Of a DNA stretch of 64,000 nt, positions 1 to 64,000 are shown piece by piece. The notes beneath the pieces were generated by a model that saw only the letters and a list, made by a program, of their open reading frames with translations, made no database searches and was not told the DNA's origin. Position 1 is the first letter of the stretch. Each line of letters starts with the position of its first letter. Source of the stretch: Streptococcus porcinus (GTDB lineage: Bacteria > Bacillota > Bacilli > Lactobacillales > Streptococcaceae); assembly GCF_901542335.1 (NCBI RefSeq), contig NZ_LR594036.1, positions 1,550,001 to 1,614,000 of the forward strand, in the 5' to 3' direction. The translations under genes and the position numbers were made by a program.

Positions 1-243
1 GAGATAGCTATTGTAATTTCCAGATTGATAAAGAAAGAGAAGAAACTGATTGACTGTTGAAAATTTTCGACGTTTGGCCGACTTACTCAAATGAGCAATT
101 TGTTGCTTATACAAGGTTAGCCTTTCTTGGCTTAGTTTTTCTGAAATCATGTTAACAAATTGCAATAAATCATAGCGATAAGCCGATTTAGTATTGTCAG
201 ATAAGTGTTTTTGCTCAAGGAAAACTTCTACCAGATTAATCAT
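1..243 (-). CDS. XerD-like tyrosine recombinase, N-terminal fragment
   Basis: The first 81 codons of a gene leave the window on the left. The start is the ATG read from 243, whose ATGATTAA overlaps the stop codon of the CBS-domain gene, a typical coupled junction. The peptide begins MINLVEVFLEQKHLSDNT and continues with a helical pattern of the SAM-like core-binding domain that precedes the catalytic domain of phage-type integrases. The catalytic R-H-R-Y residues would lie outside the window. In streptococci a xerD-like gene commonly sits here before scpA and scpB (known from related genomes). Family assignment rests on the N-terminus and context only. Confidence 0.7.
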   Translation of the reverse strand, partial: MINLVEVFLEQKHLSDNTKSAYRYDLLQFVNMISEKLSQERLTLYKQQIAHLSKSAKRRKFSTVNQFLLFLYQSGNYNSYL

Positions 244-703
244 CTTTTTTTGAAATCCTAAAATTATCTGTAAAGTCATGCAATAGGCTATTTAAAGCCT
301 TAAGAATTGACTTACGCGTAATAATACCCACAAAAATATCTTGATCATTAACAACTGGTAAAAATGGATAATCAACTAATTTATGCATAATCAGTGTCAA
401 ACTAGCCGTATTGCGGATTGACTCAATTTTAGTATTAACCATTTCTCCAATATCAGTCTGGTTCAACTCCCAATCTGTTAGTTGTTTCTTAACTTGATAA
501 CTTAGAATATCTGAGATACTAATTGTACCCTTAAAATGACGATCTTTTGTCAAAACAGGAACTCTGGAAAAGCCATTATTAACCAATAATAGCATGACAT
601 GATCAGAATTATGAGTATCAATAAAAATGGCTAAATCATCTGCTGGTATTAGATAACTATCTAAATGTTGTAAAATAAAATCTTCAAATTCTTTTGCGAT
701 CAT
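236..703 (-). CDS. CBS-domain protein (CbpB/DarB-like)
   Basis: This 155-residue protein is essentially two CBS domains, roughly residues 15-70 and 80-145, with the typical sequences FSRVPVLTKD and FLPVVNDQD followed by short helices. Stand-alone CBS pairs of this size in Firmicutes bind adenine nucleotides; the DarB/CbpB group binds cyclic di-AMP. Binding here is inferred from size and family, not from a visible specificity residue. The gene overlaps the phosphodiesterase gene upstream by four bases (ATGA) and the xerD-like gene downstream by eight, so it is part of one operon with murI, rdgB and yfcE. Confidence 0.8.
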   Translation of the reverse strand: MIAKEFEDFILQHLDSYLIPADDLAIFIDTHNSDHVMLLLVNNGFSRVPVLTKDRHFKGTISISDILSYQVKKQLTDWELNQTDIGEMVNTKIESIRNTASLTLIMHKLVDYPFLPVVNDQDIFVGIITRKSILKALNSLLHDFTDNFRISKKDD

Positions 704-1221
704 CGTTTAAATTCCTTAGTCAGTGACGGGTAAAGGCTATGATCTCGAGTCAAATAATCAACTTTGATGGCATCATCAGCCAATTCGATACGAGCATACA
801 GCTTTTCATTAACCTCTCCACGAGGTTGCGACACGGATCCAGGATCAACAAAAAGGGTTTTTCCAAGTTTCCAAGCCGCTGGACGATGCAAGTGTCCATA
901 CAGACATAGATCTGCATCAGCTTCTTGTGCAAAATAGTCAAGTTTATCCCAAGTGAAATTGATATTATACAAGTGTCCATGTGTTTGAGCAATGGTAAAG
1001 GAGTCTAGCTTTGTCACTAAGCGATCTGGATACCCTATATCATAATCACAATTTCCACCTACCACATGGACCCCATCCCAAATAGAGTCTGAACTTTTCA
1101 ATTCAGAATCTCCATTATGAAAAATGGCGTCCACTTGACCAATATATTTGTCTTTAATAGCTTGAATAATATCTCGATCTCCGTGAGAATCACTCATTAC
1201 TATAATTGTTTTGCTTGCCAC
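700..1221 (-). CDS. YfcE/MJ0936-type metallophosphodiesterase
   Basis: A 173-residue calcineurin-like phosphoesterase. The metal-binding motifs are all visible: SDSHGD near the N-terminus, NGD, GGNCD, THGH and YGHLH. Proteins of this family hydrolyse phosphodiester model substrates with two metal ions; the natural substrate is usually unknown. The start at 1221 overlaps the 3' end of rdgB by 22 bases; an in-frame ATG eight codons later is an alternative start that would still keep SDSH. It is co-transcribed with murI and rdgB upstream and the CBS gene downstream. Confidence 0.88.
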
Positions 1222-2186
1222 GATGGAAAGACCTCCATTAATTTTCGAACAGCTTGACCTCTATGCGATAATTGATTCTTTTCTTCAGCTTCTAGTTCAG
1301 CTGCATGACGACCGGTCTCACCGACAATAAAGAGAGGATCATAGCCAAAACCATGATTACCTTTTGGTTGAAAGGCAATATAACCAGGCCAATCTGCCTC
1401 AACAACAAGACTTTCTTTATCCGGTGCAGCTACTACCAAGGTTGAATGAAATTGCGCTGAACGATCTTTTTGATCAAAAACCATAGCTAATTCATGCAAT
1501 AATTTAGCATTATTACGGTCATCTGTGGCATCAGGTACTGAAAAACGAGCTGACCAAACACCTGGAAGTCCCCCCAAGGCAGCCACTTTCAACCCCGAGT
1601 CATCTGCCAAGACCATTTTTCCTGTTAGGTGTGAAATAGTTTCTGCTTTCAAGCGAGCATTTTCTTCAAAGGTTACACCAGTTTCCGCGACCTCTGGCAA
1701 ATCGGGATAATCGTTAAGATTTTCTACACGATAACCGAGATCAGCAAACAAACGACGGAATTCTTTGGTTTTTCCCTCATTTCGTGTAGCAATCAAGATT
1801 GTTTCGCCAACTCCTTTTCTGCTATCAGGGAAAAAGACAGCCATTGATACACCACCTTCTGGGAGATAGACAGCAAGTAACTTTTCATCCTCACTTAATA
1901 AGATAGCTCCTGCATGGCGGTCCACCTTGATTTCGCGCTTCGTTTCTTGATTGATCATATCAACAATAAAAGAAAGGAGTGAAAAAGGAGATTGGTAGCG
2001 AAGCACTGAAACATCATAGCCCTTAGGATTTTCCCAGTCTAGCTCGGTAGATATACCATCTAAAAGATCATCTATTTTTTTGACCATCATCTGGTCTACT
2101 CCCCAACCCGAGACCATATTATGACCAGTCATTTTTCCGATAAACCAGCTATCCTTGTCTTTATACTCGTAAATTTTTTCACTCAT
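1200..2186 (-). CDS. rdgB: RdgB/HAM1 non-canonical purine NTP pyrophosphatase with N-terminal extension
   Basis: The C-terminal 200 residues are a HAM1/RdgB pyrophosphatase, which hydrolyses dITP, XTP and similar bases to keep them out of DNA. Recognisable motifs are [38 protein letters not shown] and GFGYDP. The first about 125 residues are an extra domain not present in the roughly 200-residue E. coli enzyme; such extended proteins of about 325 residues are known in streptococci. The extension has no motif I recognise. The start overlaps the murI stop by four bases, so translation is coupled to the racemase. Confidence 0.9.
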
Positions 2187-2977
2187 AAGGTCACATGCTC
2201 CACATTAATTTTTCGTTTTAACCATACTGAGGCAATCTCTTGAAAGGTTTCAGGGCTTGCCGTTGTGTAAAAATAGTGTCTCACTTTTTCTTGATAACGA
2301 CCACTGTTGATTTCAAAGTAATTTAAGAGAACAGAGATATCTCGTACACACTCCGCTCCGCTATCAATCAACTTGACTGATGGTCCCATAACGTTTTGAA
2401 TAATAGGACGAAGCAAGGGATAGTGGGTACAACCTAAGACCAAAGTATCTACCTTCCCAACCAAGGGTGCTAAAGTTTCATAAACAACCTTTTTTGCTAC
2501 GCTAGATTGTATTTCATTGGACTCAACAATAGGTACAAATTTAGGACAAGCTAAGCTAGTCACCTTTACAGCTGGTGCTAGTAATTGAATTTTTTGGCGA
2601 TAAATATCTGATGTTACAGTCATTGGAGTCCCAATCACACCTACACGACCATTTGTTGTTGACTTAATTGCTGCGCTTGAACCAGGTAAAATAACACCTA
2701 GAACAGGGATGTCTAATGCTTCTTTGACTTCTTCCCAAGCAACGGCCGTTGCTGTATTACAAGCAAAAACAATCATTTTAACATTTTTCGTCATCAAAAA
2801 ATTAACGAGTTCCCAAGTGTATTCTCTAATTTGTTCGGCTGGCCTTGGGCCATATGGTGCTCTTGCAGAGTCACCGATATATATGATATTCTCATATGGG
2901 AGTTGACGCATTAACTCTCGAACAACTGTTAAACCACCAACCCCAGAATCTAGAAAACCAATCGGTCTATTATCCAT
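2183..2977 (-). CDS. murI: Glutamate racemase
   Basis: A 264-residue cytoplasmic enzyme that converts L- to D-glutamate for peptidoglycan. Both catalytic cysteines are present, Cys73 in ACNTATA and Cys183 in GCTHYPLL, together with the N-terminal [12 protein letters not shown] and the [10 protein letters not shown] motif. Length is normal for the family. It is the first gene of an operon with rdgB, yfcE, the CBS gene and xerD-like. Only about 25 bases separate the ATG from the last T-run of an upstream terminator, and a promoter-like sequence lies in front of that terminator, so it may be read through the hairpin (see findings). Confidence 0.95.
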
Positions 2978-3003
2978 TTAAACTACTTCCTAATTGACAC
3001 GAA

Positions 3004-3035
3004 AAAAACTCAGCTGCTTAGCCAACTGAGTTTTT
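3004..3035 (-). terminator. Intrinsic terminator between yneF and murI
   Basis: Arms AAAAACTCAG (3004-3013) and CTGAGTTTTT (3026-3035) form a 10-base stem. On the minus strand it is followed by further T residues. It lies about 115 bases past the yneF stop and only about 27 bases before the murI ATG. Confidence 0.8.
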
Positions 3036-3070
3036 CTTCCAACTCTGAACAGTTGACATATCCTCTCGAA

Positions 3071-3100
3071 AATATAAATTAAGAAGTTTTTTCATATCAA
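3071..3100 (-). promoter_or_regulatory. Putative promoter in front of the murI leader hairpin
   Basis: On the minus strand TTGATA (3095-3100) and TATATT (3071-3076) are separated by 18 bases. Transcripts from here would run into the hairpin at 3004-3035 before reaching murI. Confidence 0.5.
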
Positions 3101-3149
3101 TGACTGTTCACATAATCATAAAGAATTGTTTAACTTTTCTTTACGTTGA

Positions 3150-3389
3150 TTATTTCCCTTTAGCTGTAGCAGCCTTAGATTGTTTCACAATATTACGGTA
3201 GGTTTGTTGGATTTTAGCTTCACTTGGTTTCTGACCCATCTGGCTCATCATTTCCCTAATAGCTTCTGGCGTCAAACGAGGATGTTCTCCTAGTTCTTTT
3301 TCAATTTGCTTGCGGGCAATGTACATCCCGCCAAATAAACCAGCTGTAAGCGCAAGAATAATTAATAAAATCCAAATTGTTGTAGACAT
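3150..3389 (-). CDS. YneF-family small membrane protein
   Basis: A 79-residue protein of the UPF0154/YneF family. An N-terminal hydrophobic segment (about residues 4-24, ending in [14 protein letters not shown]) anchors it, and the rest is a charged helix containing NPRL-like [24 protein letters not shown], typical of the family. Function is not established; the family is conserved across Firmicutes. It is monocistronic here, with its own terminator downstream. Confidence 0.88.
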
Positions 3390-3615
3390 TTTCTTTGATT
3401 TCTCCTAGTTCTTTATTCCACTCATTATATCAAAAATTTACCTTATTTACAAATGACAAAAACAGTAGAACTTTTTTTTAAAAGGAAAAGTCAAAATCCC
3501 TAATAGTAACAAACTAAGTCGTCCAATTAGTTGATTTTCTTAAAACTAGCCACTACTACCAGTAGCGTCATACTCTAAATAAGTCAACTAGATGGATCTA
3601 TTAACAGCATATAAA

Positions 3616-3639
3616 AACTAGCCTTCAGCGAGGCTAGTT
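3616..3639 (-). terminator. Terminator after the BI-1 gene
   Basis: AACTAGCC (3616-3623) pairs with GGCTAGTT (3632-3639); on the minus strand it is followed by TTTTTATA. It lies nine bases past the BI-1 stop. Confidence 0.85.
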
Positions 3640-3647
3640 AGGCAAAA

Positions 3648-4337
3648 TTAGTCATTACGACCAAAAATACGAAGCAAGCTAATAAATAAGTTAATAAAAT
3701 CTAAATAGAGACTTAAGGCCATAGCAACTGCCCAGCCATCTCCAACTTGACCATTGGTAGCTTGATAGACAGCTTTAATACGATTGTTATCAACTGCAAT
3801 TAGACCTGAGAAGATTAATACTGAGACAATACTAATAATAAAGTTCAGACCTCCACTACCAATAAATAAGTTAACGACACTTGCCACAATAATTCCAATC
3901 ACAGCAGCCATCAAAGCTTTACTAAAACCCGATAAGTCTTTCTTAGTAAGTAGTCCAATCATCGACATTGTAAAGAAAACAGTCGCAGACGAAATAAAGG
4001 CTTGAAGAACGGTTGTTTGTGTATAAGCAGCAATGATGAAGCTCAATGTAAAACCATTTAATGCTGAATAGAAGAGGAAAAGAGGCAAGGCCATAGGAGT
4101 GTTACGTTGCGCAGCCCCGCTAGCCACAAATACCAAAATCAATTCTAATATAATAGCACCATAGTAAACAAAAGGGTGATTTGCAATAATAGCAACCAGA
4201 TTATCTCTAAAAGGATATAGCATTAGGTAGGATACAAAGGCAGATAATCCTACACCTGCTCCCACCAACCCGTATATCTTTGCAAAAAATTGGCTAAGAC
4301 CAGAGTCAGTTTCCGAATAAATAATATGATCGTTCAT
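3648..4337 (-). CDS. Bax inhibitor-1/YccA family membrane protein
   Basis: A 229-residue integral membrane protein with about seven hydrophobic helices. The family signatures are the N-terminal short cytoplasmic stretch, the central [13 protein letters not shown] segment and the C-terminal [20 protein letters not shown], which is very close to the BI-1 consensus. BI-1 proteins form calcium-leak-type channels in some bacteria; the physiological role in streptococci is not settled. It lies 20 bases downstream of the HD-domain gene with a good ribosome site (AAAGGAG), so the two are probably co-transcribed. Confidence 0.92.
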
Positions 4338-4357
4338 AAATTTTCTCCTTTAAATAA

Positions 4358-4858
4358 TTATCGATTATGACTGTTTAAAGTTTTACGCTTGAAAAAACGA
4401 CGATTAGCCCATCGGTTGCGCATGGGAGTCACTGCTTCTTTAATTGCCCAATACTTATCAACCATCGTTACAATATAACTTTCACGATAACGCGGAAAAG
4501 CTACTGTAGCTCCCCACATATGTTTTAAGATAATATCTTCTTCTCGCTTATTAATATCTGTTAATTTTTTGGCATTACGTAGGGCAATTCTTGGATGTAC
4601 CCAAGCATGACTCTTATTGAATTTTGTGACACGCCAATCATAGTAAAAGAAATCATGTAAGAGCCCGCCACGGGCTGTGCTTTTAGCATCCCAACCAAAT
4701 CGCTTAGCAAGTTTATAGCTGGTATACGCGACGTTAATAGAATGTTCTAAACGGGTTGAATGCTGATGTTGAACAATTGATTCTAGTTTTTGAAATTTTG
4801 GATGATTGATTAAGTGTCCAACATGTTCCATAAATTCTTGGTCATTAGTATAATCCAT
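4358..4858 (-). CDS. HD-domain hydrolase-like protein
   Basis: A 166-residue cytoplasmic protein with an HD-type metal site: His39 in RLEHSINVAY and His68-Asp69 in GGLLHDFFYYDW, plus a later His in KHMWG. HD proteins hydrolyse phosphate esters of nucleotides or similar compounds; the substrate cannot be read from the sequence. Its promoter has an extended -10 (4880-4888) and its ribosome site GAGGTGAT is well placed. Confidence 0.85.
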   Translation of the reverse strand: MDYTNDQEFMEHVGHLINHPKFQKLESIVQHQHSTRLEHSINVAYTSYKLAKRFGWDAKSTARGGLLHDFFYYDWRVTKFNKSHAWVHPRIALRNAKKLTDINKREEDIILKHMWGATVAFPRYRESYIVTMVDKYWAIKEAVTPMRNRWANRRFFKRKTLNSHNR

Positions 4859-4879
4859 TAGTTATCACCTCGTGTAGGT

Positions 4880-4888
4880 ATTATACCA
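4880..4888 (-). promoter_or_regulatory. Extended -10 promoter for the HD/BI-1 operon
   Basis: On the minus strand TGGTATAAT, an extended -10 element, ends 21 bases before the HD gene ATG. The -35 region would lie inside the 3' end of the methyltransferase gene. Confidence 0.6.
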
Positions 4889-4895
4889 TATTCCC

Positions 4896-5633
4896 TTAAA
4901 TCAAGCTGAAAATAAGGATTCCGGCAGCTACAGCCACATTCAAACTTTCTGCCCGTCCAGGCATCGAAATGTGTACCAGTTGACTAGAGAGCTCTGCCAT
5001 TTTGGTACTAATCCCTTGTCCTTCATTACCCATAACTAGTATGAAATCTGTTAAAGTTCCCAGTTGTTTATAATCAATGGATCGTTCTGACAAGGTAGTA
5101 GCTAAAATAGGCATCTCTTTAGACTTCATTGTCTCACAAAAAGCATAGATATCCGTACGCCAAACTGGTATATGATAATGGCTTCCCTGCATAGACCGTA
5201 AGGTTTTTTGGTTAAAGATATCAGCTGACTTTTCAGAGAGAAGGACACCATCAAAACCCGCAGCATCAGCTGTACGGATCATTGTTCCTAAGTTACCAGG
5301 ATCCTGAACATCTTCCAACAAGAGATATTTCCCTTTACCTATACTTGGTAGGTCTAGTTGTTCTTGTTTAACTTCAGCAACTATCCCTTGAGGTGTTGGA
5401 GAGGTTGTCAGTTCCTTTAGAACTTCTGGTGTTACGGTAATAACCTTATCATCAGTAGCAACTCTGTCGACATAATCTTCCAATACAAAAATATGTAAAA
5501 AGCATACTTGAGCTTTTTTGGCCTCTTCAAACAAATGCCAGCCTTCAATAAGATAGGAATCTTTGCGGTGTTTCTTGTGCAAGAGTTTTTTACTTTGTTT
5601 GATAATTGGATTTGCTTTAGAACTTATTTTCAT
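4896..5633 (-). CDS. TrmH/SpoU-family RNA 2'-O-methyltransferase
   Basis: A 245-residue SPOUT enzyme. The three trefoil-knot motifs are visible: motif 1 DVQDPGNLGTMIRTADAAG, motif 2 LVMGNEGQGIS and motif 3 ISMPGRAESLNVAVAAGILI. The N-terminal 100 residues form the L30e-like RNA-binding substrate domain (DSYLIEGWHLFEEA). It methylates rRNA or tRNA ribose using S-adenosylmethionine; the exact site is unknown. No Shine-Dalgarno sequence precedes the ATG, and an extended -10 ends six bases upstream, so the mRNA may be leaderless. Confidence 0.9.
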   Translation of the reverse strand: MKISSKANPIIKQSKKLLHKKHRKDSYLIEGWHLFEEAKKAQVCFLHIFVLEDYVDRVATDDKVITVTPEVLKELTTSPTPQGIVAEVKQEQLDLPSIGKGKYLLLEDVQDPGNLGTMIRTADAAGFDGVLLSEKSADIFNQKTLRSMQGSHYHIPVWRTDIYAFCETMKSKEMPILATTLSERSIDYKQLGTLTDFILVMGNEGQGISTKMAELSSQLVHISMPGRAESLNVAVAAGILIFSLI

Positions 5634-5639
5634 ATCTCT

Positions 5640-5648
5640 ATTATAACA
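5640..5648 (-). promoter_or_regulatory. Extended -10 immediately before the TrmH gene
   Basis: On the minus strand TGTTATAAT ends six bases before the ATG at 5633. A start of transcription six to seven bases on would coincide with the start codon. Confidence 0.6.
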
Positions 5649-5689
5649 TATCTTTTTCGCCAGTTTAAAACATTAGAAAAGTCTACATA

Positions 5690-5698
5690 TGTTATAAT
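5690..5698 (+). promoter_or_regulatory. Extended -10 for acylphosphatase
   Basis: TGTTATAAT on the plus strand. Transcription would begin near 5705, exactly where the strong ribosome site AAGGAGG (5705-5711) starts, giving a leader of about 14 bases. Confidence 0.65.
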
Positions 5699-5718
5699 AT
5701 GAAAAAGGAGGCTCTAAA

Positions 5719-5997
5719 ATGAAAAAAGTTCAATTGACTGTTTCGGGTAAAGTTCAAGGTGTCGGTTTTCGATATAGCACTTATTCCTTAGCCCTGCAAA
5801 TAGGGGGCATCTATGGTCGTGTTTGGAATAATGAGGATGGAACTGTTGGCATTTTGGCACAAGCGACCGATTCTCAAAAAATCGTTGATTTTATTCAAGA
5901 AATCCGCAAAGGGCCTTCCAAATGGTCCAAGGTCACTTATGTAGATGTCAAAATGGCAAATTTTGAAGACTATCATGATTTTAAAATCTCCAATTGA
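5719..5997 (+). CDS. acyP: Acylphosphatase
   Basis: A 92-residue acylphosphatase, which hydrolyses carboxyl-phosphate bonds such as those in acetyl phosphate or carbamoyl phosphate. The phosphate-binding loop GKVQGVGFRYS with Arg18 and the catalytic Asn37 in GRVWNNEDG are both present, and the length is standard. It is transcribed divergently from the TrmH gene and lies 81 bases in front of yidC, with no clear terminator between, so the two may share transcripts. Confidence 0.93.
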   Translation: MKKVQLTVSGKVQGVGFRYSTYSLALQIGGIYGRVWNNEDGTVGILAQATDSQKIVDFIQEIRKGPSKWSKVTYVDVKMANFEDYHDFKISN

Positions 5998-6078
5998 AAT
6001 CAGACTGCGGAAGTATTGTTAAATTTCCCAAAAAAAAGTAAAATAGATAAGTATATTAAAATTTAAAGGAAAAATACA

Positions 6079-7008
6079 TTGAAACTTAAATTAAATCGCA
6101 TATTATTTTCTACTATGGCACTATCGGTCCTCTTTACTTTAACAGGTTGTGTCGGTAGAGATAAACAAGGTAATCCTACAGGCATTATCTGGGATATCCT
6201 CGGAAAACCAATGTCTCACTTTATTGAGTATTTCGCTAATCATATGAGCTTGGGGTTCGGACTTGCTATTATTATAGTCACCATTATCGTTCGAACTATT
6301 ATTTTACCCTTAGGACTTTATCAAGCAAAGAAGGCTAGCTACCAGTCTGAGAAAATGGCTTACTTAAAACCCGTTTTTGATCCAATCAATCAACGCGTTA
6401 AAAATGCTACTACTCAAGAAGAAAAATTTGCTGCACAGTCTGAATTGATGGCTGCGCAAAAAGAAAATGGGATTAATATGCTTGGTGGCATGGGATGTCT
6501 ACCGTTACTTATTCAAATGCCTTTCTTCTCTGCCATGTACTTCGCAGCCTTACACACTAAAGGTATTTCAACTAGTCACTTTTTAGGTATTGACCTTGGG
6601 AGTAAGAGCCTTATTCTAACTGCCATTATTGCAGTTCTATACTTCTTCCAATCTTGGTTGTCTATGCAAGCTGTTGCTGAAGAACAACGTGCACAAATGA
6701 AAACCATGATGTATACCATGCCAATCATGATGATTTTTATGACTATGACTTTACCCGCCGGTGTTGGTCTTTATTGGTTAGTTGGTGGATTCTTCAGTAT
6801 TATTCAACAGTTAATAACCACGTACTTCATTAAACCAAAACTCCGTCAACAAATTGAAGAAGAATTCAAAAATAATCCACCTAAAGTTGGAAAAGTAAGC
6901 AATGTTCGTAAAGACGTAACACCTTCTAAAGATAAAACTAACAAGAATATTCCTAAAAGTACGTCTTCACCAAAAAACCGCAATGCAGGTAAACAAAAAA
7001 GACGTTAA
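6079..7008 (+). CDS. yidC: YidC/OxaA-type membrane insertase lipoprotein
   Basis: A 309-residue insertase that helps small membrane proteins enter the bilayer, alone or with Sec. The start is TTG at 6079, eight bases behind AAAGGA. The N-terminus is a lipoprotein signal ending LTGC with lipidated Cys24, as in Gram-positive YidC. About five membrane segments follow; the conserved parts [22 protein letters not shown] and LPAGVGLYW are visible. The C-terminal tail of about 60 residues is strongly basic (KKRR end), a feature of the YidC2 paralogue that binds ribosomes. A hairpin terminator follows. Confidence 0.93.
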
Positions 7009-7024
7009 TAATATGACATAAACT

Positions 7025-7054
7025 AAAGCCATCACTCAATAAAGTGATGGCTTT
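7025..7054 (+). terminator. Terminator after yidC
   Basis: AAAGCCATCACT (7025-7036) pairs with AGTGATGGCTTT (7043-7054), then T residues on the plus strand. Greatly stable 12-base stem. Confidence 0.9.
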
Positions 7055-7099
7055 TTAGGCTAGATAAAATAAAAAAGCGCTGCATCAACAGCCACCTTC

Positions 7100-7582
7100 T
7101 TATTTGGTTTTTTCAACGCTTACGATTTCAACTTCATAAGTCGTCGCAGGTGATACAATTTGAGCTTTATCACCTTTCTTTTTGCCTATCAAAGCTTGAG
7201 CAATTGGACTTTCGTTTGAGATTTTGCCAGAAAAAATATCTGCACCTGCGGAACCTACAATATGATAGGTATCTTTATCGTTTGTTCCAACTTCTTGGAC
7301 AACTACTGTTTTACCGATAGCAACTTCATCTTTTGCAACCGCATCACTGTCAATAATCTCAGCAAAGCGAATTTTAGTTTCTAAAGTTGAAATTTGTCCT
7401 TCAACAAAAGCCTGTTCATCTTTTGCTGCATCGTATTCTGAGTTCTCTGATAGGTCTCCATAGGATCTTGCAATTTTAATGCGTTCAACTACTTCTGGAC
7501 GACGAACTAATTTTAATTCTTCTAATTCTTTTTCAAGTTGTTCTTTTTCAATTTCAGTCATTGGATAAGTTTTTTCAGCCAT
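7100..7582 (-). CDS. greA: Transcription elongation factor GreA
   Basis: A 160-residue GreA, which enters the secondary channel of RNA polymerase and stimulates cleavage of backtracked transcripts. The acidic tip of the N-terminal coiled coil, [16 protein letters not shown], is present, followed by the C-terminal FKBP-like domain (KVSYEV-type end, [11 protein letters not shown]). The ATG at 7582 (MAEKTYPMT) was chosen because homologues begin there; a TTG 33 bases upstream would add 11 residues without homology. It follows mltG, with the mltG terminator lying between them. Confidence 0.95.
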
Positions 7583-7616
7583 TTCGTTTCTCTTTTCTTT
7601 TTTAGGATTTCGCAAA

Positions 7617-7651
7617 ATACAAACATGATGCTTAAAGCATCATGTTTGTAT
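7617..7651 (-). terminator. Strong terminator after mltG
   Basis: A perfect 16-base stem (7617-7632 with 7636-7651) and a three-base loop begin directly at the mltG stop. On the minus strand it is followed by TTTTG. It separates mltG from greA. Confidence 0.85.
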
Positions 7652-7652
7652 T

Positions 7653-9359
7653 TTACTGAATTTGCTTGTTAACATATTTTTCAACATTTGCTGAATGTTG
7701 TTCATAGGTTTTTGCGTAGAAGACTTCACCTGTTTTAACATTGGCAACAAAGTATAAATAATCAGTATTAGCAGGTTTAACCGTTGCGTCAATTGCAGAA
7801 AGTCCTGGACTATCTACAGGGCCTGGCATGAGACCAGTATTGGTATAAACATTATAAGGGGATTTAATCGTTGTGTCAATGCCAGCATCTTCAGCAAGAG
7901 TTGTTTTATCTCCCAACTTATTCATGGCATAAAGAATAGCAATATTAGATTGCAAAGCCATACCATTTTGTAAGCGATTATAGAAAACACTTGCTATATC
8001 ACGACGATCTTCATCCGTTGAGCCTTCTTTTTCCACCAGTGAAGCGAGCGTTAGAACTTCATTTACCGTTTTACCACTTGACTCTATTCCACTATAATAA
8101 GGAGCCATTGTGGCATCGGTCGTTGCTAACATCTCTTCAATTAAGGCTTTTACATCCGTTTCTTTATAATAATCATAAGTAGCTGGGAATAAGTAGCCTT
8201 CTAACTGATACACTGCATCAGCTTTTTTAGGAAGGCTAGATAAAAGTCTTGGGTACTTTTTAACCATGGCTTTGATAAAATTATCATCTTGGATAGTATC
8301 TAAAAACTCTTGTGACTTAAAGGGTGTTTTGTCTTTTCTTGATTTGGTATTGACATTATCAGTTATTGCTTTACTTATCTGTTTGATGGTATAACCTTCT
8401 GGGATAAGTACCTTACCCAAAGCTGGTTTAGTTGGTTTATCTGTCCCACCTTTTTGCAATGATTTAGCAATCTCATCTAAAGACATACTCTTTTGAAGGT
8501 TGTAGTAACCACTTTGAAAATTTGAGAAGTTTTTAAATTTAGTATAAAAATTGAAAACTGTTCCACTTTTAATTAGACCTTTTTCTTCCAAGACTTGCCC
8601 AATTAGCTTATTCCCTGAACCAGCTGGAATTTCAACTTGGACATACTTCGTATCGTTTTTATCAACTGGGTTAATGGCATTATAGATAAAAATAGAACCT
8701 ATCAAGGCTACTAAAGCAATAATCAAAATAATTGATGAAATGACAACCAATGATATCTTTTTGGCAACACGATCTCTATGTTGGCGCTTGTTAGTGCTTC
8801 TTCTCACAGAACCTCCTTTTTTAGAAGCCTCTATCTGATCTGCTTCTAAAGCACTTTTAGAGTCCTCAGCTTCTAAAGGAGTGCTAGTATTCTCAGTAGT
8901 GTTTTTAGTTTCAAAATAATCGACATCTCGATCAGAAGACTCTACCATTGTATCTGACCCTGTTCCAATCTCTGGTTGGTCAAGGATAGTAATAGGCGTA
9001 AAGGGAATGGTTTCAGAGACATCATTTCTTTGGCTATGAAATACTTTTTCAGAGTCCTTATAAAGACTTTCCGATGTCCATTTTGGGCTTAAAGATTCAT
9101 GACTCTCAGTTTCTGATGGAGCTGACGATCTTGCTATTTCATCTTGGTAATTTTTGTAGAGTGCAACCGTTTTTTGCCTTGCTTCAGCGACTTCTCTCTC
9201 TTTTTGTTTTATCTCTTCTGCTTTCAAGTCTTGATGATGAAGAAGTTCTTCTTCTTTTTCTTTGCGAATTTGATTGGCTTTTTCTAACTCAGCTAAAATA
9301 TGCTCTTTAAAGCTCTTTTCTTTCTGAGACTGTTGCCCATCATCTTTAATATCGGTCAA
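7653..9359 (-). CDS. mltG: Endolytic murein transglycosylase MltG (YceG-like)
   Basis: A 568-residue single-pass membrane protein. The cytoplasmic N-terminal 200 residues are charged and coiled-coil-like (KANQIRKEKEEELLHHQ), longer than in E. coli MltG but usual for streptococci. One membrane helix spans about residues 203-228. The extracellular part is the YceG domain, with LVEKEGS carrying the catalytic glutamate, then the conserved SVFYNRL and LQSN. It cuts nascent glycan strands and works with the PBP2b elongation machinery in streptococci (known). It has its own terminator. Confidence 0.93.
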   Translation of the reverse strand: MTDIKDDGQQSQKEKSFKEHILAELEKANQIRKEKEEELLHHQDLKAEEIKQKEREVAEARQKTVALYKNYQDEIARSSAPSETESHESLSPKWTSESLYKDSEKVFHSQRNDVSETIPFTPITILDQPEIGTGSDTMVESSDRDVDYFETKNTTENTSTPLEAEDSKSALEADQIEASKKGGSVRRSTNKRQHRDRVAKKISLVVISSIILIIALVALIGSIFIYNAINPVDKNDTKYVQVEIPAGSGNKLIGQVLEEKGLIKSGTVFNFYTKFKNFSNFQSGYYNLQKSMSLDEIAKSLQKGGTDKPTKPALGKVLIPEGYTIKQISKAITDNVNTKSRKDKTPFKSQEFLDTIQDDNFIKAMVKKYPRLLSSLPKKADAVYQLEGYLFPATYDYYKETDVKALIEEMLATTDATMAPYYSGIESSGKTVNEVLTLASLVEKEGSTDEDRRDIASVFYNRLQNGMALQSNIAILYAMNKLGDKTTLAEDAGIDTTIKSPYNVYTNTGLMPGPVDSPGLSAIDATVKPANTDYLYFVANVKTGEVFYAKTYEQHSANVEKYVNKQIQ

Positions 9360-9467
9360 AGCAAGTCCTCCTAAACGTAATCAATCGCAATTATAACCCA
9401 AAAAGCTGATAAAAGCAATTATTTCCCATAATTGTTGCTCATTTTTAACACTTTTTGTTTTTTTAAG

Positions 9468-9950
9468 TCAGACGTTCCAAACCATTTGATACCAAATACC
9501 CCCGCCATGCTTTGAAGCTGATAAACCAGTATTTTTGAAGCCATTCATCTCATAGTAAGGAATCAAGTAATCGTGACAAGTTAAGACAATTCCCTCACGC
9601 TTTTGCGCTACAACCAAATCTTTAAGAGCAGCGATCAAAGCTGTCCCCACCCCTTGTTTTTGGTAATTTGGCGCCACAGAGAGGCTTGTAACAGCAATAT
9701 AACCACCTGTTTTAGGATTTTTTTGACTACCGTGAAATAGATGATCTTCTAACTGAGCTTTTGCAACAACCGGTCCTTCAATATAGCCAGCAATTTGATG
9801 ATCAAGCAGTGCTACTAAAAAAGTATCGGGGTTCACTTGCGTTCTAGCTATAATCACCTCTGGAGATGCTGCTTCCTCAGGTGAAAAATTGGCACTTTCT
9901 ATTGCATGAATAAATGGCCAGTCTTTTTCTGTAACATGTCTAATTAGCAT
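9468..9950 (-). CDS. GNAT-family N-acetyltransferase
   Basis: A 160-residue acetyltransferase. The acetyl-CoA motif A reads SVAPNYQKQGVGTALI (Q-x-x-G-x-G/A pattern), and the C-terminal YYEMNGF motif is typical. The ATG at 9950 is chosen because AAAGGGAT lies six bases ahead; a longer version from 9980 would start inside the murC terminator hairpin. Substrate is unknown. It follows murC on the same strand but is separated by that terminator. Confidence 0.88.
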   Translation of the reverse strand: MLIRHVTEKDWPFIHAIESANFSPEEAASPEVIIARTQVNPDTFLVALLDHQIAGYIEGPVVAKAQLEDHLFHGSQKNPKTGGYIAVTSLSVAPNYQKQGVGTALIAALKDLVVAQKREGIVLTCHDYLIPYYEMNGFKNTGLSASKHGGGIWYQMVWNV

Positions 9951-9972
9951 TGTATCCCTTTCTAGCAGAAAA

Positions 9973-9987
9973 CCTGCCATAGGCAGG
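9973..9987 (-). terminator. Terminator after murC
   Basis: CCTGCC (9973-9978) pairs with GGCAGG (9982-9987); on the minus strand TTTTC follows. It is short but ends directly past the murC stop. Confidence 0.7.
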
Positions 9988-9992
9988 ATTTT

Positions 9993-11327
9993 CTATTGAT
10001 TGTTATGAGTTAAATTTGCTAAGAGCTCTTCAAAAGAACGTTCATAAAGTTGAATATCACCAGCTCCCATAAAAACATAAACAGCATTATCATGGTTCAA
10101 CAATGGTGACACATTTTCCACGGTTACGACTTCTGCCGGTTTGACAATTCTAGCCGCTAGATCTTCAACTTTAACTTCACCTTTATCAATTTCACGCGCC
10201 GAGCCATAAATCTGAGCTAGATAAACACTGTCAGCTTCATTTAGAGCTTGAGCAAAATCATCTAGCAAAGCAATTGTCCGCGTAAAAGTATGAGGCTGGA
10301 AGATAGCTACAATTTCTTTACTTGGGTACTTTTGTCGAGCTGCATCAATGGTCGCAACGATTTCAGTTGGATGATGGGCAAAATCATCAATAATAATGGT
10401 ATCGTTAATAACTTTTTCCGTAAAACGACGTTTAACACCAGAAAAAGTCACCATATGTTTTGCCACTAAGTCCATATCAACTCCAGCAATATAAAGGTTT
10501 GCAATAACTGCGGTCGCATTCAAGATATTATGCCGACCATAAGCTGGAACATGAAACTGACCGATTACCTGATTATCATGTTTCACTTTAAAGTCAGAAC
10601 CGTTCGTTGTACGGATAATGTCAAATGCTATAAAGTCATTTTTTTCTTCAAATCCATAATAATATATAGGCGCAGAAGATGTGATTTTTTTCAATTCCTC
10701 ATCTTCACCATACACAAATAGAGCTTTTTGGACATGTTTCGCATAATCGTTAAAGGCTGAGAACACATCTTCTATCCCCGTAAAATAATCCGGGTGATCA
10801 AAATCAATATTAGTGATGATTGAATATTCTGGATAATATGGCATAAAATGACGTTCGTACTCATCTGATTCAAAGACAAAGTATTGCGCATTTGCAGAGC
10901 CTCGACCCGTACCATCACCAATCAAATAAGAAGTATTTGTAATATTCTTCAAAACATGAGCAAGAAGACCAGTTGTCGAGGTTTTTCCGTGAGCTCCCGC
11001 GACACCAAAACTGATAAACTGTTTCATAAATTCACCCAAGAACTCATGGTAACGTTTGAAAGGAATATTTTGGGCGATCGCATAAGCTAGTTCTTCATTG
11101 TTATCTTCACGGAAAGCATTACCAGCGATAATCTCCATTCCCTCTGAAATATTATCTTTACTAAATGGTTTAATTTCAATTCCAGCTTTCTCTAGACCAC
11201 GTTGAGTAAAATAGTATCTTTCTACATCACTTCCTTGAACCTCATGTCCCATTTGATGTAACATGAGAGCTAAGGCACTCATACCTGATCCCTTGATACC
11301 AATAAAATAATAGCTTTTTGACGACAT
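9993..11327 (-). CDS. murC: UDP-N-acetylmuramate-L-alanine ligase
   Basis: A 444-residue Mur ligase that adds the first amino acid of the peptidoglycan stem. The N-terminal UDP-binding loop [13 protein letters not shown], the ATP loop [11 protein letters not shown] and the C-terminal [10 protein letters not shown] are all present. The ATG at 11327 is preceded by AAAGGAG at five bases, so the nine-residue longer reading is unlikely. It lies just downstream of the unknown 206-residue gene and may be transcribed with it. Confidence 0.96.
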
Positions 11328-11365
11328 TTTAACTCCTTTATTTTTTAAACGCACAAACAGTTGCC

Positions 11366-11986
11366 TTAATGGAACTCATCAAATCTGGTTAAGTTTAGTT
11401 CTTGAGCGATTGTTCTTTCTTTTTGAAGGCGGTTTTCTTTATTGTTATAAATCTGACTTCGTTTTAAAAAGTCATAGTTATTTTTCTTACCAGTCTTTAA
11501 GTTACTGTGTTGAGGCTCCTTATACTGCTTCGGTATTTCTGCCAAAATGTAAGTATCTTGCTCTAATTTCTCGGTCAAATGACTCCACTTCGTATTTGGC
11601 CGTCTGATCACGCTCTTGGTCTGGACCTTAGGCTTATCATTTGAAGACCTATGATAATTTGACTTGCTGGCGTTACTGTAAGACATTTCCTTAGCCAAAT
11701 AAGCTTGACGCTTTTCCTTAAGGTCTTTTCGGGCACGTTTACGAGCTTCTTCTGCATAATGACGCCCTTCGTCAATAGTTTGAGAACGATTTGAGGGTGT
11801 CATTTCTGGTTTTGAAGGGTTTGCAAAATTAAAATCACGCGTAACATCATCATAATCTTTATCTTGATAATAACCACGAATATTTGTAATCAAATCTTCA
11901 TTTTCATACAAATGCATGTGATGACTTTCTTCGATGATTGGTTCCCCATCAGCAACCAATGGAAATTGACGTTTCCTCATTGACAT
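11366..11986 (-). CDS. Conserved streptococcal protein of unknown function
   Basis: A 206-residue, highly charged soluble protein rich in Lys, Arg, Glu and Asn, with no signal peptide, membrane helix or recognised domain. The middle (about residues 75-110) is a basic coiled-coil-like stretch ([22 protein letters not shown]). Two in-frame ATGs two codons apart share the site GGAAGGG, so the start is uncertain by two residues. It lies 38 bases before murC. A function cannot be given. Confidence 0.75.
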
Positions 11987-12118
11987 TCCCTTCCTTCTTG
12001 TAACTCTCCCTATTATAAACTAATTACAACCATTTTTCAAAAGATTCCTCTAATAGCAGGCCGAAAAAGAAAGAATTTATAGTATTTTTCTATTTTTTTA
12101 ATGTTTTCAAAAAAGAAA

Positions 12119-12142
12119 CCTGAAAATTTTAAAATTTTCAGG
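12119..12142 (-). terminator. Terminator after the Snf2 helicase gene
   Basis: CCTGAAAATTTT (12119-12130) is directly followed by its inverse, making a 24-base perfect palindrome. On the minus strand TTTCTTTTTT follows, about 100 bases past the gene's stop. Confidence 0.75.
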
Positions 12143-12240
12143 CACCTCCTTTTGAATTTGAATATTTTCGGCTAATCTCCTCTAAAACTGAAATAAGCAA
12201 AGTTGATCTATCGTTTGCAACTATGACCTTAATCTAATTA

Positions 12241-15200
12241 TTATCGATTCAAACCGAGAATCTCTTTTATCTCATCAATAGTCATGCTAGCTCTACTTTC
12301 GTTACCATCAAGAACAGTCGTTACTAAATTTTTTTTACTTTCTTGTAAGGCTAGGATTTTTTCTTCAATTGTTCCACGTGTAATGAGACGATAAACTTCT
12401 ACATTATCTTCTTGACCAATTCTATGAGCTCTGCTAATAGCTTGCATCTCTACTGCCGGATTCCACCATAAATCAATAAGGACAACCGTATCAGCGCCAG
12501 TTAAATTGAGGCCTACACCACCAGCTTTAAGAGAAATCAAAAAGACATCTTTAGAGCCATTATTAAAAGCACGCGTCATTTCTTGTCTTGCATCAGCAGG
12601 TGTTGAGCCAGTGATTTTATAAGAGCTTAAATCAAGAGAAGAAAGTTCTTGCTCTACAATATCTAACATACCACGAAATTGAGAGAAAATCAGAGCTCGA
12701 TGCCCATTCTCTTTAATTTGTAAAAGAAGTGTCCTAAGACTCTCTAATTTACCACTCTCTCCCTGATACTCCATAAAGAGACTGGGGGTATCACAAATTT
12801 GACGCAAACGTGTAATTCCAGATAGGATTTCAATTTTTTGTCTATTAATATCAGAATCAGAAGCATTTCGGATACGTTCTTGCATTTGACGTAATTGAGC
12901 TAAATAAATAGCTTTCTGATTATCAGACATTTCATTTGAGTAGGTTATTTCAATCAAATCCGGTAATTCAGGCAAGACATCTTCTTTTTTACGCCTTAAA
13001 ACAAAGGGGTGAATATGTCGTGAAACTTCTTGTGCTTCCATTTTAAGAAAGGTTTTTTTAGAAGGCAATAAACCTGGGAGAACAATTTGGAAAATAGACC
13101 ATATTTCCAACAGCTTATTTTCAATTGGAGTTCCAGAAAGGGCAAAACAATTTGCCACATTAAAAGTTCGTAACTTTTGTGCAATCTTGGTTTGAGCATT
13201 TTTAATCACTTGGGCTTCATCTAAAATTAAGTAATCATAATGTATTTCTTGGTAGAGCTCAAAGTCTTGTCTAAAGGAGGAATAAGAAGTAATAGTAACT
13301 TGGTGTTCCTCTAAAATGGTCTGGTCTCTTTTTGCTTTCAAGCCATAAGAAACAACTACATCAATATGAGGGGAAAATTTTTGAAATTCATCCTGCCAAT
13401 TATACAGAAGGCTAGACGGAGAAAGAATTAAAACTTTAGTATTCTTCGTTAATTTTGTAGTTAAAAAAGCAATGGTCTGTAGTGTTTTTCCCAATCCCAT
13501 ATCATCAGCTAGAATACCACCAAAGCCATATTTGTCTAACATGGATAACCATTTAATACCCAATAACTGATAATCTCGCACAACCGCATCTATCTCTAGC
13601 TCAGGCAGATGATACCTTTCTGGATCATTTAAATCTGCTACTAGCTCTTCTAATTCTTGTGAAAAATGCACATTATCCATTTCAGAAAAAGCCTGAGATA
13701 ATTGTAAAGCTGATATTCCTTCCACTTGAAGGTGTCCATCTGCTACTTGCTTAGCTCTTAATTCTTGTAAGGATTGACTAATTTTTTGGGTTTCCTCATC
13801 AAAAATCACTAGCTTTCCTTGATCACTAATAAAATAAGTATCGTTATTAAAAAGTGCCTTAAGGGCATCGTTAATATCTGCTTCAACAACTTGAGAAAAA
13901 TCAAAAGAGATATCTAATAGACCACCATTTCTTGTAATGTTAACTTGTGGTCGCTCGGAAAATTTTAAAGCTTGAACTTCATCTGATAAAATCACCTCAC
14001 CTAATTCCTGAAAATAAGGCAATGCTTCTGAAAAAAAACTATAAAGATCCTGTGGATTACGGATCGTTTTTTGAGATAGGAATTGCCCTTCAAAGCCATA
14101 ATGGTTTAAAGCACGGTATAGCTTTTCTTCTTTTTTGTAATTACTAGCAAAGGGAAGTTGATCACATGCTTGCTTACTGGTCACTTGGAAGTTCCCAAAA
14201 TCAAAGGTAAGACGAGAAATAATCCTATTATCACCTGACAAATCAAAGTTAAAGACAGCTTTGAAATCCCTAATCTGAAAGCTTTTTGGTGCCTTTACCT
14301 GGCCAATTTCTTGAAAATCTAATAGGCTGGCTGCTAACTTAGCTTGATCATCTAAATCAAACTGAATATGTTTAGCTAAATCTGATTGAATTGGTAGACT
14401 GCGAATAGCTCCGACTATTTTCCGCTGTTTTAAACTTAAGTGATAAAATGTATCTTGATATAAAATGTACTCATTATCAAATAAAAAATGCATGTCTTTC
14501 TCATTAATTTGGAGAGAAATAAATTTGCGATGAACTTCAACAATAAATTGAAATAAACCCGCAGATGCATCTAAAGGTTTGACATACATGTGATTATAAG
14601 TCTGCTGTGAGCCTTCAAAAGTAAAGTCATATAAATCAGTCATTAAGTATAAACCTTCTTCAAAAAGACCACTTGGCAGAAAGAGATGCCGTGCATGATT
14701 AGGAAAGATTTGAGCATTTTCACTCTTATCCCAACTTGGTGCTAAGCGCCATAAAAATTGAATTAACTCTTGACTAGCTTGATCAAATTGTATGAGTGAT
14801 AAAGGCTCATAGTAATTTTTCCCAATCTGATAAAAACCTTCTCGTTGAATCAGTCCTAAAAAGCCTTTAATATCGCGAATCACATAGGACCTGTCATCGG
14901 GCAGACGATTAATTTTTAATGACCACCAGTAATCCGATGAAAAAGGGCTAGGGCTAGCTGAAGCAGAAAGTCTAAATTTAAGACTATCGTCCTCATTCAT
15001 TTTTAAATTATCTAAAAAAAGACTACCAAAGGAGGTCATTTTCTGCCTTTTTTCCTTAGACTCCGTTTGATGGTGCCATTTTTCAGAAAGGACTTTTCCT
15101 TGCTCACTATTTTTCAAAAAATATTCTAAAGCAGCCAAGTGCTGACAATATTTTTTGGATTGAAAAAAAGGACATGTACAAGAGACCGATGAGTCATCAA

Positions 15201-15333
15201 TACCATATGTAACTTTTTCCCCATCTACAGTAGCCTCTATCAAGCTATCTTCTTCATGATTAATACTTACCAGTCCTTGATCATAAAGGTCAATTCCTTG
15301 ATTACGAACCCGACCCGGAATTAGTCTTACCAT
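12241..15333 (-). CDS. Snf2/Rad54-family helicase with SWIM zinc finger
   Basis: A 1030-residue ATPase of the SWI2/SNF2 superfamily. The N-terminus carries a SWIM finger (SCTCPFFQSKKYCQHLAALEYF, pattern CxC-x(n)-CxH). The ATPase domains follow from about residue 580: Walker A ADDMGLGKTLQT, motif II LILDEAQ, motif III ALSGTPIEN, and in the second lobe GGVGLNLTGADTVV and the arginine-finger motif QAISRAHRIGQ. Such proteins track on DNA without unwinding it; the bacterial role is probably RapA-like remodelling of transcription or DNA complexes. It is monocistronic. Confidence 0.93.
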   Translation of the reverse strand: MVRLIPGRVRNQGIDLYDQGLVSINHEEDSLIEATVDGEKVTYGIDDSSVSCTCPFFQSKKYCQHLAALEYFLKNSEQGKVLSEKWHHQTESKEKRQKMTSFGSLFLDNLKMNEDDSLKFRLSASASPSPFSSDYWWSLKINRLPDDRSYVIRDIKGFLGLIQREGFYQIGKNYYEPLSLIQFDQASQELIQFLWRLAPSWDKSENAQIFPNHARHLFLPSGLFEEGLYLMTDLYDFTFEGSQQTYNHMYVKPLDASAGLFQFIVEVHRKFISLQINEKDMHFLFDNEYILYQDTFYHLSLKQRKIVGAIRSLPIQSDLAKHIQFDLDDQAKLAASLLDFQEIGQVKAPKSFQIRDFKAVFNFDLSGDNRIISRLTFDFGNFQVTSKQACDQLPFASNYKKEEKLYRALNHYGFEGQFLSQKTIRNPQDLYSFFSEALPYFQELGEVILSDEVQALKFSERPQVNITRNGGLLDISFDFSQVVEADINDALKALFNNDTYFISDQGKLVIFDEETQKISQSLQELRAKQVADGHLQVEGISALQLSQAFSEMDNVHFSQELEELVADLNDPERYHLPELEIDAVVRDYQLLGIKWLSMLDKYGFGGILADDMGLGKTLQTIAFLTTKLTKNTKVLILSPSSLLYNWQDEFQKFSPHIDVVVSYGLKAKRDQTILEEHQVTITSYSSFRQDFELYQEIHYDYLILDEAQVIKNAQTKIAQKLRTFNVANCFALSGTPIENKLLEIWSIFQIVLPGLLPSKKTFLKMEAQEVSRHIHPFVLRRKKEDVLPELPDLIEITYSNEMSDNQKAIYLAQLRQMQERIRNASDSDINRQKIEILSGITRLRQICDTPSLFMEYQGESGKLESLRTLLLQIKENGHRALIFSQFRGMLDIVEQELSSLDLSSYKITGSTPADARQEMTRAFNNGSKDVFLISLKAGGVGLNLTGADTVVLIDLWWNPAVEMQAISRAHRIGQEDNVEVYRLITRGTIEEKILALQESKKNLVTTVLDGNESRASMTIDEIKEILGLNR

Positions 15334-15438
15334 AATTTTCCCACCTTTTTGATTATCCCTTTATTATACCAAATTCCCAGCTATATTACTTGCATTTTTC
15401 TTTATTCTTGATTCTTTGGAAAATAGCAGAGCAAAAAA

Positions 15439-15459
15439 GATTAGGCACTAAGCCTAATC
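15439..15459 (-). terminator. Terminator after der
   Basis: GATTAGGC (15439-15446) pairs with GCCTAATC (15452-15459); on the minus strand TTTTTTGC follows. It ends the der transcript about 90 bases past its stop. Confidence 0.85.
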
Positions 15460-15549
15460 CAAATTTAGAATTATAAAGTCAATTATAACAGGAACTGATA
15501 ACAGTCCCCCATCTAAAAAATGACTAACTACAGTAAGAAACAACTGACT

Positions 15550-16860
15550 TTACTTACGCTTACGCGCAATCAGATGAATCGGTGTCCCCTCAAAAGTAAA
15601 AGCCGCACGGATTTGATTTTCTAAGAAACGTAGGTAAGAAAAGTGCATCAACTCTTCCTCATTAACAAAAATAACAAAAGTTGGAGGTTTTACAGATACC
15701 TGAGTCGCATAGAAAATTTTAAGACGCTTCCCTTTATCTGTCGGTGTTGGATTAATTGCAATAGCATCCATAATAACATCATTGAGAACCGCTGAAGGAA
15801 TACGACGATTTTGTGAATCACTGATACGCTTAATTAATTCTGGTAATTTATTTAAGCGTTGCTTAGTCAAGGCAGAAACAAAAATGATTGGAGCATAACT
15901 TAAAAATTGGAATTGATCACGAATGTCCTCTTCCCATTTTGAAACGGTATGGTTATCCTTTGCAATGGTATCCCACTTATTAACGACAATAATCATCCCC
16001 TTACCAGCTTCATGAGCAAAGCCAGCAATTCGTTTATCGTACTCTCGAATGCCTTCCTCAGCATTGATGACCATTAAAACAACATCTGAACGATCAATAG
16101 CACGCATAGCACGCATAACAGAATATTTTTCTGTATTTTCATAGACTTTACCCGATTTACGCATACCTGCAGTATCTATCATAGTAAATTCCTGACCCTC
16201 GCTATCTGTAAAGCTCGTATCAATAGCATCTCTAGTTGTTCCAGCCACGGGACTTGCAATAACACGGTCTTCTCCTAAAATAGCATTGATTAAACTCGAT
16301 TTTCCTACATTAGGACGTCCAATCAAACTAAATCGGATGATATTTTCATTATCTTCGACTTCTTCGACGGGTAAATTCTCTACAATGGCATCTAAGACAT
16401 CTCCAGTACCAATACCATGAACAGATGATAGCGGATAAGGGTCCCCCAAACCAAGTGAATAAAAATCATAAATATCATTACGCATTTCTGGATTATCCAC
16501 TTTATTAATAGCTAAGATAACTGGTTTATGAGTGCGATAGAGCATTTTAGCAACATACTCATCAGCATCAGTAACACCTTCTTTACCAGAGACTACAAAA
16601 ACAATAACATCCGCTTCGTCCATTGCAATTTGAGCCTGATGTTTAATTTGTTCCATAAAAGGAGCATCGACATCGTCAATCCCACCAGTATCAATCAATG
16701 AAAATTTGCGGTTCAACCATTCTCCGGTTGTATAGATACGATCACGTGTTACGCCTTCAACATCTTCAACGATGGAAATACGTTCCCCTGCAATTCGGTT
16801 AAATAATGTGGACTTGCCAACATTCGGGCGTCCAACAATGGCAACTGTAGGTAAAGCCAT
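15550..16860 (-). CDS. der: Ribosome assembly GTPase Der (EngA)
   Basis: A 436-residue tandem GTPase essential for 50S maturation. Domain 1 shows [15 protein letters not shown] and NKVD; domain 2, from about residue 178, shows [15 protein letters not shown] and NKWD. The C-terminal KH-like domain ends in RKRK. Length is normal. It lies about 60 bases downstream of dnaI and has its own terminator. Confidence 0.97.
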
Positions 16861-16923
16861 GATTCTCCTTTATACTTGTAATGTTTCCATTATCAATTTC
16901 TCTTTAATTAGTTTTTTTAACAA

Positions 16924-17826
16924 TTAACGGCGGTTAGCTCCTTCAAGGTGGAATTCTTGCGCTAAGTAGCGGACTCTTTCCATTACACGCTTAGCCTGCC
17001 AAGTTTCATCATTTCCCTTGATATTCGCCCATTTCCGCTCCAAATCAGTCAAGCTATAATTAGAAGTGAAAAAAGTTGGCAACTCCTCTAACATACGGTA
17101 TTGCAAGATCACTTGCAACACCTCATCACGTACCCAAGAGGTTGCTTGTTCTGCCCCTATATCATCTAGAATCAGTACTGGAACATTTTTTATAGCATCG
17201 ATTTCATCTTTTACAGAACCTGATGAAATGGCATTTTTGACATCAATGGTAAAAGTCGGAAAATGAAGCAAAGTTGTTGAAACGCCCTTACGTTCTGATA
17301 ATTCTCTAGCCATAGCTGCCATAAAATAGGATTTTCCAATACCCATGTCACCATATAGGTATAAACCTTTTTGACTTACATTAGGATATTGCTCAACAAA
17401 ATCAAGAATCTTAGATAAAGCTTGCATACGACTAGCATTATTGACATCAATATCTGTCATGTTGATATTACGATAAGATTTAGGTAAATTGACCAAATTA
17501 ATACGATCTGAAATGGCAGCTTTTTCCTTAGCTTCAACCAATTCTTTTGTTTCTTGATAAGAAACGTCTGCATAACCTTCGTTCATAACCAATATTGGTG
17601 CGTAGCCTTTGGCAATATATGAATGATCACCTGTTTGGTACTTTTGACGCTCAAGTAAAAATTGATTAAATTTGGATAAACTTAAAGTTATTTCGTCTTG
17701 ATTCAGACCTTGAGAAGTGATAAAAGCTGCAACTTCTGGATCTGCCAAAATCCTTTCAATTAATTGATTAGAATCTACACGGTTAAGCTTTCCTAATTTT
17801 TCCATAGTATTTCCAATTTTTTCCAT
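16924..17826 (-). CDS. dnaI: Primosomal protein / helicase loader DnaI
   Basis: A 300-residue AAA+ protein that loads the replicative helicase. The N-terminal domain (about 1-130) contacts the helicase; the AAA+ module shows Walker A YGDMGIGKSYFMAAMA, Walker B VLILDDIGAEQ and sensor FFTSNYS. The ATG directly follows the dnaB stop codon and is preceded by GGTGGTGAG, so the two are translationally linked. It is part of the nrdR-dnaB-dnaI cluster. Confidence 0.95.
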   Translation of the reverse strand: MEKIGNTMEKLGKLNRVDSNQLIERILADPEVAAFITSQGLNQDEITLSLSKFNQFLLERQKYQTGDHSYIAKGYAPILVMNEGYADVSYQETKELVEAKEKAAISDRINLVNLPKSYRNINMTDIDVNNASRMQALSKILDFVEQYPNVSQKGLYLYGDMGIGKSYFMAAMARELSERKGVSTTLLHFPTFTIDVKNAISSGSVKDEIDAIKNVPVLILDDIGAEQATSWVRDEVLQVILQYRMLEELPTFFTSNYSLTDLERKWANIKGNDETWQAKRVMERVRYLAQEFHLEGANRR

Positions 17827-19014
17827 CTACTCACCACCTTTTTTCAATTTTTCTAAGCGTTTTAAGGCCTCTGCTTTGAATTTATCAAGTTGCTCTTGCT
17901 CCTCAGCACTTGTCGTTTCTTGATAATCTGGATTACTCCATTGAGGAACATTTGTTTTAGATGCTTTTGCTTTGGCAGTAGTTGGTTTGCCTTTACGATC
18001 TTCAAATGCACGCATCTTTAGGATAGCTTCTTCGGCATTTGCCACTCCTTGGTACGAAAAATCGTTGGCAACTTTCAACAAATAATTTTTCTGAAGATTA
18101 GCTGAATTGGTTTTATTAAAGGTATATAAAACCATGATATTAATAACTTCATCCAAAAAATCCATTTGGGCTAATCTTATGAGAAGATTTTTTTCATCCT
18201 CAGTCACCGTTGCTCTTTTAGCTTTTTTTATTTTTTCTAAAAATAACTGAGCCTTGTCTTTTTTTGCTTCACGAATAATAATGTGTTCTGCCTGAGTAAA
18301 CTCTTCTGATTTTGAGGGTTGGGTCAGCATTTGTTTTTTCTGAGCAATCATCCGATTTGGTGAGATTTTCCCACTCACAGCTGTTGCCTTGGCTAATTGA
18401 TACGTATCAAACCATGTCATTTTATATTCTTCGGCGATACTATAAAGTCTTACAACATCTTCATTTTCATTAGTAAACTGCAAGCCATCACGAGTCATCA
18501 ATTGTTGAAAGCTATCTAAATCAAAAACTATCTTATTTTTCTTAGATTTCAGAGTTACGTCAAGATCTGCTGGTGCTTTTCCAAACACATCTGAAAATTT
18601 TTTTGAAATATCTCTAGCTTGATTTGGAATGGTAACCTCCAACTCAGACAGAGCTAGTTCTCCAATTTTCTGTTCCAGTAAACGTTTATAAATTGGATTA
18701 ATCAAAAAATCTTCTAACTCCAAAGCTGGTTGCAATTTAATAAGATAATGGTTGACCTCTTGGTACAAAACTACTAAGTCAAGTGCTGTGAGGACAACCA
18801 AAGCTTCTTCTAAACGTGACATCCCAAATTGCAAATGATTGAGAATTTCACTATATTTATGTTCACGTTTCCCATCGTCAAAAAAATGTGTTAAATACTG
18901 ATAAACCACTAAAGCATCACTACCAATAATGGGATAATAAAGCTGAATTAAACTGTTGGCATTATAAGAAACCTTATTCCGTTTCAGATAATAGTAGGTA
19001 TCAATAGGTTTCAT
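17827..19014 (-). CDS. dnaB: Replication initiation / membrane attachment protein DnaB
   Basis: A 395-residue Firmicute DnaB (not the helicase), which with DnaD and DnaI remodels the origin and loads the helicase. The N-terminal winged-helix region (residues about 1-110) starts [22 protein letters not shown]; the C-terminal DnaB/DnaD-type helical domain with the YYxxxIR-like region is followed by a charged tail. The start overlaps the nrdR stop by 14 bases, so nrdR, dnaB and dnaI form one operon. Confidence 0.93.
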
Positions 19015-19495
19015 CTGTCACATTACTCTTTTTCTTCCCACGAACACGGGATGTGATTTGTTGCAGCAGCGCTTCAATCTCATCAACATCTTTAAAGCTT
19101 TTATAGACACTGGCAAAACGAACATAAGTAATCTCATCTAGTTCAGCTAACTCTTCCATCACCAAATTACCAATAGAGGTACTTGACACTTCGTTCTCAT
19201 AATCAGCTCTAACTTTTTGCTCAATTCTAGAAATCAAATTTTCGATATCAGTACTTGAAACTGGGCGTTTTTGAGCACTTTGAACCACACCATTTAGGAT
19301 TTTATCCCGGGAAAATTGCTCTCTTGTCCCGTCTTTTTTAATGACTAAAAGTGGGAGTTCTTCTAAGCGCTCAAAAGTAGTAAAACGTGTATGACATTTT
19401 TCACACTCTCTTCGACGTCTAATCGTATTACCGTCTTCAGCTTGTCGGCTATCGATAACACTGGATTTATTATAATTACACTTTGGACAACGCAC
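19001..19495 (-). CDS. nrdR: Transcriptional repressor NrdR
   Basis: A 164-residue repressor of ribonucleotide reductase genes. The zinc ribbon [16 protein letters not shown]...[13 protein letters not shown] has its four cysteines, and an ATP-cone domain follows ([19 protein letters not shown]). It senses dATP/ATP. A few residues longer than E. coli NrdR, usual for streptococci. First gene of the nrdR-dnaB-dnaI operon. Confidence 0.96.
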
Positions 19496-19620
19496 GCAAA
19501 CACCCCAATTCTATCAAATTAATCTAGTATCCTATTTTATCATAAATTATAAGATAACAAAAGTATCTGTCCCACTATTATATAGGTATATAGGCCTTTA
19601 AAGTTAGAGAAAACATAAAA

Positions 19621-19643
19621 CGAGCTATCTTAACGATAACCCG
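19621..19643 (-). terminator. Terminator after covS
   Basis: CGAGCTATC (19621-19629) pairs with GATAACCCG (19635-19643), allowing two G-U pairs; on the minus strand TTTTATGTTTT follows. It separates covRS from nrdR. Confidence 0.65.
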
Positions 19644-19718
19644 CTTACGACAATTTTTATTTTTCACAACTAACTCATCCATTTCTGAAAAATTGTTTTA
19701 AGAAGAGAAGTCCTTGAG

Positions 19719-21200
19719 TTAGTCTGCTAATGGTATGTAAATGATAAAGGTTGAGCCTTTGTTCAGCTCACTCTTAACTTCCATCTTCAAATCGTAACCT
19801 TCTACAATTTGTTCTAGAATTGATAAGCCAATACCTAAACCAGCCTGAGTACTAGTCCGGTTTCGAGATTTGTCGCTACGATAAAAACGTTCAAAAATAT
19901 GCTTAATATCTTCATTAGAGATCCCTTCACCTCGGTCAGAAACTTTTACAATAGCTTGTTTACCATCAGTCTCTAAGTCAAGAGAAATCTTCTTTTCAAC
20001 CCGAGAGTACTTAATGGCATTATCAATCAGAATCATTAGAGCCTGCTCGAAATGATTTTTATAGATACAAGCAAGGGTCTCTTTTGTTCTTGGTTCCCAA
20101 TTGAAAATAAAGTCTTCTCTCAGAACACGGAAATTCCCAATAACGGTTTCAATTGAAGCCTCTAAAACCATTGTATCCTTTTGATGACCTTCAAAACTTC
20201 CTTGAACTCGTATCATATCTAACATATCATTAATCATAATTGCCATACGATCCGCTTCGTGTGCCGTTGCTGAAAGACTCTCCTCTAAAATCTCTTCATC
20301 TTCCTTCCCCCAACGTTGTAGCAGTCCAATATGCCCTTTAATAATAGCAACTGGAGTACGAAGCTCGTGACTTACATCACTGATGAACCGAGACTGTAGC
20401 TTCGTATAACTTTCAACTTTATCTAACATGGTATCAAAGATTCCTGATAATTCTTCGATTTCATCTCCAGACCTAATCCGCGATCTTAGATTTAGATTAT
20501 TTGGATTTTCAGAAATATTTCGCATGACATCATGAAGATTGTTTAAAGGTTCAAGAAATTTCCGCGTTGAAATATAAATAATGACATATGCCAGACTAGT
20601 GCCAAACAATTCCACAAAAATCAACCATAAGAGCAAGCGAGCTCTAATAACATAGTAGTCTTCTAAATCTTGATAAATTTGAACGTAACCGACTAGTTTG
20701 CCACTGCGATTCGAGTAAACCTTTTTGATAAGAGAGAACCCTCGGTACTCTCCTTCAACTTCATCTTTAAAAACTTTATTCAATGGACCAACTAAGTCAT
20801 AGGAAAATTCAGATTCATCAGTCGTGAAAATCATTTTTTTATCTGTATTATAGATATAAATTTCTTGTTTGGTATCTAAAATATTCGTCAAGTCACGACG
20901 ACTTCGAATCAGTTCAAGTCCTTTTTCAGATGCAATCTTTAAATTTGCTTTATGATTTGTATAGAGTACATTTGCTAAATTATCAAATGAAAAATTAGAG
21001 TTCACCTTGGACAGACGAACTCTAACTAAATCACTAGTATGAGTGATTGCTTGGGTTTCTTTTTTTACTAAAAAATAATCAGTAGAATAGTAAGCAACCA
21101 TTGTAAATGCAGAAAAAATACAGAAAAACAAAACAAAGAATAAGCTAGACAAGCGTTTAGGTAATGATCTTTTATATTTTCTTACTTTCCGATTTTTCAT
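19719..21200 (-). CDS. covS: Sensor histidine kinase CovS (CsrS)
   Basis: A 493-residue membrane kinase of the CovRS virulence system. Membrane segments at about 16-38 and 187-210 enclose an extracellular sensor domain; a HAMP linker follows, then the HisKA motif SDVSHELRTPVAIIKGH with phospho-acceptor His278 and an HATPase domain (IDNAIKYS, DRGEGISNEDIKHIFERFYR, GLGIGLSI). CovS sets the phosphorylation of CovR, which represses capsule, haemolysin or toxin and adhesin genes in pyogenic streptococci (known). It begins nine bases after covR. The reading frame is intact, so there is no sign of a hypervirulent covS null mutation. Confidence 0.95.
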   Translation of the reverse strand: MKNRKVRKYKRSLPKRLSSLFFVLFFCIFSAFTMVAYYSTDYFLVKKETQAITHTSDLVRVRLSKVNSNFSFDNLANVLYTNHKANLKIASEKGLELIRSRRDLTNILDTKQEIYIYNTDKKMIFTTDESEFSYDLVGPLNKVFKDEVEGEYRGFSLIKKVYSNRSGKLVGYVQIYQDLEDYYVIRARLLLWLIFVELFGTSLAYVIIYISTRKFLEPLNNLHDVMRNISENPNNLNLRSRIRSGDEIEELSGIFDTMLDKVESYTKLQSRFISDVSHELRTPVAIIKGHIGLLQRWGKEDEEILEESLSATAHEADRMAIMINDMLDMIRVQGSFEGHQKDTMVLEASIETVIGNFRVLREDFIFNWEPRTKETLACIYKNHFEQALMILIDNAIKYSRVEKKISLDLETDGKQAIVKVSDRGEGISNEDIKHIFERFYRSDKSRNRTSTQAGLGIGLSILEQIVEGYDLKMEVKSELNKGSTFIIYIPLAD

Positions 21201-21209
21201 AAGCTATAA

Positions 21210-21896
21210 CTATTTTTCGCGGATAACATAACCCATGCCACGAACAGTCTGGATATAAGATTCACGACCAGGCATGTCAATTTTGCCACGAAGATAACGA
21301 ACGTAAACATCCACAACATTTGTTTCAACGGCTTCATCATATTTCCAAACATTAGAAAGCAACTCTTCTCGAGTCATGACACGATTCATATTTGTCATAA
21401 GGATATTCAAGAGATCATACTCACGTTTTGTTAGTGAAATTTCATCATCGCCACGGTTCACGGATCTATTTTGAGGGTTCAAAACTAGATCGCGATAAAC
21501 ACCTTGATTAGGTGCTTTCTTTTCAGTTTCAATATCTTGACGGCGGAAAATTGCCCGAATACGGGCTAACAACTCTTCAATAGCGAATGGTTTGACAATA
21601 TAATCATCTGCACCGCGATCGAGACCTGCCACGACGTCCATAATAGAATCACGTGCAGTCATCATCATGATATAGGTAGTTTTCTCTGTTTGAAGACGAC
21701 GAGTAACCTCAAAACCGTCCATTTCTGGAAGCATTAAATCTAGTAAAATTAAATCAAAATCTTTTTCTAACGCTGTTTCTAGGCCTTCACGACCGTTTAC
21801 TTCTACTGTCACCTCGTAACCTTCATGTTGAAGTTCAAGTGAGACAAACCGTGCGAGATTTTTTTCATCTTCCACAATTAGAATTTTCTTTGTCAT
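21210..21896 (-). CDS. covR: Response regulator CovR (CsrR)
   Basis: A 228-residue OmpR/PhoB-type regulator. The receiver domain has acidic residues Glu9-Asp10, the phospho-acceptor Asp53 in LILLDLMLPEMDG and Lys at KPFA; Thr65, the site phosphorylated by the serine/threonine kinase Stk1 in group B streptococcus, is present. The C-terminal winged helix carries SLTKREYDLLNIL and VWKYDEAVETNVVDVYVRYLRGKI. It is first in the covRS operon. The sequence matches the pyogenic-streptococcal CovR very closely, which is one basis for the species call. Confidence 0.97.
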   Translation of the reverse strand: MTKKILIVEDEKNLARFVSLELQHEGYEVTVEVNGREGLETALEKDFDLILLDLMLPEMDGFEVTRRLQTEKTTYIMMMTARDSIMDVVAGLDRGADDYIVKPFAIEELLARIRAIFRRQDIETEKKAPNQGVYRDLVLNPQNRSVNRGDDEISLTKREYDLLNILMTNMNRVMTREELLSNVWKYDEAVETNVVDVYVRYLRGKIDMPGRESYIQTVRGMGYVIREK

Positions 21897-22113
21897 ATAT
21901 TTTCCTTTTCCCTTCTATCTTCTAAACAAGCTTTAATAGTCGGTTTTCCTTTTTTAATTGAGAGTTTTGTAATCCACTAGATTCTATAAAGTATTTCAGA
22001 ATTTTAAAGAGTTACAAGAAACCCTCTTTTTGACTAATCAGATACTGTATAGAGTATATCAAAGACAGCTTTATTTAGCAACAAAAAATTACAATTTCCT
22101 TAAATAGTCAGTT

Positions 22114-22647
22114 TTATTCATCAAACAAGCCATCTAAACTTGCAAAAGGATTGTTCCCTTTTTTCTTTTCAGCTTGTAAAGCTTGAAACTGATCCTCTGT
22201 TAAAACTTCCCAATCATTACCAGAAGGCATTTCATCCGACTCTAATTCTTTGTCAGTTAAGATTTGTAATGGAATCGATAATAATATGTTATCAATAGCA
22301 CTCACTTCTAAATCAATGCTATCATCTTCTAAAATCAATACTAGGCTTTCATCAATCTTATCCCCCATGTCTTTAACAGCTCCTTCTTCTGCGAAAAATT
22401 CCTGTATCGACTGGTTTTCTAATCTTTCAACTGGTTCCATGGAACGACTAGAAGGTAAAGTCAATGAATAGCTTAATTGATAATTTAAATGGTAAAGACC
22501 ATCATCATAACTGACTGTGCCAACCACGTGAACATCCTTGATATCAATAATCGATGGATCACGTTCTATGAGACTTTTCTTTATCTCCAAATAGTGGTCA
22601 AATGAAATTGGTTCTTGTTTTTTCTTGATTTCTGAAATGTTTAACAT
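22114..22647 (-). CDS. YceD/DUF177-family protein
   Basis: A 177-residue acidic soluble protein of the DUF177 family, which is usually found before rpmF and implicated in 23S rRNA/ribosome biogenesis. The family pattern is FDHYLEIKKSL at the N-terminus, the central EEG and EDDSIDLEVSAIDNILLSIPLQIL segment, and a short acidic tail. Here it lies upstream of covR without rpmF. The ATG at 22647 has AGGAG five bases ahead; the longer frame from 22671 does not. Function is inferred from family only. Confidence 0.85.
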   Translation of the reverse strand: MLNISEIKKKQEPISFDHYLEIKKSLIERDPSIIDIKDVHVVGTVSYDDGLYHLNYQLSYSLTLPSSRSMEPVERLENQSIQEFFAEEGAVKDMGDKIDESLVLILEDDSIDLEVSAIDNILLSIPLQILTDKELESDEMPSGNDWEVLTEDQFQALQAEKKKGNNPFASLDGLFDE

Positions 22648-22818
22648 AGGATCTCCTAATAATACTCTCATTTATTTTTACTATTATTTTAACAATTTGT
22701 CAATGTATTTCTGTAAAAAAGTGCTTTTTTTATCGCTTCAAAAGACAGGGGTCCTTTTACCTAAACCTATTTATAATAATATAAACAGAAAACTTAATAC
22801 TATCTTAGTATAAAAAGA

Positions 22819-22843
22819 AGAGCTTAAGGTTTCCTTAAACTCT
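22819..22843 (-). terminator. Terminator after htpX
   Basis: AGAGCTTAAGG (22819-22829) pairs with CCTTAAACTCT (22833-22843) with one G-U pair and a three-base loop; on the minus strand TCTTTTTATA follows. The stem overlaps the htpX stop. Confidence 0.8.
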
Positions 22844-23739
22844 CACATATGACGCAATCGCTCAATTCGATCTTCGATAGGAGGATGTGTACTGAATAAA
22901 TTCGAAACATCTTCTTTTTTACGTGGTTCATTAATGTAGAGGGCCGCACTCGCACTATCTATGGGACTAGATAATGGTTGAGAATCTTGTAATTTTTGCA
23001 AAGCTTTAATCATACCTTCAGGATTACGTGTTAATTCAACTGAACTTGCATCAGCTAAGTATTCCCTTTGTCTAGAAATAGCCAATTGGACAAGTGAAGC
23101 TACTATTGGGGCCAATATCAGTGACAAAAAGGAAAAGAGTAACAGAAATATTCCTAAAGCACTATCATCTCGGTCATCATCACGACTTCTACTACCACCT
23201 CCATACCACATCATATGGCTACCAATGCTGGAAATTAGAGCAATTGCACTTGCTAAAGCAACTGCAATTGTTGAAATTCGAATATCGTAGTTACGGATGT
23301 GACTAATTTCATGCCCAATAACTCCCTCTAATTCCTCGCGATTCATAACTTGCAACAAACCACTTGTTGCAGCTACTGCTGCGTTTTGAGGACTTGATCC
23401 TGTAGCAAAAGCATTTAAAGAAGGATCATCGATAATGTAAACTTTTGGCATCGGTATCTGGGCAACCATTGCCATATCCTCAACAATGTGAAAAAAGTCA
23501 GGAGCCTCATCAACCGTAATTTCCCTTGCATTATTCATACTCATAACTACAGCTGTGGATTGAAAAATCATACTAAAAGCATAAATAGAGCCAACAATCA
23601 GCGCGATAACTATACCCAACTGATATGACCTAGCCAATAAATAGCCTGCGGCAGCACCTATTGCTGTTAATAGGAAGAAAAAGGCGATAATGAGAATAAC
23701 TGTGCGTCGCTTATTATGAGAAATTTGTTGATAGAGCAT
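22843..23739 (-). CDS. htpX: Membrane metalloprotease HtpX
   Basis: A 298-residue M48 peptidase of the cytoplasmic membrane, involved in quality control of membrane proteins. Two N-terminal hydrophobic helices (about 14-60), the zinc site [14 protein letters not shown] (HEXXH), two more helices and the third ligand in [13 protein letters not shown] are present. It follows lemA by about 33 bases; the lemA-htpX pair is a conserved arrangement in streptococci and both are probably one transcript ending at the hairpin next to its stop. Confidence 0.95.
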
Positions 23740-23772
23740 CTTCTCCCCTTCTAAAAACAGATTTTAGCTACC

Positions 23773-24327
23773 TTAGAAATTAAATTCCACTTTTGGAACT
23801 GCTTTTTCTTCATCAGGTGTTTGCAGAAATTCACTTGGTTTAAACCCAAACATTTTCGCTACAAGGTTGCTTGGAAAAGTTTCTAATTTCATATTGTAAT
23901 TAGATGTTGTTGTATTAAACAATTGACGTGAGTAAGAAATTTTATTTTCAGTATTAGTCAATTCATCTTGTAACTTCAAGAAATTAGTATTGGCCTTTAA
24001 ATCTGGATAGTTCTCAGCTACTGCTATCAAGCTTGCAACTTGTTTAGTTAGTTCATTTGAAGCTTCCATAGTTGCTGCGGGCGTTGAAGCGTGGGCAACC
24101 TGTGAACGAAGTTCTGTGATTTTCTGAAAGGTTTTTTCTTCATAAGCAGCATATCCTTTCACGGTTTCAATCAAGTTAGGAATTAAATCGTTCCTTCTTT
24201 TTAATTGAACATCGATTTGACTCCAAGCTTCCTTGGTATGCATCCTGCTTTTAACAAGACTATTATAGCTAGACATTAACCAAAGGGCTAAGAGCGCTAT
24301 AAGGACTAAAATAATTACAAATGTCAT
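23773..24327 (-). CDS. lemA: LemA-family protein
   Basis: A 184-residue protein with one N-terminal hydrophobic helix (residues about 2-20) and a long helical-bundle domain carrying the family signatures [32 protein letters not shown] and [19 protein letters not shown]. LemA proteins are of unclear function; they are often paired with HtpX, as here. It is divergent from rsmG. Confidence 0.93.
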
Positions 24328-24418
24328 AGTATTTCTCCTTTTTATCTACTGACTTAATTATAGCAATTTTCAGCCGAATAGCAACTATCAATGTTGTAGA
24401 GACTTTCTTCTTAAGCAT

Positions 24419-24446
24419 TTGTTTATCACTATAATTATGTTAGAAT
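24419..24446 (+). promoter_or_regulatory. Promoter for rsmG
   Basis: TTGTTT (24419-24424), 16 bases, then TAGAAT (24441-24446) with a TG two bases before, an extended -10. The rsmG ATG is 29 bases on. Confidence 0.55.
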
Positions 24447-24475
24447 AGAAAAAAATCAAAAATTGAAGGAAAACA

Positions 24476-25189
24476 ATGACCCCAGAAGAATTTTACCAAA
24501 CGTTAGCAAAGTCTGGATATAACCTAAGCCAAAAGCAAAAAGATCAGTTTGATACCTATTTTAACACCCTAATTGAGTGGAACCAAAAGATTAATTTAAC
24601 AGCAATTACTGAAAAAAATGATGTCTACCTAAAACATTTCTACGATTCTATTGCTCCTATCTTGCAAGGTTATATTCCTAATCAGCCTATTCAACTCCTA
24701 GATATCGGCGCCGGAGCAGGCTTTCCAAGCCTTCCTATGAAAATTATCTTTCCACAACTGCAAGTAACTATCATCGACTCTTTAAACAAGCGGATTACCT
24801 TCTTAGCCCATTTAACTCAGGAACTAGGCTTAGATGGAGTGACTTTTTATCATGGCAGAGCAGAAGATTTTGGTCAAGATAAGGACTTTCGCTCTAAATA
24901 CGACTTAGTTACAGCACGTGCCGTAGCCAGAATGCAAATTCTGTCAGAGTTAACAATCCCTTTCCTAAAAGTTGGAGGACAACTCATCGCCCTCAAAGCG
25001 CAAGCTGCTGACCAAGAGTTAGATGATGCCCGCAGGGCACTTCACCTTCTCTTTTCACAAGTAGTTAGCAACCACCATTATCAATTACCAAATGGTGACG
25101 ATCGGTACATGACCATTGTTGAAAAGAAAAAAGAAACACCTAATAAATACCCACGTAAAGCTGGGATACCAAATAAAAAACCACTTTAA
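24476..25189 (+). CDS. rsmG: 16S rRNA (guanine-527-N7)-methyltransferase RsmG
   Basis: A 237-residue methyltransferase that makes m7G527 in 16S rRNA; loss gives low-level streptomycin resistance (known). The N-terminal part has [20 protein letters not shown], and the S-adenosylmethionine loop is [17 protein letters not shown]. The C-terminus is a basic tail. It has its own promoter and terminator and is transcribed away from lemA. Confidence 0.96.
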
Positions 25190-25196
25190 AAAGAAT

Positions 25197-25226
25197 AAAG
25201 CTAAATTATTTTTAAGATTTGGCTTT
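25197..25226 (+). terminator. Terminator after rsmG
   Basis: AAAGCTAAAT (25197-25206) pairs with ATTTGGCTTT (25217-25226) with one G-U pair; TTTT follows. Confidence 0.8.
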
Positions 25227-25273
25227 TTTGATTAATTTTTGATAAGATGAAAGGGATACTTTAAGGAGGACTT

Positions 25274-26650
25274 ATGAGACTACCACCTATCAGAACTTGG
25301 ACGGTCACACAAAAATTGACCCTAAGTTTTGCTTCTGTTATTCTAATCGGCACCACCCTGCTGTCTTCGCCTTTGACACACTCCCCAAGTGCCCATCAAG
25401 CTACTTTTTTAGATCATCTATTCAATGTTGTATCCATGGTGTGTGTAACGGGCCTATCAGTCATACCTGTTTCCGAAGCTTATAACGGCCTAGGTCAAAC
25501 GATTGTTATTTGTCTCATGCAAATTGGAGGACTTGGGCTAGTAAGTTTTATTGCTTTTAGTACCTTTGCTTTAAAGCGTAAAATGGATTTGTCTGGCCAT
25601 ACCTTACTACAGTCTGCCTTAAACCGAAAAGATAGTAAAAACTTAAAAGATTTTCTTTTCTTTGCTTATAAGATTACCTTTATCATCGAAATGCTCGCAT
25701 GTGCAATTATCGCAATTGAATTCGTTCCTCGTTTTGGTTGGAAAAATGGTCTATTCAATAGTGTTTTTTTAGCTGTCTCTGCTTTCTGCAATGCCGGTTT
25801 TGATAATTTGGGGAGCTCTAGCCTAAAAGATTTTGTTCTCAACCCAACAATTAATTTTGTTATCTCTGCTCTGATCATCTTCGGAGGAATTGGTTTTGCT
25901 GTCTGGCACGATGTCACGGAAAACTTGAGACGCTATTTCGTTGAAAAACCAAAATGTCATGGTTTATTTTACCGAAAACTATCCAATCAAACTAGACTAG
26001 TACTTCAAACCACTGGCCTTATCTTAGTCTTAGGAACTTTATTAACCTGGTTTTTGGAAAAAGATAATCCTAAAACAATTGCTAATTACACCTTCATAGA
26101 ACAACTGATGGTTAGCTTTTTTCAAACCGTAACGATGCGGACTGCTGGCTTTGCTACTTTATCCTACCTAGACACGTTAGCACCAACAAATTTTCTTTAC
26201 ATGATTCAAATGGTTATTGGTGGGGCTCCTGGAGGAACTGCGGGAGGTATCAAAGTAACAACTGTAGCCATTACTATTTTACTTTTAAAAGCAGAGCTTT
26301 CTGGACAATCCCAAGTAACATTCCAAAATCGGATTATCACTAGTCGAACCGTAAAACAAACAATGTCTGTTTTAATCTTCTTTATGTCAGTATTTATCAT
26401 TGGCTATACCCTTCTACTCAGCGTAGAACCTACTTTAGATCCTGTCGCCCTACTTTTTGAAGCAGTTTCAGCAATTGATACCGTTGGGGTTACAATGGAT
26501 ATTACTCCAAAATTATCTACACCAGGTAGGGTCATCATTATGTTCTTAATGTTTATTGGACGTGTAGGGCCTATTACTTTTTTACTGAGCTTAATTCAAA
26601 GAAAAGAAAAAACAATCCGATATGCAACCACAGATATTTTAGTAGGATAA
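25274..26650 (+). CDS. ktrB: Potassium uptake protein KtrB (TrkH-type)
   Basis: A 458-residue membrane channel subunit for potassium uptake. Four repeats of the helix-pore-helix unit are visible with their selectivity loops: CVTGLSVIPV, CNAGFDNLG, MRTAGFATL and DTVGVT, plus the glycine-rich GGAPGGTAGG gate loop. It pairs with KtrA, whose gene begins 16 bases later. The family is controlled by c-di-AMP in streptococci through its RCK subunit (known). RBS AAGGAGG lies ahead. Confidence 0.93.
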   Translation: MRLPPIRTWTVTQKLTLSFASVILIGTTLLSSPLTHSPSAHQATFLDHLFNVVSMVCVTGLSVIPVSEAYNGLGQTIVICLMQIGGLGLVSFIAFSTFALKRKMDLSGHTLLQSALNRKDSKNLKDFLFFAYKITFIIEMLACAIIAIEFVPRFGWKNGLFNSVFLAVSAFCNAGFDNLGSSSLKDFVLNPTINFVISALIIFGGIGFAVWHDVTENLRRYFVEKPKCHGLFYRKLSNQTRLVLQTTGLILVLGTLLTWFLEKDNPKTIANYTFIEQLMVSFFQTVTMRTAGFATLSYLDTLAPTNFLYMIQMVIGGAPGGTAGGIKVTTVAITILLLKAELSGQSQVTFQNRIITSRTVKQTMSVLIFFMSVFIIGYTLLLSVEPTLDPVALLFEAVSAIDTVGVTMDITPKLSTPGRVIIMFLMFIGRVGPITFLLSLIQRKEKTIRYATTDILVG

Positions 26651-26666
26651 GACAGGAGAATAAATT

Positions 26667-27338
26667 ATGAAACGTAAAACTATAGGTGTATTAGGCTTAG
26701 GCATTTTTGGGAGAACAGTAGCTAGACAGTTGAGTCAGTTTGATCAAGACGTGATTGCTATTGATAAAAGTGAGGCCAATGTTAATGAAATTGGCAATCT
26801 TGTCACAAAGGCCGCTGTCGGTGATATGACCGATAATGATTTTTTATTAGCCGTTGGAATTGACCAATGTGACACTGTCGTTATTGCCACGGGAAATAAT
26901 CTTGAAGCGTCAGTTCTAGCAATTATGCATTGTAAAAAACTTGAAGTTCCTGCTATTATTGCGAAAGCCAAAAATAAAATCCATGAGGAAGTCCTCTATG
27001 GTATCGGTGCGACAAATGTTATCACTCCTGAACGTGACTCTGGTAAAAGAGTTGCCTCAAACATTCTAAAATGTCATATCGAAAGCATTATCTACCTCGA
27101 GCATGGTATTTCAATGATAAATTTTGCTATCCCCGAATCCTGGGTGGGAAAAACCTTAACGGAGTTAGATGTTAGACAAAAGTATGAATTGAACATTATT
27201 GGCACTAGACACGAGAAAGAAAGTTCCTTAGATCCAAATGTTAATCCTACTGCTCCGCTTGAGCCAAATACTATCCTCGTTGCAATTGCCAATAATCATA
27301 CTTTTGAAAAATTTGATTACCTTGGTTACTTAAAATAA
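26667..27338 (+). CDS. ktrA: Potassium uptake regulatory subunit KtrA (RCK/TrkA)
   Basis: A 223-residue cytoplasmic RCK protein that gates KtrB. The N-terminal Rossmann fold binds NAD(H)/ATP through GVLGLGIFGRTVARQL; the C-terminal RCK_C domain (about residues 140-220), the usual c-di-AMP site, is present. It forms an operon with ktrB and ends at a strong bidirectional terminator. Confidence 0.94.
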   Translation: MKRKTIGVLGLGIFGRTVARQLSQFDQDVIAIDKSEANVNEIGNLVTKAAVGDMTDNDFLLAVGIDQCDTVVIATGNNLEASVLAIMHCKKLEVPAIIAKAKNKIHEEVLYGIGATNVITPERDSGKRVASNILKCHIESIIYLEHGISMINFAIPESWVGKTLTELDVRQKYELNIIGTRHEKESSLDPNVNPTAPLEPNTILVAIANNHTFEKFDYLGYLK

Positions 27339-27353
27339 CTTTTATATGAATAT

Positions 27354-27384
27354 AAAGAGTAGACCTGATTGAGGTCTACTCTTT
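27354..27384. terminator. Bidirectional terminator between ktrA and metI
   Basis: AAAGAGTAGACCT (27354-27366) pairs with AGGTCTACTCTTT (27372-27384). It serves convergent genes ktrA and metI, with A-runs and T-runs on the two sides. Confidence 0.92.
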
Positions 27385-28076
27385 TACTTATGACTAAAAT
27401 ATCTTGTTAGACGATCGCCAGTGAATTGTATACTAAAAATAAGAAATAGTATCAGTAACGTCGCTACCCAAGTCACATCATTATTGAATCTATTATATCC
27501 ATAAGAAATAGCAACATTTCCCAGACCACCAGCTCCAATAGCTCCCGCCATTGCTGTCTCTCCAACCAGTGAAATTAAAGTCACCGTCGAAACACGAATC
27601 AAATCTGGTAATCCCTCACTAAGATAAACACGAACAATATCCCAAAAAGTTGCTCCTGAAGCCTGTGCTGCTTCAATAACTCCCTTATCAAGTTCTGAAA
27701 AGACAACTTGAACTTGACGAGCAAAAAACGGAAATGTCGCAAAAGTTAAAGGAACAAGTGCTGCATTAGCACCAAGAATTGTTCCCATTACCAAATAAGT
27801 GAAGCTTGCTAAGATAGCAATTAATATAATAAAAGGAATCGCTCGAAAAATAGATGTCACTTTATCCAAAATCCAGGAAACTGCCTTATTTTCAATCACA
27901 CCGCCTGGCCCCATTAAAACTAAGAGAAGTCCTAAAAAGAGCCCAATACTCCCTCCAACAATGAATGGGACAATAGTCATGTAGATGGTATTCCAAATCG
28001 CTAGGCCCCAGCCAGCATCACCAGACCAGCCTAGTTGATAAACATTTGGTAAATAAGTTTGAATGATACTTGACAT
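27384..28076 (-). CDS. metI: Methionine ABC transporter permease MetI
   Basis: A 230-residue inner-membrane permease with about five helices. The EAA loop reads EAAQASGATFWDIVRVYLSEGLP, as in MetI, and the region LVGETAMAGAIGAGGLGNVAIS is very typical. It moves D- and L-methionine and derivatives with MetN and MetQ. It begins immediately after the metN stop codon. Confidence 0.94.
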   Translation of the reverse strand: MSSIIQTYLPNVYQLGWSGDAGWGLAIWNTIYMTIVPFIVGGSIGLFLGLLLVLMGPGGVIENKAVSWILDKVTSIFRAIPFIILIAILASFTYLVMGTILGANAALVPLTFATFPFFARQVQVVFSELDKGVIEAAQASGATFWDIVRVYLSEGLPDLIRVSTVTLISLVGETAMAGAIGAGGLGNVAISYGYNRFNNDVTWVATLLILFLIFSIQFTGDRLTRYFSHK

Positions 28077-29141
28077 TTATTTTCCTCTCTTTAATATCGT
28101 TAAGTCAACACCAGCTTTTGCTAGTGCTTCTTCTGCTAATCCAAGGTTTTTAGCATCGCCTTCTAAAACCAAAATCATTTCACCAACAGGAGTCTGATCT
28201 AAGATTTCAATATTCCCATATAAAATATTAGCAGTTACTTCGTAATCTCTATATATTTGGTTCAATATTGGTTCATCTGTTGACGTACCAGCATATTTAA
28301 GTTGTGCCAATAATGCATCTTTGGGCAATTGCTTAACAATTTCTTGCTGGTTGATTTTCCCTAAAGCTTCATCAATACCAGTTGCTGTCCGGATAAACTC
28401 TTGTGTTAGGGCTTGTTTGGGATTTGAAAAAATGTCTAAAACCGACCCCTCTTCAATCAAAGAACCATTCTGCATGACTGCAACGCGATTACAGATATCT
28501 TTAACAATTTGCATCTCATGAGTAATCATGACAATAGTGAGACCCAATCTTTTATTTAAGTCTTGTAAGAGAGCTAATATTTGTTTTGTCGTTTTAGGGT
28601 CTAAAGCCGAAGTTGCCTCATCAGAGATCAAAATTTTAGGATCATTTGCTAATGCACGAGCAATAGCTACCCGTTGTTTTTGTCCACCAGATAATTGTGA
28701 AGGGTAATTATCAGCACGATCACTCAACCCTACCATTTCCAACAAATGAGTAACTTTCTTTTCCACTTCTATTTTACTCAAGCTAGAATGACGTAACGCA
28801 AAGGCTACATTTTCTTTAGCCGTTTTTTGAGCCATCAAATTAAAATGCTGAAAAATCATTCCTATTTCACGACGCTTCTCCCGCAACCCCTTACTGGATA
28901 AGATAACTTTGCCGTCTTTATAAGTTAAGTCCCCATCAATATGAATTTGACCAGCTGAAGGAACCTGTAATAAATTAATAACACGAACTAAAGTTGACTT
29001 CCCTGCACCAGAGTAACCAACAATTCCGTAAATATCTCCCTCGTTAATAGTTACTGATACATCCTTGACAGCCTCAATTTGCTTCTTACCCTGTTGGAAA
29101 GTAATAGCGATATGATTCAACTGCACCATTGCTTTATTCAT
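28077..29141 (-). CDS. metN: Methionine ABC transporter ATPase MetN
   Basis: A 354-residue ABC ATPase. Walker A is GYSGAGKSTL, the signature LSGGQKQRVAIARAL and Walker B ILISDEATSALD, with the D-loop and H-loop (ITHEM). After residue 245 comes the NIL domain that binds methionine and slows transport. The start is taken as ATG at 29141, which overlaps the peptidase stop (ATGAATAA) for coupled translation; a TTG seven codons upstream is possible but less likely. Last but one gene of the met operon. Confidence 0.94.
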   Translation of the reverse strand: MNKAMVQLNHIAITFQQGKKQIEAVKDVSVTINEGDIYGIVGYSGAGKSTLVRVINLLQVPSAGQIHIDGDLTYKDGKVILSSKGLREKRREIGMIFQHFNLMAQKTAKENVAFALRHSSLSKIEVEKKVTHLLEMVGLSDRADNYPSQLSGGQKQRVAIARALANDPKILISDEATSALDPKTTKQILALLQDLNKRLGLTIVMITHEMQIVKDICNRVAVMQNGSLIEEGSVLDIFSNPKQALTQEFIRTATGIDEALGKINQQEIVKQLPKDALLAQLKYAGTSTDEPILNQIYRDYEVTANILYGNIEILDQTPVGEMILVLEGDAKNLGLAEEALAKAGVDLTILKRGK

Positions 29142-30507
29142 AACTTTTAATAAACTCCTCAATTAATATAATATGGCGTAAATAATCTGAAATTAAAACA
29201 TTTTCATCACCTGAATGATCTGAACTATTAGCATTACCAAGTCCTAAAGAAACCATCGGTACCCCTAAAGCTTCAAAGACAGTATGCATAGGGCCCGTTC
29301 CTGCAGAGGTCGGTAGTAAACAAACACCATGAGGATAATTATTTTCAACCGTGCTGATTAACCTAAGAACCTCTGGATTAGTTAAATCACTTCGATAGCT
29401 CTTTTCTCCAAGCGTATAGGTTAGATCGACATTTGCGAAGCCTTGTTTTTGCAAATGTTTTTTAATAGCTTCAAAGACATGATAGGGATCTAAACCTGGA
29501 ACCAAACGAACTTCCATCTTAGCACTAGCATGGGCCGGAATAATCGTCTTTACTCCAGCTCCTAAATAGCCAGAAGAAATCCCTTGGATAGTAACAGAAG
29601 GTTGGAAATAATAGCGCTTCAAAAATGCTTCTTTTTCAGATTGTAAAAGTGGCAACCTCAATCCATAAAGGTTCTGCAATATGTCTCCATTTTCTGTAGA
29701 ATAGTGAACGACTAAATCAAGCTCTCTTTGATTTACAGGTATAATCTTCTCAGAAATACCATCTACTAAAAGGGTTCCCTCCTTATCGCGCAAGCTTGAA
29801 ATAGCTTCAAGCAAATACCAAGTGGCAGAATCAACAACTCCACCAAACTTCGAATGGATATCTCTTACTGCACTAGTAACCGACATATCAAAGGTCAAAA
29901 TACCTTTATTACCTCCAGTTAATTCTAACTGATTAGACTGGTTTCGGATGCCTTGTTCCCATATTAAAAGATCAGCATCTACTAACTTGTCCTTGTACTT
30001 TACTAAATAGTTTTCCAAATCAACAGAGGCAGATTCCTCTGCGCCTTCAATAATGAAAGTTATATTCAAGGGCAGTACTGAATGCTCTCCTAAATATCTA
30101 CTAACAGCTGTTAACCGAGCTAAAATATGCCCCTTATCATCATCAACACCACGTCCGTACATAATATCATCTCGAATATCCAAAGTAAAGGGATCAGCCG
30201 TCCACTTTTGGTCATCATCTGCTGGTACAGTATCATAATGGTTATAAAAAATGAGCATCTTTGCCTCAGGAAAGGGACTTTTAAATTCAGCAATTACAAA
30301 GGGGGCTTTATAACTTTGATCAATAGTAACTTGAGCTCCAGCCTTTTCAAAAATCTTTCCTAAATAGGTAGCTGCATCCTTTAAGCCTATGCTTTGAGCG
30401 TATATCGATTTAATAGCTATTAGCTGTCTTAATTCTTCAAGATGGGTTTGAATAGTTGCATCATGCCATAAGTGTTTATCAAAACTTTTAATACCTTGAT
30501 TATCCAT
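29134..30507 (-). CDS. M20-family dipeptidase
   Basis: A 457-residue zinc-dependent peptidase. Metal and catalytic motifs are FYNHYDTVPADD (His and Asp), GRGVDDDKGH (bridging Asp), EGAEESASVD (Glu) and a late SDHSGDEN (His). Members cleave dipeptides or similar. It lies between metQ and metN in the methionine operon, so it may supply methionine from imported or related peptides (inference from context). It overlaps metN by eight bases. Confidence 0.9.
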   Translation of the reverse strand: MDNQGIKSFDKHLWHDATIQTHLEELRQLIAIKSIYAQSIGLKDAATYLGKIFEKAGAQVTIDQSYKAPFVIAEFKSPFPEAKMLIFYNHYDTVPADDDQKWTADPFTLDIRDDIMYGRGVDDDKGHILARLTAVSRYLGEHSVLPLNITFIIEGAEESASVDLENYLVKYKDKLVDADLLIWEQGIRNQSNQLELTGGNKGILTFDMSVTSAVRDIHSKFGGVVDSATWYLLEAISSLRDKEGTLLVDGISEKIIPVNQRELDLVVHYSTENGDILQNLYGLRLPLLQSEKEAFLKRYYFQPSVTIQGISSGYLGAGVKTIIPAHASAKMEVRLVPGLDPYHVFEAIKKHLQKQGFANVDLTYTLGEKSYRSDLTNPEVLRLISTVENNYPHGVCLLPTSAGTGPMHTVFEALGVPMVSLGLGNANSSDHSGDENVLISDYLRHIILIEEFIKSYE

Positions 30508-30611
30508 TTGTCACCCAACCTTCTAACATTCTAATATTATTGTGCTTTTTAGTTTATTCCAAAAATAGGATAGAGGCTAAGGATAATCATCCCAGCCTCA
30601 TCTTACAACCA

Positions 30612-31457
30612 TTACCAAACTGGTACATCAATTCCCTTGGACGTTTTTTCGACAACTTTCTTCAAGTCATCAGTATGATATGCCTTAACTAACTTTTTAA
30701 TTGCTGCTGCTTTATTGGATGATTTCCAATCTTTTTTACCTGCTAAGATATTAATCCATTGTTTGGAATTTTTATCAATTTTCTCTTTATATAAAGAGGT
30801 TTTAAAATCAATTTTAGCTGGTACTGCATAACTATTATTCACAATTGCAGCATCAGCTGATGAAATAGCCCGCGCAGTCTGACTTGCATCAAGTTCCTTA
30901 ATATCTAAATCCTTTTTATTTTCAGTAATATTAGCAATTGTTGCTAATTGATCACCAGAAACATCTAACTTAATTAAACCTGCTGCTTGTAAAACATAGA
31001 GGGCACGGCTCTCATTTGTCGCGTCATTTGGCACCGCAATTTGTCCACCTTTTGGCAATTCACTAACTGATTTGTACTTTACCTTTCCTTTTTGGGTTGT
31101 TCCAGAGAATAGATGAATAGGACTAATATAGGTTTCAGCAATTGCCACTAAATTTTCTTTGTTTTCCTTATTCCAGTTAGTCAAAAAGTTATAATGTTGA
31201 AAAGCATTGATATCAACTTCACCATTAGCTACAGCTTTATTAGGTTGTGAGTAATCTGTAAATTCTTTATATTTTAACTTAATACCATCTTTTTTAAGTA
31301 AGTCCTCAACTTTCTTCCACCTAGCGTCATCCGAAGTTGTTTTAGTCATAACTCCTACAGTAAGCGTATTTTTATCTGTTTTAGCATTTCCACATGCAAC
31401 TAATACCGTTGAAGTTAGTAGAATACCTACAAAAGTGATTATTTTTTTATGTAACAT
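30612..31457 (-). CDS. metQ: Methionine-binding lipoprotein MetQ
   Basis: A 281-residue lipoprotein. The signal peptide ends in STVLVACG, with the lipidated cysteine after LVA. The NLPA-family fold carries the methionine-specific features ALYVLQAAGLIKL, AIVNNSYAVPA and the early VGVMTK. It brings methionine to MetN-MetI. It is the first gene of its operon, with a promoter at 31492-31520 and a methionine-regulator palindrome further upstream. Confidence 0.93.
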   Translation of the reverse strand: MLHKKIITFVGILLTSTVLVACGNAKTDKNTLTVGVMTKTTSDDARWKKVEDLLKKDGIKLKYKEFTDYSQPNKAVANGEVDINAFQHYNFLTNWNKENKENLVAIAETYISPIHLFSGTTQKGKVKYKSVSELPKGGQIAVPNDATNESRALYVLQAAGLIKLDVSGDQLATIANITENKKDLDIKELDASQTARAISSADAAIVNNSYAVPAKIDFKTSLYKEKIDKNSKQWINILAGKKDWKSSNKAAAIKKLVKAYHTDDLKKVVEKTSKGIDVPVW

Positions 31458-31491
31458 GAATTGTTCCCCATTTCAAATTAGTAATATAGTT

Positions 31492-31520
31492 ATTCTAACT
31501 AATTGAGATATAGTTTGCAA
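31492..31520 (-). promoter_or_regulatory. Promoter of the metQ operon
   Basis: On the minus strand TTGCAA (31515-31520) and TAGAAT (31492-31497) are 17 bases apart. The metQ start lies about 35 bases on, with TGGGGAAC as ribosome site. Confidence 0.7.
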
Positions 31521-31542
31521 ATTGATATATTTTAATTATATA

Positions 31543-31559
31543 TATAGTTTAAAACTATA
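31543..31559. promoter_or_regulatory. MET-box (MtaR/MetR-type binding site)
   Basis: A perfect 17-base palindrome TATAGTTTAAAACTATA. It matches the known streptococcal methionine-regulator consensus TATAGTTTnAAACTATA. It lies just upstream of the metQ -35, where an activator would bind. A second half-match TATAGTTT at 31509-31516 overlaps the -35 region. The regulator gene is not in this window. Confidence 0.85.
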
Positions 31560-31646
31560 TCCTTGATAGTTCTAACTACAGAAACATGATTTTATAGATA
31601 ACTGTTTTCAAAGTAGTGTTCTAAAACAAAGATTTATAAACACAAA

Positions 31647-31675
31647 AAGCAACTACTGATCAACAATAATTGCTT
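31647..31675 (-). terminator. Terminator after the amino-acid binding protein gene
   Basis: AAGCAACTACT (31647-31657) pairs with AATAATTGCTT (31665-31675) with two G-U pairs; on the minus strand TTTTTGTG follows. Confidence 0.8.
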
Positions 31676-31709
31676 AGCTTGTATAAGAAACTACTTTAAA
31701 GTTACTTTA

Positions 31710-32537
31710 TTATTTTGGTAGATTAAGTTGTTTAGCTGTAGGCGCGTAATCTCCTCCGAGATGAGCCTTAGCCAACTTAGTCAGAGTACCATCTTTTTCT
31801 AGTGCTTTAAGTCGTTTGTTTACAAAAGTTTGTAAGTCCTTTTGATCTTGACCAAAAATAAAGTAAATATATGGCTGCTCTTTACTTTCTAATGGAATCG
31901 TTTTAAGATTATCAAGGCCCTGATTTTTTATAATCGCATTAACCGTAGGAGCATCAAAAATTTTAAAATCAGCTTTACCCTCACTTAAATTTGACAACAT
32001 TTGAGTGATATTTTCGTTAGTATATTTCAACTTAACTTGAGCCGAATTGTTCTTTTTGTTGAAATCTTCCAATTGGGCTGCAGTCGTTGTCCCTTGAACA
32101 ACTTGTGTTGAATGGTTTTTTATATCTGCATAAGATTTGATATCACTATCTTTTGGAACAACCAAAACAGATGGAGTTGTCCCAGTTGGATAAGAAAAGA
32201 GATATTTTGAAGCTCTTTCCTTTGTATAACTGATATTATTCCCAGCTATTTGATATTTACTTGAATCTAGTCCGGTAAAGATAGAAGACCACTCTGTTTT
32301 CTTAAAGTTAACTTTATATTTACTAGAATCTTTAAAGACTGCTTTAGCAACCTCAACATCATAGCCTGTTAGCTGACCTGATTTTTCATAAGAAAAGGGC
32401 GCTGTCGTTCCAACAGTTGCAAAAGTTATTGTTTCTTTATCATTGGCGCCAGTTGTTTTATTACTACTACAAGCTACTAAAACTGTTCCGACAAGTACTG
32501 TCATGCTTAAAAAAGCAGCTTTTTTACCTTTTATCAT
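31710..32537 (-). CDS. Amino-acid ABC transporter substrate-binding lipoprotein
   Basis: A 275-residue lipoprotein of the family 3 (polar amino acid/cystine) solute-binding proteins. The signal peptide ends GTVLVACSS with a lipidated cysteine. The motifs PFSYEKSGQLTGYDVEVAKAV and the hinge-region AQLEDF...NITQMLSNLSEGKADFKIFDAP are typical of cystine- or glutamine-type binders. No permease or ATPase gene lies next to it, so it must share one from elsewhere. It has its own terminator. Confidence 0.88.
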   Translation of the reverse strand: MIKGKKAAFLSMTVLVGTVLVACSSNKTTGANDKETITFATVGTTAPFSYEKSGQLTGYDVEVAKAVFKDSSKYKVNFKKTEWSSIFTGLDSSKYQIAGNNISYTKERASKYLFSYPTGTTPSVLVVPKDSDIKSYADIKNHSTQVVQGTTTAAQLEDFNKKNNSAQVKLKYTNENITQMLSNLSEGKADFKIFDAPTVNAIIKNQGLDNLKTIPLESKEQPYIYFIFGQDQKDLQTFVNKRLKALEKDGTLTKLAKAHLGGDYAPTAKQLNLPK

Positions 32538-32633
32538 TAGTTTACTCCTTTAGTGTTATTTCATATTCTATCACCTTTGTCCTTTTCCTACCAATATTTA
32601 TTCTTTATCACTCTGATAAAAAAAGCGTATCAA

Positions 32634-32655
32634 AAAAGAGCTCTACAGCCCTTTT
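32634..32655 (-). terminator. Terminator after the YebC-family gene
   Basis: AAAAGAGCT (32634-32642) pairs with AGCCCTTTT (32647-32655) with one G-U pair; on the minus strand a T-run follows. Confidence 0.7.
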
Positions 32656-32669
32656 GATTATGATCTGAC

Positions 32670-33386
32670 TTAGAAGTCAGCAACGTTATGGTATACTTTT
32701 TGAACATCATCATCAGCTTCCAAAGCGTCCACTAATTTTTCAAACTTCTCAAGGTCTTCGCCCTCAAGAGTAACTTCACTTTGTGGAATCATCTCTAATT
32801 CAGTAACTTGGAATTCTGAAATACCTGAATCACGAAGAGCTTGGATTCCTTTATGCAAATCAGTTGGAGCGGTATAGACCGTGATTGTTCCTTCTTCTGC
32901 TTCAACATCATCAACTTCAACATCTGCTTCTAAGAGTAGTTCAAAGATAGCATCCGCATCCTCACCTGCAAATACAATAACACCTTTTTTATCAAACATA
33001 TAAGAGACAGACCCTGAGGCCCCCATGTTTCCACCATTCTTACCATAGGCAGTACGAACATTTGCTGCAGTCCGATTAACATTTGAAGTCAAAGTATCGA
33101 CAATGATCATTGAACCATTTGGTCCAAAACCTTCATAACGACCTTCAACAAAGGTTTCATCTGTGTTACCCTTAGCTTTATCAATAGCTTTATCAATAAC
33201 ATGCTTTGGAACTTGAGCCTGTTTAGCACGGTCGATAACAAATTTGAGTGCTGAATTTGATTCTGGATCGGGATCTCCTTGTTTAGCAGCAACGTAGATT
33301 TCTACCCCAAACTTAGCATAAACCTTCGAAGTAGCACCATCTTTAGCAGTTTTTTTGGCAACAATATTGGCCCATTTACGTCCCAT
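32670..33386 (-). CDS. YebC/PmpR-family regulator (YeeN-like)
   Basis: A 238-residue protein of the TACO1/YebC family. The N-terminus [37 protein letters not shown] and the central [42 protein letters not shown] are family signatures; the QGDPDPESN form points to the YeeN branch. Members act as transcription regulators or help ribosomes pass proline stretches. Its promoter (33461-33489) is the place next to which the conjugative element has inserted, so expression may be affected in this strain. Confidence 0.92.
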
Positions 33387-33460
33387 TAGTTTCTCCTCGC
33401 GATAAGTATTATTTTTTAAAGCTCTTTGTAAAATAGCCGAGCTATCTCATTAACTCTATT

Positions 33461-33489
33461 ATTATAGCACTTTGAGGTGATTTGGTAAA
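33461..33489 (-). promoter_or_regulatory. Promoter of the YebC-family gene, target of the element
   Basis: On the minus strand TTTACC (33484-33489), 17 bases, TATAAT (33461-33466). TnGBS elements insert 15-17 bases upstream of the -35 of sigma-A promoters (known). This predicts a junction near 33504-33506. Confidence 0.75.
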
Positions 33490-33576
33490 ATGGAAAATAA
33501 GGAGCGTATGTGGAAGAATTTTTTAGAATCGTCAATTATCTATTAAGGAGAACCTACCGAGTTTCTTTTTAAAAAA

Positions 33577-33604
33577 GACTGAACAAATTTTCCTTTGCTC
33601 AGTC
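33577..33604 (-). terminator. Terminator after the transposase
   Basis: GACTGAACAAA (33577-33587) pairs with TTTGCTCAGTC (33594-33604), one G-U pair; on the minus strand TTTTTTAAAA follows. It stops transposase transcripts before they reach yebC. Confidence 0.75.
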
Positions 33605-33633
33605 TTGACAGATTCGGTGTTATCCTGTATCAT
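33605..33633 (+). promoter_or_regulatory. Promoter of the candidate small RNA
   Basis: A full consensus TTGACA (33605-33610), 17 bases, then TATCAT (33628-33633) on the plus strand. No open reading frame follows. Confidence 0.65.
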
Positions 33634-33639
33634 ATGATA

Positions 33640-33715
33640 AAGACTGAGTAAGGGGCGTTGAAATAGGTCTTACTCGGTAAAGCGTAGTGGTTACCGCCAC
33701 TGCGCTTCTTTTATT
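33640..33715 (+). ncRNA. Candidate small RNA at the transposase end of the element
   Basis: Downstream of the promoter at 33605-33633 two hairpins follow: ACTGAGTAAG (33643-33652) with CTTACTCGGT (33669-33678), and GCGTAGTGG (33682-33690) with CCACTGCGC (33697-33705), the second followed by TTCTTTTATT as a terminator. The transcript of about 75 bases would have no start codon with a ribosome site. It lies between the transposase gene and its terminator on the opposite strand, so it is complementary to the transposase mRNA's 3' end. Antisense RNAs of transposases are known in other IS families. Expression is not shown. Confidence 0.45.
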
Positions 33716-33861
33716 CGATTAAATTTCCTTAATTATAGCACACTAGTATAGGAATAACAAGCTTTTTTAAGAAAAATGTAAGACAAATAAGCCCTTTTAA
33801 TGGCGCTTTTTTATTTTACTTAAAAGATGTTACTTTTTATATCGATATGTCGCATTTAAAG

Positions 33862-35094
33862 CTAACTTAGGCAATTGATAATTTCTTTATACGGCTCATA
33901 TTCTTTTCTCCAAGGACCAAAAAAAAGATCATGAAGTTTTCCTTCGTAAGACAACACAATCATTTGACTCATTGTACTAGCTCCCCTCTTGCTCCAGTAC
34001 ATCCCCCGTTTTTTCATTCTATAGGTTACTTTTCGATGCTGACTTTCCATAATGCCAATTCCTTGTGGCTTTAATCCTCTAAACTTAGCAGGCTTAAGAT
34101 ATTGAAAGTTATTTAGGAGTTTTCTTTTGAATATCGAAAATTTTTCTTCCTCGACTTCACTTGTAAGAATGCTTTCTGTAGTATCTAGGACCATCTCTAA
34201 CTCACTCTTAGAGTGTTTTTTTAAGGCCTTAAAAACTTTTTCAAGAAGGGTGATAGGCATTTCTTTATAGTATTCTTTGACTAATTTATTAACATGGTAT
34301 TCGTCCCAGAAGTGCTCATGATACTTCACATTCAAGTCTTTCGCAAGCTCTTTAAAAATGTACGGAGTATAACCATGACCACCGTCTGAATTTGTCACTA
34401 AAATTGTCTTTGTAGTTATTTGATAAGTATTGTAGATATAATCAATTAACTGTTCCCTTGCTGAGGAATTCTTCATAGAAATAAACTCTTTTTTATTATC
34501 TAATTTGTATCTATTTTTATATTCTTCATAACTACCAGTGTGTAAAACGAAATGAGACAAATCAAAATTTTTATTATCACTACCATTTTCTCGAGCCTTG
34601 ACCATTACACCGTCTCCCTCAATATACAGGATATCAATTGACTCTTTAGGTTTGTACTCATTAAAGTAGCGATAATTATTTTTTTCATTGATCAACTCTC
34701 CACACATTTTAACTGCTTTAACTACTGAAGGCTTTGTTATTGATACTTGGTAAACTAAATCAATTGCTTTGACAACCATATCATAGGACATTAGCGTAGA
34801 TAGGCAAGCTACTTGGTACATAAATTCAAGTGAGTAACGTGTATTTTTCTCGAGACCTAACATAGTATCAACAGGAACTACCCACTTACTTCCTTTTTTC
34901 CAGCGCTTACGTCTGAATGTAAATTCTCCAAATGTGAAAATGACAGTTCGTTCCATGGAATGAATGCATCTATAGCCTTTGTTTTTCATTGTTGCTTCCA
35001 TCTTATTATCATACTCATTAATGAAATTTTGAAACCAGGTATTGTTATTAGACTTAAATTGTTCCCGAATAGATGACTCTTGAATGACTTCCAT
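33862..35094 (-). CDS. TnGBS-type DDE transposase (ISLre2-like, UPF0236)
   Basis: A 410-residue transposase. The N-terminal FTFGEFTFRRKRWKKG and the VPVDTMLGLEKNTRYS region are typical of the UPF0236/ISLre2 family. Candidate catalytic acids are Asp161 in LYIEGDGVMVKA, Asp237 in TNSDGGHGYT and Glu350 in GIMESQHR. It drives excision and insertion of the element. Own promoter at 35133-35161, own terminator. In TnGBS this gene sits at the element end, as here; there is no tyrosine or serine integrase in view. Confidence 0.88.
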   Translation of the reverse strand: MEVIQESSIREQFKSNNNTWFQNFINEYDNKMEATMKNKGYRCIHSMERTVIFTFGEFTFRRKRWKKGSKWVVPVDTMLGLEKNTRYSLEFMYQVACLSTLMSYDMVVKAIDLVYQVSITKPSVVKAVKMCGELINEKNNYRYFNEYKPKESIDILYIEGDGVMVKARENGSDNKNFDLSHFVLHTGSYEEYKNRYKLDNKKEFISMKNSSAREQLIDYIYNTYQITTKTILVTNSDGGHGYTPYIFKELAKDLNVKYHEHFWDEYHVNKLVKEYYKEMPITLLEKVFKALKKHSKSELEMVLDTTESILTSEVEEEKFSIFKRKLLNNFQYLKPAKFRGLKPQGIGIMESQHRKVTYRMKKRGMYWSKRGASTMSQMIVLSYEGKLHDLFFGPWRKEYEPYKEIINCLS

Positions 35095-35132
35095 GTTATT
35101 CCTCTAATTTCATTTTTTAATCGATAATAGTT

Positions 35133-35161
35133 ATTCTATAAAGAAATGAAATAGATTTCAA
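35133..35161 (-). promoter_or_regulatory. Transposase promoter
   Basis: On the minus strand TTGAAA (35156-35161), 17 bases, TAGAAT (35133-35138); the ATG is about 40 bases on, behind AGAGGAATAAC. Confidence 0.65.
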
Positions 35162-35168
35162 TGCAGAA

Positions 35169-35195
35169 AAAAAGAACTAAATATTAGCTCTTTTT
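35169..35195 (-). terminator. Terminator of the partition operon
   Basis: AAAAAGAACTAA (35169-35180) pairs with TTAGCTCTTTTT (35184-35195), one G-U pair; T-run on the minus strand. It separates the partition genes from the transposase. Confidence 0.8.
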
Positions 35196-35503
35196 CAACG
35201 ATTTTTTTTATATCTAGATATCTCTGTTTGAAGGAATCCATAAGCAAGTACTGTAATTGGCAACAATAGCACACCATTAATTAGTAGCTCGGGAATAAAT
35301 GAAAATCCTCTACTGAAATAAACTCCTGTACTAAATACTCCAATAATAATTAAAGCTTTTGGATAGAAGACTAAACTTAATACCCCTAACACTAACATAA
35401 ATGATAAAGCAATTCCAAATTTGTCATAAAACAATTGGTAGCTCACTAAAGCTAAGAAAATACCGACTAAACGCCATAACGTTTTGAAATTAATAATAAC
35501 CAT
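35195..35503 (-). CDS. Small membrane protein of the partition operon
   Basis: A 102-residue protein with about three to four hydrophobic helices (for example LVGIFLALVSYQLFYDKFGIALSFMLVLGVLSLVFY) and a basic C-terminus SRYKKNR. No family recognised. It is the last gene after parA and the small partner gene, before their terminator. It could be a membrane partner of partition or an unrelated cargo protein; nothing in the sequence decides. Confidence 0.7.
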   Translation of the reverse strand: MVIINFKTLWRLVGIFLALVSYQLFYDKFGIALSFMLVLGVLSLVFYPKALIIIGVFSTGVYFSRGFSFIPELLINGVLLLPITVLAYGFLQTEISRYKKNR

Positions 35504-35532
35504 TTCGAACCTTCTTCCTTTATGACTAAAAC

Positions 35533-35760
35533 TTATAGATTTTCAATTAAATCATCTAAGAATGCAGAGTCTGAACGTTTACCTGATTCAGTCGCCAATT
35601 GTCGTAGCTTTTCCCTATTTGATGGTTTCAACATAAATTGATAATTTTTCTTTCTCTCAAATAATGCCTCTTCATCATTTTGAATTTTTGTTTTATTTTC
35701 TTTATTGAGAGTTTCTCTCAATGTTTTGGTCATTTCACTTTGATCTTTTATAAAAGCCAT
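35533..35760 (-). CDS. Small partner of ParA, likely ribbon-helix-helix DNA-binding protein
   Basis: A 75-residue protein. The C-terminal half FMLKPSNREKLRQLATESGKRSDSAFLDDLIENL fits the pattern of ribbon-helix-helix proteins (a beta strand, two helices). The N-terminal half is polar and probably flexible. Directly downstream of parA, it is in the place of a ParB-like centromere-binding adaptor, and motif copies lie in front of it. Its binding to those repeats is an inference. Confidence 0.72.
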   Translation of the reverse strand: MAFIKDQSEMTKTLRETLNKENKTKIQNDEEALFERKKNYQFMLKPSNREKLRQLATESGKRSDSAFLDDLIENL

Positions 35761-35784
35761 ACTAAATTCCTTTCATAGATATAT

Positions 35785-35796
35785 ACATGTTTATGT
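35785..35796 (+). repeat. ACATGTTTATGT repeat copy between parA and its partner gene
   Basis: One copy of ACATGTWTATGT in the gap before the 75-residue partner gene. It is followed by TTATG. See the copies at 36646, 36700, 44943 and 44961. Confidence 0.6.
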
Positions 35797-35822
35797 TTAT
35801 GAATATATTGTATCACAAATCC

Positions 35823-36620
35823 TTACACTAATCTATCTATTGTTGAAGTCATCTGAGAAAAGACTTTATTGATTTTATCAAAGAAACTCTTATGCTCTGA
35901 GTATTTTTTCAGAGTCATCATATCCGAAATTGGTAAATATTCAAGTGTCGACGTATTAAATAGTTCCTTGTAGGGAATAATCAAATCAATATTTCCATCT
36001 TCTTCTAAAATTTTGATTAGTTCACGAGATGATTTAGTATTATGCTTAATCATATTTGCAATAAAGACTAACTTTGCTGTCACATAACTCTTTCGAGTTG
36101 AAAAATTAATGGCCTTTACCTTTAAGTCATTCATCTGTGTTTCAATATTGTATTTTGCTTCATATCCGTACTTACTAGGTGTTAGTGGGCTCCATACTAT
36201 GTGACTTACAATAGTCGCATTCTTTGTCGCAACTGAAAAATCTGGTCTACAATCAAAAATAATATAGTCGTAGGCTTCGAGATCACGAGAGTAATAGTTA
36301 TCATCTAACCACATATACATATACATGTTTTTGTTTTCATCTTGACTAAGATCTTTTTCAATACGATCTAATTTCATATAACCAGGTATTAGATCAATAT
36401 TTTCTTTAATTGAAATAATATCCACCTTACCTCCTACAAAGATATTAGCTACTGTATTTTCTGATTGATAAATTCTATACGTTTGAGTCAGGTTACATTG
36501 AAAGTCAAAATCAATGAATAATACTTTCTTTCCTTGACTAGCTAACCACTCACCGTAATTATAGGCTAAAGTTGTTTTACCAACACCACCTTTGATTGCT
36601 TCAAAACTCATAATCTTCAT
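35823..36620 (-). CDS. ParA-family partition ATPase
   Basis: A 265-residue Walker-type ATPase. The deviant Walker A is EAIKGGVGKTTLAYNYG at residues about 7-22, followed by VLFIDFDFQCNLTQ and later YDYIIFDCRPDFS. Plasmid ParA proteins move and position replicons; in TnGBS, partition genes stabilise the extrachromosomal form (known from that family). It has the ribosome site AGAGGAT and is preceded by two motif copies, which may act as operator for self-regulation. Confidence 0.88.
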   Translation of the reverse strand: MKIMSFEAIKGGVGKTTLAYNYGEWLASQGKKVLFIDFDFQCNLTQTYRIYQSENTVANIFVGGKVDIISIKENIDLIPGYMKLDRIEKDLSQDENKNMYMYMWLDDNYYSRDLEAYDYIIFDCRPDFSVATKNATIVSHIVWSPLTPSKYGYEAKYNIETQMNDLKVKAINFSTRKSYVTAKLVFIANMIKHNTKSSRELIKILEEDGNIDLIIPYKELFNTSTLEYLPISDMMTLKKYSEHKSFFDKINKVFSQMTSTIDRLV

Positions 36621-36645
36621 AACAGATCCTCTTTCTATTTTATAT

Positions 36646-36711
36646 ACATGTATATGTTTATATCTATATACATAATAACACGATTAAATATGTTTGTAAA
36701 CATGTATATGT
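36646..36711. repeat. Two ACATGTATATGT copies in the parA promoter region
   Basis: ACATGTATATGT occurs at 36646-36657 and 36700-36711 in an AT-rich stretch with several TATATACAT words. They lie before parA and overlap its likely promoter. Candidate partition site or operator. Confidence 0.65.
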
Positions 36712-36727
36712 ATATGTTCATAAAATA

Positions 36728-36753
36728 AATAGCCAGTTCAATAACTAGCTATT
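36728..36753 (-). terminator. Terminator of the virB4 operon
   Basis: AATAGCCAGTT (36728-36738) pairs with AACTAGCTATT (36743-36753), one G-U pair; the minus strand continues TATTTTA. It ends the transcript starting at 41.9 kb. Confidence 0.75.
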
Positions 36754-36768
36754 CTCCATCTCCTTTTA

Positions 36769-37347
36769 TTATCCAAATGTACCACCAATAGGTCCACCGA
36801 CATAATCGGCAATCTGTAACTGCTGAACAGTCAAATTATAATTTGCAACAAAGTAAACATTATCAGCACCTTGTTTTGTTAGTGGTATTAGAACCTGTAC
36901 CACATCATCACTATCTGATTCTAAAATCTCAATTCGATCTGCCTGGTAAGTATTGTGGTTAATAAGCATTGCAATTGCAACTGTTTGAATCATTGGATTA
37001 TCAGTCATCGATAAATGATTATCATAAGTCCCTGTAGTGTCAGTTACCTTTTTAGACTTCTGAATGGTACTTAGTGCACTCTCAACAATCGGCAAAGCAG
37101 AAGCTCTTATATCTTCTTTTACAGGGCTATAAGGATGCTCTAGTTTAAGTTTTGCCTTACGATAATTCTTTTCATTTGTTGTTTCCTCTTTCATATCTTC
37201 TCCTTTTTTTCTGACCACTAAGTGTTTTGGCTTTTTACTTTGTGGATTATAATTATCTATTTGCTTGTAAACAGCATAGAATGATGCTACTAACAAGAAA
37301 AGAGTTAATAATGTTAAAATTTTATTTTGTTTAATCCAATTTAACAT
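36769..37347 (-). CDS. Membrane-anchored conjugation-associated protein, unknown
   Basis: A 192-residue protein with one N-terminal membrane helix (about residues 10-28) and an exported soluble part. The C-terminal half (VIESALSTIQKSKKV..., VVQVLIPLTKQGADNVYFVANYNLTVQQL) looks like a small mixed alpha/beta domain; no family is certain. It follows the cell-wall hydrolase by 11 bases and ends the virB4 operon. A role as an outer part of the transfer channel is an inference from place and topology. Confidence 0.65.
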   Translation of the reverse strand: MLNWIKQNKILTLLTLFLLVASFYAVYKQIDNYNPQSKKPKHLVVRKKGEDMKEETTNEKNYRKAKLKLEHPYSPVKEDIRASALPIVESALSTIQKSKKVTDTTGTYDNHLSMTDNPMIQTVAIAMLINHNTYQADRIEILESDSDDVVQVLIPLTKQGADNVYFVANYNLTVQQLQIADYVGGPIGGTFG

Positions 37348-37358
37348 GCTTTACCTTT

Positions 37359-38681
37359 CTAATTACCGAGTTTAGGATTTTTATTATCAGGATAGGCAAA
37401 CTTCATATTATCCGCTTTTTGCTGTGATACAGAAAATATTCTATAATTCCAAGTATCTCTTTTACCATAATAAGTAATTCCTGATAATGGAGTGTTTTGT
37501 TCAATAACAAGAACTGAACCATCTTGGAAAACATGACATACGATTCCTGTATGACCTGGTGCTGAGATACCCGTAGAAAAAATTGCTCCTGCCTTAGCTT
37601 TGTGTTTAACATCATTCCCAAACTTTCTGGCCCAGGCATAAGCTTGTTGCCAACCATCCGCTACAGTAATGCCACTTCCTCCCCAAATTTTATTACCTAG
37701 ACTCTCAGTTAAATCAACACATTGTCCTGAGTGTTCAACCCAGCCTGCTCCGCCACCATAATTAAGTCCAAGTTTTGTTGGATCAATAGCATATTTTTTT
37801 AAACTAGCTGGTAGTTCATCAGGTTTATAACCCCATGCTTTAGCATCTGAAGATACTAAGCCCGTTCCGTCGCTAGCAGACTCTGTACTACTCTCTTCAT
37901 TACATTCTTGATCAACTTCATTAACAGTAGAAATAGAATCTTCACTTGACGTTTGACTTGATGGTTTATCTAACTTATTTATATCTACTGGTTTCTCACC
38001 ATATTCCGCAATGGCCTTTTCATCTAACCATTTATATTTCTTTCCTAAAGAATTATAGATCTCAATGAGTTTGACTTTATAACTTGGATCAGTTGCCCAT
38101 CCACCATCTGCAATCGCACTTAGAGTGCTGACACCATCAATATTATTAATTGCTTTATTGTAGAGAGATTGACGGCTCATAAATTCAGCTTTACCGACTA
38201 TTCCTGCATCAAAATCTCTAAACCAAGTATATCCCCCTCCAGTATTGTCTCCAACACTAGTTCCAGGTCCACTACTTTTAACAGCATCAGATCCAAAAAG
38301 TTCAATTGTCTTAGTATATGAACTCACTCCAGACCATTTAACACCACCCATATTATGAGCTTGTGCAAATGAAGGAACACTTAATGAAAATGAGACTTCA
38401 ATCATCGTTTGAGCAATTGATGCTGAAGGTAAAAATCCTCCTACCTTCCAGGACTTAATATAAGCATCTTGATGTTCTTTTACAAACGAATCTATCGAAG
38501 TATTAGCTGAAGAGACAGAACCGTTTGAAGGGGCTGTAACAGCTGTTTCAGGCGTACAATCACTTTTAGGCTTATTGGATATTGCCCCTGTTAATGCAGC
38601 TCCTAACATCACTATGACGACAATAACTGAGAAAATGACAGAGAGTACAAGAAAAAGTTTAAACTGACTAACTTTTTTCAC
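37359..38681 (-). CDS. VirB1-like cell-wall hydrolase with glucosaminidase-like and CHAP domains
   Basis: A 440-residue secreted or membrane-anchored enzyme. One membrane helix at about 10-32. Residues about 65-220 resemble glucosaminidase domains (SIAQTMIEVSFSLSVPSFAQAHNMGGVKW). A Ser/Glu-rich linker follows. The C-terminal CHAP domain has the catalytic Cys in HSGQCVDLTESL and His in GHTGIVCHVFQDGSVLVIEQN. It opens the peptidoglycan for the conjugation channel, as VirB1/PrgK-type hydrolases do (known). It lies within the virB4 operon. Confidence 0.85.
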   Translation of the reverse strand: MKKVSQFKLFLVLSVIFSVIVVIVMLGAALTGAISNKPKSDCTPETAVTAPSNGSVSSANTSIDSFVKEHQDAYIKSWKVGGFLPSASIAQTMIEVSFSLSVPSFAQAHNMGGVKWSGVSSYTKTIELFGSDAVKSSGPGTSVGDNTGGGYTWFRDFDAGIVGKAEFMSRQSLYNKAINNIDGVSTLSAIADGGWATDPSYKVKLIEIYNSLGKKYKWLDEKAIAEYGEKPVDINKLDKPSSQTSSEDSISTVNEVDQECNEESSTESASDGTGLVSSDAKAWGYKPDELPASLKKYAIDPTKLGLNYGGGAGWVEHSGQCVDLTESLGNKIWGGSGITVADGWQQAYAWARKFGNDVKHKAKAGAIFSTGISAPGHTGIVCHVFQDGSVLVIEQNTPLSGITYYGKRDTWNYRIFSVSQQKADNMKFAYPDNKNPKLGN

Positions 38682-38695
38682 TTACTACCTCTCTT

Positions 38696-38962
38696 CTACC
38701 AAAGTCCGAGGACAGTTCTTAAAATAGCATAAAATATTAAGAAGATAATCACCCAAATACCTAACTTTTTTAAGCTCTGAAGAAACTCAATGTCACGTTG
38801 TCGCTGAGCCTCTAACCTTTTAGGATCAGAATCTCCTTCAGAAGAAAAGTACTCACGTTCTTGTTTAGCACGTATTTTTCGGATTAGAATATATTCCTTA
38901 ACCGCTTGTTTTTTTCTCTCGAAGTAGCCTAACTTGTAATCATTTAAATTTTGATTTTTCAT
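38696..38962 (-). CDS. Small tail-anchored protein of the virB4 operon
   Basis: An 88-residue protein with a charged helical N-terminus (YFERKKQAVKEYILIRKIRAKQEREY) and one C-terminal membrane helix (LGIWVIIFLIFYAILRTVLGLW). No family recognised. It is between virB4 and the hydrolase gene with short gaps, so it probably belongs to the channel. Confidence 0.65.
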   Translation of the reverse strand: MKNQNLNDYKLGYFERKKQAVKEYILIRKIRAKQEREYFSSEGDSDPKRLEAQRQRDIEFLQSLKKLGIWVIIFLIFYAILRTVLGLW

Positions 38963-38974
38963 GTTTTTTCTCCA

Positions 38975-40924
38975 CTATTCTATTCCACCATAACGTACAT
39001 TTTCACTCTGAAGTAGCTGTTGATTAAAAACAATATTACCGACACCTGCGATATTCATAAAAAGTTGACCACGAGATAATCTAGGTAATGTCTCCAATTC
39101 TGATTGATTCATTGATCCTGCTAAAGCATTTGCTAGTAAAGGAATACTCGTTTCGTCGGTTTGAGCAAAAACACGATACTGCATCAATCCGAATATTCGC
39201 TTCACAGCTAAAATGTAGGGGTCTTTATGGGAACCTGCCCCTTCTTCAAACAACAATCCTTGCAAAGAATTAACAGATAGTACAACGCCTGCATAGTTAT
39301 CCCCCATTGAGTCGATGATATCAGCAAGTAAGGTAACACTACTTTCAAACTTTGGATTGATAAGTGTTTGGGCATCACTGATATTAACGATATAATGCAA
39401 CATATCCATTTCAGAAAGAGATGGATTTTCTCGTCGAAGTTGTTGACATTTTTTACTGTTATTTAAAATATCAGCTGAAACAAGTGATAAAACAGATAAT
39501 ATCTGAGCGTTAAGGAGATTTGGGGAAGATTTTAGACCCGCAAAATTAAAAGTAACGACCTGTTCTGAAGAGATGTCTTTGAATTCAGTCGTTCCTTCAA
39601 ACATATCTCCATTAGAGGTGATTAGTTCATCAAAAGTATTATAAATACGGTTAATAGCTTTTAGCTCAATTTTATTTGGAGTTTTCTGTCTCTCCAGGCG
39701 TCCTTTCCAATCTGCTAAATAAAGAACCAAATCTGAAATAATTGGATATTCTTCCCTGTTTAATTTTGTTGCTCTTAACTCATGTTTATGTAGAGTAGGA
39801 TTTCTAAACCATAAATCATTCTCAATATAAAATTCATTGAGTACTCGACCAAAGGTTGTTAAATCGTCGCTAGTGATATCTTCATTCAAAAGTTTTAGGA
39901 AGTTTTTTAACTTTTGAATATGAAGTTTATAAGATTTCTCTTCATCAACATCTATTCCGTTTTGTTCTGTTACTGTAGGAAAAATCTGTAAGATATTAAT
40001 CCTATTATTACCACCTGAAAGGTCTAACACTTGGCCAAATTGTTGATTGGTCTGATTTGTAAAACTTCCGTTTGCATCAAAATTACGAATAAAATTTCCT
40101 TTAGCATAAAGGGCATCTGTATGCTTTAAGAGAAATGTTCTTTGCCCCATTTTCGGATTTCCGGACAAAAGCATAAAAGAACGTGTCCGTCGATCATCTC
40201 TTTCAAGAAAATTGTAATTAACAGCACCTCCAGTGGGCGTCCAGCCCATGTAAGAGCCTCTTTCATCTTCCAGTTTAGTATGATTGAAGAAATACCCTCC
40301 TGCTAGATCATGAGCTCTTATGGGCATTCCACGTCGATGGTTTAACTGGTCAACTTGATACTCTGCAGGTATGAAAGTAGAATGATACTCAAAATCTAAT
40401 TCACCTGAAAGAATTGTTGATTTATAGCTTGATGTTTTATCCTTAATTTCATCAACTTTTTTGAACAATTGCTCTTTGGTCGATGCAGAGACAAAGACTC
40501 GAATATAGAAGCCAAGCATCGTAATATTTTTTTTGGTAATATCTCTATTTAATTCTTGGAGATCCTGAATTTCATCAAGTTCTTTTTGGTTAGCAGTAAT
40601 TTTACTATTACCTGTTATACGTGTAGACTTCTCCTCGATTGAGTCAGCAATAACACTTTTTAGAACTGAATTATTTTCCCGATAACTAGCTAAGAAAGCC
40701 CTAGTTCCTGGTATTTGTAATAAGTCAGATAGCCAAAATCGATCTAAATCTTTGGAAGGATATTCATAGTAGTGAAGTACTGTATGGTAGCCATCTCCGC
40801 TCGTCCAATAACGATCATGCTTTTCAAAATCAACGTTGCCTTGTGGCTGTATTTTACTAATAAATTCCAAGTCATAGCCGTCTGCTCTCAATTGACGTTG
40901 CTTTTTCTTTGATAAATCTGGCAT
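38975..40924 (-). CDS. VirB4/TraE-like conjugation ATPase with altered Walker motifs
   Basis: A 649-residue VirB4-like protein that would power pilus or substrate transfer at the membrane. The N-terminal part matches VirB4 (GFYIRVFVSASTKEQLFKKVDEI) and the rest is the ATPase core with LLSGNPKMGQRTFLLKHTD around residues 252-270. The P-loop reads G255-N-P-K-M-G-Q261-R, so the usual GK[S/T] is replaced by G-Q-R. The Walker B region reads IVNISDAQTL where VirB4 has a DE pair. ATPase activity is therefore doubtful. Its amino-terminal domain appears to be encoded partly by the next upstream gene. Confidence 0.8.
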   Translation of the reverse strand: MPDLSKKKQRQLRADGYDLEFISKIQPQGNVDFEKHDRYWTSGDGYHTVLHYYEYPSKDLDRFWLSDLLQIPGTRAFLASYRENNSVLKSVIADSIEEKSTRITGNSKITANQKELDEIQDLQELNRDITKKNITMLGFYIRVFVSASTKEQLFKKVDEIKDKTSSYKSTILSGELDFEYHSTFIPAEYQVDQLNHRRGMPIRAHDLAGGYFFNHTKLEDERGSYMGWTPTGGAVNYNFLERDDRRTRSFMLLSGNPKMGQRTFLLKHTDALYAKGNFIRNFDANGSFTNQTNQQFGQVLDLSGGNNRINILQIFPTVTEQNGIDVDEEKSYKLHIQKLKNFLKLLNEDITSDDLTTFGRVLNEFYIENDLWFRNPTLHKHELRATKLNREEYPIISDLVLYLADWKGRLERQKTPNKIELKAINRIYNTFDELITSNGDMFEGTTEFKDISSEQVVTFNFAGLKSSPNLLNAQILSVLSLVSADILNNSKKCQQLRRENPSLSEMDMLHYIVNISDAQTLINPKFESSVTLLADIIDSMGDNYAGVVLSVNSLQGLLFEEGAGSHKDPYILAVKRIFGLMQYRVFAQTDETSIPLLANALAGSMNQSELETLPRLSRGQLFMNIAGVGNIVFNQQLLQSENVRYGGIE

Positions 40925-40932
40925 ATTATCTC

Positions 40933-41580
40933 CTAAATTTTTTCATTCATATTGTTATATTGCTTAAGAATTTGTTCTTTTTTACGCCTTGAAATCTTTT
41001 GCGGGACAAAATCATTATTACCATAGCTTTGAGCCTTTCTTACAAGGTCGTCCAATTCTGTGGTTGTTGGCGCAAAAAGCCAGAGAATGAACTCAGCATT
41101 ATAGATCTCTTTTTGAATATTTTCTTCAGTTTGAATACTACCCAATAAACGTGCTTCTCTATCATCTAATTGATTATAATAACGACTTCCAATCTCAGCT
41201 AAAGATTTCTTTTCTCGTACGATTGACAGCCAACGTTTCATATCAGCAATCTGACTATCAGTGTTGGTTGGTAATGTGGTTGTCTCAATTTGGATATTAC
41301 TATTAAAATCTGTGAGCCATTTTTCAAAATTATAAATGGTTCGTAAGATTTCATTATGGCTTAGTGAACCCAAGTCTTTTCCTGGTATTTCTAACAACTG
41401 AAGATAACCATAATCTACAAGTGAGATATGTTCATCCTTCGTATTTAGAATAGATTTTACATCAAGTAATTCAACACTTGACGTCAGATCAAAAAAGTCT
41501 TGATTATATAACTTCTTCTTTTCTTTTGAAATACGAAGTGTGCTACTGGGGATTACTGTTTCTTTTCGTTTAAATGCCAT
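40933..41580 (-). CDS. TrsD/TraD-like conjugation protein
   Basis: A 215-residue cytoplasmic protein that resembles the N-terminal domain of VirB4-type proteins of Gram-positive plasmids (VDYGYLQLLEIPGKDLGSLSHNEIL, IQIETTTLP, WLSIVREKKSLAEIGSRYYNQL). It is encoded eight bases before virB4, so the VirB4 function seems split over two genes, as in TrsD-TrsE systems. Assignment is by pattern and context. Confidence 0.65.
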   Translation of the reverse strand: MAFKRKETVIPSSTLRISKEKKKLYNQDFFDLTSSVELLDVKSILNTKDEHISLVDYGYLQLLEIPGKDLGSLSHNEILRTIYNFEKWLTDFNSNIQIETTTLPTNTDSQIADMKRWLSIVREKKSLAEIGSRYYNQLDDREARLLGSIQTEENIQKEIYNAEFILWLFAPTTTELDDLVRKAQSYGNNDFVPQKISRRKKEQILKQYNNMNEKI

Positions 41581-41582
41581 TA

Positions 41583-41885
41583 TTAGTTTCCTCCATATTT
41601 AGGATTAATACTGATATATCGTCTTCTTTTTCTGCGAAAATAAAGATACATACATTGCCAGTTCCTCTTGCCACCATTGTTAGGCAAGACCAAAAACAAA
41701 GTGATTATGGGAGTCAATATAATAAAAGCGAACATCTGAAGCCACATATCCGTCGGAAATATTTTTGGCGCTATAGTTATTCCAATTAGAGCTGAACCAC
41801 CAATTAATACGATATCTGAAATAAACAAACCAATGATCTTTACCTTAGCGTAGATATCTCTTGGAACACCATACTTTTCATTCAT
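41583..41885 (-). CDS. VirB3/TrsC-like small membrane protein
   Basis: A 100-residue protein with two membrane helices in the middle (about 20-70) and a basic C-terminus (FRRKRRRYISINPKY). The N-terminal YGVPRDIYAKVKI is typical of the small proteins encoded just before TrsD/VirB4 in Gram-positive conjugation loci (VirB3 position). First gene of the operon whose promoter is at 41916-41951; ribosome site AAAGGAG. Confidence 0.72.
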   Translation of the reverse strand: MNEKYGVPRDIYAKVKIIGLFISDIVLIGGSALIGITIAPKIFPTDMWLQMFAFIILTPIITLFLVLPNNGGKRNWQCMYLYFRRKRRRYISINPKYGGN

Positions 41886-41915
41886 ATGTTTTTTCTCCTT
41901 TATGTTAGTAAATCT

Positions 41916-41951
41916 ATTCTATGATATAGATTGTAGGACCGCATTAAAGGG
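41916..41951 (-). promoter_or_regulatory. Element-specific promoter A (virB3-virB4 operon)
   Basis: On the minus strand the box CCCTTTAATGC (41941-41951), 19 bases, then TAGAAT (41916-41921). It is one of four with identical box and spacing. The start codon of the first gene is 31 bases on. Confidence 0.7.
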
Positions 41952-41966
41952 TAAGTTGACATAAAA

Positions 41967-41989
41967 AAGAGTCCCCTAAAGGGACTCTT
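41967..41989 (-). terminator. Terminator after the BRCT gene
   Basis: AAGAGTCCC (41967-41975) pairs with GGGACTCTT (41981-41989); T-run on the minus strand. The stem overlaps the last codons of the BRCT gene and lies just in front of promoter A. Confidence 0.85.
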
Positions 41990-42254
41990 GAAAAAATGTA
42001 AAGAAGTCTTCTTCACCAATAAAAGTAATGTTCTGACCACTATTGATTAACATTTCTGCTTTTTCATATTTTTTTGAGTAGTGATCTAATTCAAAAAGTG
42101 TCAATTGTCTGTGGCCAATTATTAATACATCTGTCTGAGAAGAAACATAGTTTTGATAGGTTCCACCTTTCACTTTAATGAATTCAATAACTTCTGACCT
42201 TTCTAAGGGTCTGAGGCTCCCAGTTATTGCCACTACTTTTCCTTGAAAATCCAT
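41976..42254 (-). CDS. Single BRCT-domain protein
   Basis: A 92-residue protein that is almost exactly one BRCT domain: FQGKVVAITGSLRPLERSEVIEFIKVKGGTY (with the GS/T turn and glycine pair), VSSQTDVLIIG and KYEKAEML, then I-x-F-I-x-E-x-x-F. BRCT domains bind phosphopeptides or DNA ends and occur in NAD ligases. As a lone protein in a transfer operon, directly behind the VirB6-like gene, its partner is unknown. The short hairpin overlaps its stop. Confidence 0.82.
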   Translation of the reverse strand: MDFQGKVVAITGSLRPLERSEVIEFIKVKGGTYQNYVSSQTDVLIIGHRQLTLFELDHYSKKYEKAEMLINSGQNITFIGEEDFFTFFQESL

Positions 42255-42263
42255 GATAATGAC

Positions 42264-44312
42264 CTACTCTTCCTCATCAATTTCCACTCCTTTTACACTA
42301 CTTGGTTGTTGCATTCTTTGAGCAGCCTGTTGACTTTGTTGTTGCATGTAATTCATTTGTTGTAAGGAACGCTTAATTTCAGAACCACTTGTAGACTGAT
42401 GAGATTGTTTCTGTTCGATTTTTGGTGCTTTTGGCGCTGTAGTATCCACTGAGTTACTTGTAATCTCTGAAGGGTCGCTAACACCCCCCGAAAGGAAAAA
42501 GTCTTCTCCATAATTATTATGACTCGGATTAAGTATAAACTCTCCACCAGTTAAACCAAAGTTTTCTGACTCCCAGCCAGGCTCAGGTACTGCAGCATCA
42601 TTTTTCAAAGCATTATAGGTCGAGCTATGAGCATCTTGTGCTTTCTGATCTAATGAATCCATTGCACCGCCGACTTTATCTCCAGCTTTATTACCCATAA
42701 GTGTCGCAAGATCAACAGCATTTGATACCCCACCTTTTACAGTATTGCCAAAGCCTTGATCTTTAATAGAGTCTGAGATGCCTTTTAATCCACCAGCAGT
42801 ATTCGCAAAACTATTAGCAACATGTTTACCAGCACTTGCAATAGCTCCTGGGGCTTGTGCAGCTAATGATGTTCCTCCTGTCGCAAGAGCCAAAGCCCCA
42901 GAGCCAAGAGCTCCAGCTCCTGTCGCAAAAGCATTTCCCATCATCATAGCACCTATCAATTGTTGTGCAGTCTCGTTATGACCAGTTGAAACCCCAAGCC
43001 AACGTTCAATCATAGTTACACCTTGCATTGCAGATAAAAATAAAGCAATATAGACAACACATGCAGCAATACATTGTTCCCACATATTGAGACCATCAAA
43101 GAAGCCACCAGAAAGTTTTGAAATACCTGTTACAGATAAGGTTGGGAGATCCCTACAAATTTCCAAAGTAATTCGCATAATGACGATTTCAAAGAAAATA
43201 CCTGCAAGACCTCCTCCTATTGTTCGCAATAATTCCTTGTATTTTTTTGTGTTGAGAGAACTATACCCTTGGATGGGAGATATAAGAGATTCAATAAAAA
43301 TATCAAAAACCGATTTGACAAACTTAATTGACATGACTATGAGTAATGAAATTAAGATAAGATATTGAGCTATCATTCCGATCCAATTAACCTTATAGCG
43401 AAGATAAACAGGTTCAAAGGCATTTAGCCCACCGACTACTCGATGAGTATTTATTGTTTCAACACCATCCTGATTTGTATTTAGTTTATGAAGGAAAAGT
43501 CCTTTCGTACCTTCCTTTTTCTTTTCCAAATCTTTTAATAACTGTTCATTAGATACTCCATACATTGCAGAAAAATCTATTTTAGTCGCAAAGTTTGTTG
43601 TATCTCTTTTTTTCGTATCATCCGTTATATTATTGACTGCAGTAGAACCTTCTTTTAATGGTTTAATAAAACCAAAACTATCCAACGGGAATAACTCTTT
43701 ATTAAAGTCATTGTCCATTAATACTTTGACATCAACCACATTATTTTTCATTGGTTGTATTGCTAAGGAGGAATAATTTTCTTTTGAGTCACCAGTTGAC
43801 ATTGTCTGAATTGATTGGGCATCTTGAGCGACTGTTTGAGAAATAGTCGTTAGGGCCAGAGGCAAAACAGCGGTCACAAGAGTTACTAATAAAAAATTAG
43901 TGATGACATGTTTATATTTTACTGGTTTTGAAAATACCCCCGTAATAGCACTAGCTACTAATATGAGCGTAAAAAGAGTTGTTCCCAAAACTTGAAATCC
44001 AAAAAATAATTTTCCAAAAAGAGTTGATTGATCTCCTAGATAGCCAAATAACCCAAATATCTTAAACATATTATTAAAGACATGCTCCAAACTTACACAG
44101 ATTAGGTATAAGGCCTTAACGATACCTCCTACAAGCTGCATGAGGTAAGCTAAAAATGCCGGAGTTGGTTCAAGATAGTTTCCCCAATATAAATAAAAAT
44201 CGGCTAGCTTTTTTCCGTTATCTCCGGTTATATTTCCATTTGTAGCGCCATTAAGATCCCAAAAATCTTTTGTGATACTTTTGACAACATCAGAATATGT
44301 ATTAAATTCCAA
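42264..44312 (-). CDS. VirB6/TrbL-like transfer channel membrane protein
   Basis: A 682-residue polytopic protein. Several hydrophobic helices lie between residues about 60 and 470, including a long one (TLILVASAITGVFSKP) and NYKVNWIGMIAQYLILISLLIVMSI. An Ala/Gly-rich region follows (about 470-560), then a polar tail rich in Gln. This layout is that of the VirB6-like mobilome membrane proteins (CD1107/EF1877 type). It forms the inner membrane part of the channel. First gene of the operon with the BRCT gene; promoter at 44342-44377. Confidence 0.78.
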   Translation of the reverse strand: MEFNTYSDVVKSITKDFWDLNGATNGNITGDNGKKLADFYLYWGNYLEPTPAFLAYLMQLVGGIVKALYLICVSLEHVFNNMFKIFGLFGYLGDQSTLFGKLFFGFQVLGTTLFTLILVASAITGVFSKPVKYKHVITNFLLVTLVTAVLPLALTTISQTVAQDAQSIQTMSTGDSKENYSSLAIQPMKNNVVDVKVLMDNDFNKELFPLDSFGFIKPLKEGSTAVNNITDDTKKRDTTNFATKIDFSAMYGVSNEQLLKDLEKKKEGTKGLFLHKLNTNQDGVETINTHRVVGGLNAFEPVYLRYKVNWIGMIAQYLILISLLIVMSIKFVKSVFDIFIESLISPIQGYSSLNTKKYKELLRTIGGGLAGIFFEIVIMRITLEICRDLPTLSVTGISKLSGGFFDGLNMWEQCIAACVVYIALFLSAMQGVTMIERWLGVSTGHNETAQQLIGAMMMGNAFATGAGALGSGALALATGGTSLAAQAPGAIASAGKHVANSFANTAGGLKGISDSIKDQGFGNTVKGGVSNAVDLATLMGNKAGDKVGGAMDSLDQKAQDAHSSTYNALKNDAAVPEPGWESENFGLTGGEFILNPSHNNYGEDFFLSGGVSDPSEITSNSVDTTAPKAPKIEQKQSHQSTSGSEIKRSLQQMNYMQQQSQQAAQRMQQPSSVKGVEIDEEE

Positions 44313-44341
44313 TAGTTACACCTGCTTTCCTTATTTTCATC

Positions 44342-44377
44342 ACTATAAGGGATAATTTGAATAGGTGCATTAAAGGG
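44342..44377 (-). promoter_or_regulatory. Element-specific promoter B (virB6-BRCT operon)
   Basis: On the minus strand CCCTTTAATGC (44367-44377), 19 bases, TATAGT (44342-44347). Same arrangement as promoters A, C and D. Confidence 0.7.
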
Positions 44378-44383
44378 TAAAAA

Positions 44384-44404
44384 AAGCCTCTACTGTAGAG
44401 GCTT
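44384..44404 (-). terminator. Terminator after the lipoprotein gene
   Basis: AAGCCTCTA (44384-44392) pairs with TAGAGGCTT (44396-44404); T-run on the minus strand. It lies directly before promoter B. Confidence 0.85.
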
Positions 44405-44411
44405 CAATTAT

Positions 44412-44888
44412 TTATTCTGATTTCCCAATAAAATTATAATATCCATCAGATGAATAGCCCGTTTCAAATTCCAAAATTTGAATCTTTTTACCACCTTCAG
44501 TTAATATTACGCAATACATTTGATCACCAACTTTCCCCCATATATTATCTTTTTGATAACCAACGTTGATAAAGAAGTGTTCTTTTCCCTTAGCTTTATC
44601 TTCATATATTGAAAGATATTTTTTGGGGACCTTTTTGTCAGGAACTATTTCATAATAAACCTTTTCGTCCCTATTAGAGTTTGAGACAGTTTTTTCAGAT
44701 TTATTAAAAGTTAAAGTATAAGTTCCTTCATCAAATGGATTATCATATCCTGAATGATTAGAAGTTCCGATATATTCTTTTTTTAATTCTGTTTTTTCAA
44801 CGTTTTCTGGAGTTTTTTGACCACAAGCTACTAAGAAGATACTGAGCACTGATATAATAGTTATCCCTAATATTTTTTTGAATTTCAT
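44412..44888 (-). CDS. Small lipoprotein of unknown function
   Basis: A 158-residue lipoprotein. The signal peptide ends in SIFLVACGQ with the lipidated cysteine near residue 22. The mature part is a beta-rich polar domain (EYIGTSNHSGYDNPFDEGTYTLTFNKSEKT, VILTEGGKKIQILEFETG) with no recognised family. It has its own strong promoter (44913-44941) and terminator, separate from the transfer operons. Surface lipoproteins of conjugative elements can act in exclusion; that is only a possibility here. Confidence 0.75.
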   Translation of the reverse strand: MKFKKILGITIISVLSIFLVACGQKTPENVEKTELKKEYIGTSNHSGYDNPFDEGTYTLTFNKSEKTVSNSNRDEKVYYEIVPDKKVPKKYLSIYEDKAKGKEHFFINVGYQKDNIWGKVGDQMYCVILTEGGKKIQILEFETGYSSDGYYNFIGKSE

Positions 44889-44912
44889 ATGGCTTCTCCT
44901 TTTATTAAGCCT

Positions 44913-44941
44913 ATTATAACAAATAACAGTTTTAAAAGCAA
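44913..44941 (-). promoter_or_regulatory. Promoter of the lipoprotein gene
   Basis: On the minus strand TTGCTT (44936-44941), 17 bases, TATAAT (44913-44918) with a TG before it. The palindrome at 44941-44974 abuts the -35. Confidence 0.75.
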
Positions 44942-44974
44942 TACATAAACATGTTTATATACATGTTTATGTAT
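44941..44974. repeat. Perfect 14-base inverted repeat containing two ACATGTTTATGT copies
   Basis: ATACATAAACATGT and its exact inverse ACATGTTTATGTAT are separated by six bases (TTATAT). Each arm holds the 12-base motif also found near parA. It lies between the virD4 stop and the lipoprotein promoter. It is a candidate ParB/operator site that may control the lipoprotein gene. Confidence 0.7.
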
Positions 44975-44979
44975 TTACT

Positions 44980-47874
44980 CTAAATCACATCATCTACAAA
45001 AAGATCCTCATCATAATCTATTAAACTATCATAGGGGTTCAAAGTAGCATTCACAGTAGCTTTTATGACTTCTTCTGGAGAATCAAAGGGAGCTGCAGTC
45101 TTTAATTGATTAGGTTTCATACGTACTGCCAATTTTGGTCGACCAGAACTTGTAGCTATCTTACTTGTTAGTCGTCTTCGCCAATCAATAATATTATCAA
45201 ATGTACTTTTTGCTTCCACGGCAATATCTTGTAAATCAAGATTTCGGTGTGGACTGTCAACTGGAATATCCGCAAGTGTCATACTATGGTCAAATTCTTC
45301 TTGTAAGAACATATATCGATAGGGAAGACTTGTCTTCTCATGAAGGAATATAGGGTCTGTTGTGATTTTATGGCCAGATAGGTCTCTTCCTTTTACCCCT
45401 CTTAGAATAACAGCCTCACCTTCTTGAAGTTTTCCTAATTGTGTTGGGGTCAGTAATTCTTGACGTTTACCCTCAAATGAAACATTTGGATTGGCTTCAT
45501 CAAGTATATTACCAGATTTTCGGCGTTTCGTAATCGTTCTAGTGCCCAAGTCCCCACTAATACTCTTATTTGTTTCAGGTGACGTCGACTTAATATAAAC
45601 TTTTAAGGAACAGTTATCTTTAATTGTCGCACTTGTATTTTTCCCATACTTTTCGGTTAACTGTTCTAAGTTTTGAATCCAAAGACAATATAAAATGTTT
45701 TGACCCAAACCTATTGAAATCTTAGTATCCATATGAGGAACCTCAGGAATATTAGTAAACTCATCCAAAACATGCAGAATTCTATTGACACATTTTCGTC
45801 CATTCGACAAAGCCAATTCATAATTAGCATTAAAGAGTTGATCCAAAAACAGGGAAATCAAAGCATTATACTCTGTTCGGTTTGGTGGTGTTACCAGGTA
45901 AATAATTTTGGGATTATCTGAATAGATCATTTCAATGTCGGATTCTTGTAATAAACTAGTCTGAGGTTTATCAATTATTTGAATATCAACATAATCTAAT
46001 ATTGCTTTATTTGTGTACTGATCAAGAATTATCATATCATTATTTTTTTTATAAATTTTCTTCGCCTGAAGAGTGTATTTAACTCCACTTAATGCAAAGT
46101 TAGCATTATTCGGATGATTAAAATCAATGATAACCGTAAATTCATTTGGTAACTTAGGTTCAATAACATAAGTCAAATACCCTTCTACATCAATTAAAGC
46201 CGTTGCTTCTTTAACATGAGTGATTTTTTTTGGTGTCTTACCCCACTTTCTTTCACTAAATATACTTACCTTAGCGGTTCTGTGAGCAAAATCATTTTGT
46301 AGCTGAACATGACTATTTGAACGAAATTTGATTGATAATCGGCGTGGAAAACCAACTGATTCTAAATCAATTGAATTTTTAGATGTTAATTTAGCGATAT
46401 TGTCTTGTAAGAACAGATTAATACCTGTCATCATAGAAGAATAGACATTCCCTTTAGTTTCTTCTGAAGCAAAATCAGAGGCCCTAAAATTGATATCTGC
46501 CATTTCCCTAAATTTTGAAAATTGTTCTTGATTAATTTTTCGTAAATTATCAAAATAAACAGTAAGCTTAGATTTAACTTTAATTCTATCATCTTTTTCA
46601 GGGGCTTCGACAACCTCGCCTAACTCATCCACAAAAACTTCTTCAGAACCTAAATCTGTTAAGAATTTAGCAATATTTCTCACGGTAACTGTATCCCAAG
46701 CATCTTCTTCACCATTTTGAAAAGCTTCATTTGCACGGTCTACTAAAGCCATTGCAATGGCATTAAAAAGAGAAATCGAGCTATTCTCAAAATAAATGGC
46801 AGTTCCATTACCTTGTCCAGGTTTTGTTTTTCGATAGATAGCTTCAGATACTGCATTTATTCGAGTTTGAGTCTTTTCATAGTAGCCACGTCTAGCAGAA
46901 TCTATTGCTAGTGCAAGTGGATCGTAGGACATGGACCAATCCATATTTTGAAAAGATAGTACTTCTACGTCCATTCCTCTTTTTCGCATAGTCTTGTAAG
47001 AAGATTGGTAATGTTCTCCTTTGGGATCACCAATAATCATTGAAGGTTGATTTTCAGCCCGACTATTAATGTCTATGGTCTCAGTGATAAACCCTTCGCC
47101 TTTACCAGAACGGGTCATACCAATACCTAATGTGTTAGTAGCAGCATCTTCAATATAATAATATCCTGATGGAGTTGATTGCATTCCTAACACTTTTTGA
47201 GCATTTGTGACAAGATGACTGTATTTCCTATTTTGCCACAAAATCTGTGTTTCCAGAGTGAAGCCTACTAAATTAGATTTTGTCTCATGTAAAACAGGAA
47301 TTCCACCATCGCCTGGAAACACTTTTTGTTTGTTAGCAACCTTTTTATATTGCTGGTGAATTTCTTTCACAGTCGCAAAACGATCATCACCTTCTTCATT
47401 AAAATTATAATTCCTATATTGCTCGAAGTTTACCCATGCTGAACGCCAAGCAATAAACAATCCAATGAAGAAGATTGGATAAGCAAATATAGGAGCAATA
47501 CTAAATACATGGTAGTTAAAAAGATTTTTTAACAATAAACTCTCAAAAGGAAATGATATCAAACTTTGCGACGTAATAGTTAAGTAGCAATAATTAATAG
47601 CAGCTCTCAAAATAGTGACCAGATAGTTTGTCAGAGCAAATGCAATCAAGCTAAATAATAATCCCATTACCGTAAAACTTTTATAGGTTTTGAAATAGAA
47701 TATAGGCTCTGCCTCTTTTTCAAAACGAATTCGACCTCTAGATACCCATGGCAATAAATGAATGAGCCTTATCAATATATTTGATAAAATTAGGAAGATT
47801 ATTGAGCAAAGTTTTTTTAGTAAATTCAATAACACCTTAAAGTAGTCATTATACTTATGCTGTGATCTCTTCAT
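44980..47874 (-). CDS. VirD4/TraG-type coupling protein
   Basis: A 964-residue membrane ATPase that links the relaxosome to the channel. Membrane helices at about 20-40, 68-90 and 125-145 precede the ATPase domain with Walker A LGIGMTRSGKGEGF (residues 250-262) and Walker B RILHVLDEFTNIP. Large middle insertion (about 430-640) and a C-terminal QNLEQLTEKYGKN region. It overlaps the 87-residue gene upstream by four bases and is the last gene of that operon. Confidence 0.9.
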   Translation of the reverse strand: MKRSQHKYNDYFKVLLNLLKKLCSIIFLILSNILIRLIHLLPWVSRGRIRFEKEAEPIFYFKTYKSFTVMGLLFSLIAFALTNYLVTILRAAINYCYLTITSQSLISFPFESLLLKNLFNYHVFSIAPIFAYPIFFIGLFIAWRSAWVNFEQYRNYNFNEEGDDRFATVKEIHQQYKKVANKQKVFPGDGGIPVLHETKSNLVGFTLETQILWQNRKYSHLVTNAQKVLGMQSTPSGYYYIEDAATNTLGIGMTRSGKGEGFITETIDINSRAENQPSMIIGDPKGEHYQSSYKTMRKRGMDVEVLSFQNMDWSMSYDPLALAIDSARRGYYEKTQTRINAVSEAIYRKTKPGQGNGTAIYFENSSISLFNAIAMALVDRANEAFQNGEEDAWDTVTVRNIAKFLTDLGSEEVFVDELGEVVEAPEKDDRIKVKSKLTVYFDNLRKINQEQFSKFREMADINFRASDFASEETKGNVYSSMMTGINLFLQDNIAKLTSKNSIDLESVGFPRRLSIKFRSNSHVQLQNDFAHRTAKVSIFSERKWGKTPKKITHVKEATALIDVEGYLTYVIEPKLPNEFTVIIDFNHPNNANFALSGVKYTLQAKKIYKKNNDMIILDQYTNKAILDYVDIQIIDKPQTSLLQESDIEMIYSDNPKIIYLVTPPNRTEYNALISLFLDQLFNANYELALSNGRKCVNRILHVLDEFTNIPEVPHMDTKISIGLGQNILYCLWIQNLEQLTEKYGKNTSATIKDNCSLKVYIKSTSPETNKSISGDLGTRTITKRRKSGNILDEANPNVSFEGKRQELLTPTQLGKLQEGEAVILRGVKGRDLSGHKITTDPIFLHEKTSLPYRYMFLQEEFDHSMTLADIPVDSPHRNLDLQDIAVEAKSTFDNIIDWRRRLTSKIATSSGRPKLAVRMKPNQLKTAAPFDSPEEVIKATVNATLNPYDSLIDYDEDLFVDDVI

Positions 47875-48134
47875 ATTCCCTCTCCACCTCCATTCTTTTT
47901 TATATCTATTCCTTTTAACGATACTTTTTGAGCAAAAAAGCGTGAATACAAGAATATCTGAAACTGTAGTTGTACCGAGAGGTCACTATAGTAAGAAAGA
48001 TAAATCGATAGTTGATTATCTATATCTCTTACAATTGGTGAATAGTTATTTTTGTAATGTAATCTTTGCATTATATAATTTTCCATTTGAAAAGATTCTG
48101 CAATTAATTCATCTGGATCAATAGTTTTCTTCAT
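47871..48134 (-). CDS. Small unknown protein upstream of virD4
   Basis: An 87-residue soluble protein, mostly helical (YIMQRLHYKNNYSPIVRDIDNQL, QFQIFLYSRFFAQKVSLKG), with no recognised domain. It overlaps virD4 by four bases and is first in that operon, behind promoter C. Probably a small transfer factor; function unknown. Confidence 0.65.
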   Translation of the reverse strand: MKKTIDPDELIAESFQMENYIMQRLHYKNNYSPIVRDIDNQLSIYLSYYSDLSVQLQFQIFLYSRFFAQKVSLKGIDIKKNGGGEGI

Positions 48135-48159
48135 ATAATTCTTCCTTTCTTTTTTAATC

Positions 48160-48195
48160 AGTTTAATGGAAAAATAACATCAAGGCATTAAAGGG
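48160..48195 (-). promoter_or_regulatory. Element-specific promoter C (virD4 operon)
   Basis: On the minus strand CCCTTTAATGC (48185-48195), 19 bases, TAAACT (48160-48165). The -10 is weaker than in A, B and D. Confidence 0.6.
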
Positions 48196-48207
48196 AAAAT
48201 AAAAAAA

Positions 48208-48230
48208 CTATGGTATAATATATACCATAG
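48208..48230 (-). terminator. Terminator just before promoter C
   Basis: CTATGGTAT (48208-48216) pairs with ATACCATAG (48222-48230); on the minus strand a run of seven T follows. With the hairpin at 48298-48329 it makes two terminators behind ssb. Confidence 0.8.
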
Positions 48231-48297
48231 CAATGCTTTAACAAATATAGCTGCCTATCGGTTGCTATTTTTTATTTCCTCAAAAATGTTAAATTAA

Positions 48298-48329
48298 AAA
48301 AGTCTCAGTACTGACATACTGGGACTTTT
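48298..48329 (-). terminator. Terminator after the SSB gene
   Basis: AAAGTCTCAGTA pairs with TACTGGGACTTT with one mismatch; T-run on the minus strand. Confidence 0.75.
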
Positions 48330-48401
48330 TACGTTGTCTTGCTTAGCAAAACAATAACATCTTATCCTTAAAATATCATTGTCAACACTTTTTGTCAACA
48401 C

Positions 48402-48827
48402 TTAAAATGGTGACTCTGCATCAACTGGAGAAAAAGCTTCCTCTACATTCTGATACTGCTTCTGATTATTATCTTGTTTACCTTGTCTTTTTTGACTGGC
48501 TGCTTTAGTTTCAAGAAATATTATACCTTTGTATAAATTAGGAGCTAAGTATTGGAAGATTTTTCTGTTCCCCTGTTTATCAACATATGTTTTTTGTACA
48601 ATTTCACCTTCTACAAGAATTGGTGAGCCATTAGATAAGCTTTCTGAGACTAATTCAGCTTGTTTTCCATATACTTGTACATGAAAGAAACTGGGAATCG
48701 GTTTTTTATTATCGTCTAATTGACCAGAATCACATACAAATTCAAACCGACAGCTATTCTTACCGTTAGTTGTCTTTTTAATTTCAACATCTGATGCAAC
48801 ACGTCCATAGGCTATAAATGTTTGCAT
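48402..48827 (-). CDS. ssb: Single-stranded DNA-binding protein
   Basis: A 141-residue SSB. The OB fold spans about residues 1-105: GRVASDVEIKKTTNGKNSCRFEFVC, FFHVQVYGKQAELV, PILVEGEIVQKTYVD. The tail is polar and ends ESPF, similar to but not identical with the protein-binding tip of chromosomal SSB (DDDIPF). It protects single-stranded element DNA during transfer and establishment. It is at the end of the long transfer operon. Confidence 0.9.
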   Translation of the reverse strand: MQTFIAYGRVASDVEIKKTTNGKNSCRFEFVCDSGQLDDNKKPIPSFFHVQVYGKQAELVSESLSNGSPILVEGEIVQKTYVDKQGNRKIFQYLAPNLYKGIIFLETKAASQKRQGKQDNNQKQYQNVEEAFSPVDAESPF

Positions 48828-48844
48828 ACTTCCCTCCTACTTTA

Positions 48845-49114
48845 TTATTTTTGCTTAATTGCACTAATACGAATAATTTGAATAATAATGATGATATAAA
48901 CAATATCTTTAATATTGTGATTTAACATATCATTGACATTTGAAGCATTCACTAGATGAAAGACTGACATCCCAAATAAGAAAGTTGTGTAAAATAAGAA
49001 CAGCGATAAGAAGAAATTAAGGACATTTCTAAGCTTTTCACTTTCTGTGACAATTTCCCAACCCATAGCTGTAATCAACATTATAGCCAGAACAACAGAA
49101 TTAAATATAATCAT
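48845..49114 (-). CDS. Small membrane protein of the transfer operon
   Basis: An 89-residue protein with three hydrophobic helices (VVLAIMLITAMGW, VLNFFLSLFLFYTTFLFGMSVF, DIVYIIIIIQIIRI). No family recognised. It lies 17 bases before ssb and 14 after the 225-residue gene. Confidence 0.65.
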   Translation of the reverse strand: MIIFNSVVLAIMLITAMGWEIVTESEKLRNVLNFFLSLFLFYTTFLFGMSVFHLVNASNVNDMLNHNIKDIVYIIIIIQIIRISAIKQK

Positions 49115-49128
49115 ATTCGTCCCCTTTC

Positions 49129-49806
49129 TTAATAGGCTCTATCTTTATTAACACAAACGCTAAGACCTTGCTCGAAGAAATAACTCCAGTTTTCTTTGAT
49201 TTCTTCTTCAGTCAAATATGAAACATCTTCATCTGTCACTTCTGAATCAATTTTAGGAACAATACGTCCAGAAGGTTCTTTCACAAGATAATTAGGTTTG
49301 GAGTTCCCATTTGGTATGGCTGTTTCAAATAGAGGTGTTTCCTTGAAATCAGCTCCCAACCAAATTTCCGCAAAATCATTTTCGTGCTCTGATACCCACT
49401 GAAAGACTTTTGGATTACTTTCTTCAAGTTGATCAACCAATTTGTAAGCATTACGAACGGATACATTTCGCTTATCAATATTGTCATACCAGATTGAGAA
49501 TTCTGGAATAACTCGTAGTATGCTTTCATCTGTAACAACTTGATTAGCTTCAGATAAATCAACCTCTTCTTCAGGAATGTAAGCATTTAATTCATTGTGC
49601 ATTTCAGGTGTGATAACGCTTGCTTCGTGTTTTACTTTTAGATTTTTTTGTTCTGGTATGGTATTAAATTCTAGGTGCTCTCCACCTTGTCTAACTTCTA
49701 TATGTTCTGGAACAACCTCAATCTTTTCATGAGGTTCCTGTTCGTTCACTTCTTTATTGATAGAAGTTCTTTTTTTACCACCAAAATCAATTCCTATTTT
49801 TGCCAT
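49129..49806 (-). CDS. Unknown soluble protein of the transfer operon
   Basis: A 225-residue acidic, hydrophilic protein without signal peptide or membrane helix. The N-terminus starts MAKIGIDFGGKKRTSINKEV and is followed by a low-complexity polar region; the second half (VIPEFSIWYDNIDKRNVSVRNAYKLVDQLEESNPKVFQWVSEHE) looks folded. No family recognised. Confidence 0.6.
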   Translation of the reverse strand: MAKIGIDFGGKKRTSINKEVNEQEPHEKIEVVPEHIEVRQGGEHLEFNTIPEQKNLKVKHEASVITPEMHNELNAYIPEEEVDLSEANQVVTDESILRVIPEFSIWYDNIDKRNVSVRNAYKLVDQLEESNPKVFQWVSEHENDFAEIWLGADFKETPLFETAIPNGNSKPNYLVKEPSGRIVPKIDSEVTDEDVSYLTEEEIKENWSYFFEQGLSVCVNKDRAY

Positions 49807-49831
49807 TATACTCCTTTCTAACAGAAGAATG

Positions 49832-49858
49832 GCATATCTTCAATTGGCGAAGATATGC
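49832..49858 (-). other. Hairpin between the 908-residue gene and the next gene
   Basis: GCATATCTTC (49832-49841) pairs with GAAGATATGC (49849-49858). The T-run after it is weak, so it may be a processing hairpin or partial terminator rather than a full one. Confidence 0.5.
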
Positions 49859-49869
49859 TATGTGTGTCT

Positions 49870-52590
49870 TTAAATAATTGTATTATTTCTTATATCAGCT
49901 CCATAACCACTGGCATTCATATAATGAATTGGTTCCATTATCCATTGATTAACTTTGTATCGTTTACTTAATGTTTTCTCGAAGTAATTATCTTTGATAA
50001 AGATATTACCTACTTGTGATGAATGCTGACCTACAGTTGACGAATAGGCAACTAATCTACCGTTATTATAGAATGGTAAGAATGAATTACTTAAAATAGC
50101 CACATTACTTGATAAAAGTGAAGTTGCTGTATTATAACTCATGTAAGCATTGTAGGCAATATTCTTAATCATTGAAGCATCCCATGTTCCTTTATTATTT
50201 GAAGCATCAATCTGAATAGTTTCTGCATAGAAATTGTGAAGATCTGCTCCTGAAGGAATAACAGTAACATTTGTTAAGCCAGGTGCATAACCATAGAATT
50301 TATTATTTTTGATCGTGATGTTTTGAACACCACCTAAGTCAAAAATATGACGGGATTGTTTTTGAACCATTGTAAAAGTGCTGTTTTTGACAGTAATGTT
50401 ATTCCCTTGATTTAACATAATCATGAAATAATCGCCATTAATAAGATCATTAGCACGTACATTAATTCGATCAATGACTAAATCATGAACTCCGTCAATT
50501 CCACGTGTTCCAGTAGGAAGTCCAAACCATAACATTGTTCCATCGATAATCAGATTAGTTCCAAGGTCATTTCCTCTTAATTTAGTATTTGAAGCTAAGA
50601 TAATGTATTCATTACCGCTTACTTTCCCTAAATCAGATTCTTGGATATTACTACCAATTTTGTAATCACCTTGTGGTAAGTATAGAGTGACGTTAGGATT
50701 TGCATTAGCATAATTCATGGCTTGTTGGAGAGCAATGTTATTTTGTTCTTTAGTATTTGAGGCTTTTAGAGCAATGTCATAGACTACTCGTAAATCTTGT
50801 TCAAGAACATTTAAGCTACGTGTTCCGTTACCATATAAGACACTATACATCCAGCCACCAATACTGGTAGAAGTATTCTTCATGGCATTAGTTACTGTAC
50901 CAATCCATTCCCTTTTACTTGTTAAATCTGCTCCGGTTGTTTCATTAGTCGCAAAAGATTGTATTTCAACTTTTCGACCAACACTAAATTTAGCTGGGGA
51001 AACTATGAGGTCTTTAACTGTATAAGTAGTACCAGCAAGCCCTCTAAAATCACCATTAACTGTAGTCCCATAAACATGAATATTGTAGTTACCAATATTA
51101 TTTTCATGATTTTTTAAATCAAATATAGTCTTATATGTACCGTCAGCATTCTTAGAAGCACTATACCAACGGATATCATCTTGACTATCTTTAGATGACC
51201 AAACAGGAGTTTTAATACTTGTAAAATATGAAGGAACGTTAGAAACCGTCACTTCGTACTGGTTATTACCTTTATCTAAAACAGTAGTTTTAACCGAAAC
51301 ATTCGGAACCGTTGCTTTAATAGTTGTTAAGCCAATTGTTCGACCATCAATTGTTTTACCATAAACGTGAACATTGTATTCACCAGTTTCGTATTTATGG
51401 TCAGCAATTGAAATAGTTTTGGTATAGGTATTTCCAGTTGGAGTAACATTATACCAACGAATATCATCTTGGTTATTATTAGAAGTCCAAGTTGGTAGTA
51501 AAATTTCTTTAATGTATGTTGGAACATTAGTAACTGTGGCAGTAAAGTCCGAGTTATTTGAAACAGATATAGATGCTTTAACTGGATCAGTAACAACATT
51601 ATATTTTACTACTTTCAAACCTTCCATTTGATAAGTAATATTGCTTATACCATAGACATGAATGTTATAAATGCCACTTTCATAGTTATGATTTACAAGT
51701 TTCAATTGAGTAGTATAATTCCCCTGACTGTCTTTAGAGGTTCCATACCAACGAAGATCATCCTGATTGTTCTTTTCAGTCCAAATAGGTAAAACAATAC
51801 TATCAAAGTCAGATCCAACATTTGAAACGAGAACCTTATAATAGTCATCAGAAAGCTTTGTAACACTTACCGTTGGTATCTGTTTTACAACTGTAAATGT
51901 ATTAGTGCTTTTGCCTGTCATGACACCATTAGCACTAATATAGGTATGAATATTGTATTTCCCATACTCGTTATGATTAGCTTTAAGATCAACTTTATAT
52001 GAATTACCACTTGCTTTATACCAATGAAGATCATCTTGATTCTTGTTTTCAGTCCATACGGCAAACATTAGTTGATCTTTTGGTGACAATTCTCCATTAT
52101 AAGTTAAATTTAGATCTGTTCCGTTTTGTTTAACAGTTGTCGTCTGAATTTTTGAAGCTACACTAGCCAACTTTACTGCTGTCATTTGAGCGTCTTCTTG
52201 AGGAGGTACTTGTGAAGTCACGTTACTTGTTGAGCTAGGTATATTAGTTTCTACATTTGTTTCAGCAACAGGATTCACATCACTAACAATATCGTTATTA
52301 GTATCAGTAGATAGTACTGTTTGTGTTGGAGATACAGTTTCCACAGGTACTGTAGAATTATTATCACCAACATTATTAACTATAGGATCAGATGTAGGTG
52401 CTGTTTCTTTTGTTATTTCAGCACCAGGGGAAGTTGGTGCAGTTACTGTTGCATCTGTATTTGTACTTGATACTGGAGCGTCAGCAAAAGCAACTGAACC
52501 TACACTCAACATTGAAACTGCCACAATAGCTCCACAAAGTGATTTAACAGCTTTATTTTTCCTAAACCCAAACTTTATAACGTTTTTCAT
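49870..52590 (-). CDS. Secreted Bsp-repeat protein with beta-helix domain
   Basis: About 906 residues. A signal peptide with the KFGFRKNKAVKSLCGAIVAVSMLSVGSVAFA pattern is followed by a Thr/Ser-rich stretch (to about 140). Four repeats of about 95 residues follow (about 150-530), each with the core W-T-x-x-x-x-Q-D-D-x-x-W-Y and a Y-x-I-H-x-Y end, matching the GBS Bsp-like repeat. From about 540 the rest is a parallel beta-helix-like domain (LYLPQGDYKIGS, NITVKNSTFTM, NITIKNNKFYG). No LPXTG is present, so it is probably released or held by cell-wall binding repeats. Start taken two codons into the frame for RBS spacing. Confidence 0.82.
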   Translation of the reverse strand: MKNVIKFGFRKNKAVKSLCGAIVAVSMLSVGSVAFADAPVSSTNTDATVTAPTSPGAEITKETAPTSDPIVNNVGDNNSTVPVETVSPTQTVLSTDTNNDIVSDVNPVAETNVETNIPSSTSNVTSQVPPQEDAQMTAVKLASVASKIQTTTVKQNGTDLNLTYNGELSPKDQLMFAVWTENKNQDDLHWYKASGNSYKVDLKANHNEYGKYNIHTYISANGVMTGKSTNTFTVVKQIPTVSVTKLSDDYYKVLVSNVGSDFDSIVLPIWTEKNNQDDLRWYGTSKDSQGNYTTQLKLVNHNYESGIYNIHVYGISNITYQMEGLKVVKYNVVTDPVKASISVSNNSDFTATVTNVPTYIKEILLPTWTSNNNQDDIRWYNVTPTGNTYTKTISIADHKYETGEYNVHVYGKTIDGRTIGLTTIKATVPNVSVKTTVLDKGNNQYEVTVSNVPSYFTSIKTPVWSSKDSQDDIRWYSASKNADGTYKTIFDLKNHENNIGNYNIHVYGTTVNGDFRGLAGTTYTVKDLIVSPAKFSVGRKVEIQSFATNETTGADLTSKREWIGTVTNAMKNTSTSIGGWMYSVLYGNGTRSLNVLEQDLRVVYDIALKASNTKEQNNIALQQAMNYANANPNVTLYLPQGDYKIGSNIQESDLGKVSGNEYIILASNTKLRGNDLGTNLIIDGTMLWFGLPTGTRGIDGVHDLVIDRINVRANDLINGDYFMIMLNQGNNITVKNSTFTMVQKQSRHIFDLGGVQNITIKNNKFYGYAPGLTNVTVIPSGADLHNFYAETIQIDASNNKGTWDASMIKNIAYNAYMSYNTATSLLSSNVAILSNSFLPFYNNGRLVAYSSTVGQHSSQVGNIFIKDNYFEKTLSKRYKVNQWIMEPIHYMNASGYGADIRNNTII

Positions 52591-52615
52591 GTCCATTCCT
52601 CATTTTTTTATTAAT

Positions 52616-52644
52616 GTAATATTATTATTTTATGTTTATATCAA
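52616..52644 (-). promoter_or_regulatory. Promoter of the Bsp-repeat gene
   Basis: On the minus strand TTGATA (52639-52644), 17 bases, TATTAC (52616-52621). It lies just past the terminator of the upstream gene. Confidence 0.5.
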
Positions 52645-52646
52645 TT

Positions 52647-52672
52647 AAAAAGGCTATAAGAATAGCCTTTTT
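52647..52672 (-). terminator. Terminator after the antigen I/II-like gene
   Basis: AAAAAGGCTA (52647-52656) pairs with TAGCCTTTTT (52663-52672); T-run on the minus strand. Confidence 0.8.
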
Positions 52673-52679
52673 CAGCTTA

Positions 52680-55322
52680 TTATTTTTCAGTAACTTTTTT
52701 GATTTTTCCACTTCCAAATAGAGAAACTACAGACACGATAGCCATACCAATAGCTCCTAACCAACCAGTTGATTGTTCCCCTGTTGTTGGTAATACGCTT
52801 GCTTGAGCAATAGGTGTTTTTTCGTCAACTTTTGGACTCGCTGATGTCTTAGGTGTTTCTGGTACCTTAGGATTTTCAACTGTATTGTGAACCCAATTTC
52901 CTGCATAGCCATTGCCAAAATCAATTTGATAAACAATATTATCGACACTTTCACCATCTTTAACTGTATCTTTAATCTTAGCAGGCATTGTGAAGAAAAT
53001 ACTATCACCAACTTTAACGTATTTGTCAAAGAATCCTTGATAATCGTCAGCTACCCAAATAACAAACTCGTCATTATCTTCAATTGGTACCCTAGATTGT
53101 TTAACTAAGTCTTTAATAGCTTGTGGTGCATCAGCAAGATTTTTAATAACATAAGGTGTTAACCCATTAACCGTTTCGCCTTTGCTGTCTTTAATCGTTG
53201 TTCCTTCAACGTTTAAGATTTCCTTAGCTTCGTCATAGTTGTCAATATAACCAAAGCCTTTAGAAACCGCTACAGCTCCTGCCATAATGCCTTTATATTG
53301 ATCCAAGTCCCACTTACCAACATAGACAATATCTTGACCTGCTTTAACAGTTTTATTATTAATGTCATTGTCTTCTGTATCTAAGACTTGTTTTGTAGGT
53401 TGGATAATACTATTACCATGATTTGGGGCGTTTGGATCAGGAGTCCCAGGAGTATAGATAGTTACAGTGTTTGATGTCATATCATATAGGTTTCCTGCTT
53501 TAAAATTATAAGCATTGATATAAGTCGCATTATCATTTTGAGGATTACCATAAATGATTGGATCTACAACGTTAAAAGCTTTTGTTCTGTCAGCATTTAA
53601 TTTAGCCACTTCACTATCTTTCAACGTGAAAGTAATAGTGTTTGAAGCTTCATCAAAAGCAACATTAAAAGCAGAGTTTTGAGTTACTGTCTTTTCAACA
53701 TTTACCAAGTAACCTGAAGGTAAGTGGTCTGTAATGACATAAGAACCATTTGCGAGTAATGGACGTCCAGCTTCTAAAGCATTTGTTTTAAGTGTGTAAG
53801 GAGCTTCTGAACCTTTCGGAACCATTAAACCGTCAACATTTTGACCACTATCATTAGAAACAGTTTTCGAAATACCTGTTTTAAGGTCAATTTGATAAGT
53901 TTTAACTGCTACTGTTTTCTTAGTAGGAGCAACTGGTTGAGGAAGATAGGTAAATGTTTCTGTTTCAACTTTCGCACTTGTTCCAAACAAATCAAATTCG
54001 ATATAATTTGAAATTGTATCTTTTGACGTTAAAACATATTTATCAGATGTATGTGTGTAAGAGAATTTAGAAGATGTTCCTACCGCTAGATAAGTTCCTA
54101 CAGGAGCATTTTGATAGCCATTAACCAATACCAGTTCTTTACTTACTAAACCTGAACCATCATCTATTAATTGTGAGCCATCAGGATTGACATAATTAAG
54201 AGTATTACCACCGAATGTAATTGTTGATTTTTGACCATTATCAACATCACCGATTACAGAAGCAATCGTTAACTTAATTGGATTCCCTTCATCATCTAAG
54301 AAAGTACCATCAAATCCAAAATCTTTAAAATTCCAGTAATCCCAAGCGATACCGTTGTCTTCTGTTTTACCAATTAGAGCAAATTGTTCATCATCTGCCA
54401 ACTTAGCATCATCAGTGAATACAAGCTTAGCATTAATATTTATTCCATCAGCTGTGGTTCCCCAATTTTTAATGAAAATTGAATCGCCTTTAGTAATCCC
54501 ATCAATTCTATACAAGAATTTAGAAGTTGTTCCACCAATACCCCATTGACCTGATTTATTAGGATCATATGGAGAAACTGTTACACCTGAAGATGATGTA
54601 ATGCTAGTATTAGCATTCCAACCTAGTGATTGCACATCATGAGAACCTTCAGTAGTTGCCACAACTTTAATATTTTTGTAGAAGTCTAATCCTGTTGCTT
54701 GTGAGTCAAACGAACCTGTTACATAAATTCCTGATGTTGAGTCAGAAGCAATATTATTAGCTTTTAAAGCATCCTCTTTAGCTTTAGTTTCTGCATTTTT
54801 TGCATCAACTTCTGCTTTCTTTGCTTCATAAGCTTTTTGCTCTGCAATTGCTTGAGCTGTTGTGTCTTGAATGATTCTAGTTTCAGTAGCATAGTTGTTT
54901 TCTGCTGTTTGAGCATCAGGAACTTTTTCTGTGCCGCCATCAGTGATAGTTACACCTGCACTTGTTGCTGAGTTTTCAGCTTGAGCTAACTCAGTAGGCT
55001 TTTCAATAGTTGTGGTCGTTGTTGTTGAACCAGTTCCTGCTTCAGCAACGGCTTCTGTGTTACCTTGTGTTGCTTCAGGTTGTACTGGAACTAAATTCGT
55101 TGCAGGGTTAGGATTTGTGGCTACAGCTGTAGAATCTGGTTGTGATGGCGTTGTTACTTCATCAGCATTTACACTATGCCCACCTGTTACAAATGGCAAT
55201 ACTGCGATTGTTCCAGCAACTACAGCGCCCTTTAACATATCTTTTGACCCTATACGAGTTCCACCAATAGTTGTTACGTTTTTTGCTTTACGAAAACCGA
55301 ATGTTTCTTTTTTAAATGTCAT
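52680..55322 (-). CDS. Antigen I/II-like LPXTG surface adhesin
   Basis: An 880-residue cell-wall protein. A long YSIRK-like signal (TFGFRKAKNVTTIGGTRIG, then hydrophobic) ends near residue 53. An alanine-rich coiled coil follows (about 140-190: ETRIIQDTTAQAIAEQKAYEAKKAEVDAKN). Then a V-domain/GbpC-like lectin fold (about 190-460: SGIYVTGSFDSQATGLDFYKNIKVV). Two C-terminal pilin-like repeats follow, as in C1-C3 of AgI/II, with a proline hinge. The sorting signal LPTTG with a hydrophobic helix and KKVTEK tail lies at the end. Compared with full antigen I/II (about 1500 residues) it is short. It would bind host or bacterial surfaces, helping mating contact. Confidence 0.88.
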   Translation of the reverse strand: MTFKKETFGFRKAKNVTTIGGTRIGSKDMLKGAVVAGTIAVLPFVTGGHSVNADEVTTPSQPDSTAVATNPNPATNLVPVQPEATQGNTEAVAEAGTGSTTTTTTIEKPTELAQAENSATSAGVTITDGGTEKVPDAQTAENNYATETRIIQDTTAQAIAEQKAYEAKKAEVDAKNAETKAKEDALKANNIASDSTSGIYVTGSFDSQATGLDFYKNIKVVATTEGSHDVQSLGWNANTSITSSSGVTVSPYDPNKSGQWGIGGTTSKFLYRIDGITKGDSIFIKNWGTTADGININAKLVFTDDAKLADDEQFALIGKTEDNGIAWDYWNFKDFGFDGTFLDDEGNPIKLTIASVIGDVDNGQKSTITFGGNTLNYVNPDGSQLIDDGSGLVSKELVLVNGYQNAPVGTYLAVGTSSKFSYTHTSDKYVLTSKDTISNYIEFDLFGTSAKVETETFTYLPQPVAPTKKTVAVKTYQIDLKTGISKTVSNDSGQNVDGLMVPKGSEAPYTLKTNALEAGRPLLANGSYVITDHLPSGYLVNVEKTVTQNSAFNVAFDEASNTITFTLKDSEVAKLNADRTKAFNVVDPIIYGNPQNDNATYINAYNFKAGNLYDMTSNTVTIYTPGTPDPNAPNHGNSIIQPTKQVLDTEDNDINNKTVKAGQDIVYVGKWDLDQYKGIMAGAVAVSKGFGYIDNYDEAKEILNVEGTTIKDSKGETVNGLTPYVIKNLADAPQAIKDLVKQSRVPIEDNDEFVIWVADDYQGFFDKYVKVGDSIFFTMPAKIKDTVKDGESVDNIVYQIDFGNGYAGNWVHNTVENPKVPETPKTSASPKVDEKTPIAQASVLPTTGEQSTGWLGAIGMAIVSVVSLFGSGKIKKVTEK

Positions 55323-55342
55323 GTTTTTTCTCCATTTTTTAA

Positions 55343-56095
55343 TTAATAAGTTCTTTCAGAATTAGCTGGTTTAATAAATACCATACCAACTAGTGCGACA
55401 AATACCCCTAAAAAGCTAAAGACTTTATCTATAGGGCTTGTTCCAGTATTAGGTAATGTTTTCTTTTTGCCATCTTTTTCATTAATTGTGACAGTACCAT
55501 CTGGATTAGTTTTTCCACCAATCTCTTCAGCAGTTTTAGTCTCATAGCTTCCATCACTATTCTTGATAATAACTTTACTATCTTGTGTTGATACGATTTC
55601 AGCACCTGTGTCCGTTACAATTGGTTTTTCAGGTGTAGGAATCACAACTGGATCAGTTGTCGTTCCTGAGTTTCCTGATCCTGAACTAGGATTTGTAGTT
55701 GTTCCTGAATTTTCTGATCCTGATCCTGGATTTGTAGTTGTTCCTGGGTCTACCGTTCCTGAACTTGGATCTGTACTTGTTCCAGGATCTGTAGTTGTTC
55801 CAGTGTCTTCTAATCCTGAACTAGGATCTGCTGTTGTCCCAGGATCTACTACTACTGACCCTGGATCTGTAGTTGTTCCTGGATCTAGAATACTACTTCC
55901 AGTATCTGTGTTCGGTTCTGGTTTATCTACTCCTGTTTCTAGATTTGTAGTTGTTCCTGGATCTGGCGAAACAACTGGCCCCGATGGAATTGTTGAATCA
56001 CCTGGTAATGAAATATCTTCAGCTTGTACAATACTATTTGCCATCAACAAACTTGCTGAAGTTAAGCTAAATATAAGTAACTTTTTATTTAACAT
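55343..56095 (-). CDS. PGTT-repeat LPXTG cell-wall protein
   Basis: A 250-residue secreted protein: signal peptide (IFSLTSASLLMANSIVQA), then about 110 residues of imperfect Pro-Gly-Thr-Thr / Pro-Ser-Ser-Gly repeats (about 55-150), a short domain (IVSTQDSKVIIKNSDGSYETKTAEEIGGKTN) and the sorting signal LPNTG, a hydrophobic helix and a basic end. It looks like a wall-spanning stalk. The DNA repeats also make a long meaningless frame on the other strand. It lies just before the AgI/II gene with 20 bases between, likely one transcript. Confidence 0.85.
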   Translation of the reverse strand: MLNKKLLIFSLTSASLLMANSIVQAEDISLPGDSTIPSGPVVSPDPGTTTNLETGVDKPEPNTDTGSSILDPGTTTDPGSVVVDPGTTADPSSGLEDTGTTTDPGTSTDPSSGTVDPGTTTNPGSGSENSGTTTNPSSGSGNSGTTTDPVVIPTPEKPIVTDTGAEIVSTQDSKVIIKNSDGSYETKTAEEIGGKTNPDGTVTINEKDGKKKTLPNTGTSPIDKVFSFLGVFVALVGMVFIKPANSERTY

Positions 56096-56107
56096 TGCAT
56101 TCTCCTT

Positions 56108-57199
56108 TTAATTTTTTGTTTTTATATAAGATTCTTGTTTGGGTTCATTTGTGAGCACAAATCCAAAACGATTATTTTTATCTGGTTTTAAATTAAAGCG
56201 CAAACGAACTTGTTTTGCTGAACCTTTTTCATCAGCAACCGATAAAACATAAGAGACTTTATAATCACCTGAAGAAGTTTTATCTGATATATTTTCTAGT
56301 AAAACAAACTGTAAGTTACCTTTTTGAGGGATAGTATATTTTGCATCTCCATCATCAAGAAAATTAGCAAGTTTCTGCTTATCTCCAGAATAATAATTGG
56401 GTAAAAAATATCTGCTGAAAACATCTATTTGATGTTCCATTTTTTGGTTATCTTTCAAAATTTGTACTTCATTATGAAGATAAGTAACTTTTTTATTGAT
56501 GTCATTTAATCTACCAACTAACGAGAAAGTTAAAAATAATGATACGATCGTAAAACTTAATATAAATGCTAAAAATAACCATGTTATCAACGGAGTTTGA
56601 TTAAGTGCCTTTGGATCTGCCCTACTATTGTTTTGTGTCTTTACAGATGATATTTGCTGATAATCCTTTTTTTCTTGTGCTATTTTCACCAAGTCACTTT
56701 CACTTGGAAATACTGGCATAGCACTTTCTGATAGCTGTAAGCTTCGTTTATAAGTTGGAAATACCGTTACAACAAAATATTCTCTTTTATTGTTATAAGA
56801 ATAATCAGCAAACTGTTTGTCTAATGTAATAGCTATAAAAAATGGTTCTAACAAATTGGTATAATTTGCCGGAACAACATATGGAGAAGCAAAGAGTTCC
56901 CCCTCTGAACTGGCTCCTTTACCTTTATTATCCAAATGACACAAGCTAACTTTCTTAAATGTAAAATAGCCGTATGATTGTGAGAGAGCCGAGAATAACA
57001 AATCAGCTTGATAAAAAGATAAATAAGGAAGAGTAGCCTCAATGGTTTGATGACTTTCTCTTAATAAATGATCATCAATTGTTTCTATAAGTTCAAATAA
57101 TGATGGATCTTTCATAGGTGATATATCATCTTGCCATTCAACTTCTAAAAATAGTTCATCTGTAATGAGACACCTTGGATTTTTCTTTAATAAAATCAT
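56108..57199 (-). CDS. VirB8/TcpC-like transfer protein
   Basis: A 363-residue protein. The N-terminal about 200 residues are cytoplasmic, one membrane helix lies at about 207-232 (TWLFLAFILSFTIVSLFLTFSLVG), and the outer 130 residues have a coiled stretch then a beta-rich domain (YKVSYVLSVADEKGSAKQVRLRFNLKPDKNNRFGF) that looks like the NTF2-like fold of VirB8/TcpC. Placed between the VirB2-like and LPXTG genes. Assignment is by topology, not by clear sequence identity. Confidence 0.6.
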   Translation of the reverse strand: MILLKKNPRCLITDELFLEVEWQDDISPMKDPSLFELIETIDDHLLRESHQTIEATLPYLSFYQADLLFSALSQSYGYFTFKKVSLCHLDNKGKGASSEGELFASPYVVPANYTNLLEPFFIAITLDKQFADYSYNNKREYFVVTVFPTYKRSLQLSESAMPVFPSESDLVKIAQEKKDYQQISSVKTQNNSRADPKALNQTPLITWLFLAFILSFTIVSLFLTFSLVGRLNDINKKVTYLHNEVQILKDNQKMEHQIDVFSRYFLPNYYSGDKQKLANFLDDGDAKYTIPQKGNLQFVLLENISDKTSSGDYKVSYVLSVADEKGSAKQVRLRFNLKPDKNNRFGFVLTNEPKQESYIKTKN

Positions 57200-57211
57200 A
57201 GTGTCTTATCT

Positions 57212-57562
57212 TTATCCTCCTTTAACAAAATTGAAAAACCATTCAACAATACTTGGTCCTGCTGAAACAGCAAATATTGCTATAGCAATTGCTAACCAAT
57301 GAGATTTAATTTTTGCTTTTAATTCACGTCCTCCAAAACCATAGACAAGCCCCGTAACTACAGCAGCAAGTCCAAAACAGACAATTCCGATTCCTTGGAC
57401 TTTTGAAATACCTTGATTAGCTAAATTTTCTGTCTTTGCGAATGGATCATCTGCAAAAACGGCCTGTGCTTGCAACGTTGTTAAAAATAGAGAAAGAGCT
57501 AGTAAATAGTGTTTCGATTTACTCCTCACAAATAATAATTGTTTTGCCAAATATTTTTTCAT
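57212..57562 (-). CDS. VirB2/TrbC-like pilin-like membrane protein
   Basis: A 116-residue protein with a cleavable-looking signal (LLALSLFLTTLQAQAVFA), a short loop and two hydrophobic helices (GIVCFGLAAVVTGLVYGFGG and WLAIAIAIFAVSAGPSIVEWFF). That is the layout of TrbC/VirB2 prepilins and of the small membrane proteins of Gram-positive systems. Located after the Clp-like gene with a good ribosome site (AAAGGAGG). Confidence 0.7.
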   Translation of the reverse strand: MKKYLAKQLLFVRSKSKHYLLALSLFLTTLQAQAVFADDPFAKTENLANQGISKVQGIGIVCFGLAAVVTGLVYGFGGRELKAKIKSHWLAIAIAIFAVSAGPSIVEWFFNFVKGG

Positions 57563-57623
57563 TTTGTTCCTCCTTTGAACTGATCTGACTATTTAAGTGT
57601 AAGAGATAACACACAAATAAACT

Positions 57624-59468
57624 TTAAGGGGTAAGCTCACTTCTAAAATTGGTTTTTTCTTCTAATTGAAAAACTAATTCTCTCCTATCAATGCGATGAT
57701 TTTCGTCAGGTGCTTTCCCTTCAACTGTAATTTTTAATAACTGTGGCTCATGATTCAATTTTAAGGATAGTAATTTGAAGGATGTTGGGGCAATAATTTT
57801 CTTCTTAATTAAGCGTGTCAATGGCCTTGCCCCCTTTTTGACATTAGTTCCGTTAGCAATCAAATAGTCAATCACCTCAGGGTCATAGCTAAGCTCAATA
57901 TCTTGTTGATTTAACTTACTCTCAAACTCTGCTAACTTTGTTACTGCTATTTCTCCGATTGTTTCTCTATCTAAAAGATTAAAGACAACTTGATTTTCAA
58001 TTCGATTTAGAAATTCTGGTCTAAATTCTGTCTGAAGTTCAATATCCATACTAGCTTCAAATTGTTGTCTATCTCTATTTGTTAAGTCTTTAATATTTCC
58101 TCTCATTTCCGCTTTATTGATTATCTTTTGAGCACCAATATTTGTCGTCATTATGACAATGACATTTTTAAAGCTAATCTTTCTTCCAGTAGCATCTGTG
58201 AGATGACCTGCATCCAAGACTTGTAACAAGAGGTCATGTACCTCTTGTACTCCCTTTTCAATTTCGTCTATTAAGAGGATAGAATACGGCTTTCTTTTCA
58301 CACCCTCAGTTAAAGTCCCTTTCGATTTCGATTTTCGATCCCCAATCATACGACTGACATCTTCTTTTTGCGAATACTCTGACATATCAAATCTAAGTAA
58401 GGCCTCAGGATCATCAAATAAGACTGTCGCAAGGGTATTTGCTAATTCAGTTTTTCCCACACCAGTTGGCCCAAGAAAGAGAAATGAACTGATTGGCTTA
58501 TCTTCATCCTGTAACCCTGCTTTTGATATAGCTATTGCGTCAACAACTGCATCAATTGCCTGGTCTTGTCCTTTAATTTTTTCTTTCAAACGACTTCTTA
58601 GCTCAGATAAACGAAAGCTATCATCTTTTAAAATAGTGGAAATAGGAATGCCAGTTTTTAACTTCAGTATTTCAGCAATTTCTACTTCAGTGACAATCTT
58701 TTTCCCCTTACTTGAACAATAAGCTGCTGCTTCATCTAATAGATCAAATGCTTTATCTGGCAAGAATCGATCAGGAACATATCGTACTGAGAGTTGAATA
58801 GCTTGCTCAACAGCAATATCAGAAATAGTCACCTGATGAAACGTTTCATAGACAGACTTAGCTTGTGAAATGATTTGAAAGGCTTCTTTAGCACTTGGCT
58901 CATTAATCATAATCGGTTGTGTTCGACGTTCAAGAGCCCTATCTTCCTCGATAAATTCATGGTATTCATCTAAAGTTGTTGCTCCAATAATTTTTATTTT
59001 GCCTCGAGCTAAAACCGACTTAATAATATTTCCTGCATCTAATGATTGTCCATCTTTACCAGCACCCATAATGGTGTGAAACTCATCTATAAATAATAGA
59101 TTTTCATCACTAGCAGCAACCATCTCCTCGATGATTCCCTTAAACTTAGTAATGAAATTACCACCCTCTTCATTATTCATTAAACTAGATAATTCAAGAG
59201 ATCTAACTGTCATACCTTTTAGATGGGCAGGTACTTCATCACGTATGATTGCTAAAGCTATCCCTTCAACTATTGCCGTCTTACCTACTCCAGGCTCACC
59301 GACTAAAACTGGATTATTCTTAGACCTACGTTTCAAAGACCGAATAACCATTTGTATTTCTTTATCTCTACCATATACATGAAAGTCTTCTGGTCTTAAA
59401 GAAACATCAGCAGAAAGATTATCCGTATAGCGATCTAACATAGGGGTATTGCTATTTTCTTTAGTCAC
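57624..59468 (-). CDS. Clp/Hsp100-type AAA+ unfoldase without N-domain
   Basis: A 614-residue ATPase with two AAA+ modules. D1: Walker A GEPGVGKTAIVEGIA (residues 57-64 core), Walker B LLFIDEFHTIMGAG. D2: Walker A GPTGVGKTELANTLA near residue 345, Walker B ILLIDEIEKG. The usual N-terminal Clp domain (about 150 residues) and the long ClpB middle coiled coil are absent, and no clear IGF/LGF loop for ClpP docking is visible, so it is probably not a protease partner. It may remodel transfer or replication complexes. It overlaps topB by eight bases. Confidence 0.85.
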   Translation of the reverse strand: MTKENSNTPMLDRYTDNLSADVSLRPEDFHVYGRDKEIQMVIRSLKRRSKNNPVLVGEPGVGKTAIVEGIALAIIRDEVPAHLKGMTVRSLELSSLMNNEEGGNFITKFKGIIEEMVAASDENLLFIDEFHTIMGAGKDGQSLDAGNIIKSVLARGKIKIIGATTLDEYHEFIEEDRALERRTQPIMINEPSAKEAFQIISQAKSVYETFHQVTISDIAVEQAIQLSVRYVPDRFLPDKAFDLLDEAAAYCSSKGKKIVTEVEIAEILKLKTGIPISTILKDDSFRLSELRSRLKEKIKGQDQAIDAVVDAIAISKAGLQDEDKPISSFLFLGPTGVGKTELANTLATVLFDDPEALLRFDMSEYSQKEDVSRMIGDRKSKSKGTLTEGVKRKPYSILLIDEIEKGVQEVHDLLLQVLDAGHLTDATGRKISFKNVIVIMTTNIGAQKIINKAEMRGNIKDLTNRDRQQFEASMDIELQTEFRPEFLNRIENQVVFNLLDRETIGEIAVTKLAEFESKLNQQDIELSYDPEVIDYLIANGTNVKKGARPLTRLIKKKIIAPTSFKLLSLKLNHEPQLLKITVEGKAPDENHRIDRRELVFQLEEKTNFRSELTP

Positions 59469-61215
59469 TTATTTCTCCATTCTTTTTTAAATTCATTTGG
59501 GATTGAAGCTTCTCCTTGATGGCATCCACAAATTCTTTGGGATTAATTTTCCCTTCACCAATCTGTGTTAGAAACAACTCCCACCCTGCTGTTGTTTCAG
59601 GGTTGGAAAAATCATTATCATATAAAAAATCTATTAACAAATAAGCTTTAGAAGTTGGCGTAAATTGTGAAGTCTTTTTATCTTTGATAACATATTCCCT
59701 TTTTTGAATTATATTTAACATTTCTGCTCTAGTAGCCGATGTTCCAAGTCCATATTTTGGTAAAATCGTTCCAATAAGCTGATCTTCAGTTATACGTTTA
59801 GGAGCTTGAGTTTGCCCTTCTTCAATCGTGATTCTAGAAGTTACCTCATCATCAACTTTGTAATCTGGTAAAATGATATCTTTCTTTAAGGGTTGATTTG
59901 ATAATTCAGTCCAACCTTTTTTTATCATTTGTCTACCAGCAGCTTTAAAATCTAAACCGTTATTATTCAAAGTAACAGTTGTTAAATGGTAACTACAATC
60001 TTCTGCAAACATGAGAAGGGTCCTCCTCGTAATTGCTTCATAGATAAGACGTTCATCTGAAGATAAACTCAGGAGATTTGGAATAGTCTCAGTTGGTACT
60101 AAAGCATAGTGACTTGACTTAGCTACTATTTCTCCATCAACATAATTGTCTCTAGGCTCTAAATAATAGGGAGAAAAGTGGCAGTTTATCGTATGTTGAT
60201 AACGTGCTAAATTATCTTTTAAGTAATTAAATTCATGTTCAGTTATGTAGTTACAGTCCGTCCGTGGATAGGTGACATATTTTTTTAAATATAATCCCTC
60301 GATAAGGTTTAAAGTTTTTTCAGCTGAAAATTTCCATCGACTAGAAGCAAACGACTGGATTTGAGCTAAATTAAATAATTTTGGTGACGATCTTCGTTTG
60401 ATTGCTTTTTCTACGCTTGTCACGATTGAGATTCTATGAAATGCTCTAGATTTTTTTAAAGCTTCTTCACTATTTTGAATCTTGTCATTATTTGAAAAAA
60501 TAATATTCGTATCTTGATCTTCTAATTTAAATTTATAAAATAGTGACGGTTCAAAATTTGAAATAGCAATATCGTTTTCACAAATTAATCTGACAATACT
60601 TGTCTGAACTCGTCCCACTGATAACGTATTTCCTTTTTTTCTTGGTAATTTTCCTTGTCTTTGTAACTCTAATGTTGTATAGGGTGATAGATTCATTCCT
60701 ACAAGCCAATCACTTTGAGCACGTGCTTCAGCTTCTAAATAGTAATCATAGGTTTCTTGAGGATCCCTTAAGTTTTTAAAAGCTTGTTCTAAACCTTTCT
60801 TGCTGAGAGACGATACCCATAACCGATTTGTTATTTTATTTTTTGCATTAGGAATATGCGAAAGTATGGAATAAGCAATACGTTCTCCTTCACGATCTGA
60901 ATCAGTACCAATAACGATACGATCACACTTAATAACTTCCTTATAAATACGATTGAAATATTCTTTTGATTTTTTATCTTCTTTCAAATGTTGTTTAAAA
61001 GATACATCTAAAAGCGGTAATCTATCTAAGCTCCAATTATCCTGAGGCGCTTCATATTCGAATAAATGACCTTCAGAAGCCACAATATGAACTGAACCTT
61101 CGAAATAATCTGTATGCTCAACAATAAAGACTTTATCCTTACACACGTACTGACCAAGAGCTTCAGCGTAGTCTTGAGCTTGTTGATCTTTTTCTGCTAA
61201 AATAACTGTTAACAT
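59461..61215 (-). CDS. topB: DNA topoisomerase III-type enzyme
   Basis: A 584-residue type IA topoisomerase. The TOPRIM domain starts LTVILAEKDQQAQDYAEALG and carries IGTDSDREGERIAYSIL; the active-site motif is YVTYPRTDCNYI and NTLSVGRVQTSIVRLI is typical of TopB. Conjugative elements often carry a TopB for handling transferred single strands. The ATG at 61215 is preceded by AAGGAG; a longer frame from 61254 is less likely. First gene of the long operon from promoter D. Confidence 0.92.
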   Translation of the reverse strand: MLTVILAEKDQQAQDYAEALGQYVCKDKVFIVEHTDYFEGSVHIVASEGHLFEYEAPQDNWSLDRLPLLDVSFKQHLKEDKKSKEYFNRIYKEVIKCDRIVIGTDSDREGERIAYSILSHIPNAKNKITNRLWVSSLSKKGLEQAFKNLRDPQETYDYYLEAEARAQSDWLVGMNLSPYTTLELQRQGKLPRKKGNTLSVGRVQTSIVRLICENDIAISNFEPSLFYKFKLEDQDTNIIFSNNDKIQNSEEALKKSRAFHRISIVTSVEKAIKRRSSPKLFNLAQIQSFASSRWKFSAEKTLNLIEGLYLKKYVTYPRTDCNYITEHEFNYLKDNLARYQHTINCHFSPYYLEPRDNYVDGEIVAKSSHYALVPTETIPNLLSLSSDERLIYEAITRRTLLMFAEDCSYHLTTVTLNNNGLDFKAAGRQMIKKGWTELSNQPLKKDIILPDYKVDDEVTSRITIEEGQTQAPKRITEDQLIGTILPKYGLGTSATRAEMLNIIQKREYVIKDKKTSQFTPTSKAYLLIDFLYDNDFSNPETTAGWELFLTQIGEGKINPKEFVDAIKEKLQSQMNLKKNGEISD

Positions 61216-61243
61216 AATATTCTCCTTATTTACTATTGTTAGT

Positions 61244-61279
61244 AGTCTAATCAATAAATTTAATCACTGCATTAAAGGG
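61244..61279 (-). promoter_or_regulatory. Element-specific promoter D (topB operon)
   Basis: On the minus strand CCCTTTAATGC (61269-61279), 19 bases, TAGACT (61244-61249). It drives topB and the genes after it. Confidence 0.7.
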
Positions 61280-61280
61280 A

Positions 61281-61308
61281 AAGGCCCATTCATAAATGAA
61301 TGGGCCTT
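61281..61308 (-). terminator. Terminator between the polyvalent protein gene and topB
   Basis: AAGGCCCATTCA (61281-61292) pairs with TGAATGGGCCTT (61297-61308). It lies directly before promoter D. Confidence 0.85.
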
Positions 61309-61312
61309 TTCG

Positions 61313-63871
61313 TTATAATTTAATGCCTCTCTTCAGAGGCTGAGAAAAATTTACGGATTTTTTCTGTTTCAAGTTAGGAGACTTTATTGGTAAAGCTTTC
61401 TTTTCAACACTAGTTACTATTGTTGAAACAGTTTTATGAACTCGTTTCATTGCATTTTGAAGTCCTTTGTCATCCAATTTTTTGAAGTTATTAGTCCAAT
61501 TAGCCATATAAGAAATAGCTTCCTTTGATGTATCTAAACCAAAATGTTTTGATACTAGGTAACTAGACATTTCGGCTTCAAATTCTTTAGTAGAAGTTGG
61601 CAACAACTGACTCCCCTTAATAAACTTTGGATTATGTAAGGAGGCGTGAGCTAATTCATGAATAGCAGTTGCAATTTGTTCTCCAGGAGTATTTTTAGAA
61701 TTTAATAAAATACGCTGTTCAGCTGGAGAAAAAGCACCTTTTGCATTTCCTAAAGAGTTTGTGTGGTCTAATTCCATAGGAACTCCTAATTGTTTAGCAT
61801 AGTGACTGAGCCCGTCAAAAACTTCCTTAGCTTTTACCTTATCTATATTAAAGTCAAATTGTCTATTAGGCATTGCTTTAGGATAACTTTCATGTTTCAA
61901 ATTAGTTTGAGAGAGTTCAAATACTTTATAAGTTGTAAACTTACCTTGTCCAGTTTTAAGATCTCTATCTTGAAATTGTCTAACCTGCAGCTCCCCATTG
62001 GTGATTTTTTCTTTTTCTTCAGGTGTAGCCTCAGAAAGTGGTTTGAATTTTGGATTTCCTTTACTATTTATTAACTGCTTTCCTTCATCATCAAATACGG
62101 GAATCATTTTTACCATTTGGGGTCTAAATAACCGAATTCTTGATTTTTCTCCAGCTGAAACTGAAAGGCTATCGTTAACCACTTCTTTAGTTTTACCAGT
62201 TTTCTTATTAGTATAGATATTTTTGGTAACTGTCACATCATCTGGCGTAATACCTAATTGATCTCCAATTTCTTTCCATTGATTAAAAGTTGCCACAGCA
62301 TTTGCGCCAGGCCATTGAGCCTGAACAAGTGCGACATTTCGAGGTGATAGTTTAGGAAACTGACTCATGAAATTTAGATATTCTTCCAGTTTTTCAGGGG
62401 ACTCTGTAAAATCTCTAATATTTTGAAGTGCTTTTTCTGATAAATCGTAAGCACTAGCAGTATTATAGTCAAAAGGTGATTCTTCAATAGCTTGTGATTG
62501 ACTCTCCCTTTCTACAATCTGTTCTACTTTTTGAGCTAGACTCTCCTTAACTGACTGTTTAGCTGTCTTATATGAATGATTAATGTCACTAGTTGAATTA
62601 TCTTCTTCAGCAATTAACTGCCTCTTTGATAATTCATTTGCTTCAAGTGACAATTCTTCATTGACTTTTAATTCCTCTAGTTGTGATAAGACTTTTTCAT
62701 CAATTTCAGCAAGTTCTGGTTGTCCTTTCAATCGAGCATAGCCGAGTCCCAATAGTCTTGAAACTGGTTCTGTCTCATTACCCACTGTATAGTTAACATG
62801 ATCCTTAATGAGTAGATTTTCGGGGCCATAGATATTAAATTCTATCCTAACACGTTCTTTAGTCTCCATTTGATTTTCTTTATATAATAGTGAAACGAAC
62901 TCTTGATATACAATATTATCCCCAACCTCAAATTTTCTCTCTCCCAGTTTGTAAGCTTGATTAACCTTAACATAATAATCATTAATAACCGAAATTTTTT
63001 CTATATTATCATTACCAGTGGCCAATTCAAACTGTTTATCTGAGATAATATTTTGAAACTCTCTACCTTGATCATGAATGTATTGTTCATTAATGGCAAT
63101 TTGTTCTACTTCACCTTCACGTTCTCGGTAAATTGCAATGATTTCATTTTTATTAGCATGACTAAGTTCATTAACAAGCGAATTTCTAGCTTCCCAAACT
63201 GATACTGGCAAAATACCATCTTCTTCAGTAGCTCTAAATAGTAACATAATGTCTTTATCATCGGACTTGATTAAACTATCAAAGCGTCCAGAATAACGAT
63301 TTATTTCGTCCAAATGATCAAAATAAAATGAGTCTAAACTAAGAGTAACAGGTAAATCAGGTAATACATTAAGTTTTGAGAAAGCACCATCTCCTTGAGA
63401 AAGTTTAATATTATCAAAGTCACCGTTACCTTTCGCAAAGTCATAGAGCGTTTTTTCGGGAGTTTGATTTTGACCAAGTGGTTTTATTCCTGTTAAGTGC
63501 ATAAAATTTTCTTCTTTAAAATGCACTTGAACAATTTTGCCATTAGACGTTACGTAACTTATGGTTGAATTTGCAAGTTCTTTTAAATAGAAATTAGCTG
63601 CATCTTGAATTATGTAGCTTCTTCTATTCAGCTTGTCTAAATCATTAGGTGCAATATATGTATAAGATCCATAGTCACTTGACTTGAAGTCCTCTCTTAT
63701 GCTAAAATGAAGTAAATGAGAGGATAGTGTAGGACGACTGGTAACAGAGCGTTCAAAGGTTTCACTTTGTGGATCAGGTGCGGGACTGCCTTCAGGTTTA
63801 TCCTGTAAAGACCCCGAACTACCATTGGTCCTCTCTTTTTTTTGTGCCTGAATTTCAGGTGCTTTTTTTGT
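61313..63871 (-). CDS. Polyvalent protein: nuclease-like, ArdC-like and zincin domains
   Basis: A reading frame of about 850 codons open from 63871 to the stop at 61313. Its first part (to about 63700) is a polar linker; the region near 63590-63050 (LKELANSTISY, HFKEENFMHLTGI, SVWEARN) resembles BECR-fold nuclease domains of the PBECR4 type. Around 62.35 kb SPRNVALVQAQWPGANAVATFNQW and VSAGEKSRIRLFRP match the ArdC anti-restriction/ssDNA-binding domain. Near 61.66 kb AIHELAHASLHN is a zincin metallopeptidase site. Such polyvalent proteins enter the recipient with transferred DNA. It probably joins the upstream TOPRIM frame by a -1 frame change. Confidence 0.75.
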   Translation of the reverse strand, partial: TKKAPEIQAQKKERTNGSSGSLQDKPEGSPAPDPQSETFERSVTSRPTLSSHLLHFSIREDFKSSDYGSYTYIAPNDLDKLNRRSYIIQDAANFYLKELANSTISYVTSNGKIVQVHFKEENFMHLTGIKPLGQNQTPEKTLYDFAKGNGDFDNIKLSQGDGAFSKLNVLPDLPVTLSLDSFYFDHLDEINRYSGRFDSLIKSDDKDIMLLFRATEEDGILPVSVWEARNSLVNELSHANKNEIIAIYREREGEVEQIAINEQYIHDQGREFQNIISDKQFELATGNDNIEKISVINDYYVKVNQAYKLGERKFEVGDNIVYQEFVSLLYKENQMETKERVRIEFNIYGPENLLIKDHVNYTVGNETEPVSRLLGLGYARLKGQPELAEIDEKVLSQLEELKVNEELSLEANELSKRQLIAEEDNSTSDINHSYKTAKQSVKESLAQKVEQIVERESQSQAIEESPFDYNTASAYDLSEKALQNIRDFTESPEKLEEYLNFMSQFPKLSPRNVALVQAQWPGANAVATFNQWKEIGDQLGITPDDVTVTKNIYTNKKTGKTKEVVNDSLSVSAGEKSRIRLFRPQMVKMIPVFDDEGKQLINSKGNPKFKPLSEATPEEKEKITNGELQVRQFQDRDLKTGQGKFTTYKVFELSQTNLKHESYPKAMPNRQFDFNIDKVKAKEVFDGLSHYAKQLGVPMELDHTNSLGNAKGAFSPAEQRILLNSKNTPGEQIATAIHELAHASLHNPKFIKGSQLLPTSTKEFEAEMSSYLVSKHFGLDTSKEAISYMANWTNNFKKLDDKGLQNAMKRVHKTVSTIVTSVEKKALPIKSPNLKQKKSVNFSQPLKRGIKL

Positions 63872-64000
63872 CTACTTGTTCTTAAATAATCATTCCAATC
63901 CGTTTTACTTTGTCCTGGTTGCAGGGGAGGTAAATCCTCTATAAAGATAATCCCTTTAGCTTTCATCTTATTTAAGAATTCAATACCTGCTCCATCATTA
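63697..64000 (-). CDS. TOPRIM part of the polyvalent protein or LtrC-like primase, cut by the window edge
   Basis: Reading from the right edge, the frame gives NDGAGIEFLNKMKAKGII, then FIEDLPPLQPGQSKTDWNDYLR, the typical end of TOPRIM domains of conjugative primases. After about 63862 this frame becomes basic and hydrophobic without family likeness and stops at 63697, while the -1 frame continues as a normal polar linker into the downstream frame. So the real protein probably leaves this frame near the A-run at 63863-63869. Upstream sequence is outside the window. Confidence 0.65.
   Translation of the reverse strand, partial: NDGAGIEFLNKMKAKGIIFIEDLPPLQPGQSKTDWNDYLRTSRQKKHLKFRHKKKRGPMVVRGLYRINLKAVPHLIHKVKPLNALLPVVLHYPLIYFILA
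63836..63869 (-). other. Slippery A-runs at the -1 frame change
   Basis: On the minus strand A7 (63863-63869) followed by G gives the heptamer A-AAA-AAG in the zero frame, the dnaX-type -1 slip site, with the small hairpin CCTGA/TCAGG just after. A second run of eight A lies at 63836-63843. Either a programmed slip or a lost base in the run could explain the frame change. Confidence 0.55.

What the first reader, a model, noticed from the sequence alone, without database searches (positions are those of the whole stretch)
41916..61279. Four transfer operons share an identical 11-base box at fixed distance from the -10
CCCTTTAATGC occurs on the minus strand at 41941-41951, 44367-44377, 48185-48195 and 61269-61279. 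In each case exactly 19 bases separate it from a -10-like hexamer (TAGAAT, TATAGT, TAAACT, TAGACT), and each is just upstream of a first gene of a transfer operon. No normal -35 is seen. This looks like one promoter class for the whole conjugation regulon, with the box acting as an activator site or unusual -35 element. I found no fifth copy in the arm, and none in front of the transposase, parA or lipoprotein genes.
Basis: seen in the sequence. Interest (0 to 1): 0.82.

Follow-up and report, generated by a model that had tools for sequence, protein, structure and literature searches.

The report
Shared promoter of conjugation operons
A streptococcal jumping element that moves between cells puts the same unusual promoter in front of all seven of its transfer operons; related elements use different letters in that switch but keep the spacing, which points to one element-encoded master activator, and a candidate protein is named.

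Summary
CCCTTTAATGC occurs 4 times in the window (0.04 expected), each N19 from a -10-like hexamer, on the transfer strand. A degenerate form matches 7 places in the 2.16-Mb genome, all operon heads in this TnGBS-type element: the four reported, a fifth in the window (57596-57631, before the pilin gene) and two beyond its end. Of 16 elements examined first (this one included), 14 carry seven such promoters. Box letters are alike within an element and differ between elements (within 0.12, between 0.32 differences per base; 17 elements), while the -10 region does not show this. Two elements of a Lactobacillaceae genus show the N19 layout with other letters. This points to an element-encoded factor co-evolving with its promoters. 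The best candidate is a ~165-aa predicted HTH protein, databased as 'modification methylase Sau96I': present in 35 of 36 genomes with the coupling protein, tracking box divergence best among DNA-binding candidates compared, and kept by ~9-kb mini-elements with one such promoter. Most likely it binds at about -46 to -32, replaces the missing -35 and recruits sigma-A polymerase. No transcription start or binding has been measured; the regulator's identity is inferred.

The parts
41916..41951 (-). Promoter P1: box CCCTTTAATGC (41941-41951), N19, -10 TAGAAT (41916-41921); drives the DUF5592 / VirB4-like / CHAP hydrolase operon
   Evidence: orthologous sites in relatives
44342..44377 (-). Promoter P2: box 44367-44377, N19, -10 TATAGT (44342-44347); drives the 682-aa pLS20_p028-family (VirB6-like) gene and the BRCT ORF
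   Evidence: relatives
48160..48195 (-). Promoter P3: box 48185-48195, N19, -10 TAAACT (48160-48165); drives the 87-aa ORF, coupling protein TraG/VirD4 and probably the 158-aa ORF
   Evidence: 29 of 30 traG loci have the site
57596..57631 (-).
   Evidence: orthologous sites in relatives
61244..61279 (-). Promoter P4: box 61269-61279, N19, -10 TAGACT (61244-61249); drives topoisomerase I (probable ATG at 61215) and the AAA ATPase
   Evidence: relatives
36769..41885 (-). Transfer operon 1 (P1): DUF5592, VirB4-like in two ORFs (215 + 649 aa), 88 aa, CHAP/glucosaminidase hydrolase, 192 aa
   Evidence: operon extent inferred from spacing
41976..44312 (-). Transfer operon 2 (P2): pLS20_p028-family transmembrane protein (682 aa, TTG start), BRCT-domain 92 aa
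   Evidence: operon extent inferred
44412..48134 (-). Transfer operon 3 (P3): 87 aa, TraG/VirD4 coupling protein 964 aa, 158 aa
   Evidence: operon extent inferred
48402..57562 (-). Transfer operon 4b (P4b): TrbC/VirB2 pilin, 363 aa, LPXTG protein, surface proteins, SSB
   Evidence: operon extent inferred
57624..61254 (-). Transfer operon 4 (P4): topoisomerase I, ClpA/ClpB-type AAA ATPase
   Evidence: operon extent inferred
33862..35094 (-). UPF0236 (Mutator-type) DDE transposase; no box promoter in front
35823..36620 (-). ParA-type ATPase gene; no box promoter in front

Best explanation
All transfer operons of this TnGBS-family element are driven by one promoter class. It consists of an element-specific box at about -46 to -32 (often a TGTC-like start plus about 10 variable bases; here CCCTTTAATGC), 19 bp, and a sigma-A-type -10 (TANNNT) with no -35. 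An element-encoded activator binds the box next to sigma region 4 and recruits sigma-A RNA polymerase, so the seven operons switch on together. The best candidate is the ~165-aa HTH protein encoded next to repA (G000:C1:1627306-1627815, minus strand, outside the window), databased as 'modification methylase Sau96I'. Shown here by sequence: the promoter class, its restriction to the element, its conservation, and concerted box change. Inferred: activation, sigma-A use, and that this protein is the box reader.
For: Seven hits in the own genome, all at element operon heads. A 50-bp profile run over 1.79 million positions (both strands, overlapping stretches included) gave 97 distinct hits above 20 bits, 97 on the transfer strand, 96 with RBS plus start; best score in the host part of the window was -11.6. 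With 18-20 bp allowed, 58 of 61 rows had 19 and the other 3 were off-strand. Box differences per base: 0.115 within, 0.317 between 17 elements (117 sites; 0 of 200 label shuffles reach this; 0.259 between after dropping G199, G276, G122), against 0.215 and 0.229 for the -10 block. Distant G199 has TGTCGGTAA boxes at 6 operon heads, same N19. A Ligilactobacillus-type element has 6 TGTCATNAAW sites at the same distance, 0.09 in shuffles. The candidate: in 35 of 36 traG genomes; rank 1 of 36 families for the upstream block (13 elements, r 0.90, partial 0.64); highest of 7 families compared; of 33 families with data the only one, besides a tie and a mix of paralogues that split otherwise, to group G277 with G156, the only two of 17 elements whose boxes lack the leading C, 5 of 7 each. 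Mini-elements keep it with one box promoter. Its model has a C-terminal HTH.
Against: No transcription start, expression or binding datum was available. With 17 elements the candidate ranks 4 of 36 (upstream block) and 3 of 36 (box), behind VirB6-like, pilin and DUF5592 families. Its N-terminal part, not its HTH, correlates best with the box (0.88 against 0.70). In G199 and in both Lactobacillaceae elements it sits beside the relaxase, so a relaxosome role is possible. Foldseek found no convincing fold match. G062 keeps the gene without a site in the 40 kb fetched. The profile itself scores two sites of this element poorly (P5 11.1, P1 under 11), and agreement of boxes within an element is a tendency: here 4 of 7 are identical. 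The -10 block also shows a small within-element excess (0 of 200 shuffles in the full set, 6 of 200 in the reduced set).
Confidence: 0.6

Rival explanations
1. An element-encoded alternative sigma factor reads the box as its own -35 and TANNNT as its -10.
For: Both parts and the 19-bp spacer are conserved; 'TTATCYCT' just 5' of the -10 is strongly conserved in the 41-site profile, more than sigma-A needs.
Against: Pfam scans of the element proteins named no sigma factor (not every ORF was scanned). The -10s fit sigma-A. The box varies between elements and the -10 block hardly does, and the -10 block does not track the candidate (rank 17 of 36), so the two parts seem to be read by different proteins.
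Confidence: 0.13
2. The box is read by another element protein, such as the ribbon-helix-helix type proteins near oriT (families 15 and 18) or next to parA (family 30), not by the candidate.
For: Families 15 and 18 also occur in relatives, family 15 in Lactobacillaceae elements and in mini-elements. Family 30 follows the 11-bp box almost as well (0.62 against 0.66).
Against: Families 15 and 18 follow the box less well (0.18-0.64 against 0.63-0.80) and do not group G277 with G156. Family 30 follows the whole upstream block less well (0.59 against 0.89).
Confidence: 0.15
3. The box is an operator: a repressor covers the -35 region and the promoters are on when it leaves.
For: Position -46 to -32 (read) would also suit a repressor; transfer functions of such elements are usually silent (general knowledge).
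Against: No usable -35 lies under or near the box, so the promoter would be weak without help; the fixed N19 is more typical of an activator touching polymerase (inference).
Confidence: 0.1
4. The box belongs to the terminator hairpins just upstream (RNA element or antiterminator) and not to a promoter.
For: A hairpin, mostly with a T run, lies within 70 bp upstream of 6 of the 7 sites.
Against: P4b lacks the hairpin. Hairpin-to-box distance varies while box-to--10 distance is fixed.
Confidence: 0.02

Closest known systems
AcaCD regulon of IncC plasmids and SGI1 (passages of PMC7826253)
   Same: An activator encoded by a mobile element drives several transfer and replication operons through a shared promoter class; SGI1 carries responsive promoters before its own traN, traGH and repA genes.
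   Different: AcaCD is an FlhDC-family activator in Gammaproteobacteria; the candidate here has no family match and the box changes letters between related elements.
TnGBS family of ICEs (passages of PMC3942029)
   Same: Mutator-type DDE transposase with a conjugation module in streptococci.
   Different: The passages seen describe transposition upstream of host sigma-A promoters, not this internal promoter class.
Bacteriophage T4 MotA-type middle promoters (recalled, no call)
   Same: An activator-bound box replaces the -35 next to a sigma-70 -10.
   Different: Different box, position and protein; no homology tested.

Membership tests
TnGBS-family integrative and conjugative element | Mutator-type (UPF0236/ISLre2-like) DDE transposase | tested here: met
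   PF06782, E 1.6e-26
TnGBS-family integrative and conjugative element | Conjugation module with coupling protein and MOB_P relaxase | tested here: met
   TraG/VirD4; MobL/MobP2 (NCBIfam match below its curated cut-off), but the relaxase frame is split in this copy
TnGBS-family integrative and conjugative element | Plasmid-like replication and partition genes | tested here: met
   ParA-type ATPase; PriCT_1 protein
TnGBS-family integrative and conjugative element | Insertion 15-17 bp upstream of a sigma-A promoter | not tested
   Element ends were not located (one attempt)
Element-encoded master-activator regulon (AcaCD-like in working) | Shared box at several transfer operon heads | tested here: met
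   7 sites in own genome
Element-encoded master-activator regulon (AcaCD-like in working) | Protein that binds the box and activates | not testable with these tools
   Candidate by covariation only
FlhDC/AcaCD protein family | Sequence match of the regulator to a known activator family | tested here: not met
   Pfam, PHROGs and NCBIfam scans of the candidate gave no such family
Alternative sigma factor | Protein with sigma regions 2 and 4 | tested here: inconclusive
   No sigma factor named among scanned element proteins; not every ORF was scanned
Sau96I modification methylase (database name of the candidate) | Cytosine methylase domain | tested here: not met
   Pfam and NCBIfam scans up to E 1 named no methylase domain

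The most novel reading that the evidence does not exclude
The ~165-aa protein founds a new family of conjugation master activators in Gram-positive bacteria. It reads a fast-evolving box and keeps related elements in separate, self-specific regulons. Small TnGBS satellites (candidate activator, repA, MobC-type pair, box promoter, VirB6-like gene, transposase; about 9 kb) use the same switch to join a helper's transfer machine, a Gram-positive counterpart of SGI1 and AcaCD.
Probability: 0.35. Interest if true: 0.85.

Novelty: new variant of a known kind. Interest (0 to 1): 0.72.

Why it matters
How TnGBS-type elements switch on conjugation was not described in the listings and passages seen (searches, of an open-access library only). 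This gives a defined regulon, exact promoter positions and a named candidate activator. About ten natural box types in a fixed frame let box-protein specificity be tested directly, and could explain how several related elements in one cell stay separately controlled.

Tried and rejected
Plasmid megablast gave no match.

Coincidence: rejected. Terminator-linked RNA element: rejected as main reading because P4b lacks the hairpin. Host regulator: unlikely, since elements within one bacterial genus use different boxes.

The Mantel-type ranking is not proof: with distant G199 and two others added, families 8, 22 and 7 (VirB6-like, pilin, DUF5592) outrank the candidate, and its N-terminal part correlates better than the HTH. 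A follow-up on G136 (boxes TCCCTTAACGC at 2 of 2 sites; same recognition helix as G277 in 3 of 3 copies) is weak, because one of its candidates is 93% identical to that of G277 and so not independent.

Patterns for G199 and G492 were written after the repeats had been seen by eye, so the counts are descriptive; the shuffles do not correct for that choice. A first k-mer look at G492 found nothing clear. Two further TGTCAT matches in G492 lie on the other strand without a -10. G612: of 13 rows with a CCCAAAAAA-like word, 2 have the exact CCCAAAAAATA box, a -10 at N19 and a gene start; two variants before the VirB6-like and topoisomerase genes were counted by eye from the printed sequence. pMP1046A of L. 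salivarius: candidate homologue beside mobP2 but no clear set of sites, inconclusive. G030/G031 and G015 have related but irregular boxes. G128 and G162 showed 3 sites each in the stretches fetched. No P6 site was found in G199. P1 of the G206/G122/G128/G115 group fits best with an 18-bp spacer. The 50-bp profile has a fixed spacer, so evidence for 19 bp rests.

Full report
OBSERVATION. CCCTTTAATGC is present four times in the window at the stated places, all on the minus strand; shuffled sequence gives 0.04. Nineteen bases separate each box from TAGAAT, TATAGT, TAAACT and TAGACT. Reading the sequence, no TTGACA-like hexamer stands where a -35 should be. The 11-bp box covers about -42 to -32 if the -10 hexamer is -12 to -7. 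The genus is taken to be Streptococcus because the named homologues of the candidate protein are streptococcal; the genomes themselves are unnamed.

THE REGULON IN THIS GENOME. A degenerate form fitted to the sites seen by then, CCCYTTAAHRY-N19-TANWNT, matches seven places in 2.16 Mb, all minus strand and all inside the element, with no control hit. These are P1 (window 41916-41951), P2 (44342-44377), P3 (48160-48195), P4b (57596-57631), P4 (61244-61279), P5 (genome C1:1615217-1615252) and P6 (C1:1620453-1620488). The operons encode a T4SS module: DUF5592 with a VirB4-like ATPase in two ORFs, a pLS20_p028-family membrane protein, the coupling protein, pilin and surface proteins, topoisomerase with an AAA ATPase, a primase-like protein, and the leader ORF before the mobilisation genes. 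The transposase and parA genes have no such promoter. Hairpins, mostly with T runs, lie within 70 bp upstream of 6 of the 7 sites, so most operons look insulated from the one before.

RELATED ELEMENTS. The exact box with N19 occurs in 2 of 284 same-genus genomes, four times in each; the second, G276, is a close relative. The coupling protein has homologues in 36 of 284 genomes. Fifteen of the 35 others were fetched with flanks; they share most tra proteins, and 14 of 15 show the transposase in the stretches fetched; gene order was listed for five. A scan allowing spacers of 18-20 gave 61 rows, overlapping stretches included: 58 with exactly 19, on the transfer strand, and 3 with 18, all off-strand. 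A fixed-spacing profile then gave 97 distinct hits above 20 bits, 97 on the transfer strand, 96 with RBS and start within 70 nt. The best score in the host part of the window was -11.6; two sites of this element itself score only 11.1 (P5) and under 11 (P1). Fourteen of 16 elements, this one included, have seven sites (P1 of this element was added by its exact sequence, and P1 of G276 comes). The other two, G128 and G162, showed three each; of G162 only one stretch was fetched. P3 has the site in 29 of 30 traG loci; the miss is one locus of G030.

CONCERTED CHANGE OF THE BOX. Boxes agree within an element and differ between elements: mostly CCCTTTAATGC here (4 of 7), CCGCTTAACGC in G269 (6 of 7), CCTCTTAACGC in G256 (4 of 7), CC(C/T)(C/G)TTAGAGC in G195 (5 of 7), CCCATTAA in G280 (6 of 7). 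Over 17 elements and 117 sites the box differs by 0.115 per base within and 0.317 between elements, and 0 of 200 label shuffles reach that gap; dropping G199, G276 and G122 leaves 0.115 and 0.259. The block with the -10 differs by 0.215 within and 0.229 between, a small gap that 0 of 200 shuffles reach in the full set and 6 of 200 in the reduced set. So it is mainly the box that changes in concert. G277 and G156 alone have boxes without the leading C, 5 of 7 in each, against none in the other 15 elements. In G199, whose coupling protein is 58% identical, six operon heads carry TGTCGGTAA, four of them the full TGTCGGTAAATTTT, with N19 and a -10. Outside the genus, the candidate regulator was found in 1 genome among 295 of the order (5 matches, 4 of the own genus) and in 2 of 201 genomes of that genome's family. 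One, G492, has a protein whose identical copy is named from Ligilactobacillus salivarius. Its contig has six sites of TGTCATNAA(A/T), 23 further bases and TANNNT, all on the transfer strand; 200 shuffles gave 0.09 on average. That pattern was noticed by eye first, so the figure is descriptive. The second, G612, has two exact CCCAAAAAATA-N19 sites and two variants.

MECHANISM. Shown by sequence: box, fixed spacer, -10, absence of a -35, restriction to the element, and concerted change. Inferred: an activator sits at about -46 to -32, next to sigma region 4, and recruits sigma-A polymerase. In S. agalactiae 90% of mapped starts have sigma-70 type -35/-10 promoters (passage of PMC4448216), so a -35-less class is unusual. 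The upstream block follows the candidate and the downstream block does not (rank 17 of 36), as expected if the activator reads the first and polymerase the second. The weak points are listed under evidence against.

KNOWN RELATIVES IN KIND. The closest in working is the AcaCD regulon of IncC plasmids and SGI1 (passages of PMC7826253). The mini-elements in G114 and G047 (candidate, repA, MobC-type pair, one box promoter, pLS20_p028-family gene, transposase) recall SGI1, which carries responsive promoters before its own transfer genes. This parallel is an inference.

Noticed in passing
L160:3363-5722 (G000:C1:1615362-1617721): The MobP2-type relaxase reads as two overlapping ORFs (231 and 577 aa) here, while the close relative G276 has one 786-aa frame (L161:652-3012). 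This copy may not transfer on its own. Described only.
   Followed up: partly
L247:1165-10341 and L248 (G114, G047): Mini-TnGBS of about 9 kb with candidate regulator, repA, MobC-type pair, one box promoter, a VirB6-like pLS20_p028-family gene and a transposase; no relaxase or coupling protein matched in the 19.9 kb fetched. Looks like a satellite of full elements.
   Followed up: partly
P3 and other sites in relatives, e.g. L165:1172, L163:15178: Palindrome around GTTATATAAC recurs some 20-50 bp upstream of P3 and at other places in many relatives; possible second regulator site. It was not found in the window or L160.
   Followed up: no
window 38975-41580: The VirB4-like ATPase is encoded as two ORFs (215 + 649 aa); both families are found in all 16 elements compared (families 5 and 6).
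   Followed up: no
window 41976-42254: A stand-alone BRCT-domain protein of 92 aa in the second transfer operon, found in 15 of 16 elements.
   Followed up: no
L269 (pMP1046A of Ligilactobacillus salivarius, 98000-147000): Candidate-regulator homologue (33%) directly before mobP2, with an ISLre2-family transposase nearby; a mobilizable relative on a megaplasmid.
   Followed up: partly
L270-L272 (G136): Three copies of the candidate regulator in one genome, two with a different C-terminal tail.
   Followed up: no
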